A DNA stretch of 64,000 nucleotides from Globodera rostochiensis. Its lineage: Eukaryota > Nematoda > Chromadorea > Rhabditida > Heteroderidae. Positions 1 to 64,000 of this stretch are shown here, piece after piece (positions within the stretch are counted from its first letter, which is position 1; each line of letters opens with the position of its first letter). The stretch spans positions 930,001 through 994,000 of the forward strand of contig JAEVLN010000008.1 of the NCBI GenBank assembly GCA_018350325.1, read 5' to 3'. The position numbers and the translations under genes were made by a program. Below the pieces are notes generated by a model that was given only the letters and a program-made list of their open reading frames with translations, was not told the DNA's origin and searched no databases.

Positions 1-213
1 CGTTATTATGAAATTAAGGACAAAAACACTAACAGAGATGTGGACATTGCCAAAATGTTGAAAATTGATGCAAGCACTTTGGTTAGATGGAAAGGCCAAT
101 TTAAACGACAACAATTTCAACCAAATTTTGTCGATGGACATTTTGTAGAAGAGAATGCCTCCGGCTCAAATGTTCATAAAATTGGGAACCGAATTTGGGA
201 AGCATTTGAATGA
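1..213 (+). CDS. Secreted triple-HTH family, 3' exon only (cut by window edge)
   Basis: Reading frame 1 is open from the first base to TGA at 211-213 and encodes 70 residues. It matches exon 2 of the family: a third helix-turn-helix-like module (RYYEIKDKN, then DIAKMLKI, then LVRWKGQF) followed by the conserved tail with VDGHFVEENA. The rest of the gene lies left of the window. The tail differs from other copies (SGSNVHKIGNR). Whether the whole gene is intact cannot be judged. Confidence 0.7.
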   Translation, partial: RYYEIKDKNTNRDVDIAKMLKIDASTLVRWKGQFKRQQFQPNFVDGHFVEENASGSNVHKIGNRIWEAFE

Positions 214-827
214 ATGTCTTCTGTATTTTCGCTTCAATTTTCTTAACAAAAATTGCCGATTTTTGTAAAAATATCCCCGACCTTCCCCCCCCCCCCCCAT
301 AACTTGATCAGAATTCTTGCCAAAACAAAAATCAGAACCAAAATTCTGGTGACCCTTTTAAAAACCAGAAAAAGAAAACAGAATTCTGGTGCCCAAAATG
401 ACTAGAAATTCTGATGTTAAAAAATCAGAACAGAACAGAGCACATCCCTGCTCACGGCAATTTTATTTTACGGCATGTTGTTGTTTTTTAAATGTAATCC
501 TTCACTTTTAGAAATTCACATTAAAAAAGTTTATTGACAATCTCGAAAAATCTAATCGAGATTTTTCAAAATTCTCGATCATCGATCCTCAAGGCCGGGC
601 TCTAATCCTGATCCTGATCCGGGATTTTTCAAAATTCGATATCTAATTTAAAATAGGTAGTTATGAAATTTTTATGTGAAAATTAACTTGACAAAAAATT
701 GACATTAACTTTTAAATTTTTTTAAATGGAGAAAACATCTCAAAAATTCTTAATAATCATCATTTTATAAAATAACGATCGATTGTGAATAGCCAAAATG
801 AAAATATTTTAATAATTTATTCCCTTT
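214..827. other. Intergenic AT-rich DNA with a hAT-like element end
   Basis: No coding region is seen. A C-homopolymer lies near 286-297. Bases 340-450 repeat the words ATTCTGGT and CAGAA and end in GAGCACATCCCTG at 450, which looks like the right end of a hAT-type MITE. I found no matching left end, so it is probably truncated. Bases 735-800 resemble, in reverse complement, the conserved upstream block of the HTH family. Confidence 0.35.
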
Positions 828-1110
828 GAATTGGGTTCAATTCCGAATATTTCATCAAATGTTTTAAGCTCCAATTTTACTTTTACGGATCATTCATTGG
901 GTTAGGAACGGCGACGCGGGCTGCAATTTGCCAAGAAAAATGGGTGGGATAATTTGCCAATCAATTTGATTGACCATTTTTAATAAAAATATTTATAAAC
1001 TTTCCGACGAACTCAATTACTCGGACGATGAAAAGCTTAAAATTGGATTTGGGTTCAATTTGTCCAGAGTGATCAGATTCTGTACGAGGAGGATTCTGAG
1101 ACTGAGCTAA
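828..1110 (-). pseudogene. HTH-family exon 1 remnants
   Basis: Two short minus-strand blocks match exon 1 of the family. Bases 828-895 correspond to the region around KVKLELKTFDEIFG. Bases 1040-1110 correspond to the repeat region (ESDHSGQIEPN). The order is scrambled and nothing is open, so this is a dead, rearranged copy. Bases 1013-1042 also match sequence just upstream of the orphan exon at 44,209. Confidence 0.55.
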
Positions 1111-1537
1111 TTATAAACCCAGACACCCCACTATGGAATTGAGCATTTATCGACAACCCAACACATTTGGGATAAAACACTCACAGAAAATACAGAATTC
1201 TAGCGTTTGAAAAGACTTCCGACCCAAGAAAATCTGGGTGTTATGGAAAGTACCAATAGCGCGTGAAGCTGTTGTGCCAATATTTTTAGAGAACAACCAT
1301 AATCAATTATAAGTATTAAAAAAAATTTTGTTCATTTTAAATTGAAATTCAACATGTCCAAAAAAATACTGAATACCGGTCGGTATACCGACAAAGATGT
1401 CAAACATACTTTTGAGTGTAAGGTCAGGTGTTATTACTATTGTAAGAATGAGAGAGAATTCCGCTGGTTGGACGAGACGGTTAAAACGCCTATGGCGGGA
1501 GCAAAAGATCATCCATAAAGAAGAAGGCAAATGGGAT

Positions 1538-1610
1538 TCCCCAGTAGCTCAGTTGGAAGAGCTGCCCACTGTTTGGGTGGAGGACGTGGGTTCGAGTCCC
1601 ACCCGGGGTT
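1538..1610 (+). tRNA. tRNA-like sequence / SINE head, copy 1 (probably not functional)
   Basis: It contains a good A box (TAGCTCAGTTGG), a good B box (GGTTCGAGTCC), a four-pair D stem and a perfect five-pair T stem (GTGGG/CCCAC), followed by ACCA. The anticodon arm does not fold into the normal five-pair stem with a seven-base loop and U33, and the acceptor stem has two mismatches. It sits in a repeated block. I read it as a tRNA-derived pseudogene or SINE head rather than a working tRNA. Confidence 0.5.
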
Positions 1611-2107
1611 ACCAATTTGCCTATTCTTTACTCTATACTGCTGCAATGTGCTAAGGAAAAAAGACTAAAAATTGAATGTTTGAATTGCCACAGATCCTTT
1701 TATATTCAAAGGGCCACAAATTTTATAGAAAGTCCATATTGTTTTTGCGCACTTAAAAACGAAAAATACCCCCATAAAATCGACTTTTCAAAAATTTTCA
1801 AAATGCACCCCTAAAAATTGACTTTTTCGCACAAAAAATTCTACCACAAAAAATGAAATTTTTAAAATTCTGCTTATTTTCAAAAAAATTTCTGAAATAC
1901 CGTTAATTTGCATATAAACATTTTTAATGCTCTTATTACTTCTATTAGGAAAATCTTGCCCATTTTTTGCTAAATTTGAAAAAAATTTCTCCATATTTTG
2001 CATACCCATATTTGGTCCATATTTTACTATTTTTCATCCATATTTTATGGCCATATTTCGAGATTTTTTGTCCATATATTTTGTGGACTAATAATCAACA
2101 ATGCTAC

Positions 2108-2230
2108 CAGGGATGGGAGCCGACGAGCTCAATTTCGGAAATCGGAATCCGAGACAAAAAAATTTCGGAAATCGGAATTCTGACCTCAAAAAAGTCGGAA
2201 AGTCGGAAATCGGAATTCCGACCATCCCTG
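2108..2230. mobile_element. hAT-type MITE, 123 bp, with 8-bp target duplication
   Basis: The left end is CAGGGATGGGAGCC and the right end is GACCATCCCTG, giving a 9-bp terminal inverted repeat CAGGGATGG. It is flanked on both sides by AATGCTAC (2100-2107 and 2231-2238), an exact 8-bp target-site duplication as expected for the hAT superfamily. The inside is made of repeated CGGAAATCGGAAT words. It carries no transposase, so it is non-autonomous. Confidence 0.85.
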
Positions 2231-2238
2231 AATGCTAC

Positions 2239-2481
2239 CATTACCATCAGGAACATAAAATTTGCAACCTTTGGATGAGGTGTGGGAAGTGTATCAAAAT
2301 CTACAAATTTAACCCGAAGAAACAACATGAATGTGGTGGTATTTGCCATGATCCGAAGCTAGGGTGCTACATTAAGGCAATAAAAATTTCCAAAACGAAA
2401 GAAAAGTACAGAATTGTAATAAGGGATGGAAAATATGGATTATCTCTAGAAGCTCCAACAGTAGTTAGCTCTGTAGTTTGA
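2239..2481 (+). pseudogene. Zinc-ribbon-like ORF fragment, possibly from a Maverick/Polinton polymerase
   Basis: The reading frame (open from the MITE onwards) encodes a segment with the pattern MRCGKC...QHEC...C...CYIK followed by KEKYRIV. From memory this C-x2-C...HxC...C...C spacing before a KYRI-type stretch resembles the region just before the exonuclease domain of protein-primed DNA polymerases of Maverick/Polinton elements. No polymerase motifs follow, and after about 2428 the copies diverge. The assignment is tentative. Confidence 0.35.
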
Positions 2482-3384
2482 GAAAAAAATGGCGCCAAAT
2501 TCAAATTTAAATTTTCGTGTCGATACTCGAGTTTGAATTTGGCGTCTTTTTATCGTGGGTGTGGGGGTGGTTTGCTTGCGCGATTTAAAAAAATGCCAAA
2601 ATGTAAATCAAATTTTCGTGTTGATTATAATTTGGGGGTGGTGGGTGTGAGGGTGATTTGTGATCTATTATGAAATTTGTTGACAAAAACAACTGTTGCA
2701 GTTGTTTTTTGTGGGGAGGGTCATTTCATTTTTGTCATGCAATAATAAAGAATTTGTGTGTTTTTGACCTAATAATAAATTATTATTTAGAATATTTTTC
2801 AACTATTTAAAATTTTTTAAAAAAATGGGTAATAATTTGGAGAGAGTGGAGGAGGTGGAGGAGGAGCCGAACGGTGGGTGTGCTTTTTCTGTTGTAAAAA
2901 TGTTGTTTTTTGTGCAGATCAGTAGCAGCAGCAGGCGCCGGCGCTGCTGCTGACCATCGCCCGTTTCTTGTGGCGTGAGCGTGTGGCACTGCTGCTGCTG
3001 CTGATTCTGTTGGTGCTGCTGGCGCAATACGGCTACTGGCACTCTGTGGTCTGATGATCATTAAATGATCTAATTATTTTCATTTTATAAATGATTTTTT
3101 AATAATTTTTCATTTTATAAATGATTTTCTAATAATTTTTCATTTTATAAATGATATTTTCATTTTGTAAATGTTTTTCATTTTATAAATGTTTTTTTAT
3201 TTTGAATTGTATTTTACATAAATTTTGTTTTTATATAAAAAAGGGGTGGGTGGGGAGAGTGTGTTTTAATGCCAAAAATAAATCAAATAGCGAAATATAC
3301 GGTAATCAATCAGAGTCCTAGGGATTTTAAATGAAAAAAATTTCTCTGTCAGACCGGGTTTGCTATTATTAAAAAAAGTCAAAG
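2482..3384. other. Intergenic region with a hairpin and a CTG-rich hydrophobic ORF
   Basis: Bases 2491-2548 form an imperfect hairpin (GGCGCCAAATTCAAA against TTTGAATTTGGCGTC). Bases 2942-3053 on the plus strand encode a Leu-rich membrane-like stretch (ERVALLLLLILLVLLAQYGY) ending in TGA. It is built on CTG codons and I could not join it to the nearby ATG at 2825 in a consistent frame. Bases 3070-3220 are tandem copies of TTTTCATTTTATAAATG. No gene is called. Confidence 0.3.
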
Positions 3385-3487
3385 ATGGATTTTGGGCCCT
3401 CAACAGTTAGTCAGACCTTTCACATTTTTCCATTCCCGTTTTCGGACCCTTCCCAAACGGATTTGGATGATCCGTTGCACCCCAGCC

Positions 3488-3787
3488 CGGGGACGGCTTC
3501 ATCCGCCGTCTCCTCCAGCAATATTTCCCAAGCAGCAGATTCAAGGGGTAAACGAAAACAGGCAATCATCCGTAAATTTGATAAAAATACTAAGAAAATT
3601 GTCGCATTTGCGACGAGAATTAGGAAAACCGGGCGGTTAGGCCAAATTCTCGTCGCAAATGCGACAATTTTCTTAGTATTTTTATCAAATTGACGGATGA
3701 GAGCCAGCTTTCGTTGATCCCTAGCGTCTGTTGACTGGGAAATGTTGCTGGACGAAGAGGATGATGTTGATGAAGCCGTCCCCGGGC
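3488..3787. repeat. Fold-back inverted repeat of an exon
   Basis: Bases 3488-3626 and 3649-3787 are inverted copies of each other. The inner 46-50 bp (around GATAAAAATACTAAG and TTGCGACGAGAATT) are essentially identical, with a spacer of about 23 bp; the outer parts are more diverged. Both arms encode the same peptide in opposite directions (PGTASS...FDKNTKKIVAFATRI). The right arm belongs to exon 6 of the minus-strand gene at 3636-4870. Confidence 0.8.
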
Positions 3788-4870
3788 GTTCGTCTTCGGC
3801 ATTTCTGTCCGCCGCGTCAATTGAGCGCCAGACTTGTCGCATATGTGCGCGATGGGCGATGCGGTTTCGCACAAAGGGCGTTGGCGTGCGCGATGAAGCA
3901 GACGAGACTGGACTGTAGTTCTAAAATAAAAAAAATGATTTTTATTTAAAAAATTAAACGCTGATTACCGTAACGTCCCGAAGAGCAACGGCGTTAGTAG
4001 GCGGGTGAAATGCGGACTGCGGGGACTTAATTAACTTTTAATTAATTTAATATTTAATTAAATTTTTACGTTTAAAAAATATGGAGTCATTTGCTGCTGC
4101 AGCTCGCCGCCGATTGTAAACAGGTTTTGCATCATCGCGAACGGAGTTTGGGCATACGGGAACAGCAGCTGCGGCGAAAACGTTATGTTGAAAGAAGTTG
4201 AAGCAGTAGCAGCAGCAGCAGGTGGGGACAAGAATTCCCGCTCAATTCCGTTGCCGCAAGCGTCGATTACGACCTCGTCGGCAATGTCAACAGCAGCAGC
4301 ATCGTCATCAGATTTGTTTCCGGCGGCAACAGCAGCAGCAGCCTCAGCCGCCTGGGGGAACAGCTGTTCCTGGAACAAAAAACACGCTTATTTTTACAGA
4401 TAAAATTGAAAAACACATTTAAATCTTACGAGCGGAACCCGTTGGCCGTGTTCAAAGCCGAACAGCCCAAAATCCTCGTCACCGTCGCCGGTTTTTGCCA
4501 ATAAGCTAAAAATAATTGGGGTGGCAATTTTTTAACAAAACGCAAACATTTTTCGGGCTTGCTGCAAATCGTCAGGGGCCAGTAGGTACACTGCTTTAAG
4601 CAGCCGCCCGAGGGAGAAGCCTGCCTAAAATTGGGTGTTCTATCAAAAAATTTCCCCCCATAAAAATACATGGCTAAATACTCCTTCATCCTTCAACGAG
4701 GGAGCAGCCCCATCACCGGCATATCCAATTATGTACCACATCCGGGATGTGTTACATAATTCGCACGGGCCTTCGTCGTAAAACCGCACCGAGGCGATTT
4801 CATACTCCTTTGCCCCATCGTCATCGGCAGCAAAATCCAAATCGGTTTGATCTGGATGGCGATGGATGCA
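3636..4870 (-). pseudogene. Truncated multi-exon host-like gene, function unknown
   Basis: I can build a phase-consistent model on the minus strand: exons 4682-4870, 4548-4624, 4430-4505, 4070-4369, 3969-4016 and about 3636-3920, with introns of 57, 42, 60, 53 and 48 bp, all GT...AG. The joined frame stays open for roughly 325 residues. It begins with a segment containing EIASVRFYDEGPCELC and YIIGYAGDG, then LLKAVYLLAPDDLQQARKI, then an Ala/Asp-rich region, then a Ser-rich tail with a basic segment. I recognise no domain. The 5' end stops at a dispersed-repeat fragment (4898-4975), and the 3' end runs into the inverted repeat, so the locus is truncated at both ends. The exon structure shows it was once a real gene. 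Confidence 0.6.
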
Positions 4871-4897
4871 CTGAAAATAGCGATTTGTTGGAGATTT

Positions 4898-4975
4898 GCA
4901 AAGTCGGAAATCGGAATTCCGACCATCCCTGAATGCTACCATTACCATCAGGAACATAAAATTTGCAACCTTTGG
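4898..4975 (+). repeat. Fragment of the 1-kb dispersed repeat
   Basis: This stretch matches the right end of the MITE plus the following bases of the repeats at 2200-2275 and 6797-6870 (CCGACCATCCCTG, then AATGCTACCATTACC). It ends abruptly at 4975. It lies where the 5' part of the adjoining minus-strand gene should be, which suggests an insertion or recombination broke that gene. Confidence 0.75.
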
Positions 4976-5174
4976 AAATTTTAAAAACTGCTATTTTAAG
5001 CTTCTGATCCGGCGGTGCCGACAGGCGCGCCCCGGGAAACGTTTTTCAAGAATTTTTAACGCCATTTGTGAAGATAAATTGTCAGAATTTTCGTGAGAGG
5101 GATTTGGCTTTTGACGCCTAACATTTTGGAATTGTCTCGCATTTTATTTTCATCAAAGAGTAAATCTGATTAAA

Positions 5175-6018
5175 ATGGCTGCAAATCGTTTTGTATTGGT
5201 GCCAGAAGATATTTATCGCGGTCTGACATCCGTCAGAGATACCGGGGACCCTAACCTTGACTTTACACGTCGCGCACTTGAAAATGTGAAGCGCGAAAAT
5301 GCGGATCCGACAACAAAAAATGTTCATTACAACCAGGAGCTTCGCCGATATTTACACCTAAAAAAAGAGCATGATGAGAGGCCGGTTAGAGTGACAATTG
5401 ACAACAACAACCGCCGTGGGATTATTGCAGCAGGCGAACAACAGCCGACTGCGGCACCCACGCCACTCTTGGAGAAAAACCCCAAACAAAAAAAGAAGCG
5501 AAAAAGAAGTTTGTCAGTTGCATCATCGCGAGGTGATGCCGGTGCAGAGCAAGAGGAGGAGGAAGAAGGAAATAAGACGGCAGACAGCTCGTTTAGAAGT
5601 GCACGCAGCAGTAGCACTACCGGTACCCTGAGGGCCGAAATGGAAACGCCCTACAACTCCTGAACAACCGCAACAACAACAACAGGCTGAGCAGAGGCAG
5701 TGGATCAGCGATCTGACAACACTACTGTCATCAAACCCGGACAAATATGAAGTTAAGCAAGCTGGAGCGATTAATGAGCAAGGAAAACGGATAGTGAACA
5801 GCAATTTGAATAAATCTCTGGAGTGCTTGTTCGAAATGAAGAGAAACCCTAAAACACATAACGCCGGAAAGCGACCGCCCGGAACAGCCTTTATTGAACA
5901 AATTTTTGATCGCGAGCCTCTACTACGTACATATTTACCATCTTCTGAAGGCGCTAGCAGTAGCAGTACAAAACAGACCGTGGAAACTACAAAATTTATC
6001 CCTAAACTATGGAAATAA
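5175..6018 (+). pseudogene. Frameshifted ORF with YNQELRRYL motif, probable mobile-element protein
   Basis: Frame one runs from ATG 5175 to 5663 (162 aa). The N-terminus has FVLVPEDIYRGLTS and DPNLDFTRRALENVKRE, then VHYNQELRRYLHLKKE, then a basic cluster (KQKKKRKR) and an acidic stretch. The homologous-looking C-terminal half continues in another frame from about 5632 to TAA at 6018, through SNPDKYEV, SNLNKSLE and PPGTAFIEQI. A single frameshift near 5630 therefore splits one protein of about 280 aa. I recall proteins with VPxDIYxGL and YNQELRRYL motifs as multi-copy in invertebrates and linked to Maverick-like elements, but this is memory, not a search. The flanking 1-kb repeats support a mobile origin. 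Confidence 0.55.
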
Positions 6019-6138
6019 TCGATCAGCGAATCAATTTGTCCAGAGAGAATGAGAGAGAATTCCGCTGGTTGGACGAGACGGTTAAAACGCCTATGGCGGG
6101 AGCAAAAGATCATCCATAAAGAAGAAGGCAAATGGGAT

Positions 6139-6211
6139 TCCCCAGTAGCTCAGTTGGAAGAGCTGCCCACTGTTTGGGTGGAGGACGTGGGTTCGAGTCC
6201 CACCCGGGGTT
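6139..6211 (+). tRNA. tRNA-like sequence / SINE head, copy 2 (probably not functional)
   Basis: It has the same sequence as copy 1 at 1538-1610, with intact A and B boxes and T stem but a defective anticodon arm. It could still be transcribed by RNA polymerase III from the internal promoter. Confidence 0.5.
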
Positions 6212-6702
6212 ACCAATTTGCCTATTCTTTACTCTATACTGCTACAATGTGCTAAGGAAAAAAGACTAAAAATTGAATGTTTGAATTGCCACAGATCCTT
6301 TTATATTCAAAGGGCCACAAATTTTATAGAAAGTCCATATTGTTTTTGCGCACTTAAAAACGAAAAATACCCCCATAAAATCGACTTTTCAAAAATTTTC
6401 AAAATGCACCCCTAAAAATTGACTTTTTCGCACAAAAAATTCTACCACAAAAAATGAAATTTTTAAAATTCTGCTTATTTTCAAATTGAAATGCCGTTAA
6501 TTTGCATATAAACATTTTTATTGCTCTTATTACTTCTATTAGGAAAATCTTGCCCATTTTTTGCTAAATTTGAAAAAAATTTCTCCATATTTTGCATACC
6601 CATATTTGGTCCATATTTTACAATTTTTCATCCATATTTTATGGCCATATTTCGAGATTTTTTGTCCATATATTTTGTGGACCTAATAATCAACAATGCT
6701 AC

Positions 6703-6825
6703 CAGGGATGGGAGCCGACGAGTTCAATTTCGGAAATCGGAATCCGAGACAAAAAAATTTCGGAAATCGGAATTCTGACCTCAAAAAAGTCGGAAAGTCG
6801 GAAATCGGAATTCCGACCATCCCTG
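6703..6825. mobile_element. hAT-type MITE, second copy
   Basis: It has the same 123-bp element, the same CAGGGATGG termini and the same AATGCTAC target duplication (6695-6702 and 6826-6833) as 2108-2230. Identical insertion sites show that the MITE entered before the surrounding 1-kb block was duplicated. Confidence 0.85.
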
Positions 6826-6833
6826 AATGCTAC

Positions 6834-7049
6834 CATTACCATCAGGAACATCAAATTTGCAACCTTTGGATGAGGTGTGGGAAGTGTATCAAAATCTACG
6901 AATTTAACCCGAAGAAACAACATGAATGTGGTGGTATTTGCCATGATCCGAAGCTAGGGTGCTACATTAAGGCAATAAAAATTTCAAAAACGAAAGAAAA
7001 GTACAGAATTGTAATAAGGGATTCACTAGGTATATATCAGCAAGGGTAA
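6834..7049 (+). pseudogene. Zinc-ribbon-like ORF fragment, second copy
   Basis: It encodes the same cysteine-pattern segment as 2239-2481 (MRCGKC, QHEC, CYIK, KEKYRIVIRD) and then stops at TAA 7047-7049 after unrelated sequence. It is a fragment; a polymerase origin is only suggested by the spacing of Cys and His residues. Confidence 0.35.
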
Positions 7050-7062
7050 CGCGCACAGCAGG

Positions 7063-7150
7063 GATGGGAATCGCTATCGCAATCGCGCGATATATATCGC
7101 ATTTATCGCTTTTTTAGGCATATCGCCTATCGCATATCGCTAAAGCAGAA
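7063..7150. repeat. MITE-like left end with TATCGC repeats
   Basis: It starts with CAGGGATGGGAATCGC and continues with many TATCGC/GCGATA words that can fold back on themselves. I found no right end with CCATCCCTG before 8 kb, so it is probably a truncated relative of the hAT-type MITEs. Confidence 0.4.
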
Positions 7151-7323
7151 AGGCATGAGCCAACAAGAGATTTTTTTAAATTGGTTTTTGACAGCGTTTG
7201 ATAAGAAGTACAAGACTTAAATATTTGCACATTATTCGGGGAGATTTGAAGGTTATTTTATTTATAATTATTTGTGCCGAATGGAAAAACCACCAAACCC
7301 ACTATTTAGCGGGTTAAAGCTTA

Positions 7324-7572
7324 GACGTAGTTGGCCCCAAGAGGAAGTTGGCCCCAAGAGGAAGTTGGCCACAAGAGGTAGTTGGCCCCAAGGGTAGTTG
7401 GGGCCCCATGAGGTAGTTGGCCCCAAGAAAGTTGGTCCCAAGACGTAGTTGGCCCCAAGACGTAGTTGGCCCCAAGACGTAGTTGGCCCCAAGACGTAGT
7501 TGGCCCCAAGACGTAGTTGGCCCCAAGAGGAAGTTGGCCCCAAGACGTAGTTGGCCCCAAGACGAGTTGTCT
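7324..7572. repeat. 17-bp minisatellite
   Basis: About 15 tandem copies of a 17-bp unit (TTGGCCCCAAGACGTAG, with GAGGAAG variants). Because 17 is not a multiple of 3, every minus-strand frame reads through it with a 17-residue repeat (LGPTTSWGQL...). Those ORFs are artefacts. Each unit contains the near-palindrome TTGGCCCCAA. Confidence 0.9.
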
Positions 7573-7599
7573 ATTGATTTGGTCCCGGTTCAAAAGCTA

Positions 7600-7999
7600 T
7601 AGGAAATATTGTTAAAGAATATGATTTTTATGTATGCATACACTGGTGGATTTTTTTCAAATCCTAGTTTCACGATATAAACAGGGCTTCCATACGTCCT
7701 TGGATGCCAAGGACAGTCCTTGGAAATGGGCCCTCGATCTTGGAAAATTGAAAATGTCCTTATTTCCAAGAATGTCCTTGGAAAATAAAGATATGGCTGT
7801 AAGTTTAAATTAGGGGGAGGTGGGGGGGGGGACGATTTTTAGTATTTTCGAAATGGTTAACTTTCATAAAAATTCTGATATGGTCGCTACTTAAAGCGAG
7901 CGCAAATTGTCACTATCTCAATTACGCGGAAATGTGGCTTTTCCTCCAAAGCAAATTTAAAATTATTTTAAAAAAACAAATTTTTATTTTAGCATTCAT
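7600..7999. other. Intergenic AT-rich DNA
   Basis: No gene is seen. Bases 7684-7800 repeat CCAAGGACAGTCCTTGG-type words in palindromic form (TCCTTGG/CCAAGGA), like a decayed MITE end beginning CAGGGCTTCC. A G-run lies at 7818-7831. Confidence 0.3.
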
Positions 8000-8126
8000 A
8001 ATCGATTGCCATTTTTATAAAATGATGATTATCATTAAGAAAAAATATTTATGAAATGTCAAAAATATTGATTTCGAGTGATTTATGTGCATTCCCATTT
8101 CAATTGTGGGATGTCATTTATTACTT
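8000..8126 (+). promoter_or_regulatory. Conserved HTH-family upstream block
   Basis: The block runs from the ATCGATTGCCATTTTTATAA segment through AAATATTGATT to CAATTGTGGGATGTCATTTA. The same order of words precedes at least ten family members at a similar distance (about 200 bp from ATG). It is probably the shared promoter, as inferred from conservation alone. Confidence 0.5.
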
Positions 8127-8321
8127 ACAAGCATTTTTTTTTATTAAAGCTAAATAATATTTATTAATTTGTAAAGATTTGACAAATATTATTTAAAATT
8201 TAAGAGAATTTTTGAGAGAAATTCTTACACAAATTTCCATATCAGATTTTATGGTTGAATTATAAAATTCATTAAAATTTCATATACCTAAATTCATAGG
8301 TTGTTTTAAGCCCAAATAAAA

Positions 8322-9242
8322 ATGGAAGAATTTTGGATTTTAATTTTGGTGGCATTTTTTGCAACAAATGCACTGGACAAAGCCGAAGCCGTAAAAGTAA
8401 AACAGGAGCTCAAAACATTTGATGAAATATTCGGAGAAGGCTGGTGGGACAAAGGTGAAACCGAAGATTTGAAAACACCGGCGCCAACAAACTTTGGACA
8501 AAATGTCCATCGCCAAATCGACCGGCAGAACACCCAAATTGGACAAATTGAACCCAATCCTCCTCTCACAGAGTCTGATCACTCTGATAATGACGAAAAT
8601 GAGCAAAAACGTAAAATTATCGCCAAATTCCACGCAATGAAAAAAGAATTTAAGCAACAAGGAAAATCAAATAAAGAAAGGGTTCAAATTGAGGATAAAA
8701 TTGCTAAACATTTGAAAGTAAATCGCTCAAAAATATATAAATGGAAAAAAGAATTTGGCCTAAGTCGAAAATTTTTCTATGAAAAAGAAGAACGTAAACA
8801 TTTAGTAGAGAAATTTGATCAGATAAAAGCCGAGTTAACGCGAGACGGATTCAAAAACTCTTATCATCAAGAAATTGATAAAACTGTCGCAAAAGAGTTG
8901 GGCCTCAGTTTGGCAACAATTTACAAGTGGAAAAGAGAACTTGGCCAAACCGGTGAGTTTTTCAAGAGCCCAATTTTAATAATTTATTCATATTAAAAAT
9001 TCTTTACAGAACCAAACCAAAAATTCTCCCATAGCGAACAAAAGGAAATGATGAAGCGTTATTATGAAATTAAAGGCAAAAATCCTAAAATTAGTGATGA
9101 GAACATTGCCAAAATGTTTAAAATTGGTGGAAAAACTTTGGTTAGATGGAAAAAGCAATTTTCTGTCGATGGACATTTTGTGGAGGAGAATGTCGCTGCA
9201 AATGTTCAAGAAATTGGGAACTCGAATTTGAAAAGTTTTTGA
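8322..9242 (+). CDS. Secreted triple-HTH protein, intact (two exons)
   Basis: Exons 8322-8952 and 9010-9242, with a 57-bp intron (GTGAGT...TTTACAG) that splits a codon after GQT. The product is 287 aa. Residues 1-22 form a signal-peptide-like segment (MEEFWILILVAFFATNALDK). Then come KTFDEIFGEGWWDK, a short GQIEPN unit and an acidic linker. Three HTH-like modules lie at about 96-146 (IAKHLKVNRSKIYKWKKEFG), 160-208 (VAKELGLSLATIYKWKRELG) and 222-261 (IAKMFKIGGKTLVRWKKQF). The tail ends NSNLKSF. The modules resemble small transposase or psq-type DNA-binding folds, but no nuclease or other enzyme domain is present. Secretion and DNA binding are both inferred. Confidence 0.8.
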
Positions 9243-9404
9243 ATAAAAGGTGAATGATTTGGAAACAACGATTTGGCATGATTTAAACTATTTTTTGACA
9301 TATAAAATTTCAATCCCAACCCTAGTCCCGCCCGACCAACTCCAGTTTTAATGGATCGTCAAATTAACCAATTACAGGGTTAGTTTCTTCACTCTCCCAT
9401 GGCT

Positions 9405-10600
9405 ATCGGACATTTACACATAAGACATTTCACACCTTGGACATTTCACACATACGACATTTCACACCTTGGACATTTCACATATAAGAAATTTCACGCC
9501 TTGGACATTTCACACTTAAACATTTACATATAAGACTGTTGGGTCCTTGCTTTGGGACCAACAAACAATTTAAATAAAATATTTATTGTTGACAAACAAA
9601 ATATAGAAAATCAATTGGGGAGTCGGCACAGAGCACAATTTTGGAATAATCCAAAACAACAAATGTAAGCGATATGACCTCCACCAAAGAGGGGAGGTCA
9701 AAAATGAACTGAAGAGGTGTGTCTGACTCTCCTATGAGAGATCAGACACAAAGACAATACGAAGGGATGGGAGGGGGAAAAGATCACAATAAGATATCAG
9801 AATGCAATTTGATCATTTCAAAGCATTCTCGGGTGCTGCCACCCGAACAAAGATATTTCACATAAGACACTTCACACCTTGGACATTTCACATATATGAC
9901 ATTTCAGACCTTTGACATTTAACACATAAGACATTTCACACATAAGACATTTCACACATAAGACACTTACACCTAAGATATTTCACACCTTGGACATTTC
10001 ACACATAAGACATTTCACACCTTGGACATTTCACACATAAGACATTTCACACCTTGGACATTTCCACATATAAGACATTCACTATTTCACACCTTGGACA
10101 TTTCACACATAAACATTTCAGACCTTTGACATTTCACACATAAAATATTTCACACCTTGGACATTTCACACTTAAAAGATTCCACATATAAGACATTCAC
10201 ATAAGACACTTACACCTAAGATATTTCACACCTTGGACATTTCACACATAAGACATTTCAGACCTTTGACATTTCACACATAAAATATTTCACACCTTGG
10301 ACATTTCACACTTAAAGATTCCACATATAAGACATTCACATAAGACACTTACACCTAAGATATTTCACACCTTGGACATTTCACACATAAGATATTTCAC
10401 ACCTTGGACATTTCACACATAAGACATTTCACACCTTGGACATTTCACACATAAGACATTTCACACCTTGGACATTTCACACATAAGACATTTCACACCT
10501 TGGACATTTCACACTTAAAAGATTCCACATATAAGACATTCACATAAGACACTTACACCTAAGATATTTCACACAGCAGTGCAAATTCGGATGTTTCACA
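9405..10600. repeat. 32-bp minisatellite (ACATTTCACACCTTGG-type)
   Basis: Tandem copies of a 32-bp unit composed of two related 16-bp halves, ACATTTCACACCTTGG and ACATTTCACACATAAG. It is interrupted at 9537-9849 by a solo LTR. Between 10,080 and 10,570 a longer higher-order pattern with TTACACCTAAGATATTTC recurs. It is non-coding. Confidence 0.9.
9537..9849. mobile_element. Solo LTR inside the minisatellite
   Basis: This 313-bp block begins TGTTGGGTCC and ends CCCGAACA, so it has TG...CA termini with TGTT/AACA inverted ends. It interrupts the 32-bp array and is flanked by AAGAC and AAGAT, a 5-bp target-like pair that differs at one base (the array itself varies there). It includes AATAAA at about 9574. 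No internal retroelement genes are adjacent, hence a solo LTR. Confidence 0.65.
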
Positions 10601-10615
10601 CATAAGGTCTACCTT

Positions 10616-11298
10616 ATGTAAAAATACTTCAAAAATTTCCGAAGGTTTGCCCTTCGTTTCGATCTCATTCGAAACCGCTGTAGGCCTCAACATTTATTTA
10701 CTCCATAATTTTTCTACCGAACTTTCACCTTTCGTCAAATTTTTTTTTATGGCCATGGTCCGAACAAAAGAACAAGGTTCTCTCTCTATCTGTGTCGGAA
10801 AATTCATATCAAAATGTTCCCCCCCCCCGGGGTGTTGGCTTGTGTCAATCAAACCAATCGTTCCACCTCTAATGTTTTTGGATCTTATATCTCAATCACC
10901 ATCATTATTAGAGCGAACAATGACGGTTTTGTGTATGTTGTGTTGTGCTGTACACAATTAGACATTTTTGGAAAATTTTTGTCAAAAATAAAATGATTAG
11001 CTTGTTTCAACAATTTTCATACAATTTTAAATGGCAATCCCATTTTGCTTGCAGTGTTTCCCCCCCCCCCCCACAATTTTGGGTTTAGTAGAAACGGAAA
11101 ACGTCAAAAATGGTGGCAAACATGTGTGCTAAACAAAATTACACTCTTTGGGGCTGAAAACAAATATTACATCCAAAATTTTTGGAAAAAATCAATCTTT
11201 TGGGGCACAAACCCCCCGAAGTGTGTTTATTACCCATTATTTTTGGCACTTTGACGCCCTTTCTTGGTGAAAAAAAAGAAGTTTGGATTTCTAATACC
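10616..11298. other. Intergenic DNA
   Basis: No supportable gene. C-homopolymers at about 10,817-10,826 and 11,060-11,073 are places where indel errors are likely. Open frames here show no family features. Confidence 0.3.
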
Positions 11299-11668
11299 TA
11301 GGGATAAGACTATTTTTTCTGCTGCTTTTTCTTGACGAGTTATGCATGAAAAACAGGTTTTCAGTCGGAAATTTGGTCATTTTAACGATCCTATTCGGTC
11401 CTAAAAATACCTATTTTGGGGTTTTCGATCCTAAAATAGGACCAATCCATATTTCGGGTATTTGAAGATTTTTTTGAACTTTTGTGCCTATTTCGAGCTT
11501 AGGTTTTTATTTTGAAAACTCGGGTTTTTTCAAAAAATGATTTTTACACCCATTTTTTCGATCCTATTTTGGCACTTTTCTCACCTATTTAGGATCTATT
11601 TTGACACTTTTTCTCACCTATTTAGGGCCCTATTTTGAGATTTTTTGATCCATAAAATCTTATCCCTA
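11299..11668. mobile_element. Candidate MITE with TAGGGATAAGA termini
   Basis: The left end is TAGGGATAAGA and the right end is its reverse complement, TCTTATCCCTA, over 370 bp. The inside repeats CCTATTT and TTTTGG words. I see no convincing target-site duplication, so the superfamily is open. Confidence 0.45.
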
Positions 11669-11820
11669 CAAATAATGAATGAAAATGAAGCCAAATGAGT
11701 AGGAACGAGATTTTCAGGTTTTAATCTATTTTTTGCAGAATAGGGAATCATGAGAGAAGCCCGGAAATAGAATTCATTTTGAAAAATTTTACAATTAGAA
11801 CGATTTTTAGTCAATATAAA

Positions 11821-12767
11821 TCAATATTTTAGGCATTTTTTCCACAGAATGCCATCGACAGAATTTGGTTTAAATTGCCTTTTCCATCTAATCAAAGTGG
11901 CTCTTCCAATTTTCAACATTTTGGCAATGTCCTCGTCACTAATTTTTTTAGGATTTGTGTCTTTAATTTCATAATAACGTTTCATCAATTCTTTTTGTTC
12001 GCTGTCGGAGTGTTTATGTTTTGGTTCTGCAAAAAAAATTTTAATTAATATAAATAAATAATAAAATTGGGCTCTAAAAACTCACTGGATTGGCCAAGTT
12101 CACGTTTCCAATTGTAAATTGTTTTAAAACTGAGGCCCATTTCTTTTGCGACAGTTTTATCTATTTCATTTTGAGAGTTTTTGAATCCGGCCCGCGTTAA
12201 CTCGGCTTTTTTCTGATCAAATTTCTTTATAAAATGTTTGCGCTCATTTTTTTTCTTCTCAAAGTTATGCATTTTTTGACTTAGGCCTAACTCTTTTTTC
12301 CATTTATATATTTTTTTGCGATTGACTTTTAAATGTTTAGAAATTTTATTGTCAATTTGATTCCATTCTTTTTTTGAATATTTCCTTTTTTGCTTAAATT
12401 CGTCTTTAATTGCATGGAATTCGTCGATAATTTTACGTTTTTGCTCATCTTCAGCAATAGAAATTTCTTCGCCATGTTTGGCATTATCAAAGTGATCAGA
12501 CTCTGTGAGAGGAGCTTTCTGATCAGTTGAATTGGGTTCAATTTGTCCAATTTGGGTGTTCTGCCGGTCGATTTGGTGATGGACATTTTGTCCAAAGTTT
12601 GTTGGCGCCGGCATTTTCAAATCTTCGGCTTCATCTTTGTCCCACCAGCCTTCTCCGAATATTTCATCAAATGTTTTGAGCTCCAATTTTACTTTTACGG
12701 ATTCGGCTTTTTCGAGTGAATTTGTTGCGACGAATGACAGCAAAATTAAAATCCAAAACTCTTCCAT
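11821..12767 (-). CDS. Secreted triple-HTH protein, intact with altered C-terminus
   Basis: Exon 1 is 12086-12767 and exon 2 is 11821-12026, with a 59-bp intron (GTGAG...TTTTGCAG). The product is 295 aa. It has the signal-like MEEFWILILLSF start, FDEIFGEGWWDKDEAEDLK, one GQIEPNSTDQ unit and three HTH-like modules ending in WKKELG, WKRELG and WKRQF. A small deletion near VDG shifts the frame relative to sister genes, so the usual HSVEENAAANVQ tail is replaced by a short basic end (ILWKKCLKY). In the signal peptide LLSFVATNSLEKAES replaces the usual LVAFFATNSLDKAES. A conserved upstream block lies at 12,955-13,110. Confidence 0.78.
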
Positions 12768-12954
12768 TTTATTTGGGTGGAAAAAAACAACCTCTAAATT
12801 TATTGGCATTTATATGAAATTTCAATTAATTTAATAATTTTAACGGAGAATTCGGTGTGGGAAAACAATTTTTCTCAAATATTTATTTAAAGAATATTAA
12901 ATATTCACAATTATTACAAATATTAATAAATATTATCCAGCTTTGAAAAAGATG

Positions 12955-13110
12955 ATTAAAAGTAATAAATGACAGCCCACAATTGAGATGTGCATTCATA
13001 TAAAACATATTCTTTAATAATATTATTTTAAATAAATGACTTATTCGAATCAATAGTATTTTCCCACGAATTACCTATCATCATTTTTATAAAAATGGCG
13101 ATCGATATAT
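12955..13110 (-). promoter_or_regulatory. Conserved HTH-family upstream block
   Basis: In reverse complement it contains CGATCGCCATTTTTATAAAA, a TCAATA/TATTGA word, and CAATTGTGGGCTGTCATTTA, about 200 bp upstream of the start at 12,767. The order matches the other family members. Confidence 0.5.
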
Positions 13111-13139
13111 ATAATTAAATCCTATAAATTCAGAACTAG

Positions 13140-13652
13140 GCATTAAAAAAATAAAAAGAAGTGAGGCGGAATTACGGAACACCCAAAAACGGAATTATAA
13201 TACGGTACGGAACGGAATACGGTCAAAATTTTGTGTTAAGATTTTCATAAATTTTTGGTACTTTTCGCTTTTGTGCTTATACCTCAAAATTTAAAAAAGG
13301 GTCAACAAAAGGGCGTTGAGAACCATCCTATATGGAGTTTTAAAGGGTGCTGATCACGAATCTTACAATATTTTTAAGATCCGACGACATTTAAGACTTT
13401 GAAAATCTATGTTTGAACTGAGAATTTGAAATGGTTTTTAAATCGATTGAAATTTTTGATGGAATTTGTTATGAAAAAACGTTTTGAAAACAAGATTAGA
13501 AAAATTATAAAAAGTCAAATTATTGGGATTTTGAAATTCTCCGTATTTCCGAAACATTTTTTTGGGAGCAGGAATTCCCGCCTCTTTTTGGTTTCCGGTT
13601 ACATCCCGGATACACATGAATCAATAGAAAGCATTGGCACTGGCATAATTGG
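13140..13652. repeat. Dispersed repeats (ACGGAA-rich and an inverted-pair segment)
   Basis: Bases 13,160-13,230 repeat ACGGAA/TACGGT words, like 40,220-40,330 in the opposite orientation. Bases about 13,420-13,665 (with CGGTTACATCCCGGATACAC and GCATTGGCACTGGC) match 17,872-18,060 in reverse complement. They are probably non-autonomous element remnants. Confidence 0.55.
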
Positions 13653-14040
13653 AGCTCTAATTGGTTTTGGATAATTCTGTTGAATTGTAATTCGTAATTT
13701 TGTTAAATATTGAATATTCCGTCTAATTTAATCTTTGATAAAATATGATTGAACTAAATTGGAATTAAATGCAAGCTTTTTAGCTCTAATTGGGTTTGGA
13801 AAATTCTGTTGAATTGTAATTCCTAATATTGTTAAATATTGAATATTCCGTCTAATTTATTCTTTGATAAAATATGATTGAACTAAATTGGAATTAAATG
13901 CAAGCTTTTTAGCTCTAATTGGGTTTGGAAAATTCTGTTGAATTGTAATTCCTAATTTTGTTAAATATTGAATATTCCGTCTAATTTATTCTTTGATAAA
14001 ATATGATTAAAACTAAATTGGAATTAAATGCAAGCTTTTT
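13653..14040. repeat. 129-bp tandem repeat, three copies
   Basis: AGCTCTAATTG recurs at 13,653, 13,782 and 13,911, exactly 129 bp apart, with near-identical sequence between. The third copy degenerates near 14,040. The unit is AT-rich and includes AATATTGAATATTCC. No coding potential. Confidence 0.9.
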
Positions 14041-14399
14041 AAAGCTCGAGAGAGCCCAGAAAAAGAATGGCACGACTTTTCGATTGACGATAAGTCGTTA
14101 CGAAGAGTCCATTGACGAAAAGTCATGGAACTCAAAAAGAGAAAGAACTGATTTGTGAGGACGCGGAATTGGATGAATTGCTTTTCACGAATGTGGGGAC
14201 CTTGACATAACAACGCTTGTCTTTGTGTCTTTTAGACGTAATGATTTCCCATGAAAAACATGTATGAAAAAGCAACAATAAATCATACAACGAGCCTCAA
14301 TTTGTTAAGGCATTTTTACTCAACATTCAAAGAGTGCAACATAAATCGGCTGTTTTGTTCAGCTGCTGAAGCCCTTTATGTGCCCCGCCCTCAAGTCCA

Positions 14400-14830
14400 A
14401 GTGTCAAAAGGGTCCAGGATCGAAAAGTCTGAGTGGCCTATCGGACATTTTGCCCACGGACATTCCGCCAAGTAGGCCGTTGTCGTTGCTTGCTGAGCTT
14501 TACTTTTAACCTTGATCTGCAACACCTCTACGATTTTCTCCAAACTCCATTCGGTAGTGCGCGCCTCCAAAGTATTAAAGAAGTCCACTATTGCTTCTCT
14601 GCCTTCCGTGCCGTTCAAACCGGCATTCCTTTATCAGCCTTGCACACTGACCGGAGAGCTTCCTTCACCTTCTGCATCTCCGCCTCGATTTCCATTTGTG
14701 CGTTTTGCGCACTTTGGCGGTTTGGCCATTGTTGAGGCACATAAGCAGTCTGCATTTGCTGAGGCAACGCGAATGCCTGGGGATGATCTTGATTTAGGGT
14801 GAATCATTTGGCTTCTAACTTCACGCCAGA
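14400..14830 (-). pseudogene. Decayed retrotransposon gag fragment
   Basis: The minus-strand translation has ALPQQMQTAYVPQQWPNRQS and an EIEAEMQKVKEALRSV helix, then after a frameshift near 14,618 NGTEGREAIVDFFNTLEART and WSLEKIVEVLQIKVKSKAQQ. The latter pattern (FNG...FF..LE...W...K...L..K.K..A) resembles LTR-retrotransposon capsid N-terminal regions. No protease, RT or integrase is seen nearby. Confidence 0.5.
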
Positions 14831-15420
14831 CATGCCTACAGGATCTTGTTGGAATTGTGGTTGTCTGTACGGGATGAATTCCAGTATTTCCAATATTTCC
14901 ATAAACAATGTTCTGAGCACGGGGAGCTCCATTTCCTTCACCTCATTGCCTCATTGCTGTTGTTGGCCTTGACAATTCACATTCTGCAGAAAACTGAAAC
15001 ATCGCGAGGAAGTGCTCGGGTTTGCGCGGCCGCCGTTGGATGAACAACCGCCCCACTTTGAAGCCCCATCTAATTTTGTCCGAGCTTTGTGTCGCTGATA
15101 CAATCAGCTGCACCATTCCGTGAACTCGCTACGCGCGCTCGCCAGTCCGCCTGGACAACGGACAAGGCCCCTTACCCACTCCGCACTTTTTGATTCTATA
15201 ACGACACCCATCTCTGATCCGCATATCCGTGCACACGCCTAAAAAATGGCGCCTGAAAAATGCAATAAAAACTAGAAGATGAATTGTTGAAAAAGGCGGG
15301 ATACAGAATCCGGGCCCGGTCCGGTCCGTACTCTAATAATTAATGAAAGCCTTTTCCAAAAATGCTTCGAAAACTTTGTGTCAGTAAAATCTTAAAAGTG
15401 TGCATACAATGATGGTGAAA
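14831..15420. other. GC-richer decayed retroelement flank
   Basis: This continues the gag-like remnant on the minus strand with stops in every frame (for example a segment near 14,880-14,990). Bases 15,290-15,345 contain CCGGGCCCGGTCCGGTCCG-like words. No intact gene. Confidence 0.3.
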
Positions 15421-15540
15421 AACATTTTTTTTTCATTTGGCTATTCACAATTGATCGCCATTTTTATAAATGATTATTATTATAGGTACGGATGTCAGAA
15501 ATATTGATTTTGGGTGAAATAATTAATAAAGCATTTTCTT
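15421..15540 (+). promoter_or_regulatory. Orphan HTH-family upstream block
   Basis: CACAATTGATCGCCATTTTT, AGAAATATTGATTTTGGGTG and AATAATTAATAAAGCA appear in the family order, but no family gene follows on the plus strand; the next gene at 15,869-16,881 is on the minus strand. It is probably left from a deleted copy. Confidence 0.4.
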
Positions 15541-15868
15541 TTGTTCACCGGCCAGACTCACTTCGTATGAGGTTCTAAGCATTTTTTGAATTTTGCTCAA
15601 ACATGAATATGCCCAAAATATGCAAAAAATATGCACGGACTCAAACTACTCTCAAATTTCATTATATTTTTTATCAATTGTTTGCTAAATATGAAAATTT
15701 CTGTTTTTTTTTGTTTGTTAATTGGATGTTTCGTGTTTTGTAGACCAAGAGAAAAAGTTTCAGAGGTACACGTATTCCATAATTGATTTAGCAAATATTT
15801 ACATTTGTCAAAAAATATTTAAAATCATTAGATGCCAAATCGATTTTTCCAATTCATTGACCAATCAT

Positions 15869-16881
15869 TCAAATACTCCCCGAATTCGAGCGCCCAATTT
15901 TCTGAATATTTGCCGCGGCATTCTCTTCCGCAGAATGTCCATCGACAAAATTCGGTTGAAATTGCTGTCGTTTAAATTGCTTTTTCCATCTATACAAAGT
16001 TTTAGTAGTTCCAATTTTCAATATTTTAGCAATGTCCGCGTCACTAATTTTAGGAGTTTTGTCCTTAATTTCATAATAACGATTCATCAATTCCTTTTGT
16101 TCGCTGTCGGAGTATTTCTGTTTTGGTTCTGTAAAAGAATTTTTAATTAATATAAATAAAAAATAAAATTGGGCTCGAAATACTCACTGGATTGGCCAAA
16201 TTCACGTTTCCAATTGTAAATTGTTGTAAAACTGAGGCCCAATTCTTTCGCGACAGTTTCATTTATTTGACTGGGATAAGAGTTTTTGAATCCGGCCCGT
16301 ATTAACTCGGCTTTTCTCTGATCAAATTTCTCTATCAAATTTTGTCGCTTATTTTTTGGGTTTCTTTGATTTAAACCAATTTCTTTTTTCCATTTATATA
16401 TTTTTGTGCGATTGGCTTTTAAATGTTTAGCAATTTTATTGTCAATTTGAGCCCATTCTTTTTTCGAAAATTTTCTTTTTTGCTTAAATTCGTCTTTAAT
16501 TGCGTGGAATTCGTCGACAATTTTACGTTTTTCATTTGAAGTAATTTCTTCGTTATTTTTGGCATTATCAGAGTGATCAGACTCTGTGAGGGGAGGATTC
16601 TGATCAATTGAATTGGGTTCAATTTGTCCAAGCTGATCAGTTGTATTGGGTTCAATTTGTCCAATTTGTGTGTTCTGTCGGTCGATTTGGTGATGGACAT
16701 TTTGTCCACAGTTTGTTGGCGCCGGCGTTTTCAAATCTTCGGTTTCACCTTTGTCCCACCAGCCTTCTCCGAATATTTCATCAAATGTTTTGAGCTCCAA
16801 TTTTACTTTTACGGATTCGGCTTTGTCCAGTAAATTTGTTGCAAAAAATAGCACCAAAAATAAAAACCAAAATTCTTCCAT
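15869..16881 (-). CDS. Secreted triple-HTH protein, intact
   Basis: Exon 1 is 16188-16881 and exon 2 is 15869-16128, with a 59-bp intron (GTGAG...TTTTACAG). The product is 317 aa. It has a signal-like MEEFWFLFLVLFFATNLLDK start, FDEIFGEGWWDKGETEDLK, two short GQIEP units (one NTTDQ, one NSIDQ), then modules around IAKHLKANRTKIYKWKKEIG, VAKELGLSFTTIYNWKREFG and IAKILKIGTTKTLYRWKKQF. The third module has an extra residue (TTK). The complete tail is present (VDGHSAEENAAANIQKIG...SGSI). The usual GTCATTTATTAC word is not found upstream; only a TCAATATTCCTGACATTT word at about 17,104-17,124 remains. Confidence 0.8.
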
Positions 16882-16949
16882 TTTGGGCAAAATAACTGAA
16901 TTTACGAGCATATGAAATTCCAAAAACAGAATCGATTGGGAAATTTGTC

Positions 16950-18424
16950 AATTATTTTTTAGTGTTAAAGAATTTCTGTCAAAAATTTTCAATGAATAAT
17001 ACATTTTCACAAATTTTGATAAATAATAATAAATATTTATGCGGATTAAAAAAATTATTGAAAATTCCTGGCATCTCATAATGTTTTTTTCAGCGGGGCT
17101 TAATCAATATTCCTGACATTTCCTAAATATTTTTTTTTATTCTATAAAAATAATGATCAATTGCGATATTCAAATTAATTTATTTTAGGGTTGGCACCCC
17201 GACCCCGAGGGTTTGACTGTGGTGGACGCGTACGCGCAAAAATAAGATTTTTTGAAAAAAATTCGCCCCATCTTCTGAATTTTTTGCTGCAATTTTTTTA
17301 ACCAAGATTGCCGATTAATGTAAATTTTGCTTTACCGGACCTCTCCCACTCCTTAAAATCTTCAAAAAATTACCGCATTTTTTAAAATTTTGGTTGCAAA
17401 TCCTTAACAAATTAGTCGAAAATTCAAAATTTTCTCGACGGCGCCTATCGGCACCGCCGACCCCCCCCCCAGCAAAAGTGAATAAAAATTTCAAAAAACT
17501 TGTTTGACAAATTAAAAATTATTTTCAAAATTTAAATTTTCCGGGAATTTTTAGGTCAGGAATTCCGGTTTTCGGACACTGTTTGGGATCCGGTTACATC
17601 ACTGATGCCCTTCCCTTCTCTTCAAAATAAGAACAAATTTATCGGCTTTAATGTCAATAAATTTTGGAAATTATTCAAAAAAAAACAAATATTCCCGCCC
17701 CCGCATGACCTAACAAATAAAATTATACAAAAATGACTCAAAAAAACATAAAATGGAGAAATAAAATCTTTGTATTAAATAAATGAAAGCCCCCCTAATG
17801 GATTTGGGCTTACAACAAGCCACGTTTATATTACCTAACTTTCGACTGTTTGCCGGTGGAATTGACGTGGAATTGGCCCAATTATGCCAGTGCCAATGCT
17901 TTCTATTGATTCATGTGTATCCGGGATGTAACTGGAAACCAAAAAGAGGCCGGAATTCCGGCTCGCAAAATTTCAAAATCCCAATAATTTGACTTTTTAT
18001 AATTTTTTTAATCTTCTTTTCAAAACCTGCCATTGCTAATAATACGAATTTTTGTATTTCATAATAAATTCCATCAAAAATTCAAATCACCGACCCCTCC
18101 CCCAGAATAAGCTAAAAATAGGACAGAAATCCCGTTAAATTTTTTACAGAAATCCCGCGGGAACAGGAAGAGTTTGAAAATTTAATTTATAAGTATTTTT
18201 TCGAAAGTGTTTATTAATCCTAAATCCAACACCAATCAGGGATTATTTCAGAATATTCGTTGATTACGTCTACCCCTGATCACATTTTAAGTCAAATTTA
18301 ACGTTTTTTAGTCCATATTAAATACCGGCTTTACTAATATAACCTAAAAGTGCCAAAATTACTAAATTTTTCAATGCGGAATTTCCGGACCCATTTCCCC
18401 GGTAAAATTGAAGATTATTATAGG
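16950..18424. other. Intergenic region with dispersed repeats
   Basis: No gene. It contains the GC-rich palindrome CGGCGCCTATCGGCACCGCC near 17,439-17,461 next to a C-run at 17,461-17,470, and the inverted partner (17,872-18,060) of the repeat at 13,420-13,665. Other stretches are plain AT-rich DNA. Confidence 0.5.
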
Positions 18425-18560
18425 TCACAATTCATCGCTATTTTATAAAATTATTATTTGTAGGAATAATATTTATGAGATGATAACAATATTGATTTGG
18501 TCCAAGTTTAGATTTATATAATGACTATTTCAAGTCATTTATTACTTTCAAAAATTTTTG
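18425..18560 (+). promoter_or_regulatory. HTH-family upstream block, distal copy
   Basis: It contains ATCGCTATTTTATAAAATTA, TAGGAATAATATTTATGAGA and CAAGTCATTTATTACTTTC. A second, proximal version follows at 19,200-19,290, so the upstream region of the 19,385 gene is duplicated with a tandem repeat between the copies. Confidence 0.5.
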
Positions 18561-18839
18561 CTTAATAATATTTATTAAAATTCTAAAAATAGTTAATATT
18601 TAAAAGCCCCAACCTGTTAACGAGTCTTTATAGTTTTTTCATGTATCTGCACCAGACTGCTCATTTTTCATTGTCATAACTTTTAAACAAATCAAGCTTT
18701 TCTTTTCATGAATTGATTAGGACTACCATTTTTTCATTTTTAAATTTTTACTTTTCGTACATACTGAATAAAAATTTTTAAAAAAAGTCGCGCAACATGA
18801 CCAAGAGAATCAATTGCGCTTAGTACCCCTTAATAGCTT

Positions 18840-19155
18840 GAGGCTTAAAAATTCAGCGCAAGTAACCCTTCAATAGGTTTAGGCTTAAAACATTAAATGT
18901 CGCTTTTTGGCTGCGATGACGTCACTATCAACCCCTTCAATAGCTTTAGGCTTAAAACATTAAATGTCGCTTTTTGGCTGCGATGACGTCACTATCAACC
19001 CCTTCAATAGCTTTAGGCTTAAAACATTAAATGTCGCTTTTTGGCTGCGATGACGTCACTATCAACCCCTTCAATAGCTTTAGGCTTAAAACATTAAATG
19101 TCGCTTTTTGGCTGCGATGACGTCACTATCAACCCCTTCAATAGCTTTAGGCTTA
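18840..19155. repeat. 67-bp tandem repeat with TGACGTCA
   Basis: The 67-bp unit (CTTCAATAGCTTTAGGCTTA ... GCTGCGATGACGTCACTATC) is present in four near-identical copies, with partial copies at each edge. TGACGTCA occurs at 18,917, 18,984, 19,051 and 19,118, all exactly 67 bp apart. Confidence 0.9.
18917..19125. promoter_or_regulatory. Four CRE-type palindromes (TGACGTCA)
   Basis: Perfect 8-bp cAMP-response-element palindromes lie at 18,917-18,924, 18,984-18,991, 19,051-19,058 and 19,118-19,125, ending about 260 bp upstream of the start at 19,385. TGACGTCA is the known CREB/ATF binding sequence. That they act here is inference. Confidence 0.45.
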
Positions 19156-19199
19156 AACTACACCTAAACCGCTAGTTATAAATTATTTTAAAATATTTT

Positions 19200-19290
19200 T
19201 TATAATTGCGCGCCATTTCCATAAAATGATGATTATTAGTAGGAATAATATTCATGAAATGCCAGGAATATTGATTAAGCATTTAATACT
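19200..19290 (+). promoter_or_regulatory. HTH-family upstream block, proximal copy
   Basis: GCGCGCCATTTCCATAAAAT, GTAGGAATAATATTCATGAA, GCCAGGAATATTGATTAAGC and CATTTAATACTTTCAT follow the family order immediately before the gene at 19,385. Confidence 0.5.
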
Positions 19291-19384
19291 TTCATATTTT
19301 TTTAGCAAAGCTTAATACTATTTATTAAAATTGTACAATTTAGAATATTGATTATTCTTTAAAAGAAAATTTTTGAGAGAGAAA

Positions 19385-20393
19385 ATGGAAGAGTGTTGGA
19401 TTATAATTTTGGTCTCATTCTTCGGAACAAATTCACTGGACAACGCCGAACCCGTACAATTGGAGAAATTGGAAGAATTGCCACTCCAAACATTTGACGA
19501 ATTATTCGTAGAAGAATGGTTAGACAAACATGAAGCCGAAGATTTGAAAATGCCGGCGCCAACAAACTTTGGACAAAATGTCCATCACCAAATCGACCGG
19601 CAGAACACCCAAATTGGACAAATCGAACCCAATTTAACTGATCACTCTGGACAAATTGAACCCAATTCAACTGATCAGAATCCTCCTCTCACAGAGTCTG
19701 ATCACTCTGATAATGCCAAAAATGGCGAAGAACAGAAGTCTTCAAATGAAAACATTGCTGAAGATGAGCGAAAACGTAAAATTGTTGCCAAATTCCACGC
19801 AATGAAAGACGAATTTATGCAAAAAGGGAAATATTCAAATAAAGAATGGGTTAAAATTGAGGTGAAAATTGCTAAACACTTAAAAGTCAATCGCACAAAA
19901 ATATATAAATGGAAAAAAGAATTTGACATTAGTCGAACAAATCCAAAAAAAGAGCGCAAAAATTTGGTAGAGAAATTTGATCAGAGAAAAGCCGAGTTAA
20001 AGCTGGCCGGATTCAAAAATTCTTATTCGAATCAAATTGATGAAACTGTCGCAAAAGAATTGGGCCTTAGTTTTAGAACAATTTACAATTGGAAAAGTGA
20101 ACTTGGCCAAACCGGTGAGTAATCGAACCCAAATTATATTAATTTATTCATATTTCGTTAATAATTCTTGTAAATAATAAAATTGTTTAACAGAACCTCA
20201 TCATAAACATATATATCTCCACAGCGAACAAAAGGAATTGATGAAGCGTTATTATGAAATTAAGGACAAAAATCGTAAAATGAGTAACGCGGACATTGCA
20301 AAAATGTTTAAAATTGGAACACGCACTTTGGTTAGATGGAAAAAACGACCGCAATTGCATCCAAATTTTGTCGATGGACATTCTGTGGAATAG
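19385..20393 (+). CDS. Secreted triple-HTH protein, intact but short tail
   Basis: Exons 19385-20114 and 20194-20393, with a 79-bp intron (GTGAGT...TTAACAG), the longest in the family here. The product is 309 aa. It has a signal-like MEECWIIILVSFFGTNSLDN start, then the variant PLQTFDELFVEEWLDKHEAE (FVEEWLD replaces FGEGWWD), GQIEPN units with NLTD and NSTD sequons, and three HTH-like modules (KVNRTKIYKWKKEF, GLSFRTIYNWKSELG, KIGTRTLVRWKKR). TAG at 20,391 stops the protein right after VDGHSVE, so the usual ENAAANVQ tail is lost. CRE-type palindromes lie upstream. Confidence 0.8.
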
Positions 20394-20877
20394 AATTTTA
20401 GACCAAATATTCAGGAAAATGAGAATTCGAATTCGGAGATTTTGCACAATAACACGGGATTCGATCATTTTTGGCACCAGAAATGATCGCTTTTTTTTAT
20501 TTGTTAAAAACTTTCGGTAAATTTTTTTGCCTATTTTGGAAGTGAGAGTCGCGAGTGGCCTGCTTTTCATCAATATCGTAGTGACGCCATCGCAGCTTTT
20601 AAAAATTTAAAAAGGCTTTGGGACTGAAATGCTAACTCAGTGGCTGGCCAGCGCTTAGTAGGATGACGCTCAGTTAGCCTTCCACGTCTTCACAGTAGGA
20701 GTTGGATATTTTTCGTGTACGGTACTTACTCTCCGGGTTGGCCAATTAGGCTGCTCCTCTACCAGGATTTGGAGGCTAGAGCATTGCTGTCCAGAGTAAC
20801 GCTGCGTGTGGAGGCAGAGCTCTAGAATTGTGAAGACGTCATCAACGGACTATAAAGAGCAGAAAAGGTCGCAGAAC
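20394..20877. other. Intergenic DNA before the retroelement
   Basis: The first 40 bases are the untranslated remnant of the family tail. The rest, especially 20,590-20,870, is GC-richer and could include the 5' part of the adjoining retroelement, but no paired LTR is recognisable. Confidence 0.3.
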
Positions 20878-21790
20878 AAGACCGCTTCACCGCCTTCTTG
20901 GAGGATGTACGACAAATTCCTCAGTTACTGGTAGACGCTCATGCGGCAATGGGCGAAATGGAAGTGGAGATTGCAAGAAAACGAAGAAGGGAACTCCCAG
21001 GCAGGTAACAACCCGGAGCCTCAAAAGACAAATGGCCAGCAGGCAAGGCAGGAAGTGAGAGAAACAGAAGCCCACCCGCGTATCAAACTGCCGGAGTTGC
21101 GAATGCCAAAATTCGCAGGCGAGCCATTGGAAGACTACGCTGCAGCGTCTGTACGGGAATCAGCAAGTAATAGCCGAAGAACTACATGCTGAGCTGTTTA
21201 ATCTCCCGAACGTAGAGGATTCAGCGGAATCCCTACAACCGTTCACAGAAAATCTGGAACGGATTTGTCTCCAACTGAACGCATTGTGACATCCAGATGA
21301 GGGAGCTCCGTGCCTGGAGGAGCCGGGGAATCAGGGCCATGTGAGCCATTTCCCTTTAGAGCTCATCCAGGTGGTCCCGCGAGCCGAATACCAGGCCTCC
21401 GTCCCCACGGGGAAGCCAGCGGAAGCCAACAGCTGAGGAGCACCAGACGGAATCGGAGCTCCGCAGTGGTGGCTCAACCCCCCGGAGCAGCGAGGCGACG
21501 GAAGTCCAGAGCAAGACCGAAGAACTGCGGAGAACCAAGCATGGGCACCTCAGAGAGCCACTGGAGAAGAAGAAGTTCAACGAATAGTCCAAGGAATGGA
21601 CCGAGCCGAAGAGATACCGGTTCTGCAAGAAATAGGACTCGTCCTCGAAATTCCTGAGAATGTTCGAGTGGAGCTCAGAGGGCAGATTAAAGTGAGGATT
21701 TTGTCCGCCTTTTATTCGTTTTCTGGCCTAATACTACTCTTGACACTGGCCATGCAAGGAACGATGATCGAAGCATCGGCAAAATAGAAA
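20878..21790 (+). pseudogene. Decayed BEL/Pao-type retrotransposon gag
   Basis: The frame at 21,060-21,145 reads IKLPELRMPKFAGEPLEDY, the classic start of BEL/Pao gag (KLPKLELPKFSGDP in relatives, from memory). Another open segment at 21,139-21,288 reads LQRLYGNQQVIAEELHAELF, NLPNVEDSAESLQPF and NLERICLQLNAL, matching the DUF1759-type helical region of the same proteins. About 70 residues that normally separate them are missing, and later parts need frameshifts (a further piece has PLELIQVVPRAEY). It is a truncated relic; no protease, RT or integrase is present. Confidence 0.65.
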
Positions 21791-22123
21791 TTGTTGAAAA
21801 TGGAAAGATGAATCACATGATTCATCTTCTGGCCATTCCATTCTTAGAAAGAATGAACGTACACCCTATGCAATAGCGAACAGCAGCCTCAAATAGAGAG
21901 CGGTTAGGATGAGTCAGATGAATCATCCCCGACGAACGGCAAGACTGGTAGCACATTTGTGCACAAAGAAGGAAGGAAAAATGATTAATTCATCCCGAGA
22001 AGGGATGAGCACGAAACACGGAAGGAATGGGCAAAGAAATGGCGCATATAAGCCGGGCCAAAACTGGAGAAGAATCATTCTCCAGCATTCCTTCCCCGTC
22101 AATCAAACGCCAATCGACAACTG

Positions 22124-22630
22124 ATGGACGAAGACAACAACGACATCGAGCAGCTCATGTTCGACGAGCTGGGAGACGCCGTGGAGGACCACAAACCGGA
22201 GGGCCAAATGGCAATCGACGACAGTGACAACGAGGACGATTGGCGCGACGACCTGCACCTGTCGGAGAGCAGTGAGGAGGAGGACGACGGCAAGGAGGAC
22301 CAGATGGAAAAAGAACCGACAAGAGAAGAGCGGAGCCCCGCGGCGAAGCATTACAAGCGGATGGGCACTGCACTGCGCGAAAGCGTCGCGCAGTTCGCCC
22401 AAACGGCACAGATGATGTCGGAGGCGGCCAAGCGCATGGGAGATGTGTTGGAAGCCACGCTCACGGACATGGCCGTGATCCAGGGCCAGCAGAACCGAGC
22501 CCGAGCAGAAGCAGCGCGCATCGACGGGACACGCCTCCGACTGGCGGTGATGCGGCGAGACATTGTTCGCCCCCCGGGAGTGTCGCCGGAGGCGCCTTGT
22601 GCAGCGGCGAAAGGACGGGAAAAGAAGTGA
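22124..22630 (+). CDS. Acidic hypothetical protein within retroelement remnant
   Basis: ATG at 22,124; 168 aa. The first 70 residues are strongly acidic (DNNDIEQLMFDELGDAVED, SESSEEEDDGKEDQMEKE). The second half is helical and Ala-rich (TALRESVAQFAQTAQMMSEA and AKRMGDVLEATLTDMAVIQG) and ends with a basic KGREKK. GC content and codon use differ sharply from the AT-rich family genes, in line with a retroelement. It lies between the BEL/Pao-like gag relic and an LTR-like block. I recognise no family; it could be an accessory or gag-like ORF, or a chance survivor. Confidence 0.4.
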   Translation: MDEDNNDIEQLMFDELGDAVEDHKPEGQMAIDDSDNEDDWRDDLHLSESSEEEDDGKEDQMEKEPTREERSPAAKHYKRMGTALRESVAQFAQTAQMMSEAAKRMGDVLEATLTDMAVIQGQQNRARAEAARIDGTRLRLAVMRRDIVRPPGVSPEAPCAAAKGREKK

Positions 22631-22639
22631 AAGGAAGAA

Positions 22640-22980
22640 AGAGGGAAGCGAGCGGTGATGAAGAAGACGTAGGGAGGCGAGCGGAAGGAATGATATGTGA
22701 TCCCCCGTGATCCCCCTGTCATGTAATATGTCCCCCTTTTTTCCTCTCTTTCCCCCTAAGGTATGTTTGTGTTCCCACCTTTTTTCCCCGTGTGTCGGAC
22801 CCTAATTTGGATATTTAAGCCCCATTGTCTCCCCTGAAAATCACTCTCCGTTTTCCACTCTCCAAATAATCATCCGATCCCGCTGTAACCATTTCAAACA
22901 AGAAATAAAGCTTCTAACCCGCTGGTTGTCCAAACCTCTCCGTCAAACGAATCCCGAAGGTCTACCTCGACACCAGGTAA
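22640..22980 (+). mobile_element. LTR-like block (TATA and polyadenylation signals)
   Basis: Pyrimidine-rich sequence contains GGATATTTAAGCC (about 22,808-22,820), then CTCTCCGTTTTCCACTCTCC, and AATAAA at about 22,902 before CTTCTAACCCGCTGGTTG. This promoter plus poly(A) order within about 100 bp is typical of an LTR R/U5 region. A similar arrangement is at 52,900-53,160. The boundaries and a partner LTR are not defined. Confidence 0.4.
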
Positions 22981-23519
22981 ATAATTTTTGGTCCTCATCT
23001 AGAGTGGGTAATTATTAGGGATTGAGCATTATAGAGACTGGGTAATTAATTTTTGAAATTTCAACCCCTAAATCCAAAAAAATGTAACTTTTAAAAGGGA
23101 AATGACATTTTTATAAATATGCCCGGATTTTTAGTCTTTTGACTTTTTTTCCTGAACGCCCCCTGTTCTAAAAGTCCCCCTATAAAATTTGCTTGCCAAT
23201 TTCCCCAATTGTTTTTCTCGTCTCTTATTTATCTATCTACCCAGTTTAGCAATTCCGTTTGTTGGTTTTTATTTAAAGATAAATAAATAAAATTTAAATG
23301 AACAAAACATTCCATTATTTTCACATGGGTAATTATTAGGGGCTGGGTAATAATTGGAGACGGGTAATAATTAGAAGATATACGGTATTTACACGCAGAG
23401 ATGGTATACGCCATTTTCGCGTACAATCCCTCTTTTGGCACTTTTACCCATTAACAAAAATACAATATATTTAGGCATTTTTCCGGAAAATTTCTTAATT
23501 TAGACAAAGTCTTATCATA
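22981..23519. other. Intergenic DNA with GGGTAATAATT words
   Basis: Repeated GGTAATTATTAGGG, GGGTAATAATT and GAGACTGGGTAATTA words occur at 22,990-23,060 and 23,320-23,375, suggesting MITE ends. No gene. Confidence 0.35.
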
Positions 23520-23678
23520 ATGCCTCAAAAACAACAAATTTCTTCTGGCGGCGCCAGTTATTCAGAAACGAGTCCCTCGTATAAAGTTATTTCAGCTAAA
23601 TTGGACTTTAAGCATGCAAAGGAAGAGATGAAGCATTTGCCTTTATTGGTGCTGCAGATGTTTAACATTTTGGAGATG
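23520..23678 (+). CDS. Possible orphan first exon
   Basis: ATG 23,520 opens a frame of 53 codons with soluble, gene-like composition (KVISAKLDFKHAKEEMKHLP, LLVLQMFNILEM), followed by a possible donor (ATG|GTATAT) in phase 0. No continuing exon is found downstream, where a family pseudogene starts at 23,977. It could be a fragment of a host gene or a chance ORF. Confidence 0.25.
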
Positions 23679-23976
23679 GTATATTTTGAAATTGCGAGTT
23701 GAGTATTGACAGTCTGTTTAAAATTCTTCCATTTTAGGGTCAGAGTAGCCCCTAAAGAAAATTTTAACACCCGGTTTCGCGACCGGAAATCGGCACCACT
23801 TCTTCACTGTGATCAATAATCTTAGGGTTGGCAGAAATTTGGATAATGATGGTCTTATTGATTTTCTGAGTGACTCCAAAAATCTTTATTATTTGCATCA
23901 ATTTGGGCTAAACAATACACCATTTTAGTAATTTTATTTCATTTGCAAAATATTTTAATCCAACAATTATCCCCAG

Positions 23977-25192
23977 ATGAATGAACTTTGGATTTTAATT
24001 TTGGTGGCATTTTTTGCAACAAATTCCCTAGACAAAGCCGAAGCCGTAAAAGTAAAATTGGAACTCAAAACATTTGATGAAATATTCGGAGAAGGCTGGT
24101 GGGACAATGACAAAGACGAAGAATGGAATAAATTAACGCTTGAACACAATTTCCATCACGAAATTGACAAAATTGAACCCAATTCAACTGATCAGAATCC
24201 TCACCGAGTCGGATCACTCTAGACAAATTGAACCCAATTTAACTGATCAGCTTGGACGAATTGAACCCAATTCAACTGATCAGAATCCTCCTCGCACAAA
24301 GTCTGATCACTCTGGACAAATTCAACTGATCAGAATCCTCCTCTCACCGAGTCTGATCACTCTGGACAAATTGACCCCAATTCAACTGATCAGCTTGGAC
24401 AAATTGAACCCAATTCAACTGATCAGAATCCTCCTCGCACAAAGTCTGATCACTCTGGACAAATTCAACTGATCAGAATCCTCCTCGCACAGGTCTGATC
24501 ACTCTGATAATCCCAAAAATGGTGATGAACAGAACGAAAATATTGCTGAAGATGAGCGAAAACGTAAAATTGTCGACAAATTCCACGCAATAAAAGACGA
24601 ATTTAAGCAAAAAGGAAAATATTCAAAAAAAATGGAATTAAATCGAGGTAAAAATTGCTAAACATTTGAAAGTTAGTCGTTCAAAAATATTTGAATGGAA
24701 AAAAGAATTTGGCCTAAGTCGAAAAGCGTTCTATGAAAAAGAAGAACATAAACATTTAATAGAGAAATTTGATCAGATGAAAGCCGAGTTAACGCGGGAC
24801 GGATTTAAAAATTCATATAAGCAAGAAATCAATAAAACTGTCGCAAAAGAGTTGGACCTCAATTTTGTAACCATTTATACGTGGAAAAATGAACTTGGCC
24901 AACCCACTGAGTATTTCGATCTTAATTTTATTAATTTATTTTAATTAAAAATCCTTTTACAGCACTAAAACATAAATATTCCGACAGCGAACAAAGGGAA
25001 TTGATGAAACGTTATTATGAAATTAAGGGCACAAATCCTAAAATTAGTGACGAGGACATTGCCAAAATGTTAAAAATTGGAGCACGCACTTTGGTTAATT
25101 GGAAAAAGCAAAGGACAGCAATTGCACCCAAATTCTGTGGTAGAGAATGCCGTGGCAAATGTTCAGCAAATTGCTCAAATTCGGAGAGTTGA
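23977..25192 (+). pseudogene. HTH-family pseudogene (frameshifts, lost splice donor)
   Basis: The signal-like start is MNELWILILVAFFATNSLDK, then FDEIFGEGWWDNDKDEEWNK. A 5-bp deletion around CCTCACCGAG (about 24,200) breaks the frame at GSL-stop. The repeat region then holds many partial GQIEPNSTDQ units with further shifts. HTH1 is disrupted near 24,625. HTH2 (24,666-24,920) is readable. The donor that is GTGAG in all intact genes is CTGAG here (CCACTGAGTA). Exon 2 (from 24,963) shifts frame after WKKQ. The upstream block is not recognisable. Confidence 0.75.
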
Positions 25193-25800
25193 ATGAATGA
25201 ATGGTTAATGCCCCGTGTTTTTGTTGTTTCTATTTTGTTGGCATTTTCAACACTGTCTATTATATTCCTTTAAATTTTATGCTTTTCGTTTTTTTTTGGT
25301 TTGCTTGTTGCGATTGCCATCGAAGGCGGGCCCATCAGAAGCAGTGTCATGGCCAAGGTGATTAAAGTGCCCACGGCGGGTTGCGGGTGTTCCTCCCATT
25401 TCCTCATCTTGGAAATCCAGGCTTTTCTCCAACAATCAGAATGAAAATTTTGGTATCCTGCATTTTCAGGATTCAGCAAAACCTTCAGATCGGTTTTCTA
25501 AGTCGCCATTTTTCACCTTCATCCTTGTGAGGCACGACACTTGATACATACAATGGTAAAAATTGTACCAAAAATTTTTTTGAAATGTTTCGGCTTCGGT
25601 GTGAGCCGGAATTTCGGGTATTTGGTCTTTTGAGTTTCGTGTTTCGAGTTCGGAAAAACATTCTCGATCCCGGTCCCGATTCCGGTATTTAAAAAATAGA
25701 AATCCAATCCCGTCCCCGGTTCAAATGCTGGTCCCGATCCCGGTTTGTACCGAAAATACCAATCCCGTCCAATTCTACTGAACAAGAGCAAAAACGATAT
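25193..25800. other. Intergenic DNA with a short coding-like minus-strand segment
   Basis: Minus strand 25,270-25,479 reads PENAGYQNFHSDCWRKAW, KMRKWEEHPQPAVGTLITLA, then a hydrophobic MTLLLMGPPSMAI and a basic tail. The composition is gene-like and it could be a last exon of a membrane protein, but no partner exon is found. Bases 25,560-25,780 repeat CCCGATTCCGGT and GGTCCCGATCCCGG words, a dispersed repeat also seen at 28,628-28,745 and 58,700. Confidence 0.3.
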
Positions 25801-26550
25801 GATCAAAACAGATTTTCTTAATACAAGTCAGACAAATCCAGTATTTTTTGGGGAATAGAGACCGGCGGGTTAGGGCGGGCCCGGCATTTTTGAAAAAATC
25901 CGAATTCAAAACATTTTTGTTTAAAAAAAATTAGTGATATGTGCATTTTCAGTATCGCGGCCTGCATGATTTTACCCCATTATGTCATAAATGTGTAAAG
26001 CATTTTTTAAAGCAATGATCAGGATTGGGATCATGTACTAAAACAAAATTAAAACTACCAAAACAAAATGAACTAAAAATAAAAATAACTTAATAAATAG
26101 TTGCTTATCAAATAATCTTTTAAAGTGTAATAGGTACTTTTTCGTTATGGCGCCACACATTCAAATTTAAAAAAGAGCAACAAAAACGCTAAAAAGGTGT
26201 TTTTAGGGGCATTTTAGGGCGCAGAATCGGTGCGCGTCTTCATTGTAGTAACAAATTTCGTTACTACTTCCCTGCTTTCAGTTCCGTTCAAAATTGGCAA
26301 TTCTTTTAATTTTTAAAGAATGAGTTAAAATTTCTTAATTTTTTTTCCCCTTTTCCCGCCCGCGCTTATGTTATCGCCGGGTTCATTTCCAATGGGTTTT
26401 GTCAACATTTAGTGTAAAGAAAGAGCAAAGGACATGGGGCGGGTTTGAACCTCCAATGTATTTCTGGTGAGAAAGATTTTAAATGTTATACATATGTCAA
26501 AAATTTTTAAAATCCAAATGCCTAAATCGTTTTTTCAAATCATTGATCAT
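25801..26550. other. Intergenic DNA, nothing supportable
   Basis: AT-rich sequence with occasional GC-rich words; no coding frame longer than expected by chance. GGTTTGAACC at about 26,445 is a palindrome and weakly resembles a B box, without a matching tRNA fold. Confidence 0.3.
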
Positions 26551-27489
26551 TCATTCAACTCTCCGAATTTGAGCAATTTCCTGTACATTTGCCGCGGCAT
26601 TCTCTTCCACAAAATGTCCATCGACAGAAATTGGGTGCAATTGCTGTGCGTTAAATTGCTTTTTCCATCTAAACAAAGTGCGTCTTCCAATTTTTAACAT
26701 TTTAGCAATGTTCTCGTTACTAATTTTAGGATTTGTGTCCTTAATTTCATAATAACGTTTCATCAATTCCTTTTGTTCGTTGTGGGGTTGTTTATGGTCT
26801 TGTGCTGTAAAAGAATTTTGAATTAATATAATTAATTTAATAAAATCAAAATACTCACTGGTTTGGCCAAGTTCACTTTTCCATTTGTAAATTGTTCTAA
26901 CACTTAGGCCCAACTTTTTTGCGACAGTTTTATCTTTTTCATTTTGAGAGTTTTTGAATCCGGCCCGCGTTAACTCGGCTTTCATCTGATCAAATTTCTC
27001 TACCAAATTTTTTCGCTCATTTTTTGGATTTCTTTGACTTAGGCTAAATTCTTTTTTCCATTCAAATATTTTCGTGCGATTGACTTTTAAATGATTAGCA
27101 ATTTTCCTTTCAATTTGATTCCATTCTTTTGCCGAAAAATTTCTTTTTTGCTTAAATTCTTCTTTCATTGCGTGGAATTTGGCAACAATTTTACATTTTT
27201 CATTTGAATTCAGTTCTTCGCAATTTTTGGCATTTTCTGAGTGATCAGACTCTGTGAGAGGAGGATTCTGATCAGTTGAATTGGGTTCAATTTGTCCAAT
27301 TTGGGTGTTATGCCGGTCGATTTGGTGATGGAAATTGTGTTCAAGCGTTAATTTATTCCATTCTTCGTCTTTGTCATTGTCCCACCACCCTTCTCCGAAT
27401 ATTTCATCAAATAATTTTACGGATTCGGCTTTGTCCAGTGAATTTGTTGCGAATGATGACACCAAAATTAAAGCCCAAAACTTTTCCAT
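26551..27489 (-). CDS. Secreted triple-HTH protein, intact; intron is readable in frame
   Basis: Exon 1 is 26859-27489 and exon 2 is 26551-26804. The 54-bp intron has normal GTGAG...TTACAG ends but is a multiple of 3 and lacks stops, so unspliced RNA would also be open (312 aa, against 294 aa spliced). It has a signal-like MEKFWALILVSSFATNSLDK start, a shortened N-region (SVKLFDEIFGEGWWDNDKDEEW), one GQIEPNSTDQ unit, and modules with KVNRTKIFEWKKEF, GLSVRTIYKWKSELG and KIGRRTLFRWKKQF. The tail has VDGHFVEENAAANVQ. A conserved upstream block is at 27,660-27,790. Confidence 0.8.
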   Translation of the reverse strand: MEKFWALILVSSFATNSLDKAESVKLFDEIFGEGWWDNDKDEEWNKLTLEHNFHHQIDRHNTQIGQIEPNSTDQNPPLTESDHSENAKNCEELNSNEKCKIVAKFHAMKEEFKQKRNFSAKEWNQIERKIANHLKVNRTKIFEWKKEFSLSQRNPKNERKNLVEKFDQMKAELTRAGFKNSQNEKDKTVAKKLGLSVRTIYKWKSELGQTSEYFDFIKLIILIQNSFTAQDHKQPHNEQKELMKRYYEIKDTNPKISNENIAKMLKIGRRTLFRWKKQFNAQQLHPISVDGHFVEENAAANVQEIAQIRRVE

Positions 27490-27659
27490 TATATTTGGGC
27501 TAAAAACAACTTCTGAAGTTACAATTAAATTTTATAATTTAAATGCAAAATTTGATATGAAAATTTTGTCAATTATTTTGCGTTAAAGAATTACTCTAAA
27601 AATTTTCTTAACTTTTAAAGAATAATTATCAAAAATTTTACAATATTACTAAATTAACA

Positions 27660-27790
27660 AATAGAAAGTAATAAATGACAGCCCACAATTGAAATGTGCA
27701 TTTATGTAAATAATATTCTTTAATAATTCTCTCACTCTAATCAATACTTTCTTATAATCGATTATGAATAGCTATATTTTTAAATAATTT
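27660..27790 (-). promoter_or_regulatory. Conserved HTH-family upstream block
   Basis: In reverse complement it contains AAAGAATATTATTTACATAA and CAATTGTGGGCTGTCATTTA, the latter about 190 bp upstream of the start at 27,489. Confidence 0.5.
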
Positions 27791-27799
27791 AAATTTGCC

Positions 27800-28440
27800 T
27801 TGAATCGCCAATTAGACTCCTAGTTATGTGTCGTAAGTTTTAAAAATTTTTAATATGTTGCCTTGAATTAATTAATCTACGAATCAAAAAAACGCTAAAG
27901 CGTCTTCACTTCTTCAATGGCACTTTCGATTTGCTTTTGGAATGGGTGGTTTTTGTTGCTTAAGCTCTGAAAAATTTGTCCGCGTCATCTTTCTTCCGAA
28001 ACTCTTTTCGTTCTTAGCCAATGTCCAATTCGGGGGTTCAGTTAAATATTTTTTGGCCCTTTTTCGGTATTTTCCAATAATCAATTGTTCTCCCATTTGG
28101 GTATCTTAGATAATCCTTAGGTGTTTTAATAGCATTTCAAAACTTCAACCAACAATGTGATTTCTTGTTCTTTAATAAAAACGGTTTCCAAATCAATTTT
28201 AAGATTCCCAATTAATTGTTCCAACAAGTTTGGTAATGGAGTGTGTATGAATTCGTCTTTTTAACAGCTTTATAATTTTTAAAAGCTTTACGGATGAACA
28301 TTTTAAGTATGAACAGGTTTTGAATGTGAGGAAACAAGAATTTTTGAGTTTAAATTGAATAAAAATTTCTATTTGGAGGATTGGTCAGAGCAGTTCCGGG
28401 GGGCGTCTGAAGGCATGGGAGATTGGGTGATTTTTATCAG
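27800..28440. other. Intergenic DNA, no clear gene
   Basis: Short coding-like stretches on the minus strand (27,914-28,096) show no recognisable motif. I see no repeats of note. Confidence 0.25.
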
Positions 28441-28627
28441 AACCGACATTAGAAAGGATCCGTAAAGCGTACAAATATTTTTGTGGAAGAACTGCAGAGG
28501 AGCTGAATGCTTTGTTTGGTGAAGTTGCGCAGCTGCAGCAAACTCTGAAGCAGATTGAAGGCATCCGAGCAAACGACCAAACAGTGGACGAGAAATGGGC
28601 GACAATTTTCACTCTGAATCTTTCCTT
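28441..28627 (+). pseudogene. Coding-like helical fragment cut by a repeat
   Basis: After a good acceptor-like TTTTATCAG at 28,430-28,439 the frame reads PTLERIRKAYKYFCGRTAEE, LNALFGEVAQLQQTLKQIEG and VDEKWATIFTLNLSF. This is an amphipathic, gene-like stretch, abruptly followed by a CGGGACCGGG repeat at about 28,632. It is likely one exon of a broken gene. The function is not recognised. Confidence 0.3.
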
Positions 28628-28745
28628 CAAACTAGGGTTGAGCGGGACCGGGACTTTTGGGGAAAACCGGGACCGGGACTTACCGGGACCAGAAAAACCG
28701 GGACCAGGACCAAGATTTTCAACCGGGACCGGGACCAACCGGGAG
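28628..28745. repeat. GGGACCGGGACC degenerate repeat
   Basis: Tandem, imperfect GGGACCGGGAC and ACCGGGACCAG words. Related words occur at 25,660-25,750 and about 58,715-58,730, as expected for the terminal region of a dispersed element. Confidence 0.6.
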
Positions 28746-29340
28746 TTTTCAAGAGGAAATTTTTCTTTTATCAAACACTAAAAATTGCAACACATATTGT
28801 TGATCTTCTTAATCTTCGACGTCATTGTCATCATCATTCTTTTTTTTTTAAATTCTGCTTTACTTGATGGACATTGCTGCACTGATCACGAATTCGTTAA
28901 TAGAAAATAAAAATTTAAATTTTAAAAGTTTTTTGAATCGATAAATGCCTTTAAATCGCCCAAAGCGCTTTTTTAGGTTTACTTTGCTTCAATAAAGAAT
29001 ACAATAATTTAATTTGAGCCTTTATAATACTTAAACCGGTTATTGAAGCGTTTCAATTCATGATCGGCCTCAAATGATGTCGTTGAGCTGCCCACAAGCT
29101 ATTGCTGGTGTCGTAATTGTTGGTGACGCCGTCGTGGTAAATGAAATGTTGGGGGATAAAAATCAAAATAATTTAAGCAAAAAGAATAAAATGGTTCAGA
29201 ATTTGGTTCAAGATTAAAGCTCGGGATTGTATTTAGATGCAAATTTGGAATGATGGTTTATAATTTGGTTCAAAATTAAATGCTCGAATTTGTTTGTATT
29301 TAAGTCAGAATTACAAGTGAAAATAATGGTTCAGAAATTT
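28746..29340. other. Intergenic DNA, nothing supportable
   Basis: AT-rich with direct repeats of ATGGTT and AATTTGGTTCA words near 29,190-29,330; no coding region. Confidence 0.25.
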
Positions 29341-29512
29341 AGGGGGGGGGGTTAGGGGGGGGGGGTTCTAATTTAGGGGGGGGGGGGGGTTCTAATTTAG
29401 GGGGGGGGGGGTTCTAATTTAGGGGGGGGGGGGGTCTAATTTAGGGGTGGGGGGGGGGGGGTTCTAATTTAAGGGGGGGGGGGTCTAATTTAGGGGGGGG
29501 GGCTCCATTTTA
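29341..29512 (+). repeat. G-run array (TTCTAATTTAGGGGG units)
   Basis: Nine or so runs of 8-16 G separated by TTCTAATTTA or TCTAATTTA. The plus strand could form stacked G-quadruplexes. Run lengths are likely to be inaccurate in any assembly. Confidence 0.9.
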
Positions 29513-29616
29513 GGGCGTTTATGCTGCTTGAAAATAACATCAAAAAAGGGTCCTCCCATTTTATTTTGCTGCACTTTATAGCGAGTTTTCAACAAATAAC
29601 CCATTAGGTCCTATAT

Positions 29617-29826
29617 TCAATTATCATTTTGTTTGTCATTTATCGAAAAAAATGATTCTTTTTTATTGACGAATAGTTTCATGCAAATCTTGCTAACATT
29701 GAAAGTAACTTTTCCAATTTTCAACATTTTGGCAAGGTTCTCGTCACTAATTTTAGAATTTTTGTCCTCAATTTCATAAATACGTTTCATCATTTTTTTT
29801 TTGTTCGTTGTGGGCGTATTCATTTT
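29617..29826 (-). pseudogene. Orphan HTH-family exon 2 fragment
   Basis: After an acceptor-like TTTTACAG the minus strand reads MKRIYEIEDKNSKISDEN and LAKMLKIGKVTF, the third HTH-like module, but it loses the RWKKQF end and the tail. No exon 1 is next to it. Confidence 0.6.
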
Positions 29827-29880
29827 GTGCTGTAAAAGATGCAAGAAAAATTTTAGAAATTTAAGAATTGTTTTTCTCAT

Positions 29881-30486
29881 ATATGCTCACAAAAAATCGG
29901 AAAAAATCATTCCTAAAAAATTGTTGACTTAAACATTCTGCTCGATTCATCTCTAGCCCAAACACCATCGATTTAGATGTGGCGTGGCGCAAGGCGGAAA
30001 AATGAGTGAAATTTCCTTGTTGCCTTAAAATTTGGGTTGTGACCCCTGAACGGAAAAATACCTTCATTCTTTTTGAAAATTTTGACCTCGTAAATAGTTT
30101 TTGGAATTTCGAAAAATTATTCGAATTTGGAATTGGTCGAAACAGAGGTTAAATTTGGATTCAACGGTGTCCGAAACCCCTATTTGGTAACTTTTAAAAC
30201 TCATATAGTTGGCGTTTTTGATTTAATTGAGGAAAGAATCTAGTTAATTATTTTGTTTTTTATTCTTCTGCCATCCTGCACCCCATTCATCTTTTTTTAT
30301 CAGTTTTTGAAACTGTGGTTGATCGGTGGTTTGTAAACTCGCGGGTAATCAATTTAAGAGAAAAGCTTTGAAATTGTTCAAAAGTTTATGAAAATGAACA
30401 AGCATTCTTTGTGCGGATACAGGCAAAAAATATTATGAAAATAGATTTGGGGTGTTTTTAAACATTGACATTTCATTCATGGTCCT
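29881..30486. other. Intergenic DNA, nothing supportable
   Basis: AT-rich sequence, with no repeat or gene signal that I can defend. Confidence 0.25.
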
Positions 30487-31499
30487 CTAATTGGAATTTT
30501 CAATTTTCTGAACATTTGCCGCGGCATTTTCTTCCACAGAATATCCATCGACAGAATTTGAATGCAATTGCTGTCGATTAAATTGGATTTTCCATTTATA
30601 CAAAGTGGCTCTTCCAATTTTCAACATTTTGGCAATGTTATCATCATTAATTTTAGAATTTTTGTCCTTAATTTCATAATAACGTTTTATCAATTCAATT
30701 TGTTCGCTGTGGGTGTATTTATGGGTTGGTTCTGTAAAAGAATTTTCAATTATTAAAATAAATTAATATTGGGCTCTAAATACTCACCGCTTTGGCCAAG
30801 TTTCCGTTTCCAATTATAAATTGTTCTAAGACTGAGGCCCAACTCTTTGGCGACAATTTTATCAATTTCTTGATGATAAGAGTTTTTGAATCCGTTCCGC
30901 TTTAACTCGGCTTTCATTTGATCAAATTTCTCTACCAAATGTTTATGTTCTTCTTTTTCATTGGACACTTTTTGACCTAGGCCAAATTCTTTTTTCCATT
31001 TATATATTTTTGTGCGACTGACTTTTAAATGTTTAGCGATTTTCTGATCAATTTTGTCCCATTCTTTATTTGAATATTTTCCTTTTTGCTTAAATTCGTA
31101 TTTAATTGCGTGGAATTTGTCGACAATTTTACGTTTTCGCTCATCTTCAGCAATATTTTCGTCATCACCATTTTTGGCATTATCAGAGAAATCAGACTCT
31201 GTGCGAGGAGGATTCTGATCAGTTGAATTGGGTTCAATTTGTCCAAGCTGATCAGTTGAATCGGGGTCAATTTGTCCAAGTTGGGTGTTCTGTCGGTCGA
31301 TTTGTTGATGGACATTTTGTCCAAAGTTTGTTGGCGCCGGTGTTTTCAAATCTTCGGCTTCATCTTTGTCCAACCATTCTTCTACGAATAATTCTTCAAA
31401 TGTTTGGAGTGGCAATTCTTCCAATTGTACGGATTCGGCTTTGTCCAGCAAATTTGTTGCCAAGAAGAAAACAAAAATTAAAATCCAAAACTCTTCCAT
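30487..31499 (-). CDS. Secreted triple-HTH protein, intact
   Basis: Exon 1 is 30788-31499 and exon 2 is 30487-30731, with a 56-bp intron (GTGAG...TTTTACAG). The product is 318 aa. It has a signal-like MEEFWILIFVFFLATNLLDK start, the FEELFVEEWLDKDEAEDLK variant (shared with 19,385), QLGQIDPDSTD and QLGQIEPNSTD units, and modules with KVSRTKIYKWKKEFG, GLSLRTIYNWKRKLG and KIGRATLYKWKIQF. The tail VDGYSVEENAAANVQKIENS is present. A conserved upstream block is at 31,615-31,745. Confidence 0.8.
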
Positions 31500-31614
31500 T
31501 TTATTTGGGCAAAAAAACCTCCAATATGTTTTAAAAAATTTCTCAAAAAATTCTTAAAAAAAATAATAAATATTTACAATTTATAATTTTAATATATATT
31601 TTGGCTTTGAAAAA

Positions 31615-31745
31615 AGATGATTGAAAGTAATAAATGACAGCTCACAATTGTAATGGGCATGAATAAATAAAAATCATATTCTTAATAAATCTTAACCGAA
31701 TCAATAATATTTTCTCACTAATTTACAAAAAGGCCGATCGATATA
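31615..31745 (-). promoter_or_regulatory. Conserved HTH-family upstream block
   Basis: In reverse complement it contains CAATTGTGAGCTGTCATTTA about 140 bp before the start at 31,499, with a TCAATA word and ATCGATCGGCC sequence further out. Confidence 0.5.
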
Positions 31746-31759
31746 TAGATTATATATAC

Positions 31760-33250
31760 TCTGTAAATCCAAAACTCGGCATTAAAAAACAAAAAAGTTT
31801 TGGGTATATTGCGAAAAAGAACTTTGATCAGACAAGAAACGTGATCAGAATCACCGGCCGATATATGGCATTGAGCGTTGGCGTTATGTCAATGCAAAAA
31901 AATGAAAATTATGGTCGCACTTCGAACACAAGAATTTTTGATTAAACACACCGAGTTGCCTAATTTTTAGCACAGAGCTTGGCAACTAAATGGCCAACAT
32001 TTTCTATCGGGCAAATTTTGATTCTATGGGCCAATTTTTTTTACAGCACTTTGAAGGTTAAAAAATTGAAATTTAGGTAGCCCAAAAATGAGTGAAAATG
32101 TAAAATTTGGAGCAGGAAAGAGAGGGCGAACGAAGTAAAGGTGGATTTAAATATTTTTTTAAATTTTTAAACTATCTTTTTTAATCATACATAACTGTTT
32201 TTTCGAAAATCGGTGAAATTCATCCTTGCAGTCTACCGAGCTCGAACCCCTGGCTCAGAGCAAAAATAAACTGCTTGTTTTGTATAAATACAGTATGTCA
32301 ACATTTTTTGAAATCCACTTCACCACGCTCGCAAATTTGCTATTTCCAAATCTATTGGGGCGTAAGTTATAGTGTCCTAACATTAGCAAAATTGTGGGAA
32401 CAATTAACAAATAAACAAATGTGAACATTGGAAATAATGTGTGAGTTCGCGAGTGTCGTGTCAAGATTTCTCAGTTTTTGGTCTAATTTTCTTAACAAAT
32501 ATTGTTAAAATCTTCAAAAAAATTTTCCGTTGGTGCCTATCGTCACCTCCGGACCTCTCTCATTCCGAATAGCTTGAAAAAATTACCGTATTTTAATTTA
32601 GGTTGCAAATCTCTTAACAAATTGACTCAAAAATTAAAAATGATTAAAATATTTGCCAAATCAAAAAAAGATTCGGACTAGTTTTCTAAGGAAAAATGCA
32701 ACAAAAACAAAAAAGTATCACGAAAATCGCATTTTTTATCTTGGGCCAAAAACGCACCCTAAAGACAATTTTTCTGAAAAAATGATTAATAATTTTAAAG
32801 AATTTTTATAAATTTTTTAAAATGTGAATCCCCTGAACACCTTAATTTTTTGAGATAGATGATCAGATGATGATGCTAAGAAAATCCATGGAAATAATTA
32901 AGTCAATTGCATTGCTATTTTCTCAAAATAAATTTTTAAATAAATAGTTGAAAATTCCATTCGGATTCTGACTTTATTTATACATATCGATTCTCTGTTT
33001 CACCCACTTTTTTTGCATTGGACCGATCTTAGGATAAGTATCATTGTGTAATGCGCTGTCTTATTTGACTCTTTTCGCGAATCATCTTGGGAATAAATTT
33101 AAATTAGCGCTGGTGCGCCGCCAAAAAAAATGCAAACATTAGTTGCGCAGATCGTTAGGTTTAATGATGAAGAATAACGACAGGTAAGAGATTGCCAATT
33201 CCTCACAGGTAAAGTGCCGAGAACTGCTTTAATTAGAATTTTAAACTAAT
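31760..33250. other. Long intergenic region
   Basis: AT-rich with no supportable gene. A GGTGCCTATCGTCACC word near 32,533-32,548 is a degraded copy of the dispersed GC-rich palindrome. Minus-strand GGGGTTCGAGCTC near 32,240 weakly resembles a B box but has no cloverleaf. Confidence 0.3.
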
Positions 33251-33341
33251 TGCTTAAATGTGGGATAAAGGAGTGCTGAGATGGGGTGGGAGGACTACTT
33301 ACTTTTCCAAGCCATTCAATCATCAACAACAACAAGAAATG

Positions 33342-33995
33342 TCTGACAGCAATGAAAAAGAAATCCGAGAATTGCGCCGCATCCTAGGAGAACAACAGCA
33401 AACGATTTTTTCATTCAGTTGTTTAAAGCTGCAGTGGCCGATTTTTCCAAGTTCTGCTCCTTTTACAATTGTTGAGCTGACGAATATCGGCCTGCGTCTT
33501 GAGCATCGTCAGATTGGCTCAGATACCCCACATTCGACGCCAAACGATGGCGATGCTAGTCCGTCGACGAGCAGTGCGCTTTCCGTTTCAGATGAAAATC
33601 GAAATAAAGCTTTGAGATTTGTCTTATGCAAACTAAGTCTGACGATTTTGATGTTATTTTTAGACCCATCTGCTGCGCCATCTGGGCCTATGGCCTCGAC
33701 CCTCCTGTGAGGCGTAACGAAAATGGTGATTTGTTAATTTTAAATTACGCAAAAAATACTTTGCATTATTTGTGGAGTACTACGGTTCCCTCTTATCCTT
33801 GCGGGTCACAGAGGAACATCGACCGCAGCACATTCGAATGCAGATTAGCAAAGATAGATGTTTTAATGCGGGTGGAATCCCGCTTGCCCCAATTGACAAT
33901 TATTTTTTTCAGGAGAATGCGTAGTCTGTTTGGAGGCGCCAACAGTCTTTTATGCTCACGTCTGTGAGCATGTATGACTTTGCGGGCCTTGTTCG
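33342..33995 (+). pseudogene. Decayed gene with RING-like C-terminus
   Basis: ATG 33,342 starts MSDSNEKEIRELRRILGEQQ, a polar helix. After frame changes, FDVIFRPICCAIWAYGLDPP, LILNYAKNTLHYLW and finally GECVVCLEAPTVFYAHVCEH can be read at 33,640-33,966, followed by an in-frame TGA and LCGPCS. The CxxC...CxHV...CxxC spacing resembles a RING-type zinc finger. Several frameshifts and a stop show it is not functional. Confidence 0.45.
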
Positions 33996-34336
33996 GTAAC
34001 TACGTGCTCAATTCGTCCGTAAGACAATGTCCAATGAATCACGATAGACATTTTCATTTTCTCTTTTTAAAGCTACCCCCCCCCCTTGATCCATTCCTCG
34101 TAGTACCCAAACATACTTAATTTATAATGAATAATCAATCGCTCATTGTACGGCGATGTATGCATTATTTTTTAATTGTGCGTTAACATGAACTAATGAA
34201 TAATTTGTAACTTTTTTTTTGATTAAGAACTCATTCCGATTGGCAATATTCCGTCATTATTTCAAAAATTCGGTGCCGATAGGCACCGCCGAGAAAATTT
34301 TGAATTTACTCAATTGTTAAGAGATTTGCAACCAAA
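33996..34336. other. Intergenic DNA flanking the hAT element
   Basis: Contains a C-run at 34,075-34,084 and the GC-rich palindrome CGGTGCCGATAGGCACCGCC at about 34,271-34,290. No gene. Confidence 0.4.
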
Positions 34337-34344
34337 CTTTTAAC

Positions 34345-35359
34345 CAGGCATGGACACGGTTATGAATTTCTTTAACCGTAACCGCCCGTCCTCAAACACT
34401 TAGAAACGTTAACCGTCCGTAACCGCCCGTCTTAAAAATCTCATAACCGTTAACCGCCCGTAACCGCCCGTCCTCAAAATCTCATAACCGTTAACCGCCC
34501 GCGGTTATCCGCGGTTAACCGCATTATTTAAAAATCAATAAAGTTTTCCAGATTTTGAACAATCGATTTTTAAAACTATTTTTTTCCGATCGTGATGTGG
34601 CGTCCTTCTAAAATTAAATCAAAATTGTTGTGAATTGAACTTAACAAGTGATTTTTATCAGATTTTGTCAATGAATAAAAAAATTTTTAAATCTCTTTCT
34701 AACACTTTCATGATTAAAATCTAACAAAGCGCGATCGATCAGAGAAATTTTTTCTGTGTTTTTAGCGCTTTAGATTTATAAAATATTTTTTGGGCGGTGT
34801 GGGGGTTCGGCGGTGCCGATAGGCGCCGCCGAGAGAAAAAAATTGAATATTTACCGACTTATGCTAAGAAAAATTGTCAAATTTAGGTGATTGGACGTTT
34901 AAAAATGCACTAATTATTTATGTAAACACTTAGAATTTTACTTTTTATAGCTAAAATTTTTGTAAAAAATTGTAAGAATACTAAAAAAATGAGGGATATT
35001 AAAATATAAATAAAATGATTACAGCGGATGGGGCTAGAACCTAGAACAAATAAAATCAGTCGAAGAGTTTCACCACTAAGCCACTGGATCGGTAAAGTAA
35101 TTTCGTGAAATGTGAATAAAAGTCAAAGAAATTATAAGGCAAATCATCTCAATCCTCAGCAGCCAAAAAATAACGGATACGACGGTTAACCGCGGTTTTA
35201 GAGGTCATAACCGTTAACCGACCGTAACCGCCCGCCCTCAAAATCTCATAACCGTTAACCGCCCGTAACCGTGACCTTTTAAATTCCATAACCGTTAACC
35301 GCGGGTAACCGCGGTTAACCGCGGATAACCGCGGTTACGGGTAACCGTGTCCATGCCTG
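34345..35359. mobile_element. Non-autonomous hAT-type element, 1,015 bp
   Basis: Perfect 18-bp terminal inverted repeats (CAGGCATGGACACGGTTA) are flanked by exact 8-bp duplications CTTTTAAC at 34,337-34,344 and 35,360-35,367. The 8-bp duplication and CAGG start indicate the hAT superfamily. Both subterminal regions carry arrays of AACCGTTAACCGCCCG and GGTTAACCGCGG words in opposite orientation, possible transposase-binding arrays. The middle holds a GC-rich palindrome (34,808-34,828) and a tRNA-like segment but no transposase. Confidence 0.9.
35025..35097 (-). other. tRNA-like A and B boxes inside the hAT element
   Basis: The minus strand has TGGCTTAGTGG (A-box-like) and GGTTCTAGCCCC (B-box-like) about 40 bases apart. 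The acceptor and anticodon stems do not pair convincingly, so it is a tRNA relic at best. Confidence 0.25.
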
Positions 35360-35367
35360 CTTTTAAC

Positions 35368-35990
35368 GACAATTTTTGAAAGATTTTTGGAAATGGGAAG
35401 GTCTTTTTTTGGGGGGTTGATGCATTTTTTTCTGTTGGGAGCCCTGACTTAATATTGATTTGATAACGTTTTAAAAGATTGTTTCTAGTGCCAGTAGCGA
35501 CCGCCTGGAAATTTTAGAATTTAAATTTCTTTAAAAAAATAGTCCAAAAATTACGAATTTGAAATCAAAAACGTTCCCCCTATGGTTTGCCAAAAACCTG
35601 TTTCGGTTTTCGGTTAACCGGGTGTCGGCCAAAAACCGAAAACCGGTACCCGCGGTTTAAAACCGACCGTGACCAACCCTAGTTTTAACCTATAATTTTT
35701 TGGTCAAATTAAAAAAAAAAAAAATTTTTAACTAAAAACACAGATGTTATTTCAAACATTTTTTCGACATATCTCAAAAAATTATATGGAATTTGTCAAT
35801 CTTGTTAAAGACTTATCTCTCTCGAATCAATATTCTTGACATCTCAAAAATATTCTTACTACTATCGGAGATTAGGATATTTACGAAATATCAAGAATGA
35901 GTATTATTTATTAATATTTAAAAAGTTGAATATTTTATTCAAATTTTTAATTTAAGATAATTTTTGAAAGTAAATCTTAACACAAAAATA
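35368..35990. other. Intergenic DNA with AACCGG-rich repeat end
   Basis: Bases 35,590-35,685 repeat AAAACCGAAAACCGG and GGTTTTCGGTTAACCGG words and end in ACCAACCCTAG, like a terminal segment of another element. A TCAATATTCTTGACATCTC word at 35,827-35,845 belongs to the family upstream block. Confidence 0.35.
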
Positions 35991-36021
35991 TTGACATTTT
36001 CCATATCGAATTTTCCGTTAA

Positions 36022-37057
36022 ATGGAAGGATTTTGTATTTTAATTTTGGTGACATTCGTTGCAACAAATTTACTCGACAAAGCCGAATCCGTACAATTGG
36101 AGGAATTGGAAGAATTGCCACTCCAAACATTTGATGAAATATTTGGAGAAGGCTGGTGGAACAATGACAAAGACGAAGAATGGCATAAATTAATGCTTGG
36201 ACAAAATGTCCATCACCAAATCAGCCGACAGAACACCCCCCAGCTTGGACAAATTGAACCCAATTCAACTGATCAGAATCCTCCTCTCACAGAGTCTGAT
36301 CAGTTTGGACAAATTGACCATAATTCAACTGATCAGAATCCTCCTCTCACAGAGTCTGATCACTCTGATAATGCCAAAAATAACGAAGAAATTACTTCAA
36401 ATGAAAAACGTAAAATTGTTGACAAATTCCACGCAATGAAAGACGAATTTAAGCAAAAAGGAAAATATTCGGCAAAAGAATGGGTTCAAATTGAGGAGAA
36501 TATTGGGAAAAACTTAAAAGTCAGTCGCATATAAATGGAAAAAAGAATTTGGCTTAAGTAGAAAAGTGTTCTATGAAAAAGAAGAACGTAAAAATTTGGT
36601 AGAGAAATTTGATCAGATGAAAGCCGAGTTAAAGCGGGACGGATTCAAAAACTCTCATAAAAATGAAATAAATAAAACTGTGGCGAAAGAGTTGGGGCTA
36701 AGTGATAGAACAATTTACAAATGGAAACGAAAACATGGCCAAAGCAGTGAGTATTTTGAGTCCAAATTTATTCATTTATTTAAGTTAATTAAATTCTTTT
36801 ACAGAACCAAATAAACACTCCCACAACGAACAAAAGGAATTAATGAAACGTTATTATGAAATTAAAGACCAAAATGCTAAAATTATGACGAGGAAATTGC
36901 TAAAATGTTGAAAATCTGCAGAGCCACTTTGTATATTTGGAAAAAGCAATTTAAACGACAGCAATTTCAACCGAATTCTGTTGATGGACATCCTTTGGAA
37001 GTGCATGCCACGTCAAATGTTCAGGACATTGGGCACTCGAATTCGGGGAGTATTTAA
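36022..37057 (+). pseudogene. HTH-family pseudogene with two small deletions
   Basis: Start MEGFCILILVTFVATNLLDK, FDEIFGEGWWNNDKDEEWHK, then two QFGQI/QLGQI repeat units. An 8-bp deletion at about 36,526 (AGTCGCATATAAATGG) ends the frame inside HTH1 after KVSR. HTH2 continues readable (36,566-36,746). The donor (36,747 GTGAGT) and acceptor (36,801-36,804 ACAG) are intact. Exon 2 has a 1-bp deletion near ATTATGACG (about 36,884), and the original stop is at 37,055-37,057. Both lesions are recent-looking, since the rest is well conserved. Confidence 0.75.
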
Positions 37058-37315
37058 ATGAATGGTCAACGAAGAATTTTTTGATAAATATAAAATCTTC
37101 CTTTGTTTTTATTTACCGTTTTAAACTTTTGTGTGTCTTCCAGTTGAATTACAACCCCTAAAGATGGCATCATCGAATAATTTTTTAATCTTTTTTTAAA
37201 AGAATACATTACATAATTGATGGCTTATAAATTAGTGATTTGGGTACTCTTATGTTATGTGTTGGGTTCGAGTCCGCGTGAGTGCAAGCAGTTATTTTTT
37301 CTCTTTACTCACATG
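37058..37315. other. Intergenic DNA with an isolated B-box-like word
   Basis: GGGTTCGAGTCCGCG at about 37,262-37,276 matches a tRNA B box, but I cannot fold a tRNA around it. It may be a tRNA-derived relic. Confidence 0.25.
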
Positions 37316-38125
37316 CGCTTTAGGGTTCGGACGGGCGCCCGGGTCGGACGGGCAACAAGCGGGCATTCGGCCGGGCGGGCGCCCGACTAAGAAATATTCG
37401 ATCCGGGCTAAAGCCCGGTATTCGCCCGGTAAAGCCCGCCCGGAGGAAAACCCCAAAAATATTCGCCCGGCAAAGCCCGCCCGGACAAAAAATCAAAAAA
37501 AGCCCGCCCGGCCCCTTTTAGGTAGCCCGGAAAAAAGCCCGCCCAAAAACCGAATATTTTCCGAATATTTTTATGTCATTTTTGCATGTTCGTATTTTTA
37601 AATTAACTTCCAACAGGTTGCCAAACTATTATCAAGAAAATTGCTTTGCAAAATTCGTAATTTTTGGACCAATTTTCTTTACAAATAGTCATCAAAAATC
37701 AAAAAAATTTTCCCGGCGGCGCCTATCGGCACCGCCGGGTTCAAAAATTTCTCGGCGGTGCCTATCGGCACCGCCGACCCTCCTCCCAAATCTGGGGCCT
37801 CAAAAATTACAATATGGGTGATTTTTATCGAAAATACGATACAATATGATCTAAATTACGATATTTACGATTACGATACGATGCCACATCCCTGGTCTAT
37901 ATCTTACATGATCAGGAATGATCAATCTCTAACTTTTAAGCTGTTTCAAAAAAATTTTTAAATATTCGCCCGATTCGGATTTTTTCCAAAATCCGGGCTA
38001 AAGCCCGGTATTCGCCCGGCAAAGCCCGCCCGGAAAAAAATCGAATAAAGCCCGCCCGGAAAAGCCCGCCCGGCCACTTTCGGGTTGCCCGGAAAAAAGC
38101 CCGCCCGGCCCCAACCCGATTTCTG
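37316..38125. repeat. GC-rich AAAGCCCGCCCGG repeat blocks
   Basis: Two similar blocks, 37,320-37,560 and 37,975-38,120, are built from ATTCGCCCGG, AAAGCCCGCCCGG and CGGGCTAAAGCCCGG words with strong self-complementarity. Between them at about 37,712-37,778 are two tandem GC-rich palindromes (GGTGCCTATCGGCACC), and a MITE-like right end (CCACATCCCTG) at 37,884-37,894. GC content is far above the surroundings. Confidence 0.7.
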
Positions 38126-38690
38126 TAAAAAGAAAAAAGCTTGAAAAAATTACCGTTTTGAAAATTTGCCAAGTTTTTGGGGTTGTCATGTATGGGGTGG
38201 GGGACGGTTTGTATTTGGCGTGATTGACGTGACACTGGTCAGAAAAAGCGTTGAATAAAATTTTATTTAATAAAATCGTAAATTTAGGCTTTTTGTTATA
38301 AAAAATTTTGGGTTTTGTACAAAATTTTTGGTAGAAAAATGCAATAAAATTTAGTTTTTGAATTATTCTTGCCAAGATCACTAATTTTTCAAAAATTTTT
38401 ACGAATGAATAAAATTTGAATTTTGTGTCAGATACTTGATAGAAAATTTTTCTCCTTGCCCAAAAATGCACCCCATAAAATCCAATTTTTTTGCACCCAA
38501 TATACCCTTAAAGATCAAAATTTTCAAGCATTTTTGATATTCCGAAAAAAGTCAAAAAAAGTTTTTAAGCGATTATTTTTATTTTTACACAAATTTTTTT
38601 TCAAGCCTATTTTTGCTTGTGAATTCTCGCCTATTTCGAGATTTTTCAAGCCTAAAAATCCCCAACTTAATTATTAGTTGTGAAAATATT
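38126..38690. other. Intergenic DNA, nothing supportable
   Basis: AT-rich, poly(A/T)-laden sequence, no convincing coding or structural signal. Confidence 0.25.
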
Positions 38691-38850
38691 TACGTCAGTA
38701 ATATTGATTTGGTCCCTGTTAAAACAATATCTATGTGATGTCAGGTAATATTGATTGGGGTGAGATAATTATTAAAGAATATGATTTAATATAATACTTT
38801 AAATGCACATTTTCAATTGTGGGCTGTCATTTATTACTTTTAATAATTTT
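38691..38850 (+). promoter_or_regulatory. Conserved HTH-family upstream block
   Basis: It contains GTCAGTAATATTGATTTGGT, a second AGGTAATATTGATTGGGG, AAAGAATATGATT and CAATTGTGGGCTGTCATTTA, ending about 190 bp before the start at 39,033. The TATTGATT word is present twice, from an internal duplication. Confidence 0.5.
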
Positions 38851-39032
38851 TTATCAAAGATAAATAATATTTGTGAATATTTGTAAACATTTGTGAATAT
38901 TTATTAATCTGAGAGAAATTCTTTAACACAAAAATAATTGACCAATTTTTCCATATTGAATTTTCGTATTAAATTATAAAATATAGAATTTTGAATAAAT
39001 CTCTCTAAATTCAGAGTCTGTTTTGCGAAAAA

Positions 39033-40019
39033 ATGGAAGAGTTTTGGATTTTAATTTTGGTGTTAATTTTTGCAACAAATTCACTCGACAAAGCCGAATC
39101 CGTACAATTATTTGATGAAATATTCGGAGAAGGCTGGTGGGACAATGACAAAGCCGACGAATGGGATAAATTAACGCTTGAACAAAATTTCCTTCACCAA
39201 ATCGACTGGCAGAACACCCAAATTGGACAAATTGAACCCAATTCAACTGATCAGAATCATCCTTTCACAGAATCTGATCACTCTGGACAAATTGAACCCA
39301 ATTCAACTGATCAGAATCCTCCTCTCACAGAGTCTGATCAGCTTGGACAAATTAAACATAATTCAACTGATCAGAATCCTCCACTCACAGATGAAAACGA
39401 AATTGCTTCGAACAAAAATATTGCTGAAAATGAGCGAAAACGTAAAATTGTTGACAAATTCCACGCAATGAAAGCCGACTTTAAGCACAAACGAAAATCA
39501 GATAAAGAAATGGTTAAAATTGAGCAAAAAATTGCCAAACATTTAAAAGTCAATCGTACAAAAATATACGAATGGAAAAAAGAATTTGGCCTAAATCTAA
39601 AAGTGGTTAATGAAAAAGAAGAACGTAAACATTTAATAGAGAAATTTGATCAAATGAAAGCCGAGTTAACGCGGGCCGGATTCAAAAATTCATTTAATAA
39701 TAAAATTGATAAAACTGTCGCAAAAGAATTGGGCCTCAGTATTAGAACAATTTACGCTTGGAAAAGCGAACTTGGCCAGACCAGTGAGTATTTTGAGCTC
39801 AAATTTATTAATTTATTTATATTAATTAAAAATTCTTTTACAGAACCAAACCAAAAATTCTCCCACAGCGAACAGAAAGATTTAATGAAACATTATTATG
39901 AAATTAAAGACAAAAATCCTAAAATTCCTGACAAGGACATTACTAAAATGTTAAATATTGGAACTGATACTTTGTGTAGATGGAAGAGACAATTTAAACG
40001 ACAGCAATTCCAACCTTGA
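39033..40019 (+). CDS. Secreted triple-HTH protein, intact; intron readable in frame, short tail
   Basis: Exons 39033-39783 and 39844-40019, with a 60-bp intron (GTGAGT...TTTTACAG) that has no stop in frame. The spliced product is 308 aa (328 aa if retained). It has a signal-like MEEFWILILVLIFATNSLDK start, SVQLFDEIFGEGWWDNDKAD, and three GQI-type 20-residue repeat units (two with IEPNSTDQN, one IKHNSTDQN). Modules have KVNRTKIYEWKKEFG, GLSIRTIYAWKSELG and NIGTDTLCRWKRQF. It stops right after RQQFQP and so lacks the usual tail. A TTCAG at 39,010-39,014 lies 19 bases before the ATG. Confidence 0.8.
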   Translation: MEEFWILILVLIFATNSLDKAESVQLFDEIFGEGWWDNDKADEWDKLTLEQNFLHQIDWQNTQIGQIEPNSTDQNHPFTESDHSGQIEPNSTDQNPPLTESDQLGQIKHNSTDQNPPLTDENEIASNKNIAENERKRKIVDKFHAMKADFKHKRKSDKEMVKIEQKIAKHLKVNRTKIYEWKKEFGLNLKVVNEKEERKHLIEKFDQMKAELTRAGFKNSFNNKIDKTVAKELGLSIRTIYAWKSELGQTSEYFELKFINLFILIKNSFTEPNQKFSHSEQKDLMKHYYEIKDKNPKIPDKDITKMLNIGTDTLCRWKRQFKRQQFQP

Positions 40020-40785
40020 ATAAAGATCAATGTTCTTGTTACGATCTTTAGTTTCAAATAAATTTTTTGGTGGGTTTACTTGACTTGTTGTGAAATTCTG
40101 TAGGCAGATCGCCAAATTTAATATTGCAAACCCCTAAGAATGGGATTTTTGGGTGGAGAAAAGCATATTGGTAGAGTTTGAAGTCGAATGGAATGAGGGA
40201 GGGGGGCCAATCCTTTAGCGTCCGTTCCATATTCCGTGAAATTCCGTTTTAGTCTGTCCGTATTATGTGTTTCGTATTTTTTGGGTGTTCCGTAATTCCG
40301 TATTCCGTGTTCCGGAATAAATACGGAATTTGATCTAAAATCATTGGCGGTACACTGAGGTGGTGGTGGTGAAATGGTAAGTGGTGGCGTCTTGTATGAT
40401 TATTGGTTGGACTATTACCACCCCTAAAAAGCTACAAAAAATTGTCTTGCTGCAAATCTCTTGACAAATTGTTTAATATTAAATTTTAGAATATCACCGG
40501 TATTGAGCAGAGCTACCTAAAATTTCGCTAAATTTGAATACACCGAAGAGAATTTTCAGGAAACCCCCCAAAAAGTTAGTTGACAAAGACAAATTGAATT
40601 GATAAAAAAAGTTTTGATCGACAAAATGGGACAAACGGCCACCAAAAGCCCTGAACAGCAAAACCATAAACTATCGTTTTCAAATTCTAAATCCCATAGG
40701 CAAAGTTGGAGTAAAATTCGGGCCCAAGCGATCGATGTGTGATCGATTGATGGACCGAGGGACCGGTCCCGTTGGGAGCTGTAAG
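40020..40785. other. Intergenic DNA with a TTCCGTATT-rich repeat
   Basis: Bases 40,215-40,335 repeat ATTCCGT, CCGTATT and TTCCGGAA words, related in reverse to 13,160-13,230. The rest shows no gene. Confidence 0.4.
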
Positions 40786-40950
40786 GATGAGAGAATTCCG
40801 CTGGTTGGACGAGACGGTTAAAACGCCTATGGCAGGGGCAAAAGATCATCCACAAAGAAGAATGCAAATGGGGCGTCCCGGTAGCTCAGTTGGAAGAGCC
40901 GCCCACGGATTGGGTGGAGGAAGTGGGTTCGAGTCCCACCCGGGGTTACC
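40786..40950 (+). repeat. Dispersed repeat head, third copy
   Basis: The leader GAGAATTCCGCTGGTTGGAC through the tRNA-like part matches 1445-1614 and 6050-6215 with several substitutions. Here the copy ends at the tRNA-like 3' end, as a SINE-like unit would, and the AT-rich middle and MITE are absent. Confidence 0.75.
40875..40947 (+). tRNA. tRNA-like sequence / SINE head, copy 3
   Basis: This copy has the best acceptor stem of the three (GTCCCGG against CCGGGGT, all seven positions pair with two G-U). The A box (TAGCTCAGTTGG), B box and T stem are intact. The anticodon arm (CCCACGGATTGGGTGG) can form four pairs around a seven-base loop, but position 33 would be G, so I regard it as a tRNA-derived element. 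Confidence 0.5.
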
Positions 40951-41220
40951 ATATTGCCTATTCTTTACTAGAGCTTTATATGAAATTCCAATTACTAATT
41001 AAATAATTCAAACGGAAAATTTGATATGGAAAAATTTTTGTGTTAATAATATCTACAAATTTCTTAATTTAAAATAACCCACCCGGGGTTACCATATTGC
41101 CTATTCTTTACTAGAGCTTTATATGAAATTCCAATTACTAATTAAATAATTCAAACGGAAAATTTGATATGGAAAAATTTTTGTGTTAATAATATCTACA
41201 AATTTCTTAATTTAAAATAA
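40935..41220. repeat. Perfect 143-bp tandem duplication
   Basis: Bases 40,935-41,077 are repeated at 41,078-41,220 with no difference that I can see, starting in the 3' part of the tRNA-like element and including sequence that matches, in reverse complement, the 5' flank of HTH-family genes (TTTGATATGGAAAAATTTTT). It is a very recent duplication or an assembly artefact. Confidence 0.85.
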
Positions 41221-41407
41221 TAATTCACATTTTTATAAGGCATAAATATTATTTAACTTTTTGAACCGGGGCCAAATCTATATTCTTGATTTTTTCATTT
41301 TTGCTATCATAATCGTTCAGGTAGCACCCTTAAAAATGGCATTCTTGGTAAGAATTCATTACAGAATTCTGAGCTTAAAGATTTGAAAAATACATATTAT
41401 ATATATA

Positions 41408-41550
41408 TTTATCGATCGCCATTTGTAAAAAGAATGATTATTAGTTGGAAAATATTATTGATTCGCTTAAGGCATTTATTTAAATAATATTATTAAAGAA
41501 TATGATTTATATGAATGCCAATTTCAATTGTAGGCTGTCATTTATTACTT
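41408..41550 (+). promoter_or_regulatory. Conserved HTH-family upstream block
   Basis: ATCGATCGCCATTTGTAAAA, ATTAGTTGGAAAATATTATT, AAAGAATATGATTTATATGA and CAATTGTAGGCTGTCATTTA lie in the family order about 220 bp before the start at 41,761. Confidence 0.5.
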
Positions 41551-41735
41551 CAATCATTTTTTTATCAAAGCTAAATAATATTTATAATATTTGTAAAATT
41601 TTTTGAATATTATTATTCTTTAAAATTTAAGAAAATTTTTGAGATTCGTTAATGCAAAACGTTGACAAATTTTTCCCTATCATAATTTTCAGTTTAATTA
41701 TAAAATTAATTGGAATTTTATATTATCTTCCAAAA

Positions 41736-41740
41736 TTCAG
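41736..41740 (+). promoter_or_regulatory. Putative trans-splice or 5'UTR acceptor (TTCAG|AGG)
   Basis: AAAATTCAG|AGGTTATTTTGC lies 20 bases before the ATG. The same sequence precedes the starts at 63,690 (63,665-63,669), 39,033, 52,273 (minus, 52,298-52,302) and others. TTTCAG|R is the nematode acceptor consensus, so it may receive a spliced leader; an ordinary 5' intron is the alternative. Confidence 0.45.
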
Positions 41741-41760
41741 AGGTTATTTTGCTCAAATAA

Positions 41761-42612
41761 ATGGAAGAATTTTGGATTTTAATTTTGGTGGCATTATTTG
41801 CAACAAATTTAGTGGACAAAGCCAAATCCGTAAAATTGGAGGAAACGCCACACAAAACATTTGATGAAATTTTCGGAGAAGGCTGGTGGAACAAAGATGA
41901 AGCCGAAGATTTGAAAATGCCGCCGTCAACAGACTTTGGGCAAAATGTCCATCACCAAATCGACCGGCAAAACACCCAAATTGGACAAATTGAACCCAAT
42001 TCAACTGATCAGAATCCTCCTCTCACAGACTCTGATGAGCGAAAACGTAAAATTATAGCCGAATTCCACGCAATGAGAAACGAATTTAAGCAAATAGGAA
42101 AATATTCGGCAAAAGAAAGGACTCAAATTGAAAATGAAATTAGTACACATTTGGGCTTCAATCGCAAAAAAATATATGAATGGAAAAAAGAATTAGCCTT
42201 AAGCCAAAGAAATCCAAAAAATGAGCGACAAAATTTGGTAGAAAAATTTGATCAAAGAAAAGCCGAATTAAAGCGTGGCGGATTCAAAAACTCTTATAAG
42301 AAAGAAATTGAGAAAACTGTCGCGAAAGAGTTGGGCATAAGTTATACAACAATTTACAATTGGAAACGTGAACTTGGCCAAACCAGTGAGCATTTATTGT
42401 ATTAATTTTTTTATATTAATAAAAATTCTTTTACAGCACCAAAACATATATACTCCGACAGCGAACAAAAGGAATTGATGAAACGTTATTTTGTAATTAA
42501 GGACAAAAATCCTAAAATTAGAGACGGGGACATAGCGAAAATGTTGAAAATTGGAGGAAGCACTTTGTGTAATTGGAAAAAGCAATTTAATATTTTATTT
42601 TTAGGGTTATAA
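41761..42612 (+). CDS. Secreted triple-HTH protein, intact (parent-like copy of a duplication)
   Basis: Exons 41761-42385 and 42437-42612, with a 51-bp intron (GTGAG...TTTTACAG). The product is 266 aa. It has a signal-like MEEFWILILVALFATNLVDK start, the HKTFDEIFGEGWWNKDEAED motif, a single GQIEPNSTDQNPPLTDSD unit, and modules with GFNRKKIYEWKKELA, GISYTTIYNWKRELG and KIGGSTLCNWKKQF. The C-terminus is a short hydrophobic NILFLGL instead of the usual tail. Everything from AAAGCC (41,818) onwards is duplicated at 45,484, where the signal peptide is lost and extra repeat units are present. Confidence 0.8.
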
Positions 42613-43190
42613 AGTTTATTTTCAAACAGGAACTGACGAACACAGAGAAAAAATTGTTCATTAAACATTAAACAAACCTTTGTTGCAACAGTTGTTGCTG
42701 TGGAGAGAACAATAAAAATTATTATTAGGCAATTTGTCAGCATTTAAAACTAAATTTTAAATTACAAAAAAAATTAATTATCATAAAATTGTAAGTGACG
42801 ACAAATGCAATTTTACGCTTTTTGCTAAAAAAGACTGAAAAAATAATATTTATCTAAGAAAAGGCCAATAAATCAGTCTCTGCCTCAAGGCAAGAGGTGC
42901 TGCTCAATAAATAAACAAATCCGCTTGAGGCTGTTGAAGGGATAGTGTAATCCCCCGGGGGTCGGATTTTATTTTAAGTAAAGCAATGACCGAAAAGAGA
43001 GAGGCAAAAACGACATTTTTTTATTTAAAAAAATTCAATTTGTCCAAAAAAGGGGACAACAAATATTGCTTAAATGGGACCCGAACAAAATCAACTTTCT
43101 GCCACTTTAAAGTTTAAACAAAGCAAAAACCCAATGCAATTTTACCAATTTGAGAATGATTTTTCAAATTTTAGACCTAAAAATCGGTCC
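42613..43190. other. 3' flank of HTH gene, non-coding
   Basis: Contains a near-palindrome around GCAACAGTTGTTGC (about 42,684-42,697) and a CCCCCGGGGG word (about 42,953). The same flank follows the duplicated gene at 46,480-47,060. No gene. Confidence 0.4.
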
Positions 43191-43193
43191 AAA

Positions 43194-43333
43194 ACGTTTC
43201 GTAAATCCGCCAATTTGGGCGTTTCGCAAATTCCGCCACTATGGGCGTTTCTTAAATCCGCCAATTTGGGTGTTTCGTAAATCCGCAAATTTGGGCGTTT
43301 CGTAAATCCACCAATTTGGGCGTTTCGTAAATC
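43194..43333. repeat. 25-bp minisatellite, short allele
   Basis: About five units of GGGCGTTTCGTAAATCCGCC plus AATTT (25 bp). The equivalent array in the duplicate block (47,065-47,510) has about 18 units. Confidence 0.9.
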
Positions 43334-43462
43334 CTCTTCCTGACTTTACAATTCCCGGAACCGATTGAAACTGTTGTTGTACGTACTGCCCTGAAGCTAG
43401 CGACATCGCCGGTAGGGAAAGTGGCGCTGAACGCGGTGGTGCCCGGCGCGGGAACCGGTTAG
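43334..43462 (+). pseudogene. Truncated copy of the 54-aa secreted-peptide gene
   Basis: The frame is open from the breakpoint to TAG at 43,460-43,462 and encodes the C-terminal 42 residues of the protein at 57,793-57,957 (from LFLTLQFPEPIE onwards). The start codon and the first part of the signal peptide are missing because the duplication arm begins here, fused to the minisatellite. Confidence 0.8.
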
Positions 43463-44208
43463 ATGGACAAAAAAACAATAAATTTTATAATCTTTAACAT
43501 TTTAATAAGTTTTTTTAAAGCAAAAGTGGCTTGCTAAGACAAATGCGTTTTAGACTGTTTGTCTAATATCGATATTAATTATAAAAATATATAATCAATT
43601 AGTTTCAAAACATTTCAGTGGTTGGTGTTGCGGCTAAACATCATAAAATGGTCAAAAAGGTTGTTCGTCTGTGATGACATCATTGTGAAGCGACAATGCA
43701 AAACTGGATTGGGCTTATTAGATAGAAAATTTGAAATTTAGTGATTATTCTTTTTACACTTTTTTTTGAATGTTTATAAATGGAGGCTTTTCAGTTGGAT
43801 CACCTGTTTTTTGGACTATTGCTTTAGTTGGTTGCTTTTTTCTTCATATTCAAAATTTAAACTGGCCCAAAAACGGCTTTAAATTCTCGATTTTCTAATG
43901 ATAAATTCTTAATCACTTCACTCAAATAACATATTTTCAGACAATTTTTAGAAGAAAAAAAAATTTTTTTCACAAGTTTGACCAAGAGACCCCCCTCCCC
44001 TTCTATAGTTTTGCAAAGTTTAAGGAGCCATAACTTTCTTCATAACGCTTTCTACCAAAAATTTTTCTGGCTTCGTAATCAGCTCAACGAGCGGAGTCAA
44101 TTGATATATAAATTGTAGGGAAAATAAAATGTTTTGATATTCTTCAGTTTATCTTGAATATTTGCTTCTTTAGGGTCAAATTACTCGAACGATAAAAAGC
44201 TTAAAATT

Positions 44209-44460
44209 ATGAAAAAGTTAACGCGAATGAAAACCGGTGAGGACGAAAAATCATGCAAAGAAATGACAAAAATCCATAAAAATAGTAATGAAAACATTGC
44301 CAAAATGTTGAATATTGAAAGAACCAGTTTGGTTAGATGGAAAAGGCAATTTAAACGACAACAATTGGATAAAAATTCTATTGATGGACATTCTGTGGAA
44401 GAGAATGCCGCGGCAAATGTTCAGAAAATTGAAAACTCGAATTCGGAGAGCTTTAAATGA
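44209..44460 (+). pseudogene. Orphan HTH-family exon 2 (left arm)
   Basis: ATG 44,209, 83 aa: MKKLTRMKTGEDEKSCKEMT, then NENIAKMLNIERTSLVRWKR and the tail with IDGHSVEENAAANVQKIENS. It is a third HTH-like module with a complete tail but without exon 1 or a signal peptide. The N-terminal 25 residues come from non-family sequence, although an identical stretch exists at 1013-1042. It could make a small intracellular protein, but no promoter is evident. Confidence 0.55.
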
Positions 44461-44534
44461 ATGGTCAATCAGTTGAAAAAAGGCCAATTTTGTTAACGAT
44501 TCCTCGCAGCAGAAGACTGCTCATTTTTTATTAA

Positions 44535-45300
44535 TGGGGGGGGGGGGTAAATTTCGAAACGGGCCAACTCCGTCCCGCCAACTCCGTCCTAGTCAACTCC
44601 GTCCCGCCAACTCCGTCCCGAGCCAACTCCGTCCCGACACACTCCGTCCCAGTCAACTCCGTCCCAGCTGCAAATTTTAGATTCAAAAAAGTGATACTCT
44701 AATTTCAAATTTTGAAAAAGCATAGGGGGGACCCTTATGGCATTTTTGAAAAAGGTTTTTATTCTTAAATAGCTTAGAAATATGTTATTGCATTGATTAC
44801 GAATTCGTAATTAGAAAATCAAAATTGGGCTTTTAAAACGGGTTTTGAACCGGTTTAAAATTTTAAAAATTAATGAAAACCCGATTTTTGAGTAACTCCA
44901 AAGCCGGATTGGATTAGGCCTAAGCCTAACGAACCCCAAACTAGGGTGGCTTAGGCCTAAGCCTAACGAACCCCAAGCTAGAGTGACTTACAAATAAACC
45001 AGATCAATCCCCATTTGATTATTGAAGTGCTTAGGGGATTTCGGGCAATTACCGAATGAACACTTAAATTTATTATTTTGTTTACAATTACTTCTTTTGT
45101 TTAACTTTGAAAAAATCTTTGTTAAAATTTTTGTTTTTCTGAGGATTTACTTTTTTGTAGCTGGGACGGCGTTGGCTGGGACGGAGTTGGCTGGGACGGA
45201 GTTGGCTCGAGACGGAGTTAGCGGGACGGAGTTGGCTCGAGACGGAGTTAGCGGGACGGAGTTGGCGGGACGGAGCGGAGTCGACCCCTACTCGGTAAAT
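44535..45300. mobile_element. Fold-back element with (CCAACTCCGTCCC)n ends
   Basis: The left edge (44,565-44,670) has eight or so copies of CAACTCCGTCCC. The right edge (45,155-45,285) has the reverse complement GGGACGGAGTTGGCT in tandem. The arrays face each other, as in fold-back or Foldback-like elements and some hAT MITEs. The right end reads GGGACGGAGCGGAGTCGACC then CCTACTCGG. It also carries a G-run at 44,536-44,547. A copy sits in the other arm (55,855-56,590). Confidence 0.6.
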
Positions 45301-45483
45301 TTGACAAAAAAAATTGTCCCCCTCCCCAACGTTGAAAAATAATTACCCATATGTAATTAAAACAGGCGTATACGATATCTCAGAAAAAACCCCAAATCTG
45401 CTCACGCTTTCTTTGCTATTCCTTCGGCTGAATTCGCAACAGTACGTTGCTCATTTTCATAAACTTGAAAACAATCTTTTCAT

Positions 45484-46479
45484 AAAGCCAAATCCGTAAA
45501 ATTGGAGGAAACGCCACACAAAACATTTGATGAAATTTTCGGAGAAGGCTGGTGGAACAAAGATGAAGCCGAAGATTTGAAAATGCCGCCGTCAACAGAC
45601 TTTGGGCAAAATGTCCATCACCAAATCGACCGGCAAAACACCCAAATTGGACAAATTGAACCCAATTCAACTGATCAGAATTCTCCTCTCATAGAGTCTC
45701 ATCACTCTGGACAAATTGAACCCAATTCAACTGATCAGAATTCTCCTCTCATAGAGTCTCATCACTCTGGACAAATTGAACCCAATTCAACTGATCAGAA
45801 TCCTCCTCTCACAGTGTCTGATCACTCTGGACAAATTGGACCCAATTCAACTGATCAGAATCCTCCTCTCACAGACTCTGATCACTCTGCTAATGCTGAA
45901 GATGAGCGAAAACGTAAAATTATAGCCGAATTCCACGCAATGAGAAACGAATTTAAGCAAATAGGAAAATATTCGGCAAAAGAAAGGACTCAAATTGAAA
46001 ATGAAATTAGTACACATTTGGGCTTCAATCGCAAAAAAATATATGAATGGAAAAAAGAATTAGCCTTAAGCCAAAGAAATCCAAAAAATGAGCGACAAAA
46101 TTTGGTAGAAAAATTTGATCAAAGAAAAGCCGAATTAAAGCGTGGCGGATTCAAAAACTCTTATAAGAAAGAAATTGAGAAAACTGTCGCGAAAGAGTTG
46201 GGCATAAGTTATACAACAATTTACAATTGGAAACGTGAACTTGGCCAAACCAGTGAGCATTTATTGTATTAATTTTTTTATATTAATAAAAATTCTTTTA
46301 CAGCACCAAAACATATATACTCCGACAGCGAACAAAAGGAATTGATGAAACGTTATTTTGTAATTAAGGACAAAAATCCTAAAATTAGAGACGGGGACAT
46401 AGCGAAAATGTTGAAAATTGGAGGAAGCACTTTGTGTAATTGGAAAAAGCAATTTAATATTTTATTTTTAGGGTTATAA
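45484..46479 (+). pseudogene. HTH-family gene without start or signal peptide, expanded repeat
   Basis: This is a copy of the 41,761 gene beginning at AAAGCC. The bases for the signal peptide and ATG are missing, and the upstream frame stops at 45,466, so no ATG-initiated full protein is possible. Exon parts are 45484-46252 and 46304-46479, with the same 51-bp intron. Three extra 60-bp repeat units (with NSPLIESHHSGQIEPNSTDQ) and an extra HSANAE are present relative to 41,761. The rest is practically identical. Confidence 0.8.
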
Positions 46480-47064
46480 AGTTTATTTTCAAACAGGAAC
46501 TGACGAACAAGAGAAAAAATTGTTCATTAAACATTAAACAAACCTTTGTTGCAACAGTTGTTGCTGTGGAGAGAACAATAAAAATTATTATTAAGCAATT
46601 TGTCAGCATTTAAAACTAAATTTTAAATTACAAAAAAAATTAATTATCATAAAATTGTAAGTGACGACAAATGCAATTTTACGCTTTTTGCTAAAAAAGA
46701 CTGAAAAAATAATATTTATCTAAGAAAAGGCCAATAAATCAGTCTCTGCCTCAAGGCAAGAGGTGCTGCTCAATAAATAAACAAATCCGCTTGAGGCTGT
46801 TGAAGGGATAGTGTAATCCCCCGGGGGGTCGGATTTTATTTTAAGTAAAGCAATGACCGAAAAGAGAGAGGCAAAAACGACATTTTTTTATTTAAAAAAA
46901 ATTCAATTTGGCCAAAAAGGGGACAACAAATATTGCTTAAATGGGACCCGAACAAAATCAACTTTCTGCCACTTTAAAGTTTAAACAAAGCAAAAAACCC
47001 AATGCAATTTTACCAATTTGAGAATGATTTTTCAAATTTTAGACCTAAAAATTGGTCCAAAACG

Positions 47065-47510
47065 TTTCGTAAATCCGCCAATTTGGGCGTTTCGCAAATT
47101 CCGCCACTATGGGCGTTTCGTAAATCCACCAATTTGGGCGTTTCGTAAATCCGCAAATTTGGGCGTTTCGTAAATCCACCAATTTGGGCGTTTCGTAAAT
47201 CCGCAAATTTGGGCGTTTCGTAAATCCACCAATTTGGGCGTTTCGTAAATCCGCAAATTTGGGCGTTTCGTAAATCCACCAATTTGGGCGTTTCGTAAAT
47301 CCACCAATTTGGGCGTTTCTTAAATCCGCCAATTTGGGTGTTTCGTAAATCCGCAAATTTGGGCGTTTCGTAAATCCACCAATTTGGGCGTTTCGTAAAT
47401 CCACCAATTTGGGCGTTTCGTAAATCCACCAATTTGGGCGTTTCGTAAATCCACCAATTTGGGCGTTTCGTAAATCCGCCAATTTGGGCGTTTCGTAAAT
47501 CCGCCACTAG
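47065..47510. repeat. 25-bp minisatellite, long allele
   Basis: About 18 tandem copies of a 25-bp unit (GGGCGTTTCGTAAATCCACC plus AATTT, with CCGCC and CCGCAAA variants). Minus-strand ORFs of 145 and 190 aa over it (FTKRPNWWIYETPK repeats) are products of the repeat. An inverted single unit (GGCGGATTTACGAAACG) lies at 47,707-47,723. Confidence 0.9.
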
Positions 47511-47515
47511 CAACA

Positions 47516-47811
47516 TATTAAAATTTGTTGCGCAATACATTAATGTTACTAAAAAGGTAATCTCTTTCATCTTCGAGTGCAAACAAAATTATAACGTAAG
47601 GTGGCGGGAGAAGAAAATAATATGTGAATAATTTTTGCTTTTGTTCGGCGCTCAATTTAGTTGTCTGCCCCGACGTTTACGAATCATTTTGATTGATAGA
47701 ATGCCCGGCGGATTTACGAAACGACCTAGCACCATTTTAAATTATAAAAATTAATTGGAATTTCATACATATAAATCACTAAATTTAGAGGTAGGTGCCT
47801 TGCCCAAATAA
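47516..47811. other. Region between minisatellite and next gene
   Basis: No gene. Bases 47,707-47,723 mirror the minisatellite unit in inverse orientation, so 47,065-47,723 might be a single element with a tandemly expanded left terminus. Bases 47,735-47,811 are the conserved immediate 5' flank of an HTH-family gene (ATTGGAATTTCATACATATA, AAATTTAG|AGG). Confidence 0.4.
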
Positions 47812-48449
47812 ATGGCGAAGTTTTGGATTTTAATTTTGGTGGGATTTTTTGCAACAAATTCACTCGAAAAAGCCGAATCCGTAAAAGTAAAATTGGAGCA
47901 AACGCCACTCAAAACATTTGATGAAATATTTGGAGAAGGCTGGTGGGACAAAGGTGAAGCCGAAGATTTCAAAACGCCGGCGCCAACAAACTTTGGACAA
48001 AATGTCCATCACCAAATCGACCGACAGAACACCCAAATTGGACAAATTGAACCCAATACAACTGATCAGCTTGAACAAATTGAACCCAATTCAACTGATC
48101 AGAAACCACCTCTCACTGAGTCTGATCACTCTGATAATGCCAAAAATAGTAAAGAAATTTCTTCAAATGAAAATATTACAGAAAATGTGCAAAAACGTAG
48201 ATTGCAAAGCATTTAAAAGTCAATCGCAAAAAAATATATAAATGGAAAAAAGAATTTGGCTTAAGTCGAAAAAGGCATAACTTTGGGAAGAAAAAAAAAT
48301 GATCGAAAAAATTTGGTAGACAAATTTGATCAAATGAAAGCCGAGTTAAAGCAGGCCGGATTCAAAAACTCTTATCCCAATCAAATAAATGAAACTGTTG
48401 CGAAAGAGTTGGGCCTCAGTTTTAGAACAATTTACGCTTGGAAACGTAG
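47812..48449 (+). pseudogene. HTH-family pseudogene with internal and 3' loss
   Basis: Start MAKFWILILVGFFATNSLEK, then FDEIFGEGWWDKGEAEDFK and GQIEPNTTDQLEQIEPNSTD units. At about 48,200 (AAACGTAGATTGCAAAG) most of HTH1 is deleted and the frame ends at QSI. Out of frame, KVNRKKIYKWKKEFGLSRK and the whole of HTH2 to TIYAWKR follow. At about 48,449 family identity stops and unrelated sequence begins, so the intron and exon 2 are missing. The minisatellite replaces the distal promoter. Confidence 0.75.
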
Positions 48450-48837
48450 GCTAAAAAATAGTGAAACAACAGATCATCGCATAAAGCTTTTTCAAAAAAT
48501 TGAATACATATCATATGTCGCTCTTTTTGTTAAAAAAATGCCTTTTGCCGACCTTTTAAAATGGGTAATCCTTCCATATTACGGTCTCTTAATTCTAACT
48601 CGCTATCCTCTGCGAAGTCAATTTCTCCAGTCTCCAAATCATCAACATTCTCAATGTTCAATGTGCGTATGCGCATAAACAAATAGAGTTTAAAAGCCCA
48701 CAGGAGTCCCGCTCTAGCTGGTCTCTAATATGTTAACCTATTTTTTCTGCAAACTTGTGGCTTGTTTTCAAAAGTCACGGTAAATTTACCGATTTACCGT
48801 TACCCGAACCATTGCAGAAACCGTTTGAAGCCCCCTT
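48450..48837. other. Non-family sequence joined to the pseudogene
   Basis: The plus frame continues open to 48,678, giving a chimeric tail with hydrophobic segments, but I recognise nothing. TACCGATTTACCGTTACC-like words are at about 48,785-48,805. Confidence 0.3.
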
Positions 48838-49900
48838 CTAATTGTGCCCCCCCCCCTCCCTCGTGTGGTTGATTGAACAATAGAAGCCCCCCCCCCCCTC
48901 TATTCGAACCCCCCCCCCCCTAAACCGTAAACATTTAAAATGATCTAAAATGTTTGAGTCGACATTCATTTCCACAGAATTTGGTTGAAATTGCTGTCGT
49001 TTAAATTGCTTTTTCCATCTAAACAAAGTGACTCCGTTGATGTTCAGCCTTTTAGTAATGTCCTTGTCGCTAATTTTAGGATTTTCACCCTTAATTTCAT
49101 AATAACATTTCATCAATTCCTTTTGTTCGCTGTCGGAGTATTTATGTTTTGGTTCTGTAAACGAATTTTAATTGATATAAATAAATAATAAATTGGGCTC
49201 GAAAAAATACTCACTGGATTGGCCAAGTTTTCGTTTCCAAGCTTATCTAATTGTGTTTTATATGAACTTTTGAATCCGGCCTGCTTTAACTCGGCTTTCA
49301 TTTGATCAAATTCGTCTACCAAATTTTTTCGATCATTTTTTTTCTTCCCAAAGTTATGCCTTTTTCGACTTAGGCCAAATTCTTTTTTCCATTCATATAT
49401 TTTTGTGCGATTGACTTTTAAATGTTTAGCAATTTTCTGCTCAATTTGAGTTTTTTCTTTCCTAGGGAATTTCCCTTTTTGCTTTAATTCTTCTTTTATT
49501 GCTTGGAATTTGTCGATTATTCTACGTTTTCGCTCATTTTCTGTAATATTTTTATTTGAAGAAATTTCTTTACTATTTTTGGCATTATTAGAGTGATCAG
49601 ACTCAGTGAGAGGTGGTTTCTGATCAGTTGAATTGGGTTCAATTTGTTCAAGCTGATCAGTTGAATTGGGTTCAATTTGTCCAAGCTGATCAGTTGTATT
49701 GGGTTCAATTTGTTCAAGCTGATCAGTTGAATTAGATTCAATTTGTCCAATTTGGGTGTTCTGCCGGTCGATTTGGTGATGGACATTTTGTCCAAAGTTT
49801 GTTGGCGCGGGCGTTTTCATCTTCGGCTTCATCTTTGTCCCACCAGCCTTCTCCGAATATTTCATTTTACTTTTACGGATTCGGCTTTTTCGTTTGCCAT
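48838..49900 (-). pseudogene. HTH-family pseudogene lacking the signal peptide
   Basis: The ATG at 49,900 gives MANEKAESVKVK and a stop, because the hydrophobic core (about 40 bp) and a second stretch around KLELKTFDEIFG are deleted. A downstream frame (from 49,865) could encode a non-secreted protein with four LEQIEPN/LGQIEPN units, a complete HTH1 (IAKHLKVNRTKIYEWKKEFG) and a damaged HTH2 (lost TVAKELGLSFRTIY). Intron 49155-49214. Exon 2 keeps MKCYYEIKGENPKISDKD, LFRWKKQF and an altered tail running into C/G homopolymers (48,846-48,920). Confidence 0.7.
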
Positions 49901-50054
49901 CCTCTAAATTTTGAGATTTATATGAAATTCCATATTTTTTATAATTTAAAACTGAAAATTCGATTTGGAAAAATTTGTCTAATATTTTGTGTTAAAGAAT
50001 TTATATCATCTCTTAAAATTATAGAATAAGTAAAATTCAAATTTTTAGAAGTAT

Positions 50055-50225
50055 TAATAATGATTGAAACTAATAAATGACAGCCCACAATTGAAATGGG
50101 CATTCATATATATCATATTCTTTAATAAACCTCACCAGAATCAATATTCCTGACATCTCATAAATATTTTTGCTTCTAAAATCACTTTTAAAAATGGCGA
50201 TCGATTGTGATAGCCAAATGAACAA
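50055..50225 (-). promoter_or_regulatory. Conserved HTH-family upstream block
   Basis: In reverse complement it contains CGATCGCCATTTTTAAAAGT, TCAGGAATATTGATTCTGGT, TTAAAGAATATGATATATAT and CAATTGTGGGCTGTCATTTA. It is one of the best preserved copies, although the gene it serves (48,838-49,900) is damaged. Confidence 0.5.
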
Positions 50226-51334
50226 ATATTTTAAAATAATTTAAAATCGCCCTGGACGAAAAGTGCCATTTCTGCCACAGATGATGCCAAGGGTCGTCGG
50301 GGCTCAACCCTGCTGCGCGCAACAGACTTGGACTGCGACTCAATTAGGCCCCCGGTGTTTCATGTCCATTACAGAGACTTGTTCATAAAAGATAAATGAA
50401 GCCTTGCCCCCGGGCGATGCGTCGAGAGGGAAGAAAAAATATTCAAGCTCGCGACATACTACATTTCGTGTGTCTGTCGACAAAACGGATTGGGTTTGAT
50501 TTCGGTCCATCATCTTCCAATTCGTCTATTACGCGTGGAATCAAGTGTTGTAATTTAAAATAACGAGTGAAAAAAGGACAAAAAAATTAGAACATCTTCT
50601 TAACTCCTGAATACGCCCAAGCTGTGCGTGTTTTGCCATTATGATCATTTTCCATTCCATCTCGAACAGGACCTCCAGCTCGGCTTAATTGAAATGTTGA
50701 CATTGTTGTGAGATTCCAATTTGTTTCATTTTAACGCTATTTACTCCCTTGGGGTTAGTGAGCATTTGGATGCGGATAAAAAGATGTGCAAAACAACATT
50801 GAAATTTCAAAAATTGGGCCTTGCCGGCGGCGGCGGCGCCGCTGGCCCTTCCAGCGTTGAGCCGGTTGTGCTACCGGTGCAGCAACTGATGGCCGACGCT
50901 GCGGAAAGGTGCCCGCGACGTTGGACCAACGGATGGCAGTCCGACATGCTGACGGTAGTGGCCGAGGTGCTCTGTCAGTCTGGACAAGGACAAGCCGGGT
51001 GCAGGCAAACGCTTGCGGGGCATTAATGTTTAAGTACGAGCTGAGGCTGTACAAAATTCAGCGGATCCTCACCGAACAGAGCTCACTTACATGTGAATGC
51101 TGTTTTATCAGGATTAGAATTTTGGGAGGTTTTCCCATATTTGGTAATATCGGACTGCTATTTGCAAAAAAAAAAACATCTATAGCAACATACATCCAGC
51201 ACTAGCATAAACTCGTAAAAAAAATCGGACCACAAATATTGTCCCTAAAACCAGCCCAAAACATCTTGGCAATTCCTTCAAATACTTCCCGCGTTCGAGT
51301 TCTTAATTTCCTGAACATTTGCCGCGGCATTCTC
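50226..51334. other. Intergenic region with a GC-rich coding-like segment
   Basis: Bases 50,820-51,026 (plus) are GC-rich and read LGLAGGGGAAGPSSVEPVVL, PVQQLMADAAERC and onwards, with a possible splice donor at GAAAG|GTGCCC. This is unlike the AT-rich family genes and could be one exon of a host gene, but no partners are visible. The remainder is unremarkable. Confidence 0.3.
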
Positions 51335-52273
51335 TTACACAGAATGTCCATCGACAGAATTTTGATGTAATTGATGTCGTTTAAATTGTCTCTTCCAATT
51401 AACCAAAGTGCGTCCTCCAATTTTCAACCTTTTGGCAATGTCCACATCTCTAATTTTAGGCGTTTTGTGCTTAATTTCATAATAACGTTTCGTCAATTTC
51501 ATTTGTTCGCTGTGAGAGTGTTTATGTTGTGGTTCTGTAAAAAATTTTTAATATAAATAAATTAATAAAATTGGGCTCTTGAAAAACTCACTGCTTTGGC
51601 CAAGTTCTCTTTTCCAATTATAAATTGTTGCCAAACTGAGGCCCAACTCTTTTGCGACAGTTTTATCAATTTCTTGATGATAAGAGTTTTTGAATCCGTC
51701 CCGCATTAACTCGGCTTTCATCTGATCAAATTTCCCTACCAAATGTTTACGTTCTTCTTTTTCATAGAACACTTTTTGATTAATGCCAAATTCTTTTTTC
51801 CATTTATATATTTTTTTGCGATTGGCTTTTAAATGTTTAGCAATTTTCTCCTCAATTTGATTCCATTCGTTTTTTGAATATTTTCCTTTTTGCTTAAATT
51901 CATCTTTAATTGCGTGGAATTTGTCGATAATTTTACATTTTTCAGTTGAATTCTTCTTCATTTCTTCACCATTTTTGGCATTATCAGAGTGATCAGACTC
52001 TGTGAGAGGAGGATTCTGATCAATTGAATTGGGTTCAATTTGTCCAATTTGGGTGTTCTGTCGGTCGATTTGGTGATGGACATTTTGTCCAAAGTTTGTA
52101 GTCGGCGGTATTTTCAAATCTTCGGCTTCATCTTTGTCCCACCAGCCTTCTCCGAATATTTCATCAAATGTCTTGAGAGGCGTTTCCTCCAATTTTACGT
52201 TTACGGATACGGCATTTTCCATTGAATTTGTTGCAAAGAATGCCACCAAAATTAAAACCCAAAATTCTTCCAT
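51335..52273 (-). CDS. Secreted triple-HTH protein, intact (pair with 53,872-54,854)
   Basis: Exon 1 is 51592-52273 and exon 2 is 51335-51534, with a 57-bp intron (GTGAG...TTTACAG). The product is 293 aa. It has a signal-like MEEFWVLILVAFFATNSMEN start, PLKTFDEIFGEGWWDKDEAE, the DLKIPPTTNFGQNVHH variant, one GQIEPNSIDQN unit, and modules with KANRKKIYKWKKEFG, GLSLATIYNWKRELG and KIGGRTLVNWKRQF. TAA at 51,335-51,337 ends the protein after VDGHSV, so the tail is shortened. The first 460 bp of coding and the 5' flank are nearly identical to the gene at 53,872-54,854. Confidence 0.8.
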
Positions 52274-52551
52274 TTTATTTTGGTAAAAAAACAACCTCTG
52301 AATTTAAAATGGAAAATTCAATTGCAAAAATTTGTAATTTCACGTAAAAATATTCTTAAAATTTTAAGAATAATAAATTTTCACAAAATAAAATAAAATA
52401 ACTAAAATGGTGAATTTTTTAGCCCAAATAAATTGGATTCATTCAGAAAATCAATAAAGCCCAACCAAATTTCTGCCAACCCTAAAATTATTAATCACAA
52501 TTAGAGGAAATGGCGACAATTTCCGCTCGTTTCTATTAAAGACCGGATGCA
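52264..52551. repeat. Duplicated 5' flank (with 54,845-55,135)
   Basis: The 5' flanks of the two neighbouring minus-strand genes are near-identical from the ATG to GACCGGATG (52,551 and 55,135), including CAAATTTCTGCCAACCCTAA. The usual family upstream block is absent here. A related sequence occurs at about 23,810-23,845. Confidence 0.8.
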
Positions 52552-53160
52552 ACAATGTTTGCATGCAAATAAAGCAAATTTATAAAAGGTTTTGAACCTA
52601 AACGAATTTTAATGGCCTGAAACAAATGTTTGTTTTTAATTCCAAACAATTTGTTTTTTATTATTTGAGAAAAGCTTAATCGGTAGCTTTCGCTTGATCA
52701 AAGATTCAACAAACAGAAAGCTTCTGAATGTATCGATTTTGACTTTTCTTGAGAATAAGAAGCATTTCAGTGATTTTAACTGAATTTGGTTGTCTCCCTT
52801 AAATCTCGACCACCAACATATTCCCTCCCGATAAGAAATAATTATTAATGCCATTTTCCGTAAATAACTCGCTCTCCTTTTCGGCACTCCGGACTCACAT
52901 GCTTATCTCGAAAGAAAATGACCATTGACTCGCCTCTCCCATTTCTGTCTCCTATTTAAAGGCCCCTGGCTCCACCATTCAGATCACTTCCTATTCCCCT
53001 TTCACCTACCTTCACCCATCATTATTTACACCAAATAAACGCTTTTTATTCGAGAATCAAAGAAACCATTGGTCGGGGGACAAACCGGGAGGCATTGGGA
53101 GAAGTAAACACTAACCCTTTCCCAATCCTGTGCACGGAGAGTGCAATTAGCTTGACAAGT
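52552..53160. mobile_element. LTR-like block (candidate solo LTR)
   Basis: Homology to the sister locus stops at 52,551. The block includes CTCCTATTTAAAGGCCCC (about 52,949-52,966), a pyrimidine-rich leader and CCAAATAAACG (about 53,031) before TTTTTATTCGAGAATC, i.e. TATA-like and poly(A) signals within about 80 bp, as at 22,800-22,910. The ends and target duplications were not resolved. Confidence 0.35.
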
Positions 53161-53655
53161 AATTGATTGAAAATCTTTTATTTTTAAAAATAGTTATGAA
53201 CTTTTTTGTGAAAAAATTAAATTTTTTGACGAAATTAACACTAACTTTAAAATTCCCTCCCCCCCCCCCCCCATTAACGGAACATTTTTAATGATTTCAA
53301 ATATTTTTTTTAAATTAAAATGCGCACAAAAAAAGGCAGTCGGATTCCTCCACGCTAATGTAAAACAATTTTTTTTTCCGAAATTACGAAGAAAAATGCT
53401 CACTTTTGCGGAAATTTTGGTGAAATTTCGTACAAAAATCCCAAAATTCTCCCGGCAGCGCTTATCTGCACCGCTGGACCGCACTAAAAGCCTAAAGTCA
53501 ACTAATTTCTGCTGTTTTTGGCCATTTTTCTTAATAAAATTGAGTCAAAAATTCAAAAACTTAATCGGCGGCGCCCATTGGCACCGCCGACCCCACACCC
53601 TTCCTAAAAGCTTAAAATGGCTTATGAATGCCGCTGAAACAAAAAATGTATCCTT
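53161..53655. repeat. Dispersed repeat with GC-rich palindromes
   Basis: Contains a C-run at 53,258-53,271 and two diverged copies of the GGCGGTGCC...GGCACCGCC palindrome (about 53,452-53,476 and 53,566-53,590), flanked by CAAAAATTCAAAAAC-type sequence as at other sites (17,440; 34,271; 37,712). No gene. Confidence 0.5.
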
Positions 53656-53871
53656 CAAGAAGTAAAAATTCTAACATATTCATTAAATTAACTGAGCTTC
53701 ATCATTATGTACAAAATATTGACAAAAGTGAAATAATTGTTAATAATCTTTATCAATTTAAAAGATTTATTGGAAAGCTTATAAAAATAAAAATGATTCT
53801 GTTGCGGGCGGATCAGCCGAAGGAATAGAAAGAAACGTGGACAGATATGGGGTTTTTTAAACATTAGCAAT

Positions 53872-54854
53872 TCAAATATTTCCCGAATTTGAGTTATCAA
53901 TTTTCTGAATATTTGAGCCGGCATTTTGAACCACAAAATGCCCATCAACAGAATTTGGATTAAATTTCTGTCGTTTAAATTGTCTCTTCCAATTAATCAA
54001 AGTGCGTGATCCAATTTTCAACATTTTTGCAATGTTCTCGTCACTAATTTTAGTATTTTTGTCTTTAATTTCATAATAACGTTTCATCAATTCCTTTTGT
54101 TGGCTGTGGGAGTGTTTATTTGCTGCTGTAAAAGAGTTTTAATTAATTAATTTAAATAAATAATAAAATCAAAATACTCACTGGTTTGGCCATGTTTTCG
54201 TTTCCATTTGTAAATTGTTCTATCACTTAGCCCCAACTCTTTCGCCACAGTTTTATCTAATTCATTTTTATATGAATTTTTGAATCCGTCCCGCTTTAAC
54301 TCGGCTTTCATCTGATCAAATTTCTCTACTAAATGTTTACGTTCTTTTTTATTAAACACTTTTTGACTTAGGCCAATTTCTTTTTTCCATTTATAAATTT
54401 TTTTGCGACTGACTTTTAAATTTTTCCCAATATTCTCCTCAATTTGAACCCATTCTTTTTTCGAAAATTTTCTTTTTTGCTTAAATTCGTCTTTAATTGC
54501 GTGGAATTCGTTGACAATTTTACGTTTTTCGTTTGAAGTAATTTTTTCGCCAATTTTGGCATTATCAGAGTGATCAGACTCTGTGAGAGGAGGATTCTGA
54601 TCAATTGAATTGGGTTCAATTTGTCCAATTTGGGTGTTCTGTCGGTCGATTTGGTGATGGACATTTTGTCCAAAGTTTGTAGTCGGCGGTATTTTCAAAT
54701 CTTCGGCTTCGTCTTTGTCCCACCAGCCTTCTCCGAATATTTCATCAAATGTCTTGAGAGGCGTTTCCTCCAATTTTACGTTTACGGATACGGCATTTTC
54801 CATTGAATTTGTTGCAAAGAATGCCACCAAAATTAAAATCCAAAATTCTTCCAT
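53872..54854 (-). CDS. Secreted triple-HTH protein, intact (pair with 51,335-52,273)
   Basis: Exon 1 is 54182-54854 and exon 2 is 53872-54125, with a 56-bp intron (GTGAG...TTTTACAG). The product is 308 aa. The N-terminus equals its neighbour (MEEFWILILVAFFATNSMEN, PLKTFDEIFGEGWWDKDEAE), with one GQIEPNSIDQN unit. From about residue 95 it diverges: modules have KVSRKKIYKWKKEIG, GLSDRTIYKWKRKHG and KIGSRTLINWKRQF. The full tail is present (VDGHFVVQNAGSNIQKID, then SNSGNI). HTH2 is closer to that of the 36,022 pseudogene (LSDRTIYKWKRKHGQ) than to its neighbour, which suggests gene conversion between copies. Confidence 0.8.
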
Positions 54855-55135
54855 TTTATTTTGGTAAAAAAACAACCTCTGAATTTAAAATGGAAAATTC
54901 AATTGCAAAAATTTGTAATTTTTTCACGTACAAATATTCTTAAAATTTTAAAGAATAATAAATTTTCACAAAATAAAATAAAATAACTAAAATGGTGAAT
55001 TTTTTAGCCCAAATAAATTGGAATCATTCAGAAAATCAATAAAGCCCAACCAAATTTCTGCCAACCCTAAAATTATTAATCACAATTAGAGGAAATGGCG
55101 ACAATTTCCGCTCGTTTCTATTAGAGACCGGATGA

Positions 55136-55662
55136 CCATAATTTACCAAGGAAACATCCAATTTTGCCAAAACTTTCTGACAAAACAAATAAAAAATTTT
55201 CAAAAAACTTTAATCCTTGAATTCAATAAAAAAGCATTTGATAATTTCAACGAAAATAGTGTTGCTTAAATTTTTGTTTAAAAAATGGACTTTTATATGC
55301 CTATGTTTACCCACGAATGAGATTTTGTTTTGAAATAAATATTTCTCAAATTATTTATTGTTTATTTTCAATAAAAAAATATTAATGCAAAATTTGGTTA
55401 ATGTGAAATTGTACATCGAAAGATTCCGCTACTCGCGCAATGCAACACATTATTCTGGCAGACAATCAGATGAGCTTTACTCAAAAAAGAATTTGTAACT
55501 GCAATACCTAGAACTAATCACTTACTTTTTCTTTCTTTTTTTTTTTTGCTAAAAAATCAATGATGTCAAAATTCTAACATATTTTTTCATTTAATTACGG
55601 AGCTTCATTTAGTATGTACGAAATTTGAAAAAATAAAATAATATGTTAATAATCCTCATCAA
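55136..55662. other. Intergenic DNA, family 3'-flank-like at its end
   Basis: Bases 55,560-55,662 resemble 53,655-53,760, the 3' flank of the previous gene (AAAATTCTAACATAT, AGCTTCAT, AATAATC). This indicates that the right arm of the inverted duplication sits in its native context. No gene. Confidence 0.45.
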
Positions 55663-55854
55663 TTTATGAAAAGATTGTTTTCAAGTTTATGAAAATGAGC
55701 AACGTACTGTTGCGAATTCAGCCGAAGGAATAGCAAAGAAAGCGTGAGCAGATTTGGGGTTTTTTTCTGAGATATCGTATACGCCTGTTTTAATTACACA
55801 TGGGTAATTATTTTTCAACGTTGGGGAGGGGGACAATTTTTTTTGTCAAATTTA

Positions 55855-56590
55855 CCGAGTAGGGGTCGACTCCGCTCCGTCCCGCCAACTCCGTCCCAGC
55901 CAACTCCGTCCCAGCCAACTCCGTCCCAGCCAACTCCGTCCCGCTAACTCCGTCTCGAGCCAACTCCGTCCCAGCCAACTCCGTCCCAGCTACAAAAAAG
56001 TAAACTCCTCAGAAAAACAAAAATTTTAACAAAGATTTTTTCAAAGTTAAACAAAAGAAGTAATTGTAAACAAAATAATAAATTCAAGTGTTCATTCGGT
56101 AATTGCCCGAAATCCCCTAAGCACTTCAATAATCAAATGGGGATTGATCTGGTTTATTTGTAAGTCACTGTAGCTTGGGGTTCGTTAGGCTTAGGCCTAA
56201 GCCACCCTAGTTTGGGGTTCGTTAGGCTTAGGCCTAATCCAATCCGGCTTTGGAGTTACTCAAAAATCGGGTTTTCATTAATTTTTAAAATTTTAAACCG
56301 GTTCAAAACCCGTTTTAAATGCCCAATTTTGATTTTCTAATTACGAATTCGTAATCAATGCAATAACATATTTCTAAGCTATTTAAGAATAAAAACCTTT
56401 TTCAAAAATACCATAAGGGTCCCCCCTATGCTTTTTCAAAATTTGAAATTAGAGTATCACTTTTTTGAATCTAAAATTTGCAGCTGGGACGGAGTTGGCT
56501 GGGACGGAGTGTGTCGGGACGGAGTTGGCTCGGGACGGAGTTGGCGGGACGGAGTTGGCCCGTTTCGAAATTTACCCCCCCCCCCCCCCA
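55855..56590. mobile_element. Fold-back element with (CCAACTCCGTCCC)n ends, second copy
   Basis: Left (55,868-55,990) CCAACTCCGTCCCAG tandem array; right (56,480-56,560) GGGACGGAGTTGGC array; then a C-run at 56,574-56,590. Copy numbers in the arrays differ from the sister copy at 44,535-45,300. Confidence 0.6.
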
Positions 56591-56664
56591 TTAATAAAAA
56601 ATGAGCAGTCTTCTGCTGCGAGGAATCGTTAACAAAATTGGCCTTTTTTCAACTCATTGACCAT

Positions 56665-56916
56665 TCATTTAAAGCTCTCCGAATTCGAGTTTTCAATTTG
56701 CTGAACATTTGCCGCGGCATTCTCTTCCACAGAATGTCCATCAACAGAATTTTTATCCAATTGTTGTCGTTTAAATTGCCTTTTCCATCTAACCAAAGTG
56801 GTTCTTCCAATATTCAACATTTTGGCAATGTTTTCATTACTATTTTTATGGATTTTTGTCATTTCTTTGCATGATTTTTCGTCCTCACCGGTTTTCATTC
56901 GCGTTAACTTTTTCAC
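56665..56916 (-). pseudogene. Orphan HTH-family exon 2 (right arm)
   Basis: Same as 44,209-44,460 but with GTG in place of the ATG; the next in-frame ATG is at 56,898. It encodes NENIAKMLNIGRTTLVRWKR and the tail VDGHSVEENAAANVQQIENS. It differs from the left-arm copy at several residues (GRTT against ERTS, V against I, Q against K). Here the HTH matches the family consensus better, again favouring the right arm as original. Confidence 0.55.
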
Positions 56917-57792
56917 AATTTTAAGCTTTTTATCGTTCGGAGTAATTTGACCCTAAAGAAGCAAATATTCAAGATAAAACTGAAGAATATCAAAACATTT
57001 TATTTTCCCTACAATTTATATATCAATTGACTCCGCTCGTTGAGCTGATTACGAATCCAGAAAAATTTTTGGTAGAAAGCGTTATGAAGAAAGTTATGGC
57101 TCCTCAAACTTTGCAAAACTATAGAAGGGGAGGGGGGTCTCTTGGTCAAACTTGTGAAAAAAAAAAAGATTTTTTTTCTTTTAAAAATTGTCTGAAAATA
57201 TGTTATTTGAGTGAAGAGATTAAGAATTTATTTAGAAAAGAATCGAGAATTTAAAGCCGTTTTTGAACCATTTTAAATTTTGAAAATGAAGGAAAAAGCA
57301 ACTTTTAAGAACAAAAGCCGGATATAATAATGATAGGTCGCTGGCGGGCCGGAATTTTTCGATAAAGGAATTAAAATGTTCTGATTTTGTTAAGATTGAC
57401 GTCATTTATAAAGCAACTAAAGCAATAGTCCAAAAAACAGGTGATCCAATTGAAAAGCGTCCATTTATAAACATTCAAAAAAAAAGTGTAAAAAGAATAA
57501 TCACTAAATTTCAAATTTTCTATCTAATAAGCCCAATCCAGTTTTGCATTGTCGCTTCACAATGATGTCATCACAGACGAACAACCTTTTTGACCATTTT
57601 ATGATGTTTAGCCGCAACACCAAGCACTGAAATGTTTTAACTTAATTAGAGAAAAAATGATTTAAATTTATAATAATTAATATCGAGAATAGACAACCAG
57701 ACTAAAACGCATTTGTCTTAGCAAGTCACTTTTGCTTTAAAAAACCTTATTAAAATGTTAAAGATTATAAAATTTATTGTTTTTTTGTTCAT

Positions 57793-57957
57793 CTAACCGG
57801 TTCCCGCGCCGGGCACCACCGCGTTCAGCGCCACTTTCCCTACCGGCGATGTCGCTAGCTTCAGGGCAGTACGTACAACAACAGTTTCAATCGGTTCCGG
57901 GAATTGTAAAGTCAGGAAGAGAATTAAGCATAAAATAAGCATCAATTTGGATGGCAT
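57793..57957 (-). CDS. Small secreted-peptide candidate, 54 aa
   Basis: Start ATG at 57,957 (chosen because the hydrophobic core follows directly; an upstream in-frame ATG at 57,999 would add 14 polar residues). The N-terminus MPSKLMLILCLILFLTLQFP is a strong signal peptide. A mature part of about 30 residues would include VVVRTALKLATSP, VGKVALNAVVPGAGTG. It has no cysteines, a net positive charge and a Gly/Pro C-terminus. The codons are GC-rich compared with the surroundings (GCGCTGAACGCGGTGGTGCC). I recognise no family. An identical but 5'-truncated copy lies at 43,334-43,462. The preserved frame in both copies supports that it is, or recently was, coding. Confidence 0.55.
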   Translation of the reverse strand: MPSKLMLILCLILFLTLQFPEPIETVVVRTALKLATSPVGKVALNAVVPGAGTG

Positions 57958-58757
57958 ATTTTGTTTGGTTGGACTAAAATGAATGAATGGCATTGGCAAA
58001 AGAATTTTTTCTATTTACTTTTTTTATTCAACGCATTTTTGAGGGAATAAAAATTTGCCAAAAGTAAAAATTGATTGAATTAGTGCAAAAAAGAAAGAGA
58101 ATTCATATGCTTTGAATATTTATGTAAAAGAATAAAATTGTACAATTTCACATGACTGACTATTGAAAATCAATCATAAATAACAATTTTTATTGGCCAT
58201 AAATTATTTTATTAATTTATGAAATATTTATGTACATTCAAAAAATTTCTCAAATTAAAAAAATTAAAATCCGAGCACGGTTTTATGATCAAATATAAAA
58301 CCGCTCGGGAAAATCTTAGAAAATTTTTAGCAAAAATCAGGAATTTTTCGGTTTCTCTAAAAGGAATCCTTTTTTTTAACAAATCCTTATTTTATTTGTA
58401 AAAGTGGCTGGACGTAATCACGCTTCACGGATTTTTTGGAATAGTCTGTGAAAATATAATGGGTATATGCATTATATGCACATATAAATGTATATGGTTC
58501 ATTTTCTATTGCATATAATTTATTCATACATATTTATGTAGCTACTAAAAAAAAGCTTTTTTCCCCAATTGACAATTTATTTTCTGATTTTTAGAAAGAA
58601 TGGTTTTTTTTGAAAAGTTTTTATTATTTTCTTTTTCGGGCTTCAGAAGAATTTTGAAAAACCGGCACTTAAAATTTCAGTGCCAAAATGGAAAAATGGA
58701 GACCATTTCAGTACTAGTCCCGGTCCCGTACAACCCTACTTGAATCCCTTACGAAGG
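57958..58757. other. Intergenic AT-rich DNA
   Basis: No gene. Bases 58,455-58,540 are rich in TATATGCATATAT-type words. The GTCCCGGTCCCGTACAACCC word at 58,717-58,736 looks like the end of the dispersed GGGACC repeat. Confidence 0.35.
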
Positions 58758-60208
58758 AAGGTCTCAGGGCCACTAGCGTCTCGCCATTAGCGTCTCAGGG
58801 CCACTAGCGTCTGGCCACTAGCGTCTCGCCATTAGCGTCTCAGGGCCACTAGCGTCTGGCCACTAGCGTCTCGCCATTAGCGTCTCAGGGCCACTAGCGT
58901 CTCACCATTAGCGTCTCAGGGCCACTAGCGTCTCGCCATTAGCGTCTCAGGGCCACTAGCGTCTCGCCATTAGCGTCTCAGGGCCACTAGCGTCTCACCA
59001 TTAGCGTCTCAGGGCCACTAGCGTCTCACCATTAGCGTCTCAGGGCCACTAGCGTCTCGCCATTAGCGTCTCAGGGCCACTAGCGTCTCGCCATTAGCGT
59101 CTCAGGGCCACTAGCGTCTCACCATTAGCGTCTCAGGGCCACTAGCGTCTCGCCATTGGCGTCTCAGGGCCACTAGCGTCTCACCATTAGCGTCTCAGGG
59201 CCACTAGCGTCTCGCCATTAGCGTCTCAGGGCCACTAGCGTCTCGCCATTAGCGTCTCAGGGCCACTAGCGTCTCACCATTAGCGTCTCAGGGCCACTAG
59301 CGTCTCACCATTAGCGTCTCAGGGCCACTAGAGTCTCGCCATTAGCGTCTCAGGGCCACTAGCGTCTCACCATTAGCGTCTCAGGGCCACTAGCGTCTCG
59401 CCATTAGCGTCTCAGGGCCACTAGCGTCTCGCCATTAGCGTCTCAGGGCCACTAGCGTCTCACCATTAGCGTCTCAGGGCCACTAGCGTCTCACCATTAG
59501 CGTCTCAGGGCCACTAGCGTCTCGCCATTAGCGTCTCAGGGCCACTAGCGTCTCACCATTAGCGTCTCAGGGCCACTAGCGTCTCACCATTAGCGTCTCA
59601 GGGCCACTAGCGTCTCGCCATTAGCGTCTCAGGGCCACTAGCGTCTCGCCATTAGCGTCTCAGGGCCACTAGCGTCTCACCATTAGCGTCTCAGGGCCAC
59701 TAGCGTCTCGCCATTAGCGTCTCAGGGCCACTAGCGTCTCACCATTAGCGTCTCAGGGCCACTAGCGTCTCGCCATTAGCGTCTCAGGGCCACTAGCGTC
59801 TCGCCATTAGCGTCTCAGGGCCACTAGCGTCTCACCATTAGCGTCCCAGGGCCACTAGCGTCTCACCATTAGCGTCTCAGGGCCACTAGCGTCTCGCCAT
59901 TAGCGTCTCAGGGCCACTAGCGTCTCGCCATTAGCGTCTCAGAGCCACTAGCGTCTCGCCATTAGCGTCTCAGGGCCACTAGCGTCTCACCATTAGCGTC
60001 TCAGGGCCACTAGCGTCTCGCCATTAGCGTCTCAGGGCCACTAGCGTCTCGCCATTAGCGTCTCAGGGCCACTAGCGTCTCACCATTAGCGTCCCAGGGC
60101 CACTAGCGTCTCACCATTAGCGTCTCAGGGCCACTAGCGTCTCGCCATTAGCGTCTCAGGGCCACTAGCGTCTCGCCATTAGCGTCTCAGGGCCACTAGC
60201 GTCTCGCC
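58758..60208. repeat. 31-bp minisatellite (TAGCGTCTC), about 47 units
   Basis: The 31-bp unit is GGCCACTAGCGTCTC plus (G/A)CCATTAGCGTCTCA, itself two related halves. Units carry either CTCGCCATT or CTCACCATT, giving a two-letter code along the array with repeated longer patterns. Sporadic variants include GAGTCTC, CATTGGC and CGTCCCAG. It ends 345 bp before the HTH gene at 60,555. Confidence 0.95.
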
Positions 60209-60234
60209 TCCTAGTGCTGGAAATGATTGGCGGT

Positions 60235-60390
60235 TTTCATTTTCGATCGCCATTTTTATAAAATGACTATTATTATTTAAGAAAATTTATGAGATGACAG
60301 AAATATATTGATTCGGATGAAAGATGATTATGAAAGAATATGATTATACCTATGTGGACTGTCATTTATTAGCTTTAATCATTTTTTACT
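60235..60390 (+). promoter_or_regulatory. Conserved HTH-family upstream block
   Basis: TTTTCGATCGCCATTTTTAT, AATATATTGATTCGGATGAA, AAAGAATATGATTATACCTA and GGACTGTCATTTATTAGCTT lie between the 31-bp array and the gene, about 180 bp from the ATG. Confidence 0.5.
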
Positions 60391-60554
60391 AAAGCTAAAT
60401 AATATTTATTAATATTGTAAATTTTAATATTCATTATTAGATAAATTCTAAGATACAAAATTGACAACATTCCCATGTGGAATTTCTCCTAAAATTATAT
60501 TAATTGGAATTTTATATAAATCTCGCTAATTTCAGTGGTTATTCTGCCCAAATA

Positions 60555-61825
60555 ATGGAAAAGTTTTGGATTTTAATTTTGGTCTCATTTTTTGCAACAA
60601 ATTTAATCGAAAAAGCTGAATCTGTAGAATTAGAGGAATTGCCACTCCAAACATTTGACGAATTATTCGTAGATGAATGGTGGGACAAAGATGAAGCCGA
60701 AGATTTGAGAACGCCGGCGCCAACAAACTTTGGACAAAATGACCATCACCAAATCGACCGGCAGAACACCCAAATTGAACAAATTGAAACCAATTCAACT
60801 GATCAGAATCTTCCTCTCACAGAGTCTGATCACTCTGGACAAATTGGACCCAATTCAACTGATCAGAATCCTCCTCTTACAGTGTCTGATCATACTGGAC
60901 AAATTGAACCAAATTCAACTGATCAGAATCCTCCACTCAAAGAGTCTGATCACTCTGGACAAATTGGACCCAATTCAACTGATCAGAATCCTCCTCTTAC
61001 AGTGTCTGATCACTCTGGACAAATTGAACCCAATTCAACAGATCAGAATCCTCCACTCAAAGAGGTTGATCACTCTGGACAAATTGGACCCAATTCAACT
61101 GATCAGAATCCTCCTCTTACAGTGTCTGATCACTCTGGACAAATTGGACCCAATTCAACTGATCAGAATCCTCATCTTACAAAGTCTGATCACTCTGATA
61201 ATGCCACTAATGGTGAAGAACAGAACGAAATAATGCAAGAAATTACTGCAGACAAAAAACGTAATATTATAAACATATTCCACGCAATTAAAGACGAATT
61301 TAAGCAAAAAGGAAAATATTCAAAAAAAGAATGGGTTCAAATTGAGGAAAAAATTGCTAAACATTTGAAAGTCAGTCGCTCAAAAATATACAAATGGAAA
61401 AAAGAATTTGGCTTAAGTCGAAAAAGCTTAAAAAATGAGCGAAAAAATTTGGTAGAGAAATTTGATCAAATGAAAGCCGAGTTAACGCGGGCCGGATTCA
61501 AAAACTCTTATTCGAATCAAATAAATGAAACTGTCGCAAAAGAATTGGGCCTCAGTTTTATAACAATTTACAAATGGAAACGAAAACTTGGCCAAACCAG
61601 TGAGTATTTCAAGAGCCCAATTTTATTATTTAAATTAATTCGAAATCTATTACAGCACCAAAAAATGAATACTCCAACAGCGAACAGAAAGAATTAATGA
61701 AACGTTATTATGAAATTAAGGACCAAAAGCCTAAAATTAGTGACGAAAACATTGCCAAAACGTTGAAAATTGGAAAAAACACTTTGGTTAGATGGAAAAA
61801 GCATTTTAAACTACAGCAATTTTAA
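60555..61825 (+). CDS. Secreted triple-HTH protein, largest, with eight repeat units
   Basis: Exons 60555-61599 and 61656-61825, with a 56-bp intron (GTGAGT...TTACAG). The product is 404 aa. It has a signal-like MEKFWILILVSFFATNLIEK start and the FDELFVDEWWDKDEAEDLRT variant. Then eight PNSTDQN-type units, mostly 20 residues (GQIGPNSTDQNPPLTVSDHS alternating with GQIEPNSTDQNPPLKESDHS), each carry an NST sequon. Modules follow with KVSRSKIYKWKKEFG, GLSFITIYKWKRKLG and KIGKNTLVRWKKHF. It ends after LQQF, before the usual tail. TTCAG is at 60,531-60,535. Confidence 0.85.
60780..61195 (+). repeat. 60-bp coding repeat
   Basis: Tandem 60-bp units (GATCACTCTGGACAAATTGG, then ACCCAATTCAACTGATCAGA) within exon 1. 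IGPN...LTVSD and IEPN...LKESD types alternate, giving a 120-bp higher-order period. The palindrome TGATCA occurs in each. Confidence 0.9.
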
Positions 61826-63404
61826 CCAAATTCTGTCGATGGACATTCTGTGGAAGAGGATGGCGGCTAAACAAAATGACAACTAAAACTCGGGGAGTAT
61901 TTGAATAAAACGTTTTTATTGGACAATTCGGCAATTCACTTTTTTTAATCGGTTTATTAGAGCACAAATTAGCTCTTTATAATTAGAGTTTTTTTAATAT
62001 CGCACCCCAAAAATTGTCCTGAATTTTTTTGTTAAAAATTAATTTATTTCGAAAAATCGACCTTAACTTTTTAATTTTAAAAATTTCATTAAATATTATA
62101 AAAACAAAAAAAATGCGCTGCTTTTTCTGCATTTTATATCACTAAATCACCCTATTTTGTTGACCAAAAAAATGAAAATTTGAAAAAACAGATCGATCAT
62201 TTGGAATCGCAAAAAAGGTAGGACCAAAAACGAAAATGGGCTTTTCGAGCAAAGCAATTTTTACAGCCCAGGGTTTTTTCTGATCAAAAAGTGATCAACA
62301 GCAAAGAGCTTTAGGTTTCCAACTTACCTAATTGAGATACACTAACGTAGAGACCGGAAAGTTGGACCCAAACAAAATTTGGTTAAAACTTTTGGGGTTC
62401 TTTTGGGTTTTGAATGCCATAATTCGAGCGGTTTGCACTCAGCGGTTCGCGTGGTCGGGCAGCATAGTCCATGAACTCTCTTCGAAGATCCGGCTGAGGG
62501 TGTTGTAGAGCTGCCAAAGTGCCTGCATTTTCATGTGATTTAAACCGGGGAAATTCTGTTATCATTTTAAAACTAACCGGGTTGATCCGCACACGGTGTA
62601 AATTACACTTACATGTCGAAAGGACGACGAAGTTTGCCGGAGAGCATCAAAGAATGAAAGAGCACGGATAGCTCAAATCAGCTCGTGTTCAATATATGAC
62701 TTATTATGAAAGATGTTTTCGAAATGGTCACACTACCTTTTGCTCAAAAACAAATTCGAAGAGCCAGCGAACGGTTTATCTAAATGTGAGGCCGTCCTTT
62801 TTATTATTGGCTCAAAATACTCAATTTTCTTTTTCAAACTATTGTACGGATTGATTGGAGGTGGAATGGATTTGGTCTATTACATAAATTAATTTTTCCC
62901 TAAAAAAGTACCAAATTTATAGGGTGTAAGTTGACCAAAAAAATTTTGAATTTTTTTTCACATCTTCCTAAAAGAAATAACATAAATTCAAAATTTAAAG
63001 CTAACATTTTCCAAAATGTTTAAAAATTTTATTAGTGCATTTATGATCGAAAATCCTTTTTCAATAATGTGGGCGTCAGTCGATCTTTAGGCGGTGCATT
63101 TTTTTTGGTTTTATTGCATTTTTCTTATTCGTGCTTTTCAGAGCACAGCGCGAATAACTGTCTTTAAACTTAACCGATTCAGACTTTCTAAAACCCACGA
63201 GATGAAGCTATCATTAAGGATCTCAAAAAAGAATGGTCAGAAAAATTGATATTTTTGAACTTTTTAAGTTTTCTGGCCATAACTCTTTTGAGACTTGTTC
63301 AATTGCAAAACTTTAGTTAAAATATTTAGGAGATGTCAGGAATATTGAATCTTGACAAAAAAAAATGCTACTTTTCTCAAGAGCAATTATAAATGATGAA
63401 AGGG
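61826..63404. other. Long intergenic region
   Basis: The first 90 bases are the untranslated remnant of the family tail. Minus strand 62,383-62,592 reads ITEFPRFKSHENAGTLAALQ, HPQPDLRREFMDYAARPREP after an acceptor-like GTTAG, gene-like in composition but alone. Elsewhere AT-rich with no gene that I can support. Confidence 0.3.
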
Positions 63405-63525
63405 CTATTCAAAATTGATCGCTATTTTTATAAAATGATTTTAAATATTGTCAGCAATATTGATTCGAGTAATTATTAAAGAATATGATTTGTATGAGGC
63501 CCAGCCTGTCATTTATTACTTTTTT
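63405..63525 (+). promoter_or_regulatory. Conserved HTH-family upstream block
   Basis: CAAAATTGATCGCTATTTTT, GTCAGCAATATTGATTCGAG, TTAAAGAATATGATTTGTAT and CAGCCTGTCATTTATTACTT lie 170-280 bp before the start at 63,690. Confidence 0.5.
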
Positions 63526-63689
63526 TTTAATCAAAATATTTAAAAATTCGAATAATTAGAAATTTTGAGAGAAATTCTTTAACACAAAAATAATTGGCAT
63601 ATTTTTCAAGGAATTTTCCTTTTAAATTATTAAATTAATTAGAATTTCAATAAATGACCCTAAATTCAGAGGTATTTTGCACAAATAAA

Positions 63690-64000
63690 ATGCGAGATTC
63701 TTGGATTTTAATTTTGGTTTTATTCTTTGGAACAAATTCATGGAGAAAGCCGAATCCGTACAATTATTTGATGAAATATTCGGAGAAGGATGGTGGGACA
63801 ATGACAAAGCCGACGAATGGAATAAATTAACGCTTGAACAAAATTTTCATCACCAAATCGACCGGCAGAACACCCAAATGGAAAAAAGAATTAGGCCTAA
63901 GTCGAAAACGGCATAACTACGGGAAAGAAAAAGAAGAACGTAAACATTTGATAGAGAAATTTGATCAAATGAAAGCCGAATTAAAGCGGGACGGATTCAA
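63690..64000 (+). pseudogene. HTH-family pseudogene, runs off the window
   Basis: ATG 63,690 begins MRDSWILILVLFFGTNS, then a small deletion (TTCATGGAGAAAGCC) shifts the frame. Out of frame, SVQLFDEIFGEGWWDNDKAD and NFHHQIDRQNTQ are readable. At about 63,878 (ACCCAAATGGAAAAAAG) a deletion fuses the start of the repeat region directly to the end of HTH1, removing the linker and most of HTH1. HTH2 starts after. It continues beyond the window. Confidence 0.75.

Follow-up and report, generated by a model that had tools for sequence, protein, structure and literature searches.

A large mosaic gene family in Globodera encoding leader-bearing proteins with three tandem helix-turn-helix modules and diversified recognition-helix positions

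The closest described systems include effectors of bacteria and of cyst nematodes. In the parts of the literature consulted here, HsvG and HsvB of Pantoea agglomerans are described as type III effectors with five helix-turn-helix (HTH) motifs that activate host transcription (PMC12886408). GLAND4/Gr-1106, a secreted DNA-binding protein of cyst nematodes, reportedly suppresses transcription in plant nuclei; three species have 9, 10 and 15 paralogs, with DOG boxes upstream of all but one in Gr-Line19 (PMC12886408, PMC10946958). Here, we describe a family anchored on a 64-kb stretch of the Globodera rostochiensis genome (hereafter the window) whose members combine a leader-like N-terminus with three HTH modules. 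We know of no many-member, transcription-factor-like effector repertoire described for any parasite. The first-pass annotation had called the family undescribed, and in the open papers that we searched no description of it was found.

Pattern scans recovered 17 copies of the family's Trp motif in the window, 14 of the FGEGWW type and three of the FVEEW type, with no match to either pattern in 100 dinucleotide shuffles of the window (Table 1). By our own completeness criteria, ten of these are complete two-exon genes. Eleven intact genes had been proposed previously; ten stand, and the eleventh (41761, plus strand) is an open first exon for which neither intron donor nor second exon was found. 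The remaining six, by the same criteria, are incomplete or run past the window end. The 45469 copy resembles the 41761 copy lying 3.87 kb upstream, with 300-nt blocks that are 100% identical. Exon 1 encodes the leader, Trp motif, repeats, HTH1 and HTH2, and exon 2 encodes HTH3 and the tail; the intervening intron measures 54–79 nt (GTGAGT...AG), and UniProt models share the splice. All three modules end in W-K, and the Trp motif, variable repeats and three W-K-ending modules noted in the initial annotation all recur in the complete copies. Across 60 complete models, the 60-nt repeat varies from 1 to 8 units per protein, and a TATTGATT element lies within 500 nt upstream of 61 of 76 family genes. 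The gene family and its architecture are confirmed as genuine and present in the sequence.

Table 1. Family copies and associated features in the window (coordinates are window positions)
Feature	Position	Strand	Remarks
Complete copy	8322..9242	+	exons 8322-8952, 9010-9242; 287 aa
Complete copy	11821..12767	-	exons 12086-12767, 11821-12026; 295 aa
Complete copy	15869..16881	-	exons 16188-16881, 15869-16128; 317 aa
Complete copy, FVEEWLD type	19385..20393	+	exons 19385-20114, 20194-20393; 309 aa
Incomplete copy	23977..24944	+	leader frame open over 81 codons; separate open frame 24642-24944 holds end of HTH1 and HTH2
Complete copy	26551..27489	-	exons 26859-27489, 26551-26804; 294 aa; intron by chance open in frame
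Complete copy, FVEEWLD type	30487..31499	-	exons 30788-31499, 30487-30731; 318 aa
Incomplete copy	36022..36793	+	open for 170 codons; HTH2-like DNA beyond frame end
TATTGATT element	38749..38756	+	284 nt upstream of reference start; second begins at 38702
Reference copy, complete	39033..40019	+	exons 39033-39783, 39844-40019; 308 aa
Signal-peptide-like leader, reference copy	39033..39101	+	acidic start, 11-residue hydrophobic core, A-x-S before V (putative cleavage site)
Trp motif EIFGEGWW, reference copy	39117..39140	+	motif scan
60-nt in-frame repeat (GQIEPNSTDQNPPLTESDHS-like), reference copy	39223..39391	+	2.8 copies
HTH1, reference copy	39432..39596	+	Pfam, AlphaFold2
HTH2, reference copy	39621..39782	+	recognition-helix code I-R-A (positions 1, 2, 6)
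60-nt intron, reference copy	39784..39843	+	GTGAGT...TTTTACAG; splice matches UniProt models
HTH3, reference copy	39867..40001	+	recognition-helix code T-D-R; module modelled in relative P0015
Open first exon, 214 aa	41761..42405	+	script located neither an intron donor nor a second exon in place
Separate HTH3-like open frame	44158..44460	+	–
Copy open for 267 codons	45469..46272	+	leader start not in frame
Incomplete copy	47812..48678	+	134 open codons; other open frame 48265-48678 holds HTH2-like part
Incomplete copy	49113..49991	-	Trp motif at 49840 out of frame with repeats and HTH1
Complete copy	51335..52273	-	exons 51592-52273, 51335-51534; 293 aa
Complete copy	53872..54854	-	exons 54182-54854, 53872-54125; 308 aa
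Separate stretch resembling HTH3 exon region	56694..56957	-	family D9
Complete copy	60555..61825	+	exons 60555-61599, 61656-61825; 404 aa; 60-nt repeat x7
Further copy, start only	63740..64000	+	cut by window end

Genome-wide pattern scans recovered about 620 Trp-motif places, intact and broken; among the places listed they cluster in islands on contigs C45, C18, C33, C78 and C3, and some copies stand singly on other contigs. Of 85 starts, 25 were excluded as incomplete by our own criteria, which left 60 complete models: ten from the window and 50 from 67 genome loci, these loci being the best matches to a single query. A few starts are present in two overlapping loci, and loci L069-L088 were left out of the counts. 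The family also appears among annotated proteins, many of which UniProt automatically names 'Transposase'. A0A914H1F3 (P0010) matches the reference copy at 100% over 48% of the query, and the three annotated G. rostochiensis proteins tried all have genome matches over their first 232–285 residues (P0011 100%, P0005 98%, P0015 99%). Among the matches listed, homologs belong to Globodera in every case, including two G. pallida members (P0051 and P0160) among the best 120 of 237 and best 120 of 296 matches; a module profile searched against the protein collection retrieved nine proteins, all from Globodera. Against PDB sequences, the module profile retrieved nothing convincing (best E 0.08) and a single family protein only chance matches (best E 0.96).

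The HTH fold claimed in the first-pass annotation is borne out by both profiles and models. Pfam HTH_23 scored above its curated cut-off (24.6 bits) in five of seven pieces, reaching 43.5 bits at best and E = 2.5e-11 in piece 26551-27492; the exon-2 piece 15869-16183 (13.1) and piece 51548-52273 (24.1) fell below it. HTH_Tnp_1 and HTH_28 likewise exceeded their curated cut-offs among the pieces tested. The three trihelical folds that a structure predictor had been expected to return were obtained with AlphaFold2 for the relative P0015, mostly at pLDDT >90, and the HTH1-HTH2 piece of the 39033 copy, modelled alone, gave a three-helix fold with a recognition helix. A profile match above cut-off together with this fold places the modules in the HTH (homeodomain-like) superfamily.

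Comparison of paralogs revealed that they are mosaics, the three modules of one gene being nearly unrelated in ancestry. Linkage between sites drops to background within about 100–200 bp (permutation control), and module-to-module distance correlations within a gene range from -0.02 to 0.19, against 0.34–0.94 for trees simulated under uniform rates without selection. Even within a single module, distances from odd and from even codons correlate poorly (0.11 for the leader, then 0.36, 0.10 and 0.24). Very short tracts would give such values, but these also reveal noise in the distance statistic; more weight is therefore placed on linkage decay with its permutation control and on the simulations. 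In UniProt, modules are uncorrelated (-0.04 to -0.05) in the 18 of 162 proteins from which profiles could extract all three; in an earlier extraction from alignment A1 (15 of 59 proteins), where misaligned modules are suspected, HTH1-HTH2 correlated at 0.49 and the other pairs at -0.10 and -0.03. Short-tract recombination between paralogs, most likely through ectopic gene conversion, would account for the pattern. An assembly artefact arising from alike paralogs was considered and rejected, since all three annotated proteins tried match at 98–100% and UniProt modules are likewise uncorrelated, bearing in mind that the UniProt gene set is possibly not independent of this assembly. Recent strain-specific shuffling is not claimed, given the stable orthologs P0011, P0005 and P0015; one of the 60 models has a match of at least 97% among the partial set of 162 proteins.

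Family proteins are under purifying selection: median dN/dS is 0.64 overall and 0.44 in HTH2, and exceeds 1 over the whole protein in 1% of 1769 pairs. Variation is concentrated at positions 1, 2 and 6 of the recognition helix (entropy 1.97 versus 0.74 elsewhere), where piN/piS reaches 1.58 across all three modules and 1.85 in HTH2 and HTH3, against 0.02 at positions 3, 4, 7 and 8 of the same two modules. The resulting nine-residue codes are all different among the 59 distinct genes modelled. A structural alignment of a window HTH2 with SETMAR ends at model residue 127 and SETMAR residue 437, which, if ungapped there, sets model residues 117, 118 and 122 opposite SETMAR 427, 428 and 432. SETMAR contacts bases through R417, H427, S428 and R432, and these offsets match recognition-helix positions 1, 2 and 6. 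The first-pass annotation had mentioned neither the roughly 620 motif copies, nor the mosaic structure, nor the hypervariable recognition-helix positions.

Taken as a whole, these features are best read as a repertoire of secreted DNA-binding effectors, a reading to which we assign a probability of about 0.45. The variable face could instead serve proteins: in secreted effectors, the HTH fold may have become a protein-binding or immune-evasion scaffold whose variability in helices 3 and 2 tracks host receptors or other protein partners. Cyst nematodes do have variable effector families, such as SPRYSEC with 60 and 99 variants in two lines, and hypervariable positions exist outside helix 3 too. 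However, the variability matches the base-contact spacing of DNA-bound HTH domains, positions 1, 2 and 6 are often occupied by Lys or Arg, and the HTH part has a strongly basic median pI of 10.0; we regard such a scaffold as unlikely.

A hydrophobic leader-like N-terminus, by our own hydropathy cut-off, occurs in all 60 complete models, with a median leader dN/dS of 0.54 (18% of pairs >1); the secretory leader proposed previously is recovered in this form, and secretion itself we infer. Promoters were tested for 76 of the 85 starts, those with an open frame of at least 120 aa and 500 nt upstream. DOG-box enrichment, judged by two or more boxes per promoter (PMC4901422), was not seen in these 76 promoters: 18 contain at least one box and four at least two, with a mean of 0.29, compared with published means of 0.32 for non-effectors and 2.54 for dorsal-gland effectors. 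Of 179 anagram motifs, which occurred on average 0.113 times per promoter, 5.6% reached 0.29, so any excess is at most weak. Dorsal-gland control, suggested by an ATGCCA beside one copy, is unsupported by this family-wide test. The absence of enrichment counts against the simplest effector story; in the parts of PMC10946958 consulted, the DOG box is not obligatory for all effectors. 

The absence of DOG-box enrichment would also suit proteins that act inside the nematode, as nuclear repressors engaged in an arms race with mobile DNA in the manner of KRAB zinc fingers, and whose hydrophobic start would not function in secretion. Genome-defence repertoires have large copy numbers and a diversified DNA face, and the copy number, DNA-face diversification and HTH modules seen here recall them. 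Yet a leader kept in every model under a median dN/dS of 0.54 would be needless for a nuclear protein, and we hold this explanation improbable. We give little credence to secreted proteins with extracellular DNA or microbial surfaces as their target, such as eDNA, root-surface microbes or egg and cyst fluids: a basic tandem HTH part behind a leader would fit, but non-specific binding leaves the diversity at base-contact positions unexplained.

A mobile-element protein whose copies form a transposon family spread by transposition is very improbable and was rejected, for although the HTH_Tnp_1 matches, the 'Transposase' names and some 620 motif copies, some of them single on other contigs, point that way, the Pfam matches shown for seven pieces include no catalytic domain (they are HTH-type or weak chance matches), copies cease to be homologous around the start and stop codons, the intron is retained, purifying selection acts, and no common element ends were seen in flank comparisons of 76 copies or 400 random pairs. 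The promoter is partly shared, with flank homology in about 20% of pairs at -100 and 1.5% at -500. Because of the 'Transposase' database labels, effector screens may have overlooked members.

On the favoured reading, members are probably secreted proteins in which a flexible repeat spacer separates the leader and Trp/acidic motif from three HTH modules in tandem. Recombination of short tracts among paralogs has reassorted these modules, and selection has kept the fold while diversifying the recognition-helix residues predicted to touch DNA bases. Each member could then read a composite site through its three modules, the repertoire spanning many such sites; as effectors, the proteins would reach the nuclei of host root cells and there bind promoters of the host in the manner of HsvG or TAL effectors. 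Here too, we infer DNA binding, delivery and host targets. A stronger version, in which hundreds of secreted DNA readers form a combinatorial library, gene conversion reassorting helices and selection diversifying the base-contact code, and act jointly on host chromatin, is speculative and somewhat doubtful.

Were the proteins both secreted and DNA-binding, one parasite would deploy hundreds of different DNA-reading effectors, the reprogramming of plant gene expression by an animal parasite would become directly testable, and a natural combinatorial library of HTH specificities would be at hand. Independently of function, it is unusual for an animal that evolution should be concerted and yet diversifying, as in these hundreds of dispersed paralogs, whose sites recombine with almost no restriction and whose homology fades where the coding sequence ends.

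Among known systems, the transposase HTH domains of SETMAR/Hsmar1, Mos1 and IS TnpE (2rn7) resemble the family in predicted fold and base-contact spacing, through matches that are individually weak; the family differs in its secreted-type leader, its three modules and the lack of any catalytic domain found. PRDM9 and KRAB zinc-finger repertoires diversify their base-contact residues; they share this trait with the family, but are zinc fingers, nuclear and not secreted. The remaining comparisons follow the consulted parts of the sources. HYP effectors, also from Globodera, show extreme variation in an in-frame motif region, but as many alleles of single-copy loci (PMC11228951); the present family has about 620 motif places and hundreds of loci, and the three annotated proteins tried match this genome at 98–100% over their first 232–285 residues. 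Compared by description, GLAND4/Gr-1106 has few paralogs with DOG boxes, whereas this family has hundreds without enrichment. HsvG and HsvB, likewise compared by description, share the possession of several HTH motifs and are secreted into plants, yet they are bacterial type III effectors, two are described, and they have five motifs. TAL effectors read DNA through tandem units in which a near-constant scaffold carries variable base-contact residues (PMC12886408), a design that this family would share; theirs are repeats of 33–35 residues with two variable residues each, whereas this family has three HTH modules distributed over many loci.

Within the window (bases 930001–994000 of contig C78), a pattern scan recovered 17 Trp motifs, 14 of the FGEGWW and three of the FVEEW type, against none in 100 shuffles of the window sequence. 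The first-pass annotation had claimed eleven intact genes; ten stand as complete two-exon copies, encoding proteins of 287–404 aa, and the eleventh, probably the copy at 41761, is incomplete, as no second exon was found in place although exon 1 is open. Exon 1 encodes, in order, the leader (consensus MEEFWILILV.FFATNSLDKAES-V), the Trp/acidic motif, a 20-residue repeat, HTH1 and HTH2, and is parted by a short GTGAGT...AG intron from exon 2, which carries HTH3 and the tail. The UniProt models inspected share this splice. Across 60 complete genes modelled (10 from the window and 50 from 67 fetched loci), the repeat numbers one to eight units per protein. The intron spans 45–79 nt; the copies at 26551 and 39033 can be read through it in frame.

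Scanning the genome (92.6 Mb, 80 contigs) with two mismatches allowed, we identified 496 sites of the FGEGWW type, for which the reversed-pattern control gave 0, and 123 of the FVEEW type, for which it gave 2; among the matches listed, at least two of the two-mismatch FVEEW sites appear unrelated. These counts represent motifs rather than intact genes, the complete fraction in the window being 10/17. Among the matches listed, motifs cluster on contigs C45, C18, C33, C78 and C3, with further sites on C2, C8, C10, C19, C67 and elsewhere.

Protein identity assigns the genome to Globodera rostochiensis: the complete copy at 39033 (+) matches UniProt A0A914H1F3 (P0010) with 100% identity over 48% of the query. 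Its 120 listed homologs, out of 237, comprise 119 from G. rostochiensis and one from G. pallida. Most of these are annotated as 'Transposase' or 'uncharacterized', and P0085 bears the name 'Secreted protein'. Searching with the G. pallida protein P0051 retrieved 296 proteins, and it was the sole G. pallida entry among the 120 listed. A module profile search listed nine proteins, eight from G. rostochiensis and one from G. pallida. None of the matches listed for the two protein queries and the profile lies outside Globodera; further relatives may be among those unlisted.

Over 400 random pairs of copies, the intron had a median identity of 88%, above every flank tested, and the first 75 coding bases one of 85%. 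The median was lower in the 50 bases upstream of the start codon, at 72% (63% when shuffled), and in the 50 bases past the stop, at 64% (60% when shuffled). BLAST comparison of 76 copies found homology just past the start codon in 98% of pairs, in the 50 bases before it in 40%, at −100 in about 20% and at −500 in 1.5%. Homology is therefore mostly limited to the gene body, including the intron, and the family promoter is partly common to copies.

Within the gene body, the modules assort almost independently. Pairwise distances across the 60 genes gave Spearman correlations of −0.02 (HTH1–HTH2), 0.19 (HTH1–HTH3) and 0.06 (HTH2–HTH3), with nearest neighbours in common for 2/60, 5/60 and 4/60 genes (null 1.6). 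The leader retains some linkage with the Trp segment (correlation 0.28; 14/60 neighbours in common) and shares 8/60 neighbours with HTH1 (null ~1.5 for both). Families simulated on Kingman, moderate-burst and star-like trees (eight runs each) yielded correlations of 0.34–0.94 and a mean of 37–53 of 60 neighbours in common. Between common sites, r2 fell from 0.43 at <3 bp to 0.046 at 40–80 bp and ~0.02 beyond 160 bp, vs 1/(n−1) = 0.017; linkage within 40 bp was 0.222, and none of 1000 position permutations exceeded 0.068. Identical tracts join some genes across contigs; a C45 and a C33 copy with 89% overall identity, for instance, have a 190-bp tract in common. That the family exists and is mosaic is close to certain; as the simplest cause we infer ectopic gene conversion in short tracts.

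DOG boxes, the promoter motif linked to dorsal-gland effectors, are not enriched across the 76 family promoters: 18 carry at least one and four at least two (mean 0.29). Published values are 0.32 in non-effectors and 2.54 in effectors of the dorsal gland (PMC4901422). CLE effectors likewise lack DOG boxes (PMC10946958). TATTGATT occurs within 500 bp upstream of 61/76 genes (shuffled mean 4.2, maximum 9), as at 38749, and is strand-specific (reverse complement, 4/76); its median position is −227 in the 700 bp scanned. It may serve as a control element particular to the family. In several listed sites, ATGTCAGG-like letters precede it. AATTCAGA, present in 33/76 promoters and mostly near −29, resembles and is possibly a splice-leader acceptor.

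Further features of the window are tabulated. The first two tRNA-family matches lie within duplicated stretches ~4.6 kb apart (1445/6046, 2088/6683), and the minus-strand open frame, hydrophobic at its start, contains repeated TKRPNWWIYETPKLVDLRNAQIGG-like units.

Other features located in the window
Feature	Position	Strand	Details
tRNA-family matches (3)	1538-1610, 6139-6211, 40875-40947		
Second inverted pair	44186-44547 / 56578-56939		overlaps both separate HTH3-like stretches
Inverted arms	44594-45156 / 55995-56557		563 nt, 98%
Open frame	47010-47588	-	largely 25-nt minisatellite
25-nt minisatellite	47063-47506		17.7 copies; within the open frame
31-nt minisatellite	58761-60208		46.8 copies, 96% match

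The HTH fold is well supported. The family is best read as a repertoire of DNA-reading secreted proteins, since a secreted-type leader precedes three basic HTH modules and, across hundreds of loci, the base-contact residues of these modules have been diversified and reassorted. We place this full mechanism at slightly below even odds (about 0.45), because the gland signature is missing and both expression and DNA binding are putative.

Among the papers listed in searches of the open-licence literature on effectors of cyst and other plant-parasitic nematodes, none describes the family in its title or abstract opening. Neither 'transposase' nor 'helix' appears in the main text of PMC4901422 or PMC10946958, and neither 'transposase' nor 'DNA-binding' in PMC11309470. 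In PMC11309470, structures were predicted for every G. rostochiensis protein, and no effector fold is reported to be conserved; models of the family may thus already be deposited unremarked. SPRYSEC, described as by far the most diversified of the effector families studied in PMC8359618, numbers 60 variants in one line and 99 in another, compared with 496 FGEGWW plus 123 FVEEW motif sites here, in copies intact or not. Proteins that plant-associated organisms use on host DNA include HsvG/HsvB, TAL effectors and GLAND4 (PMC12886408); HsvG/HsvB carry several HTH motifs, as this family does, and GLAND4 is itself a cyst-nematode protein.
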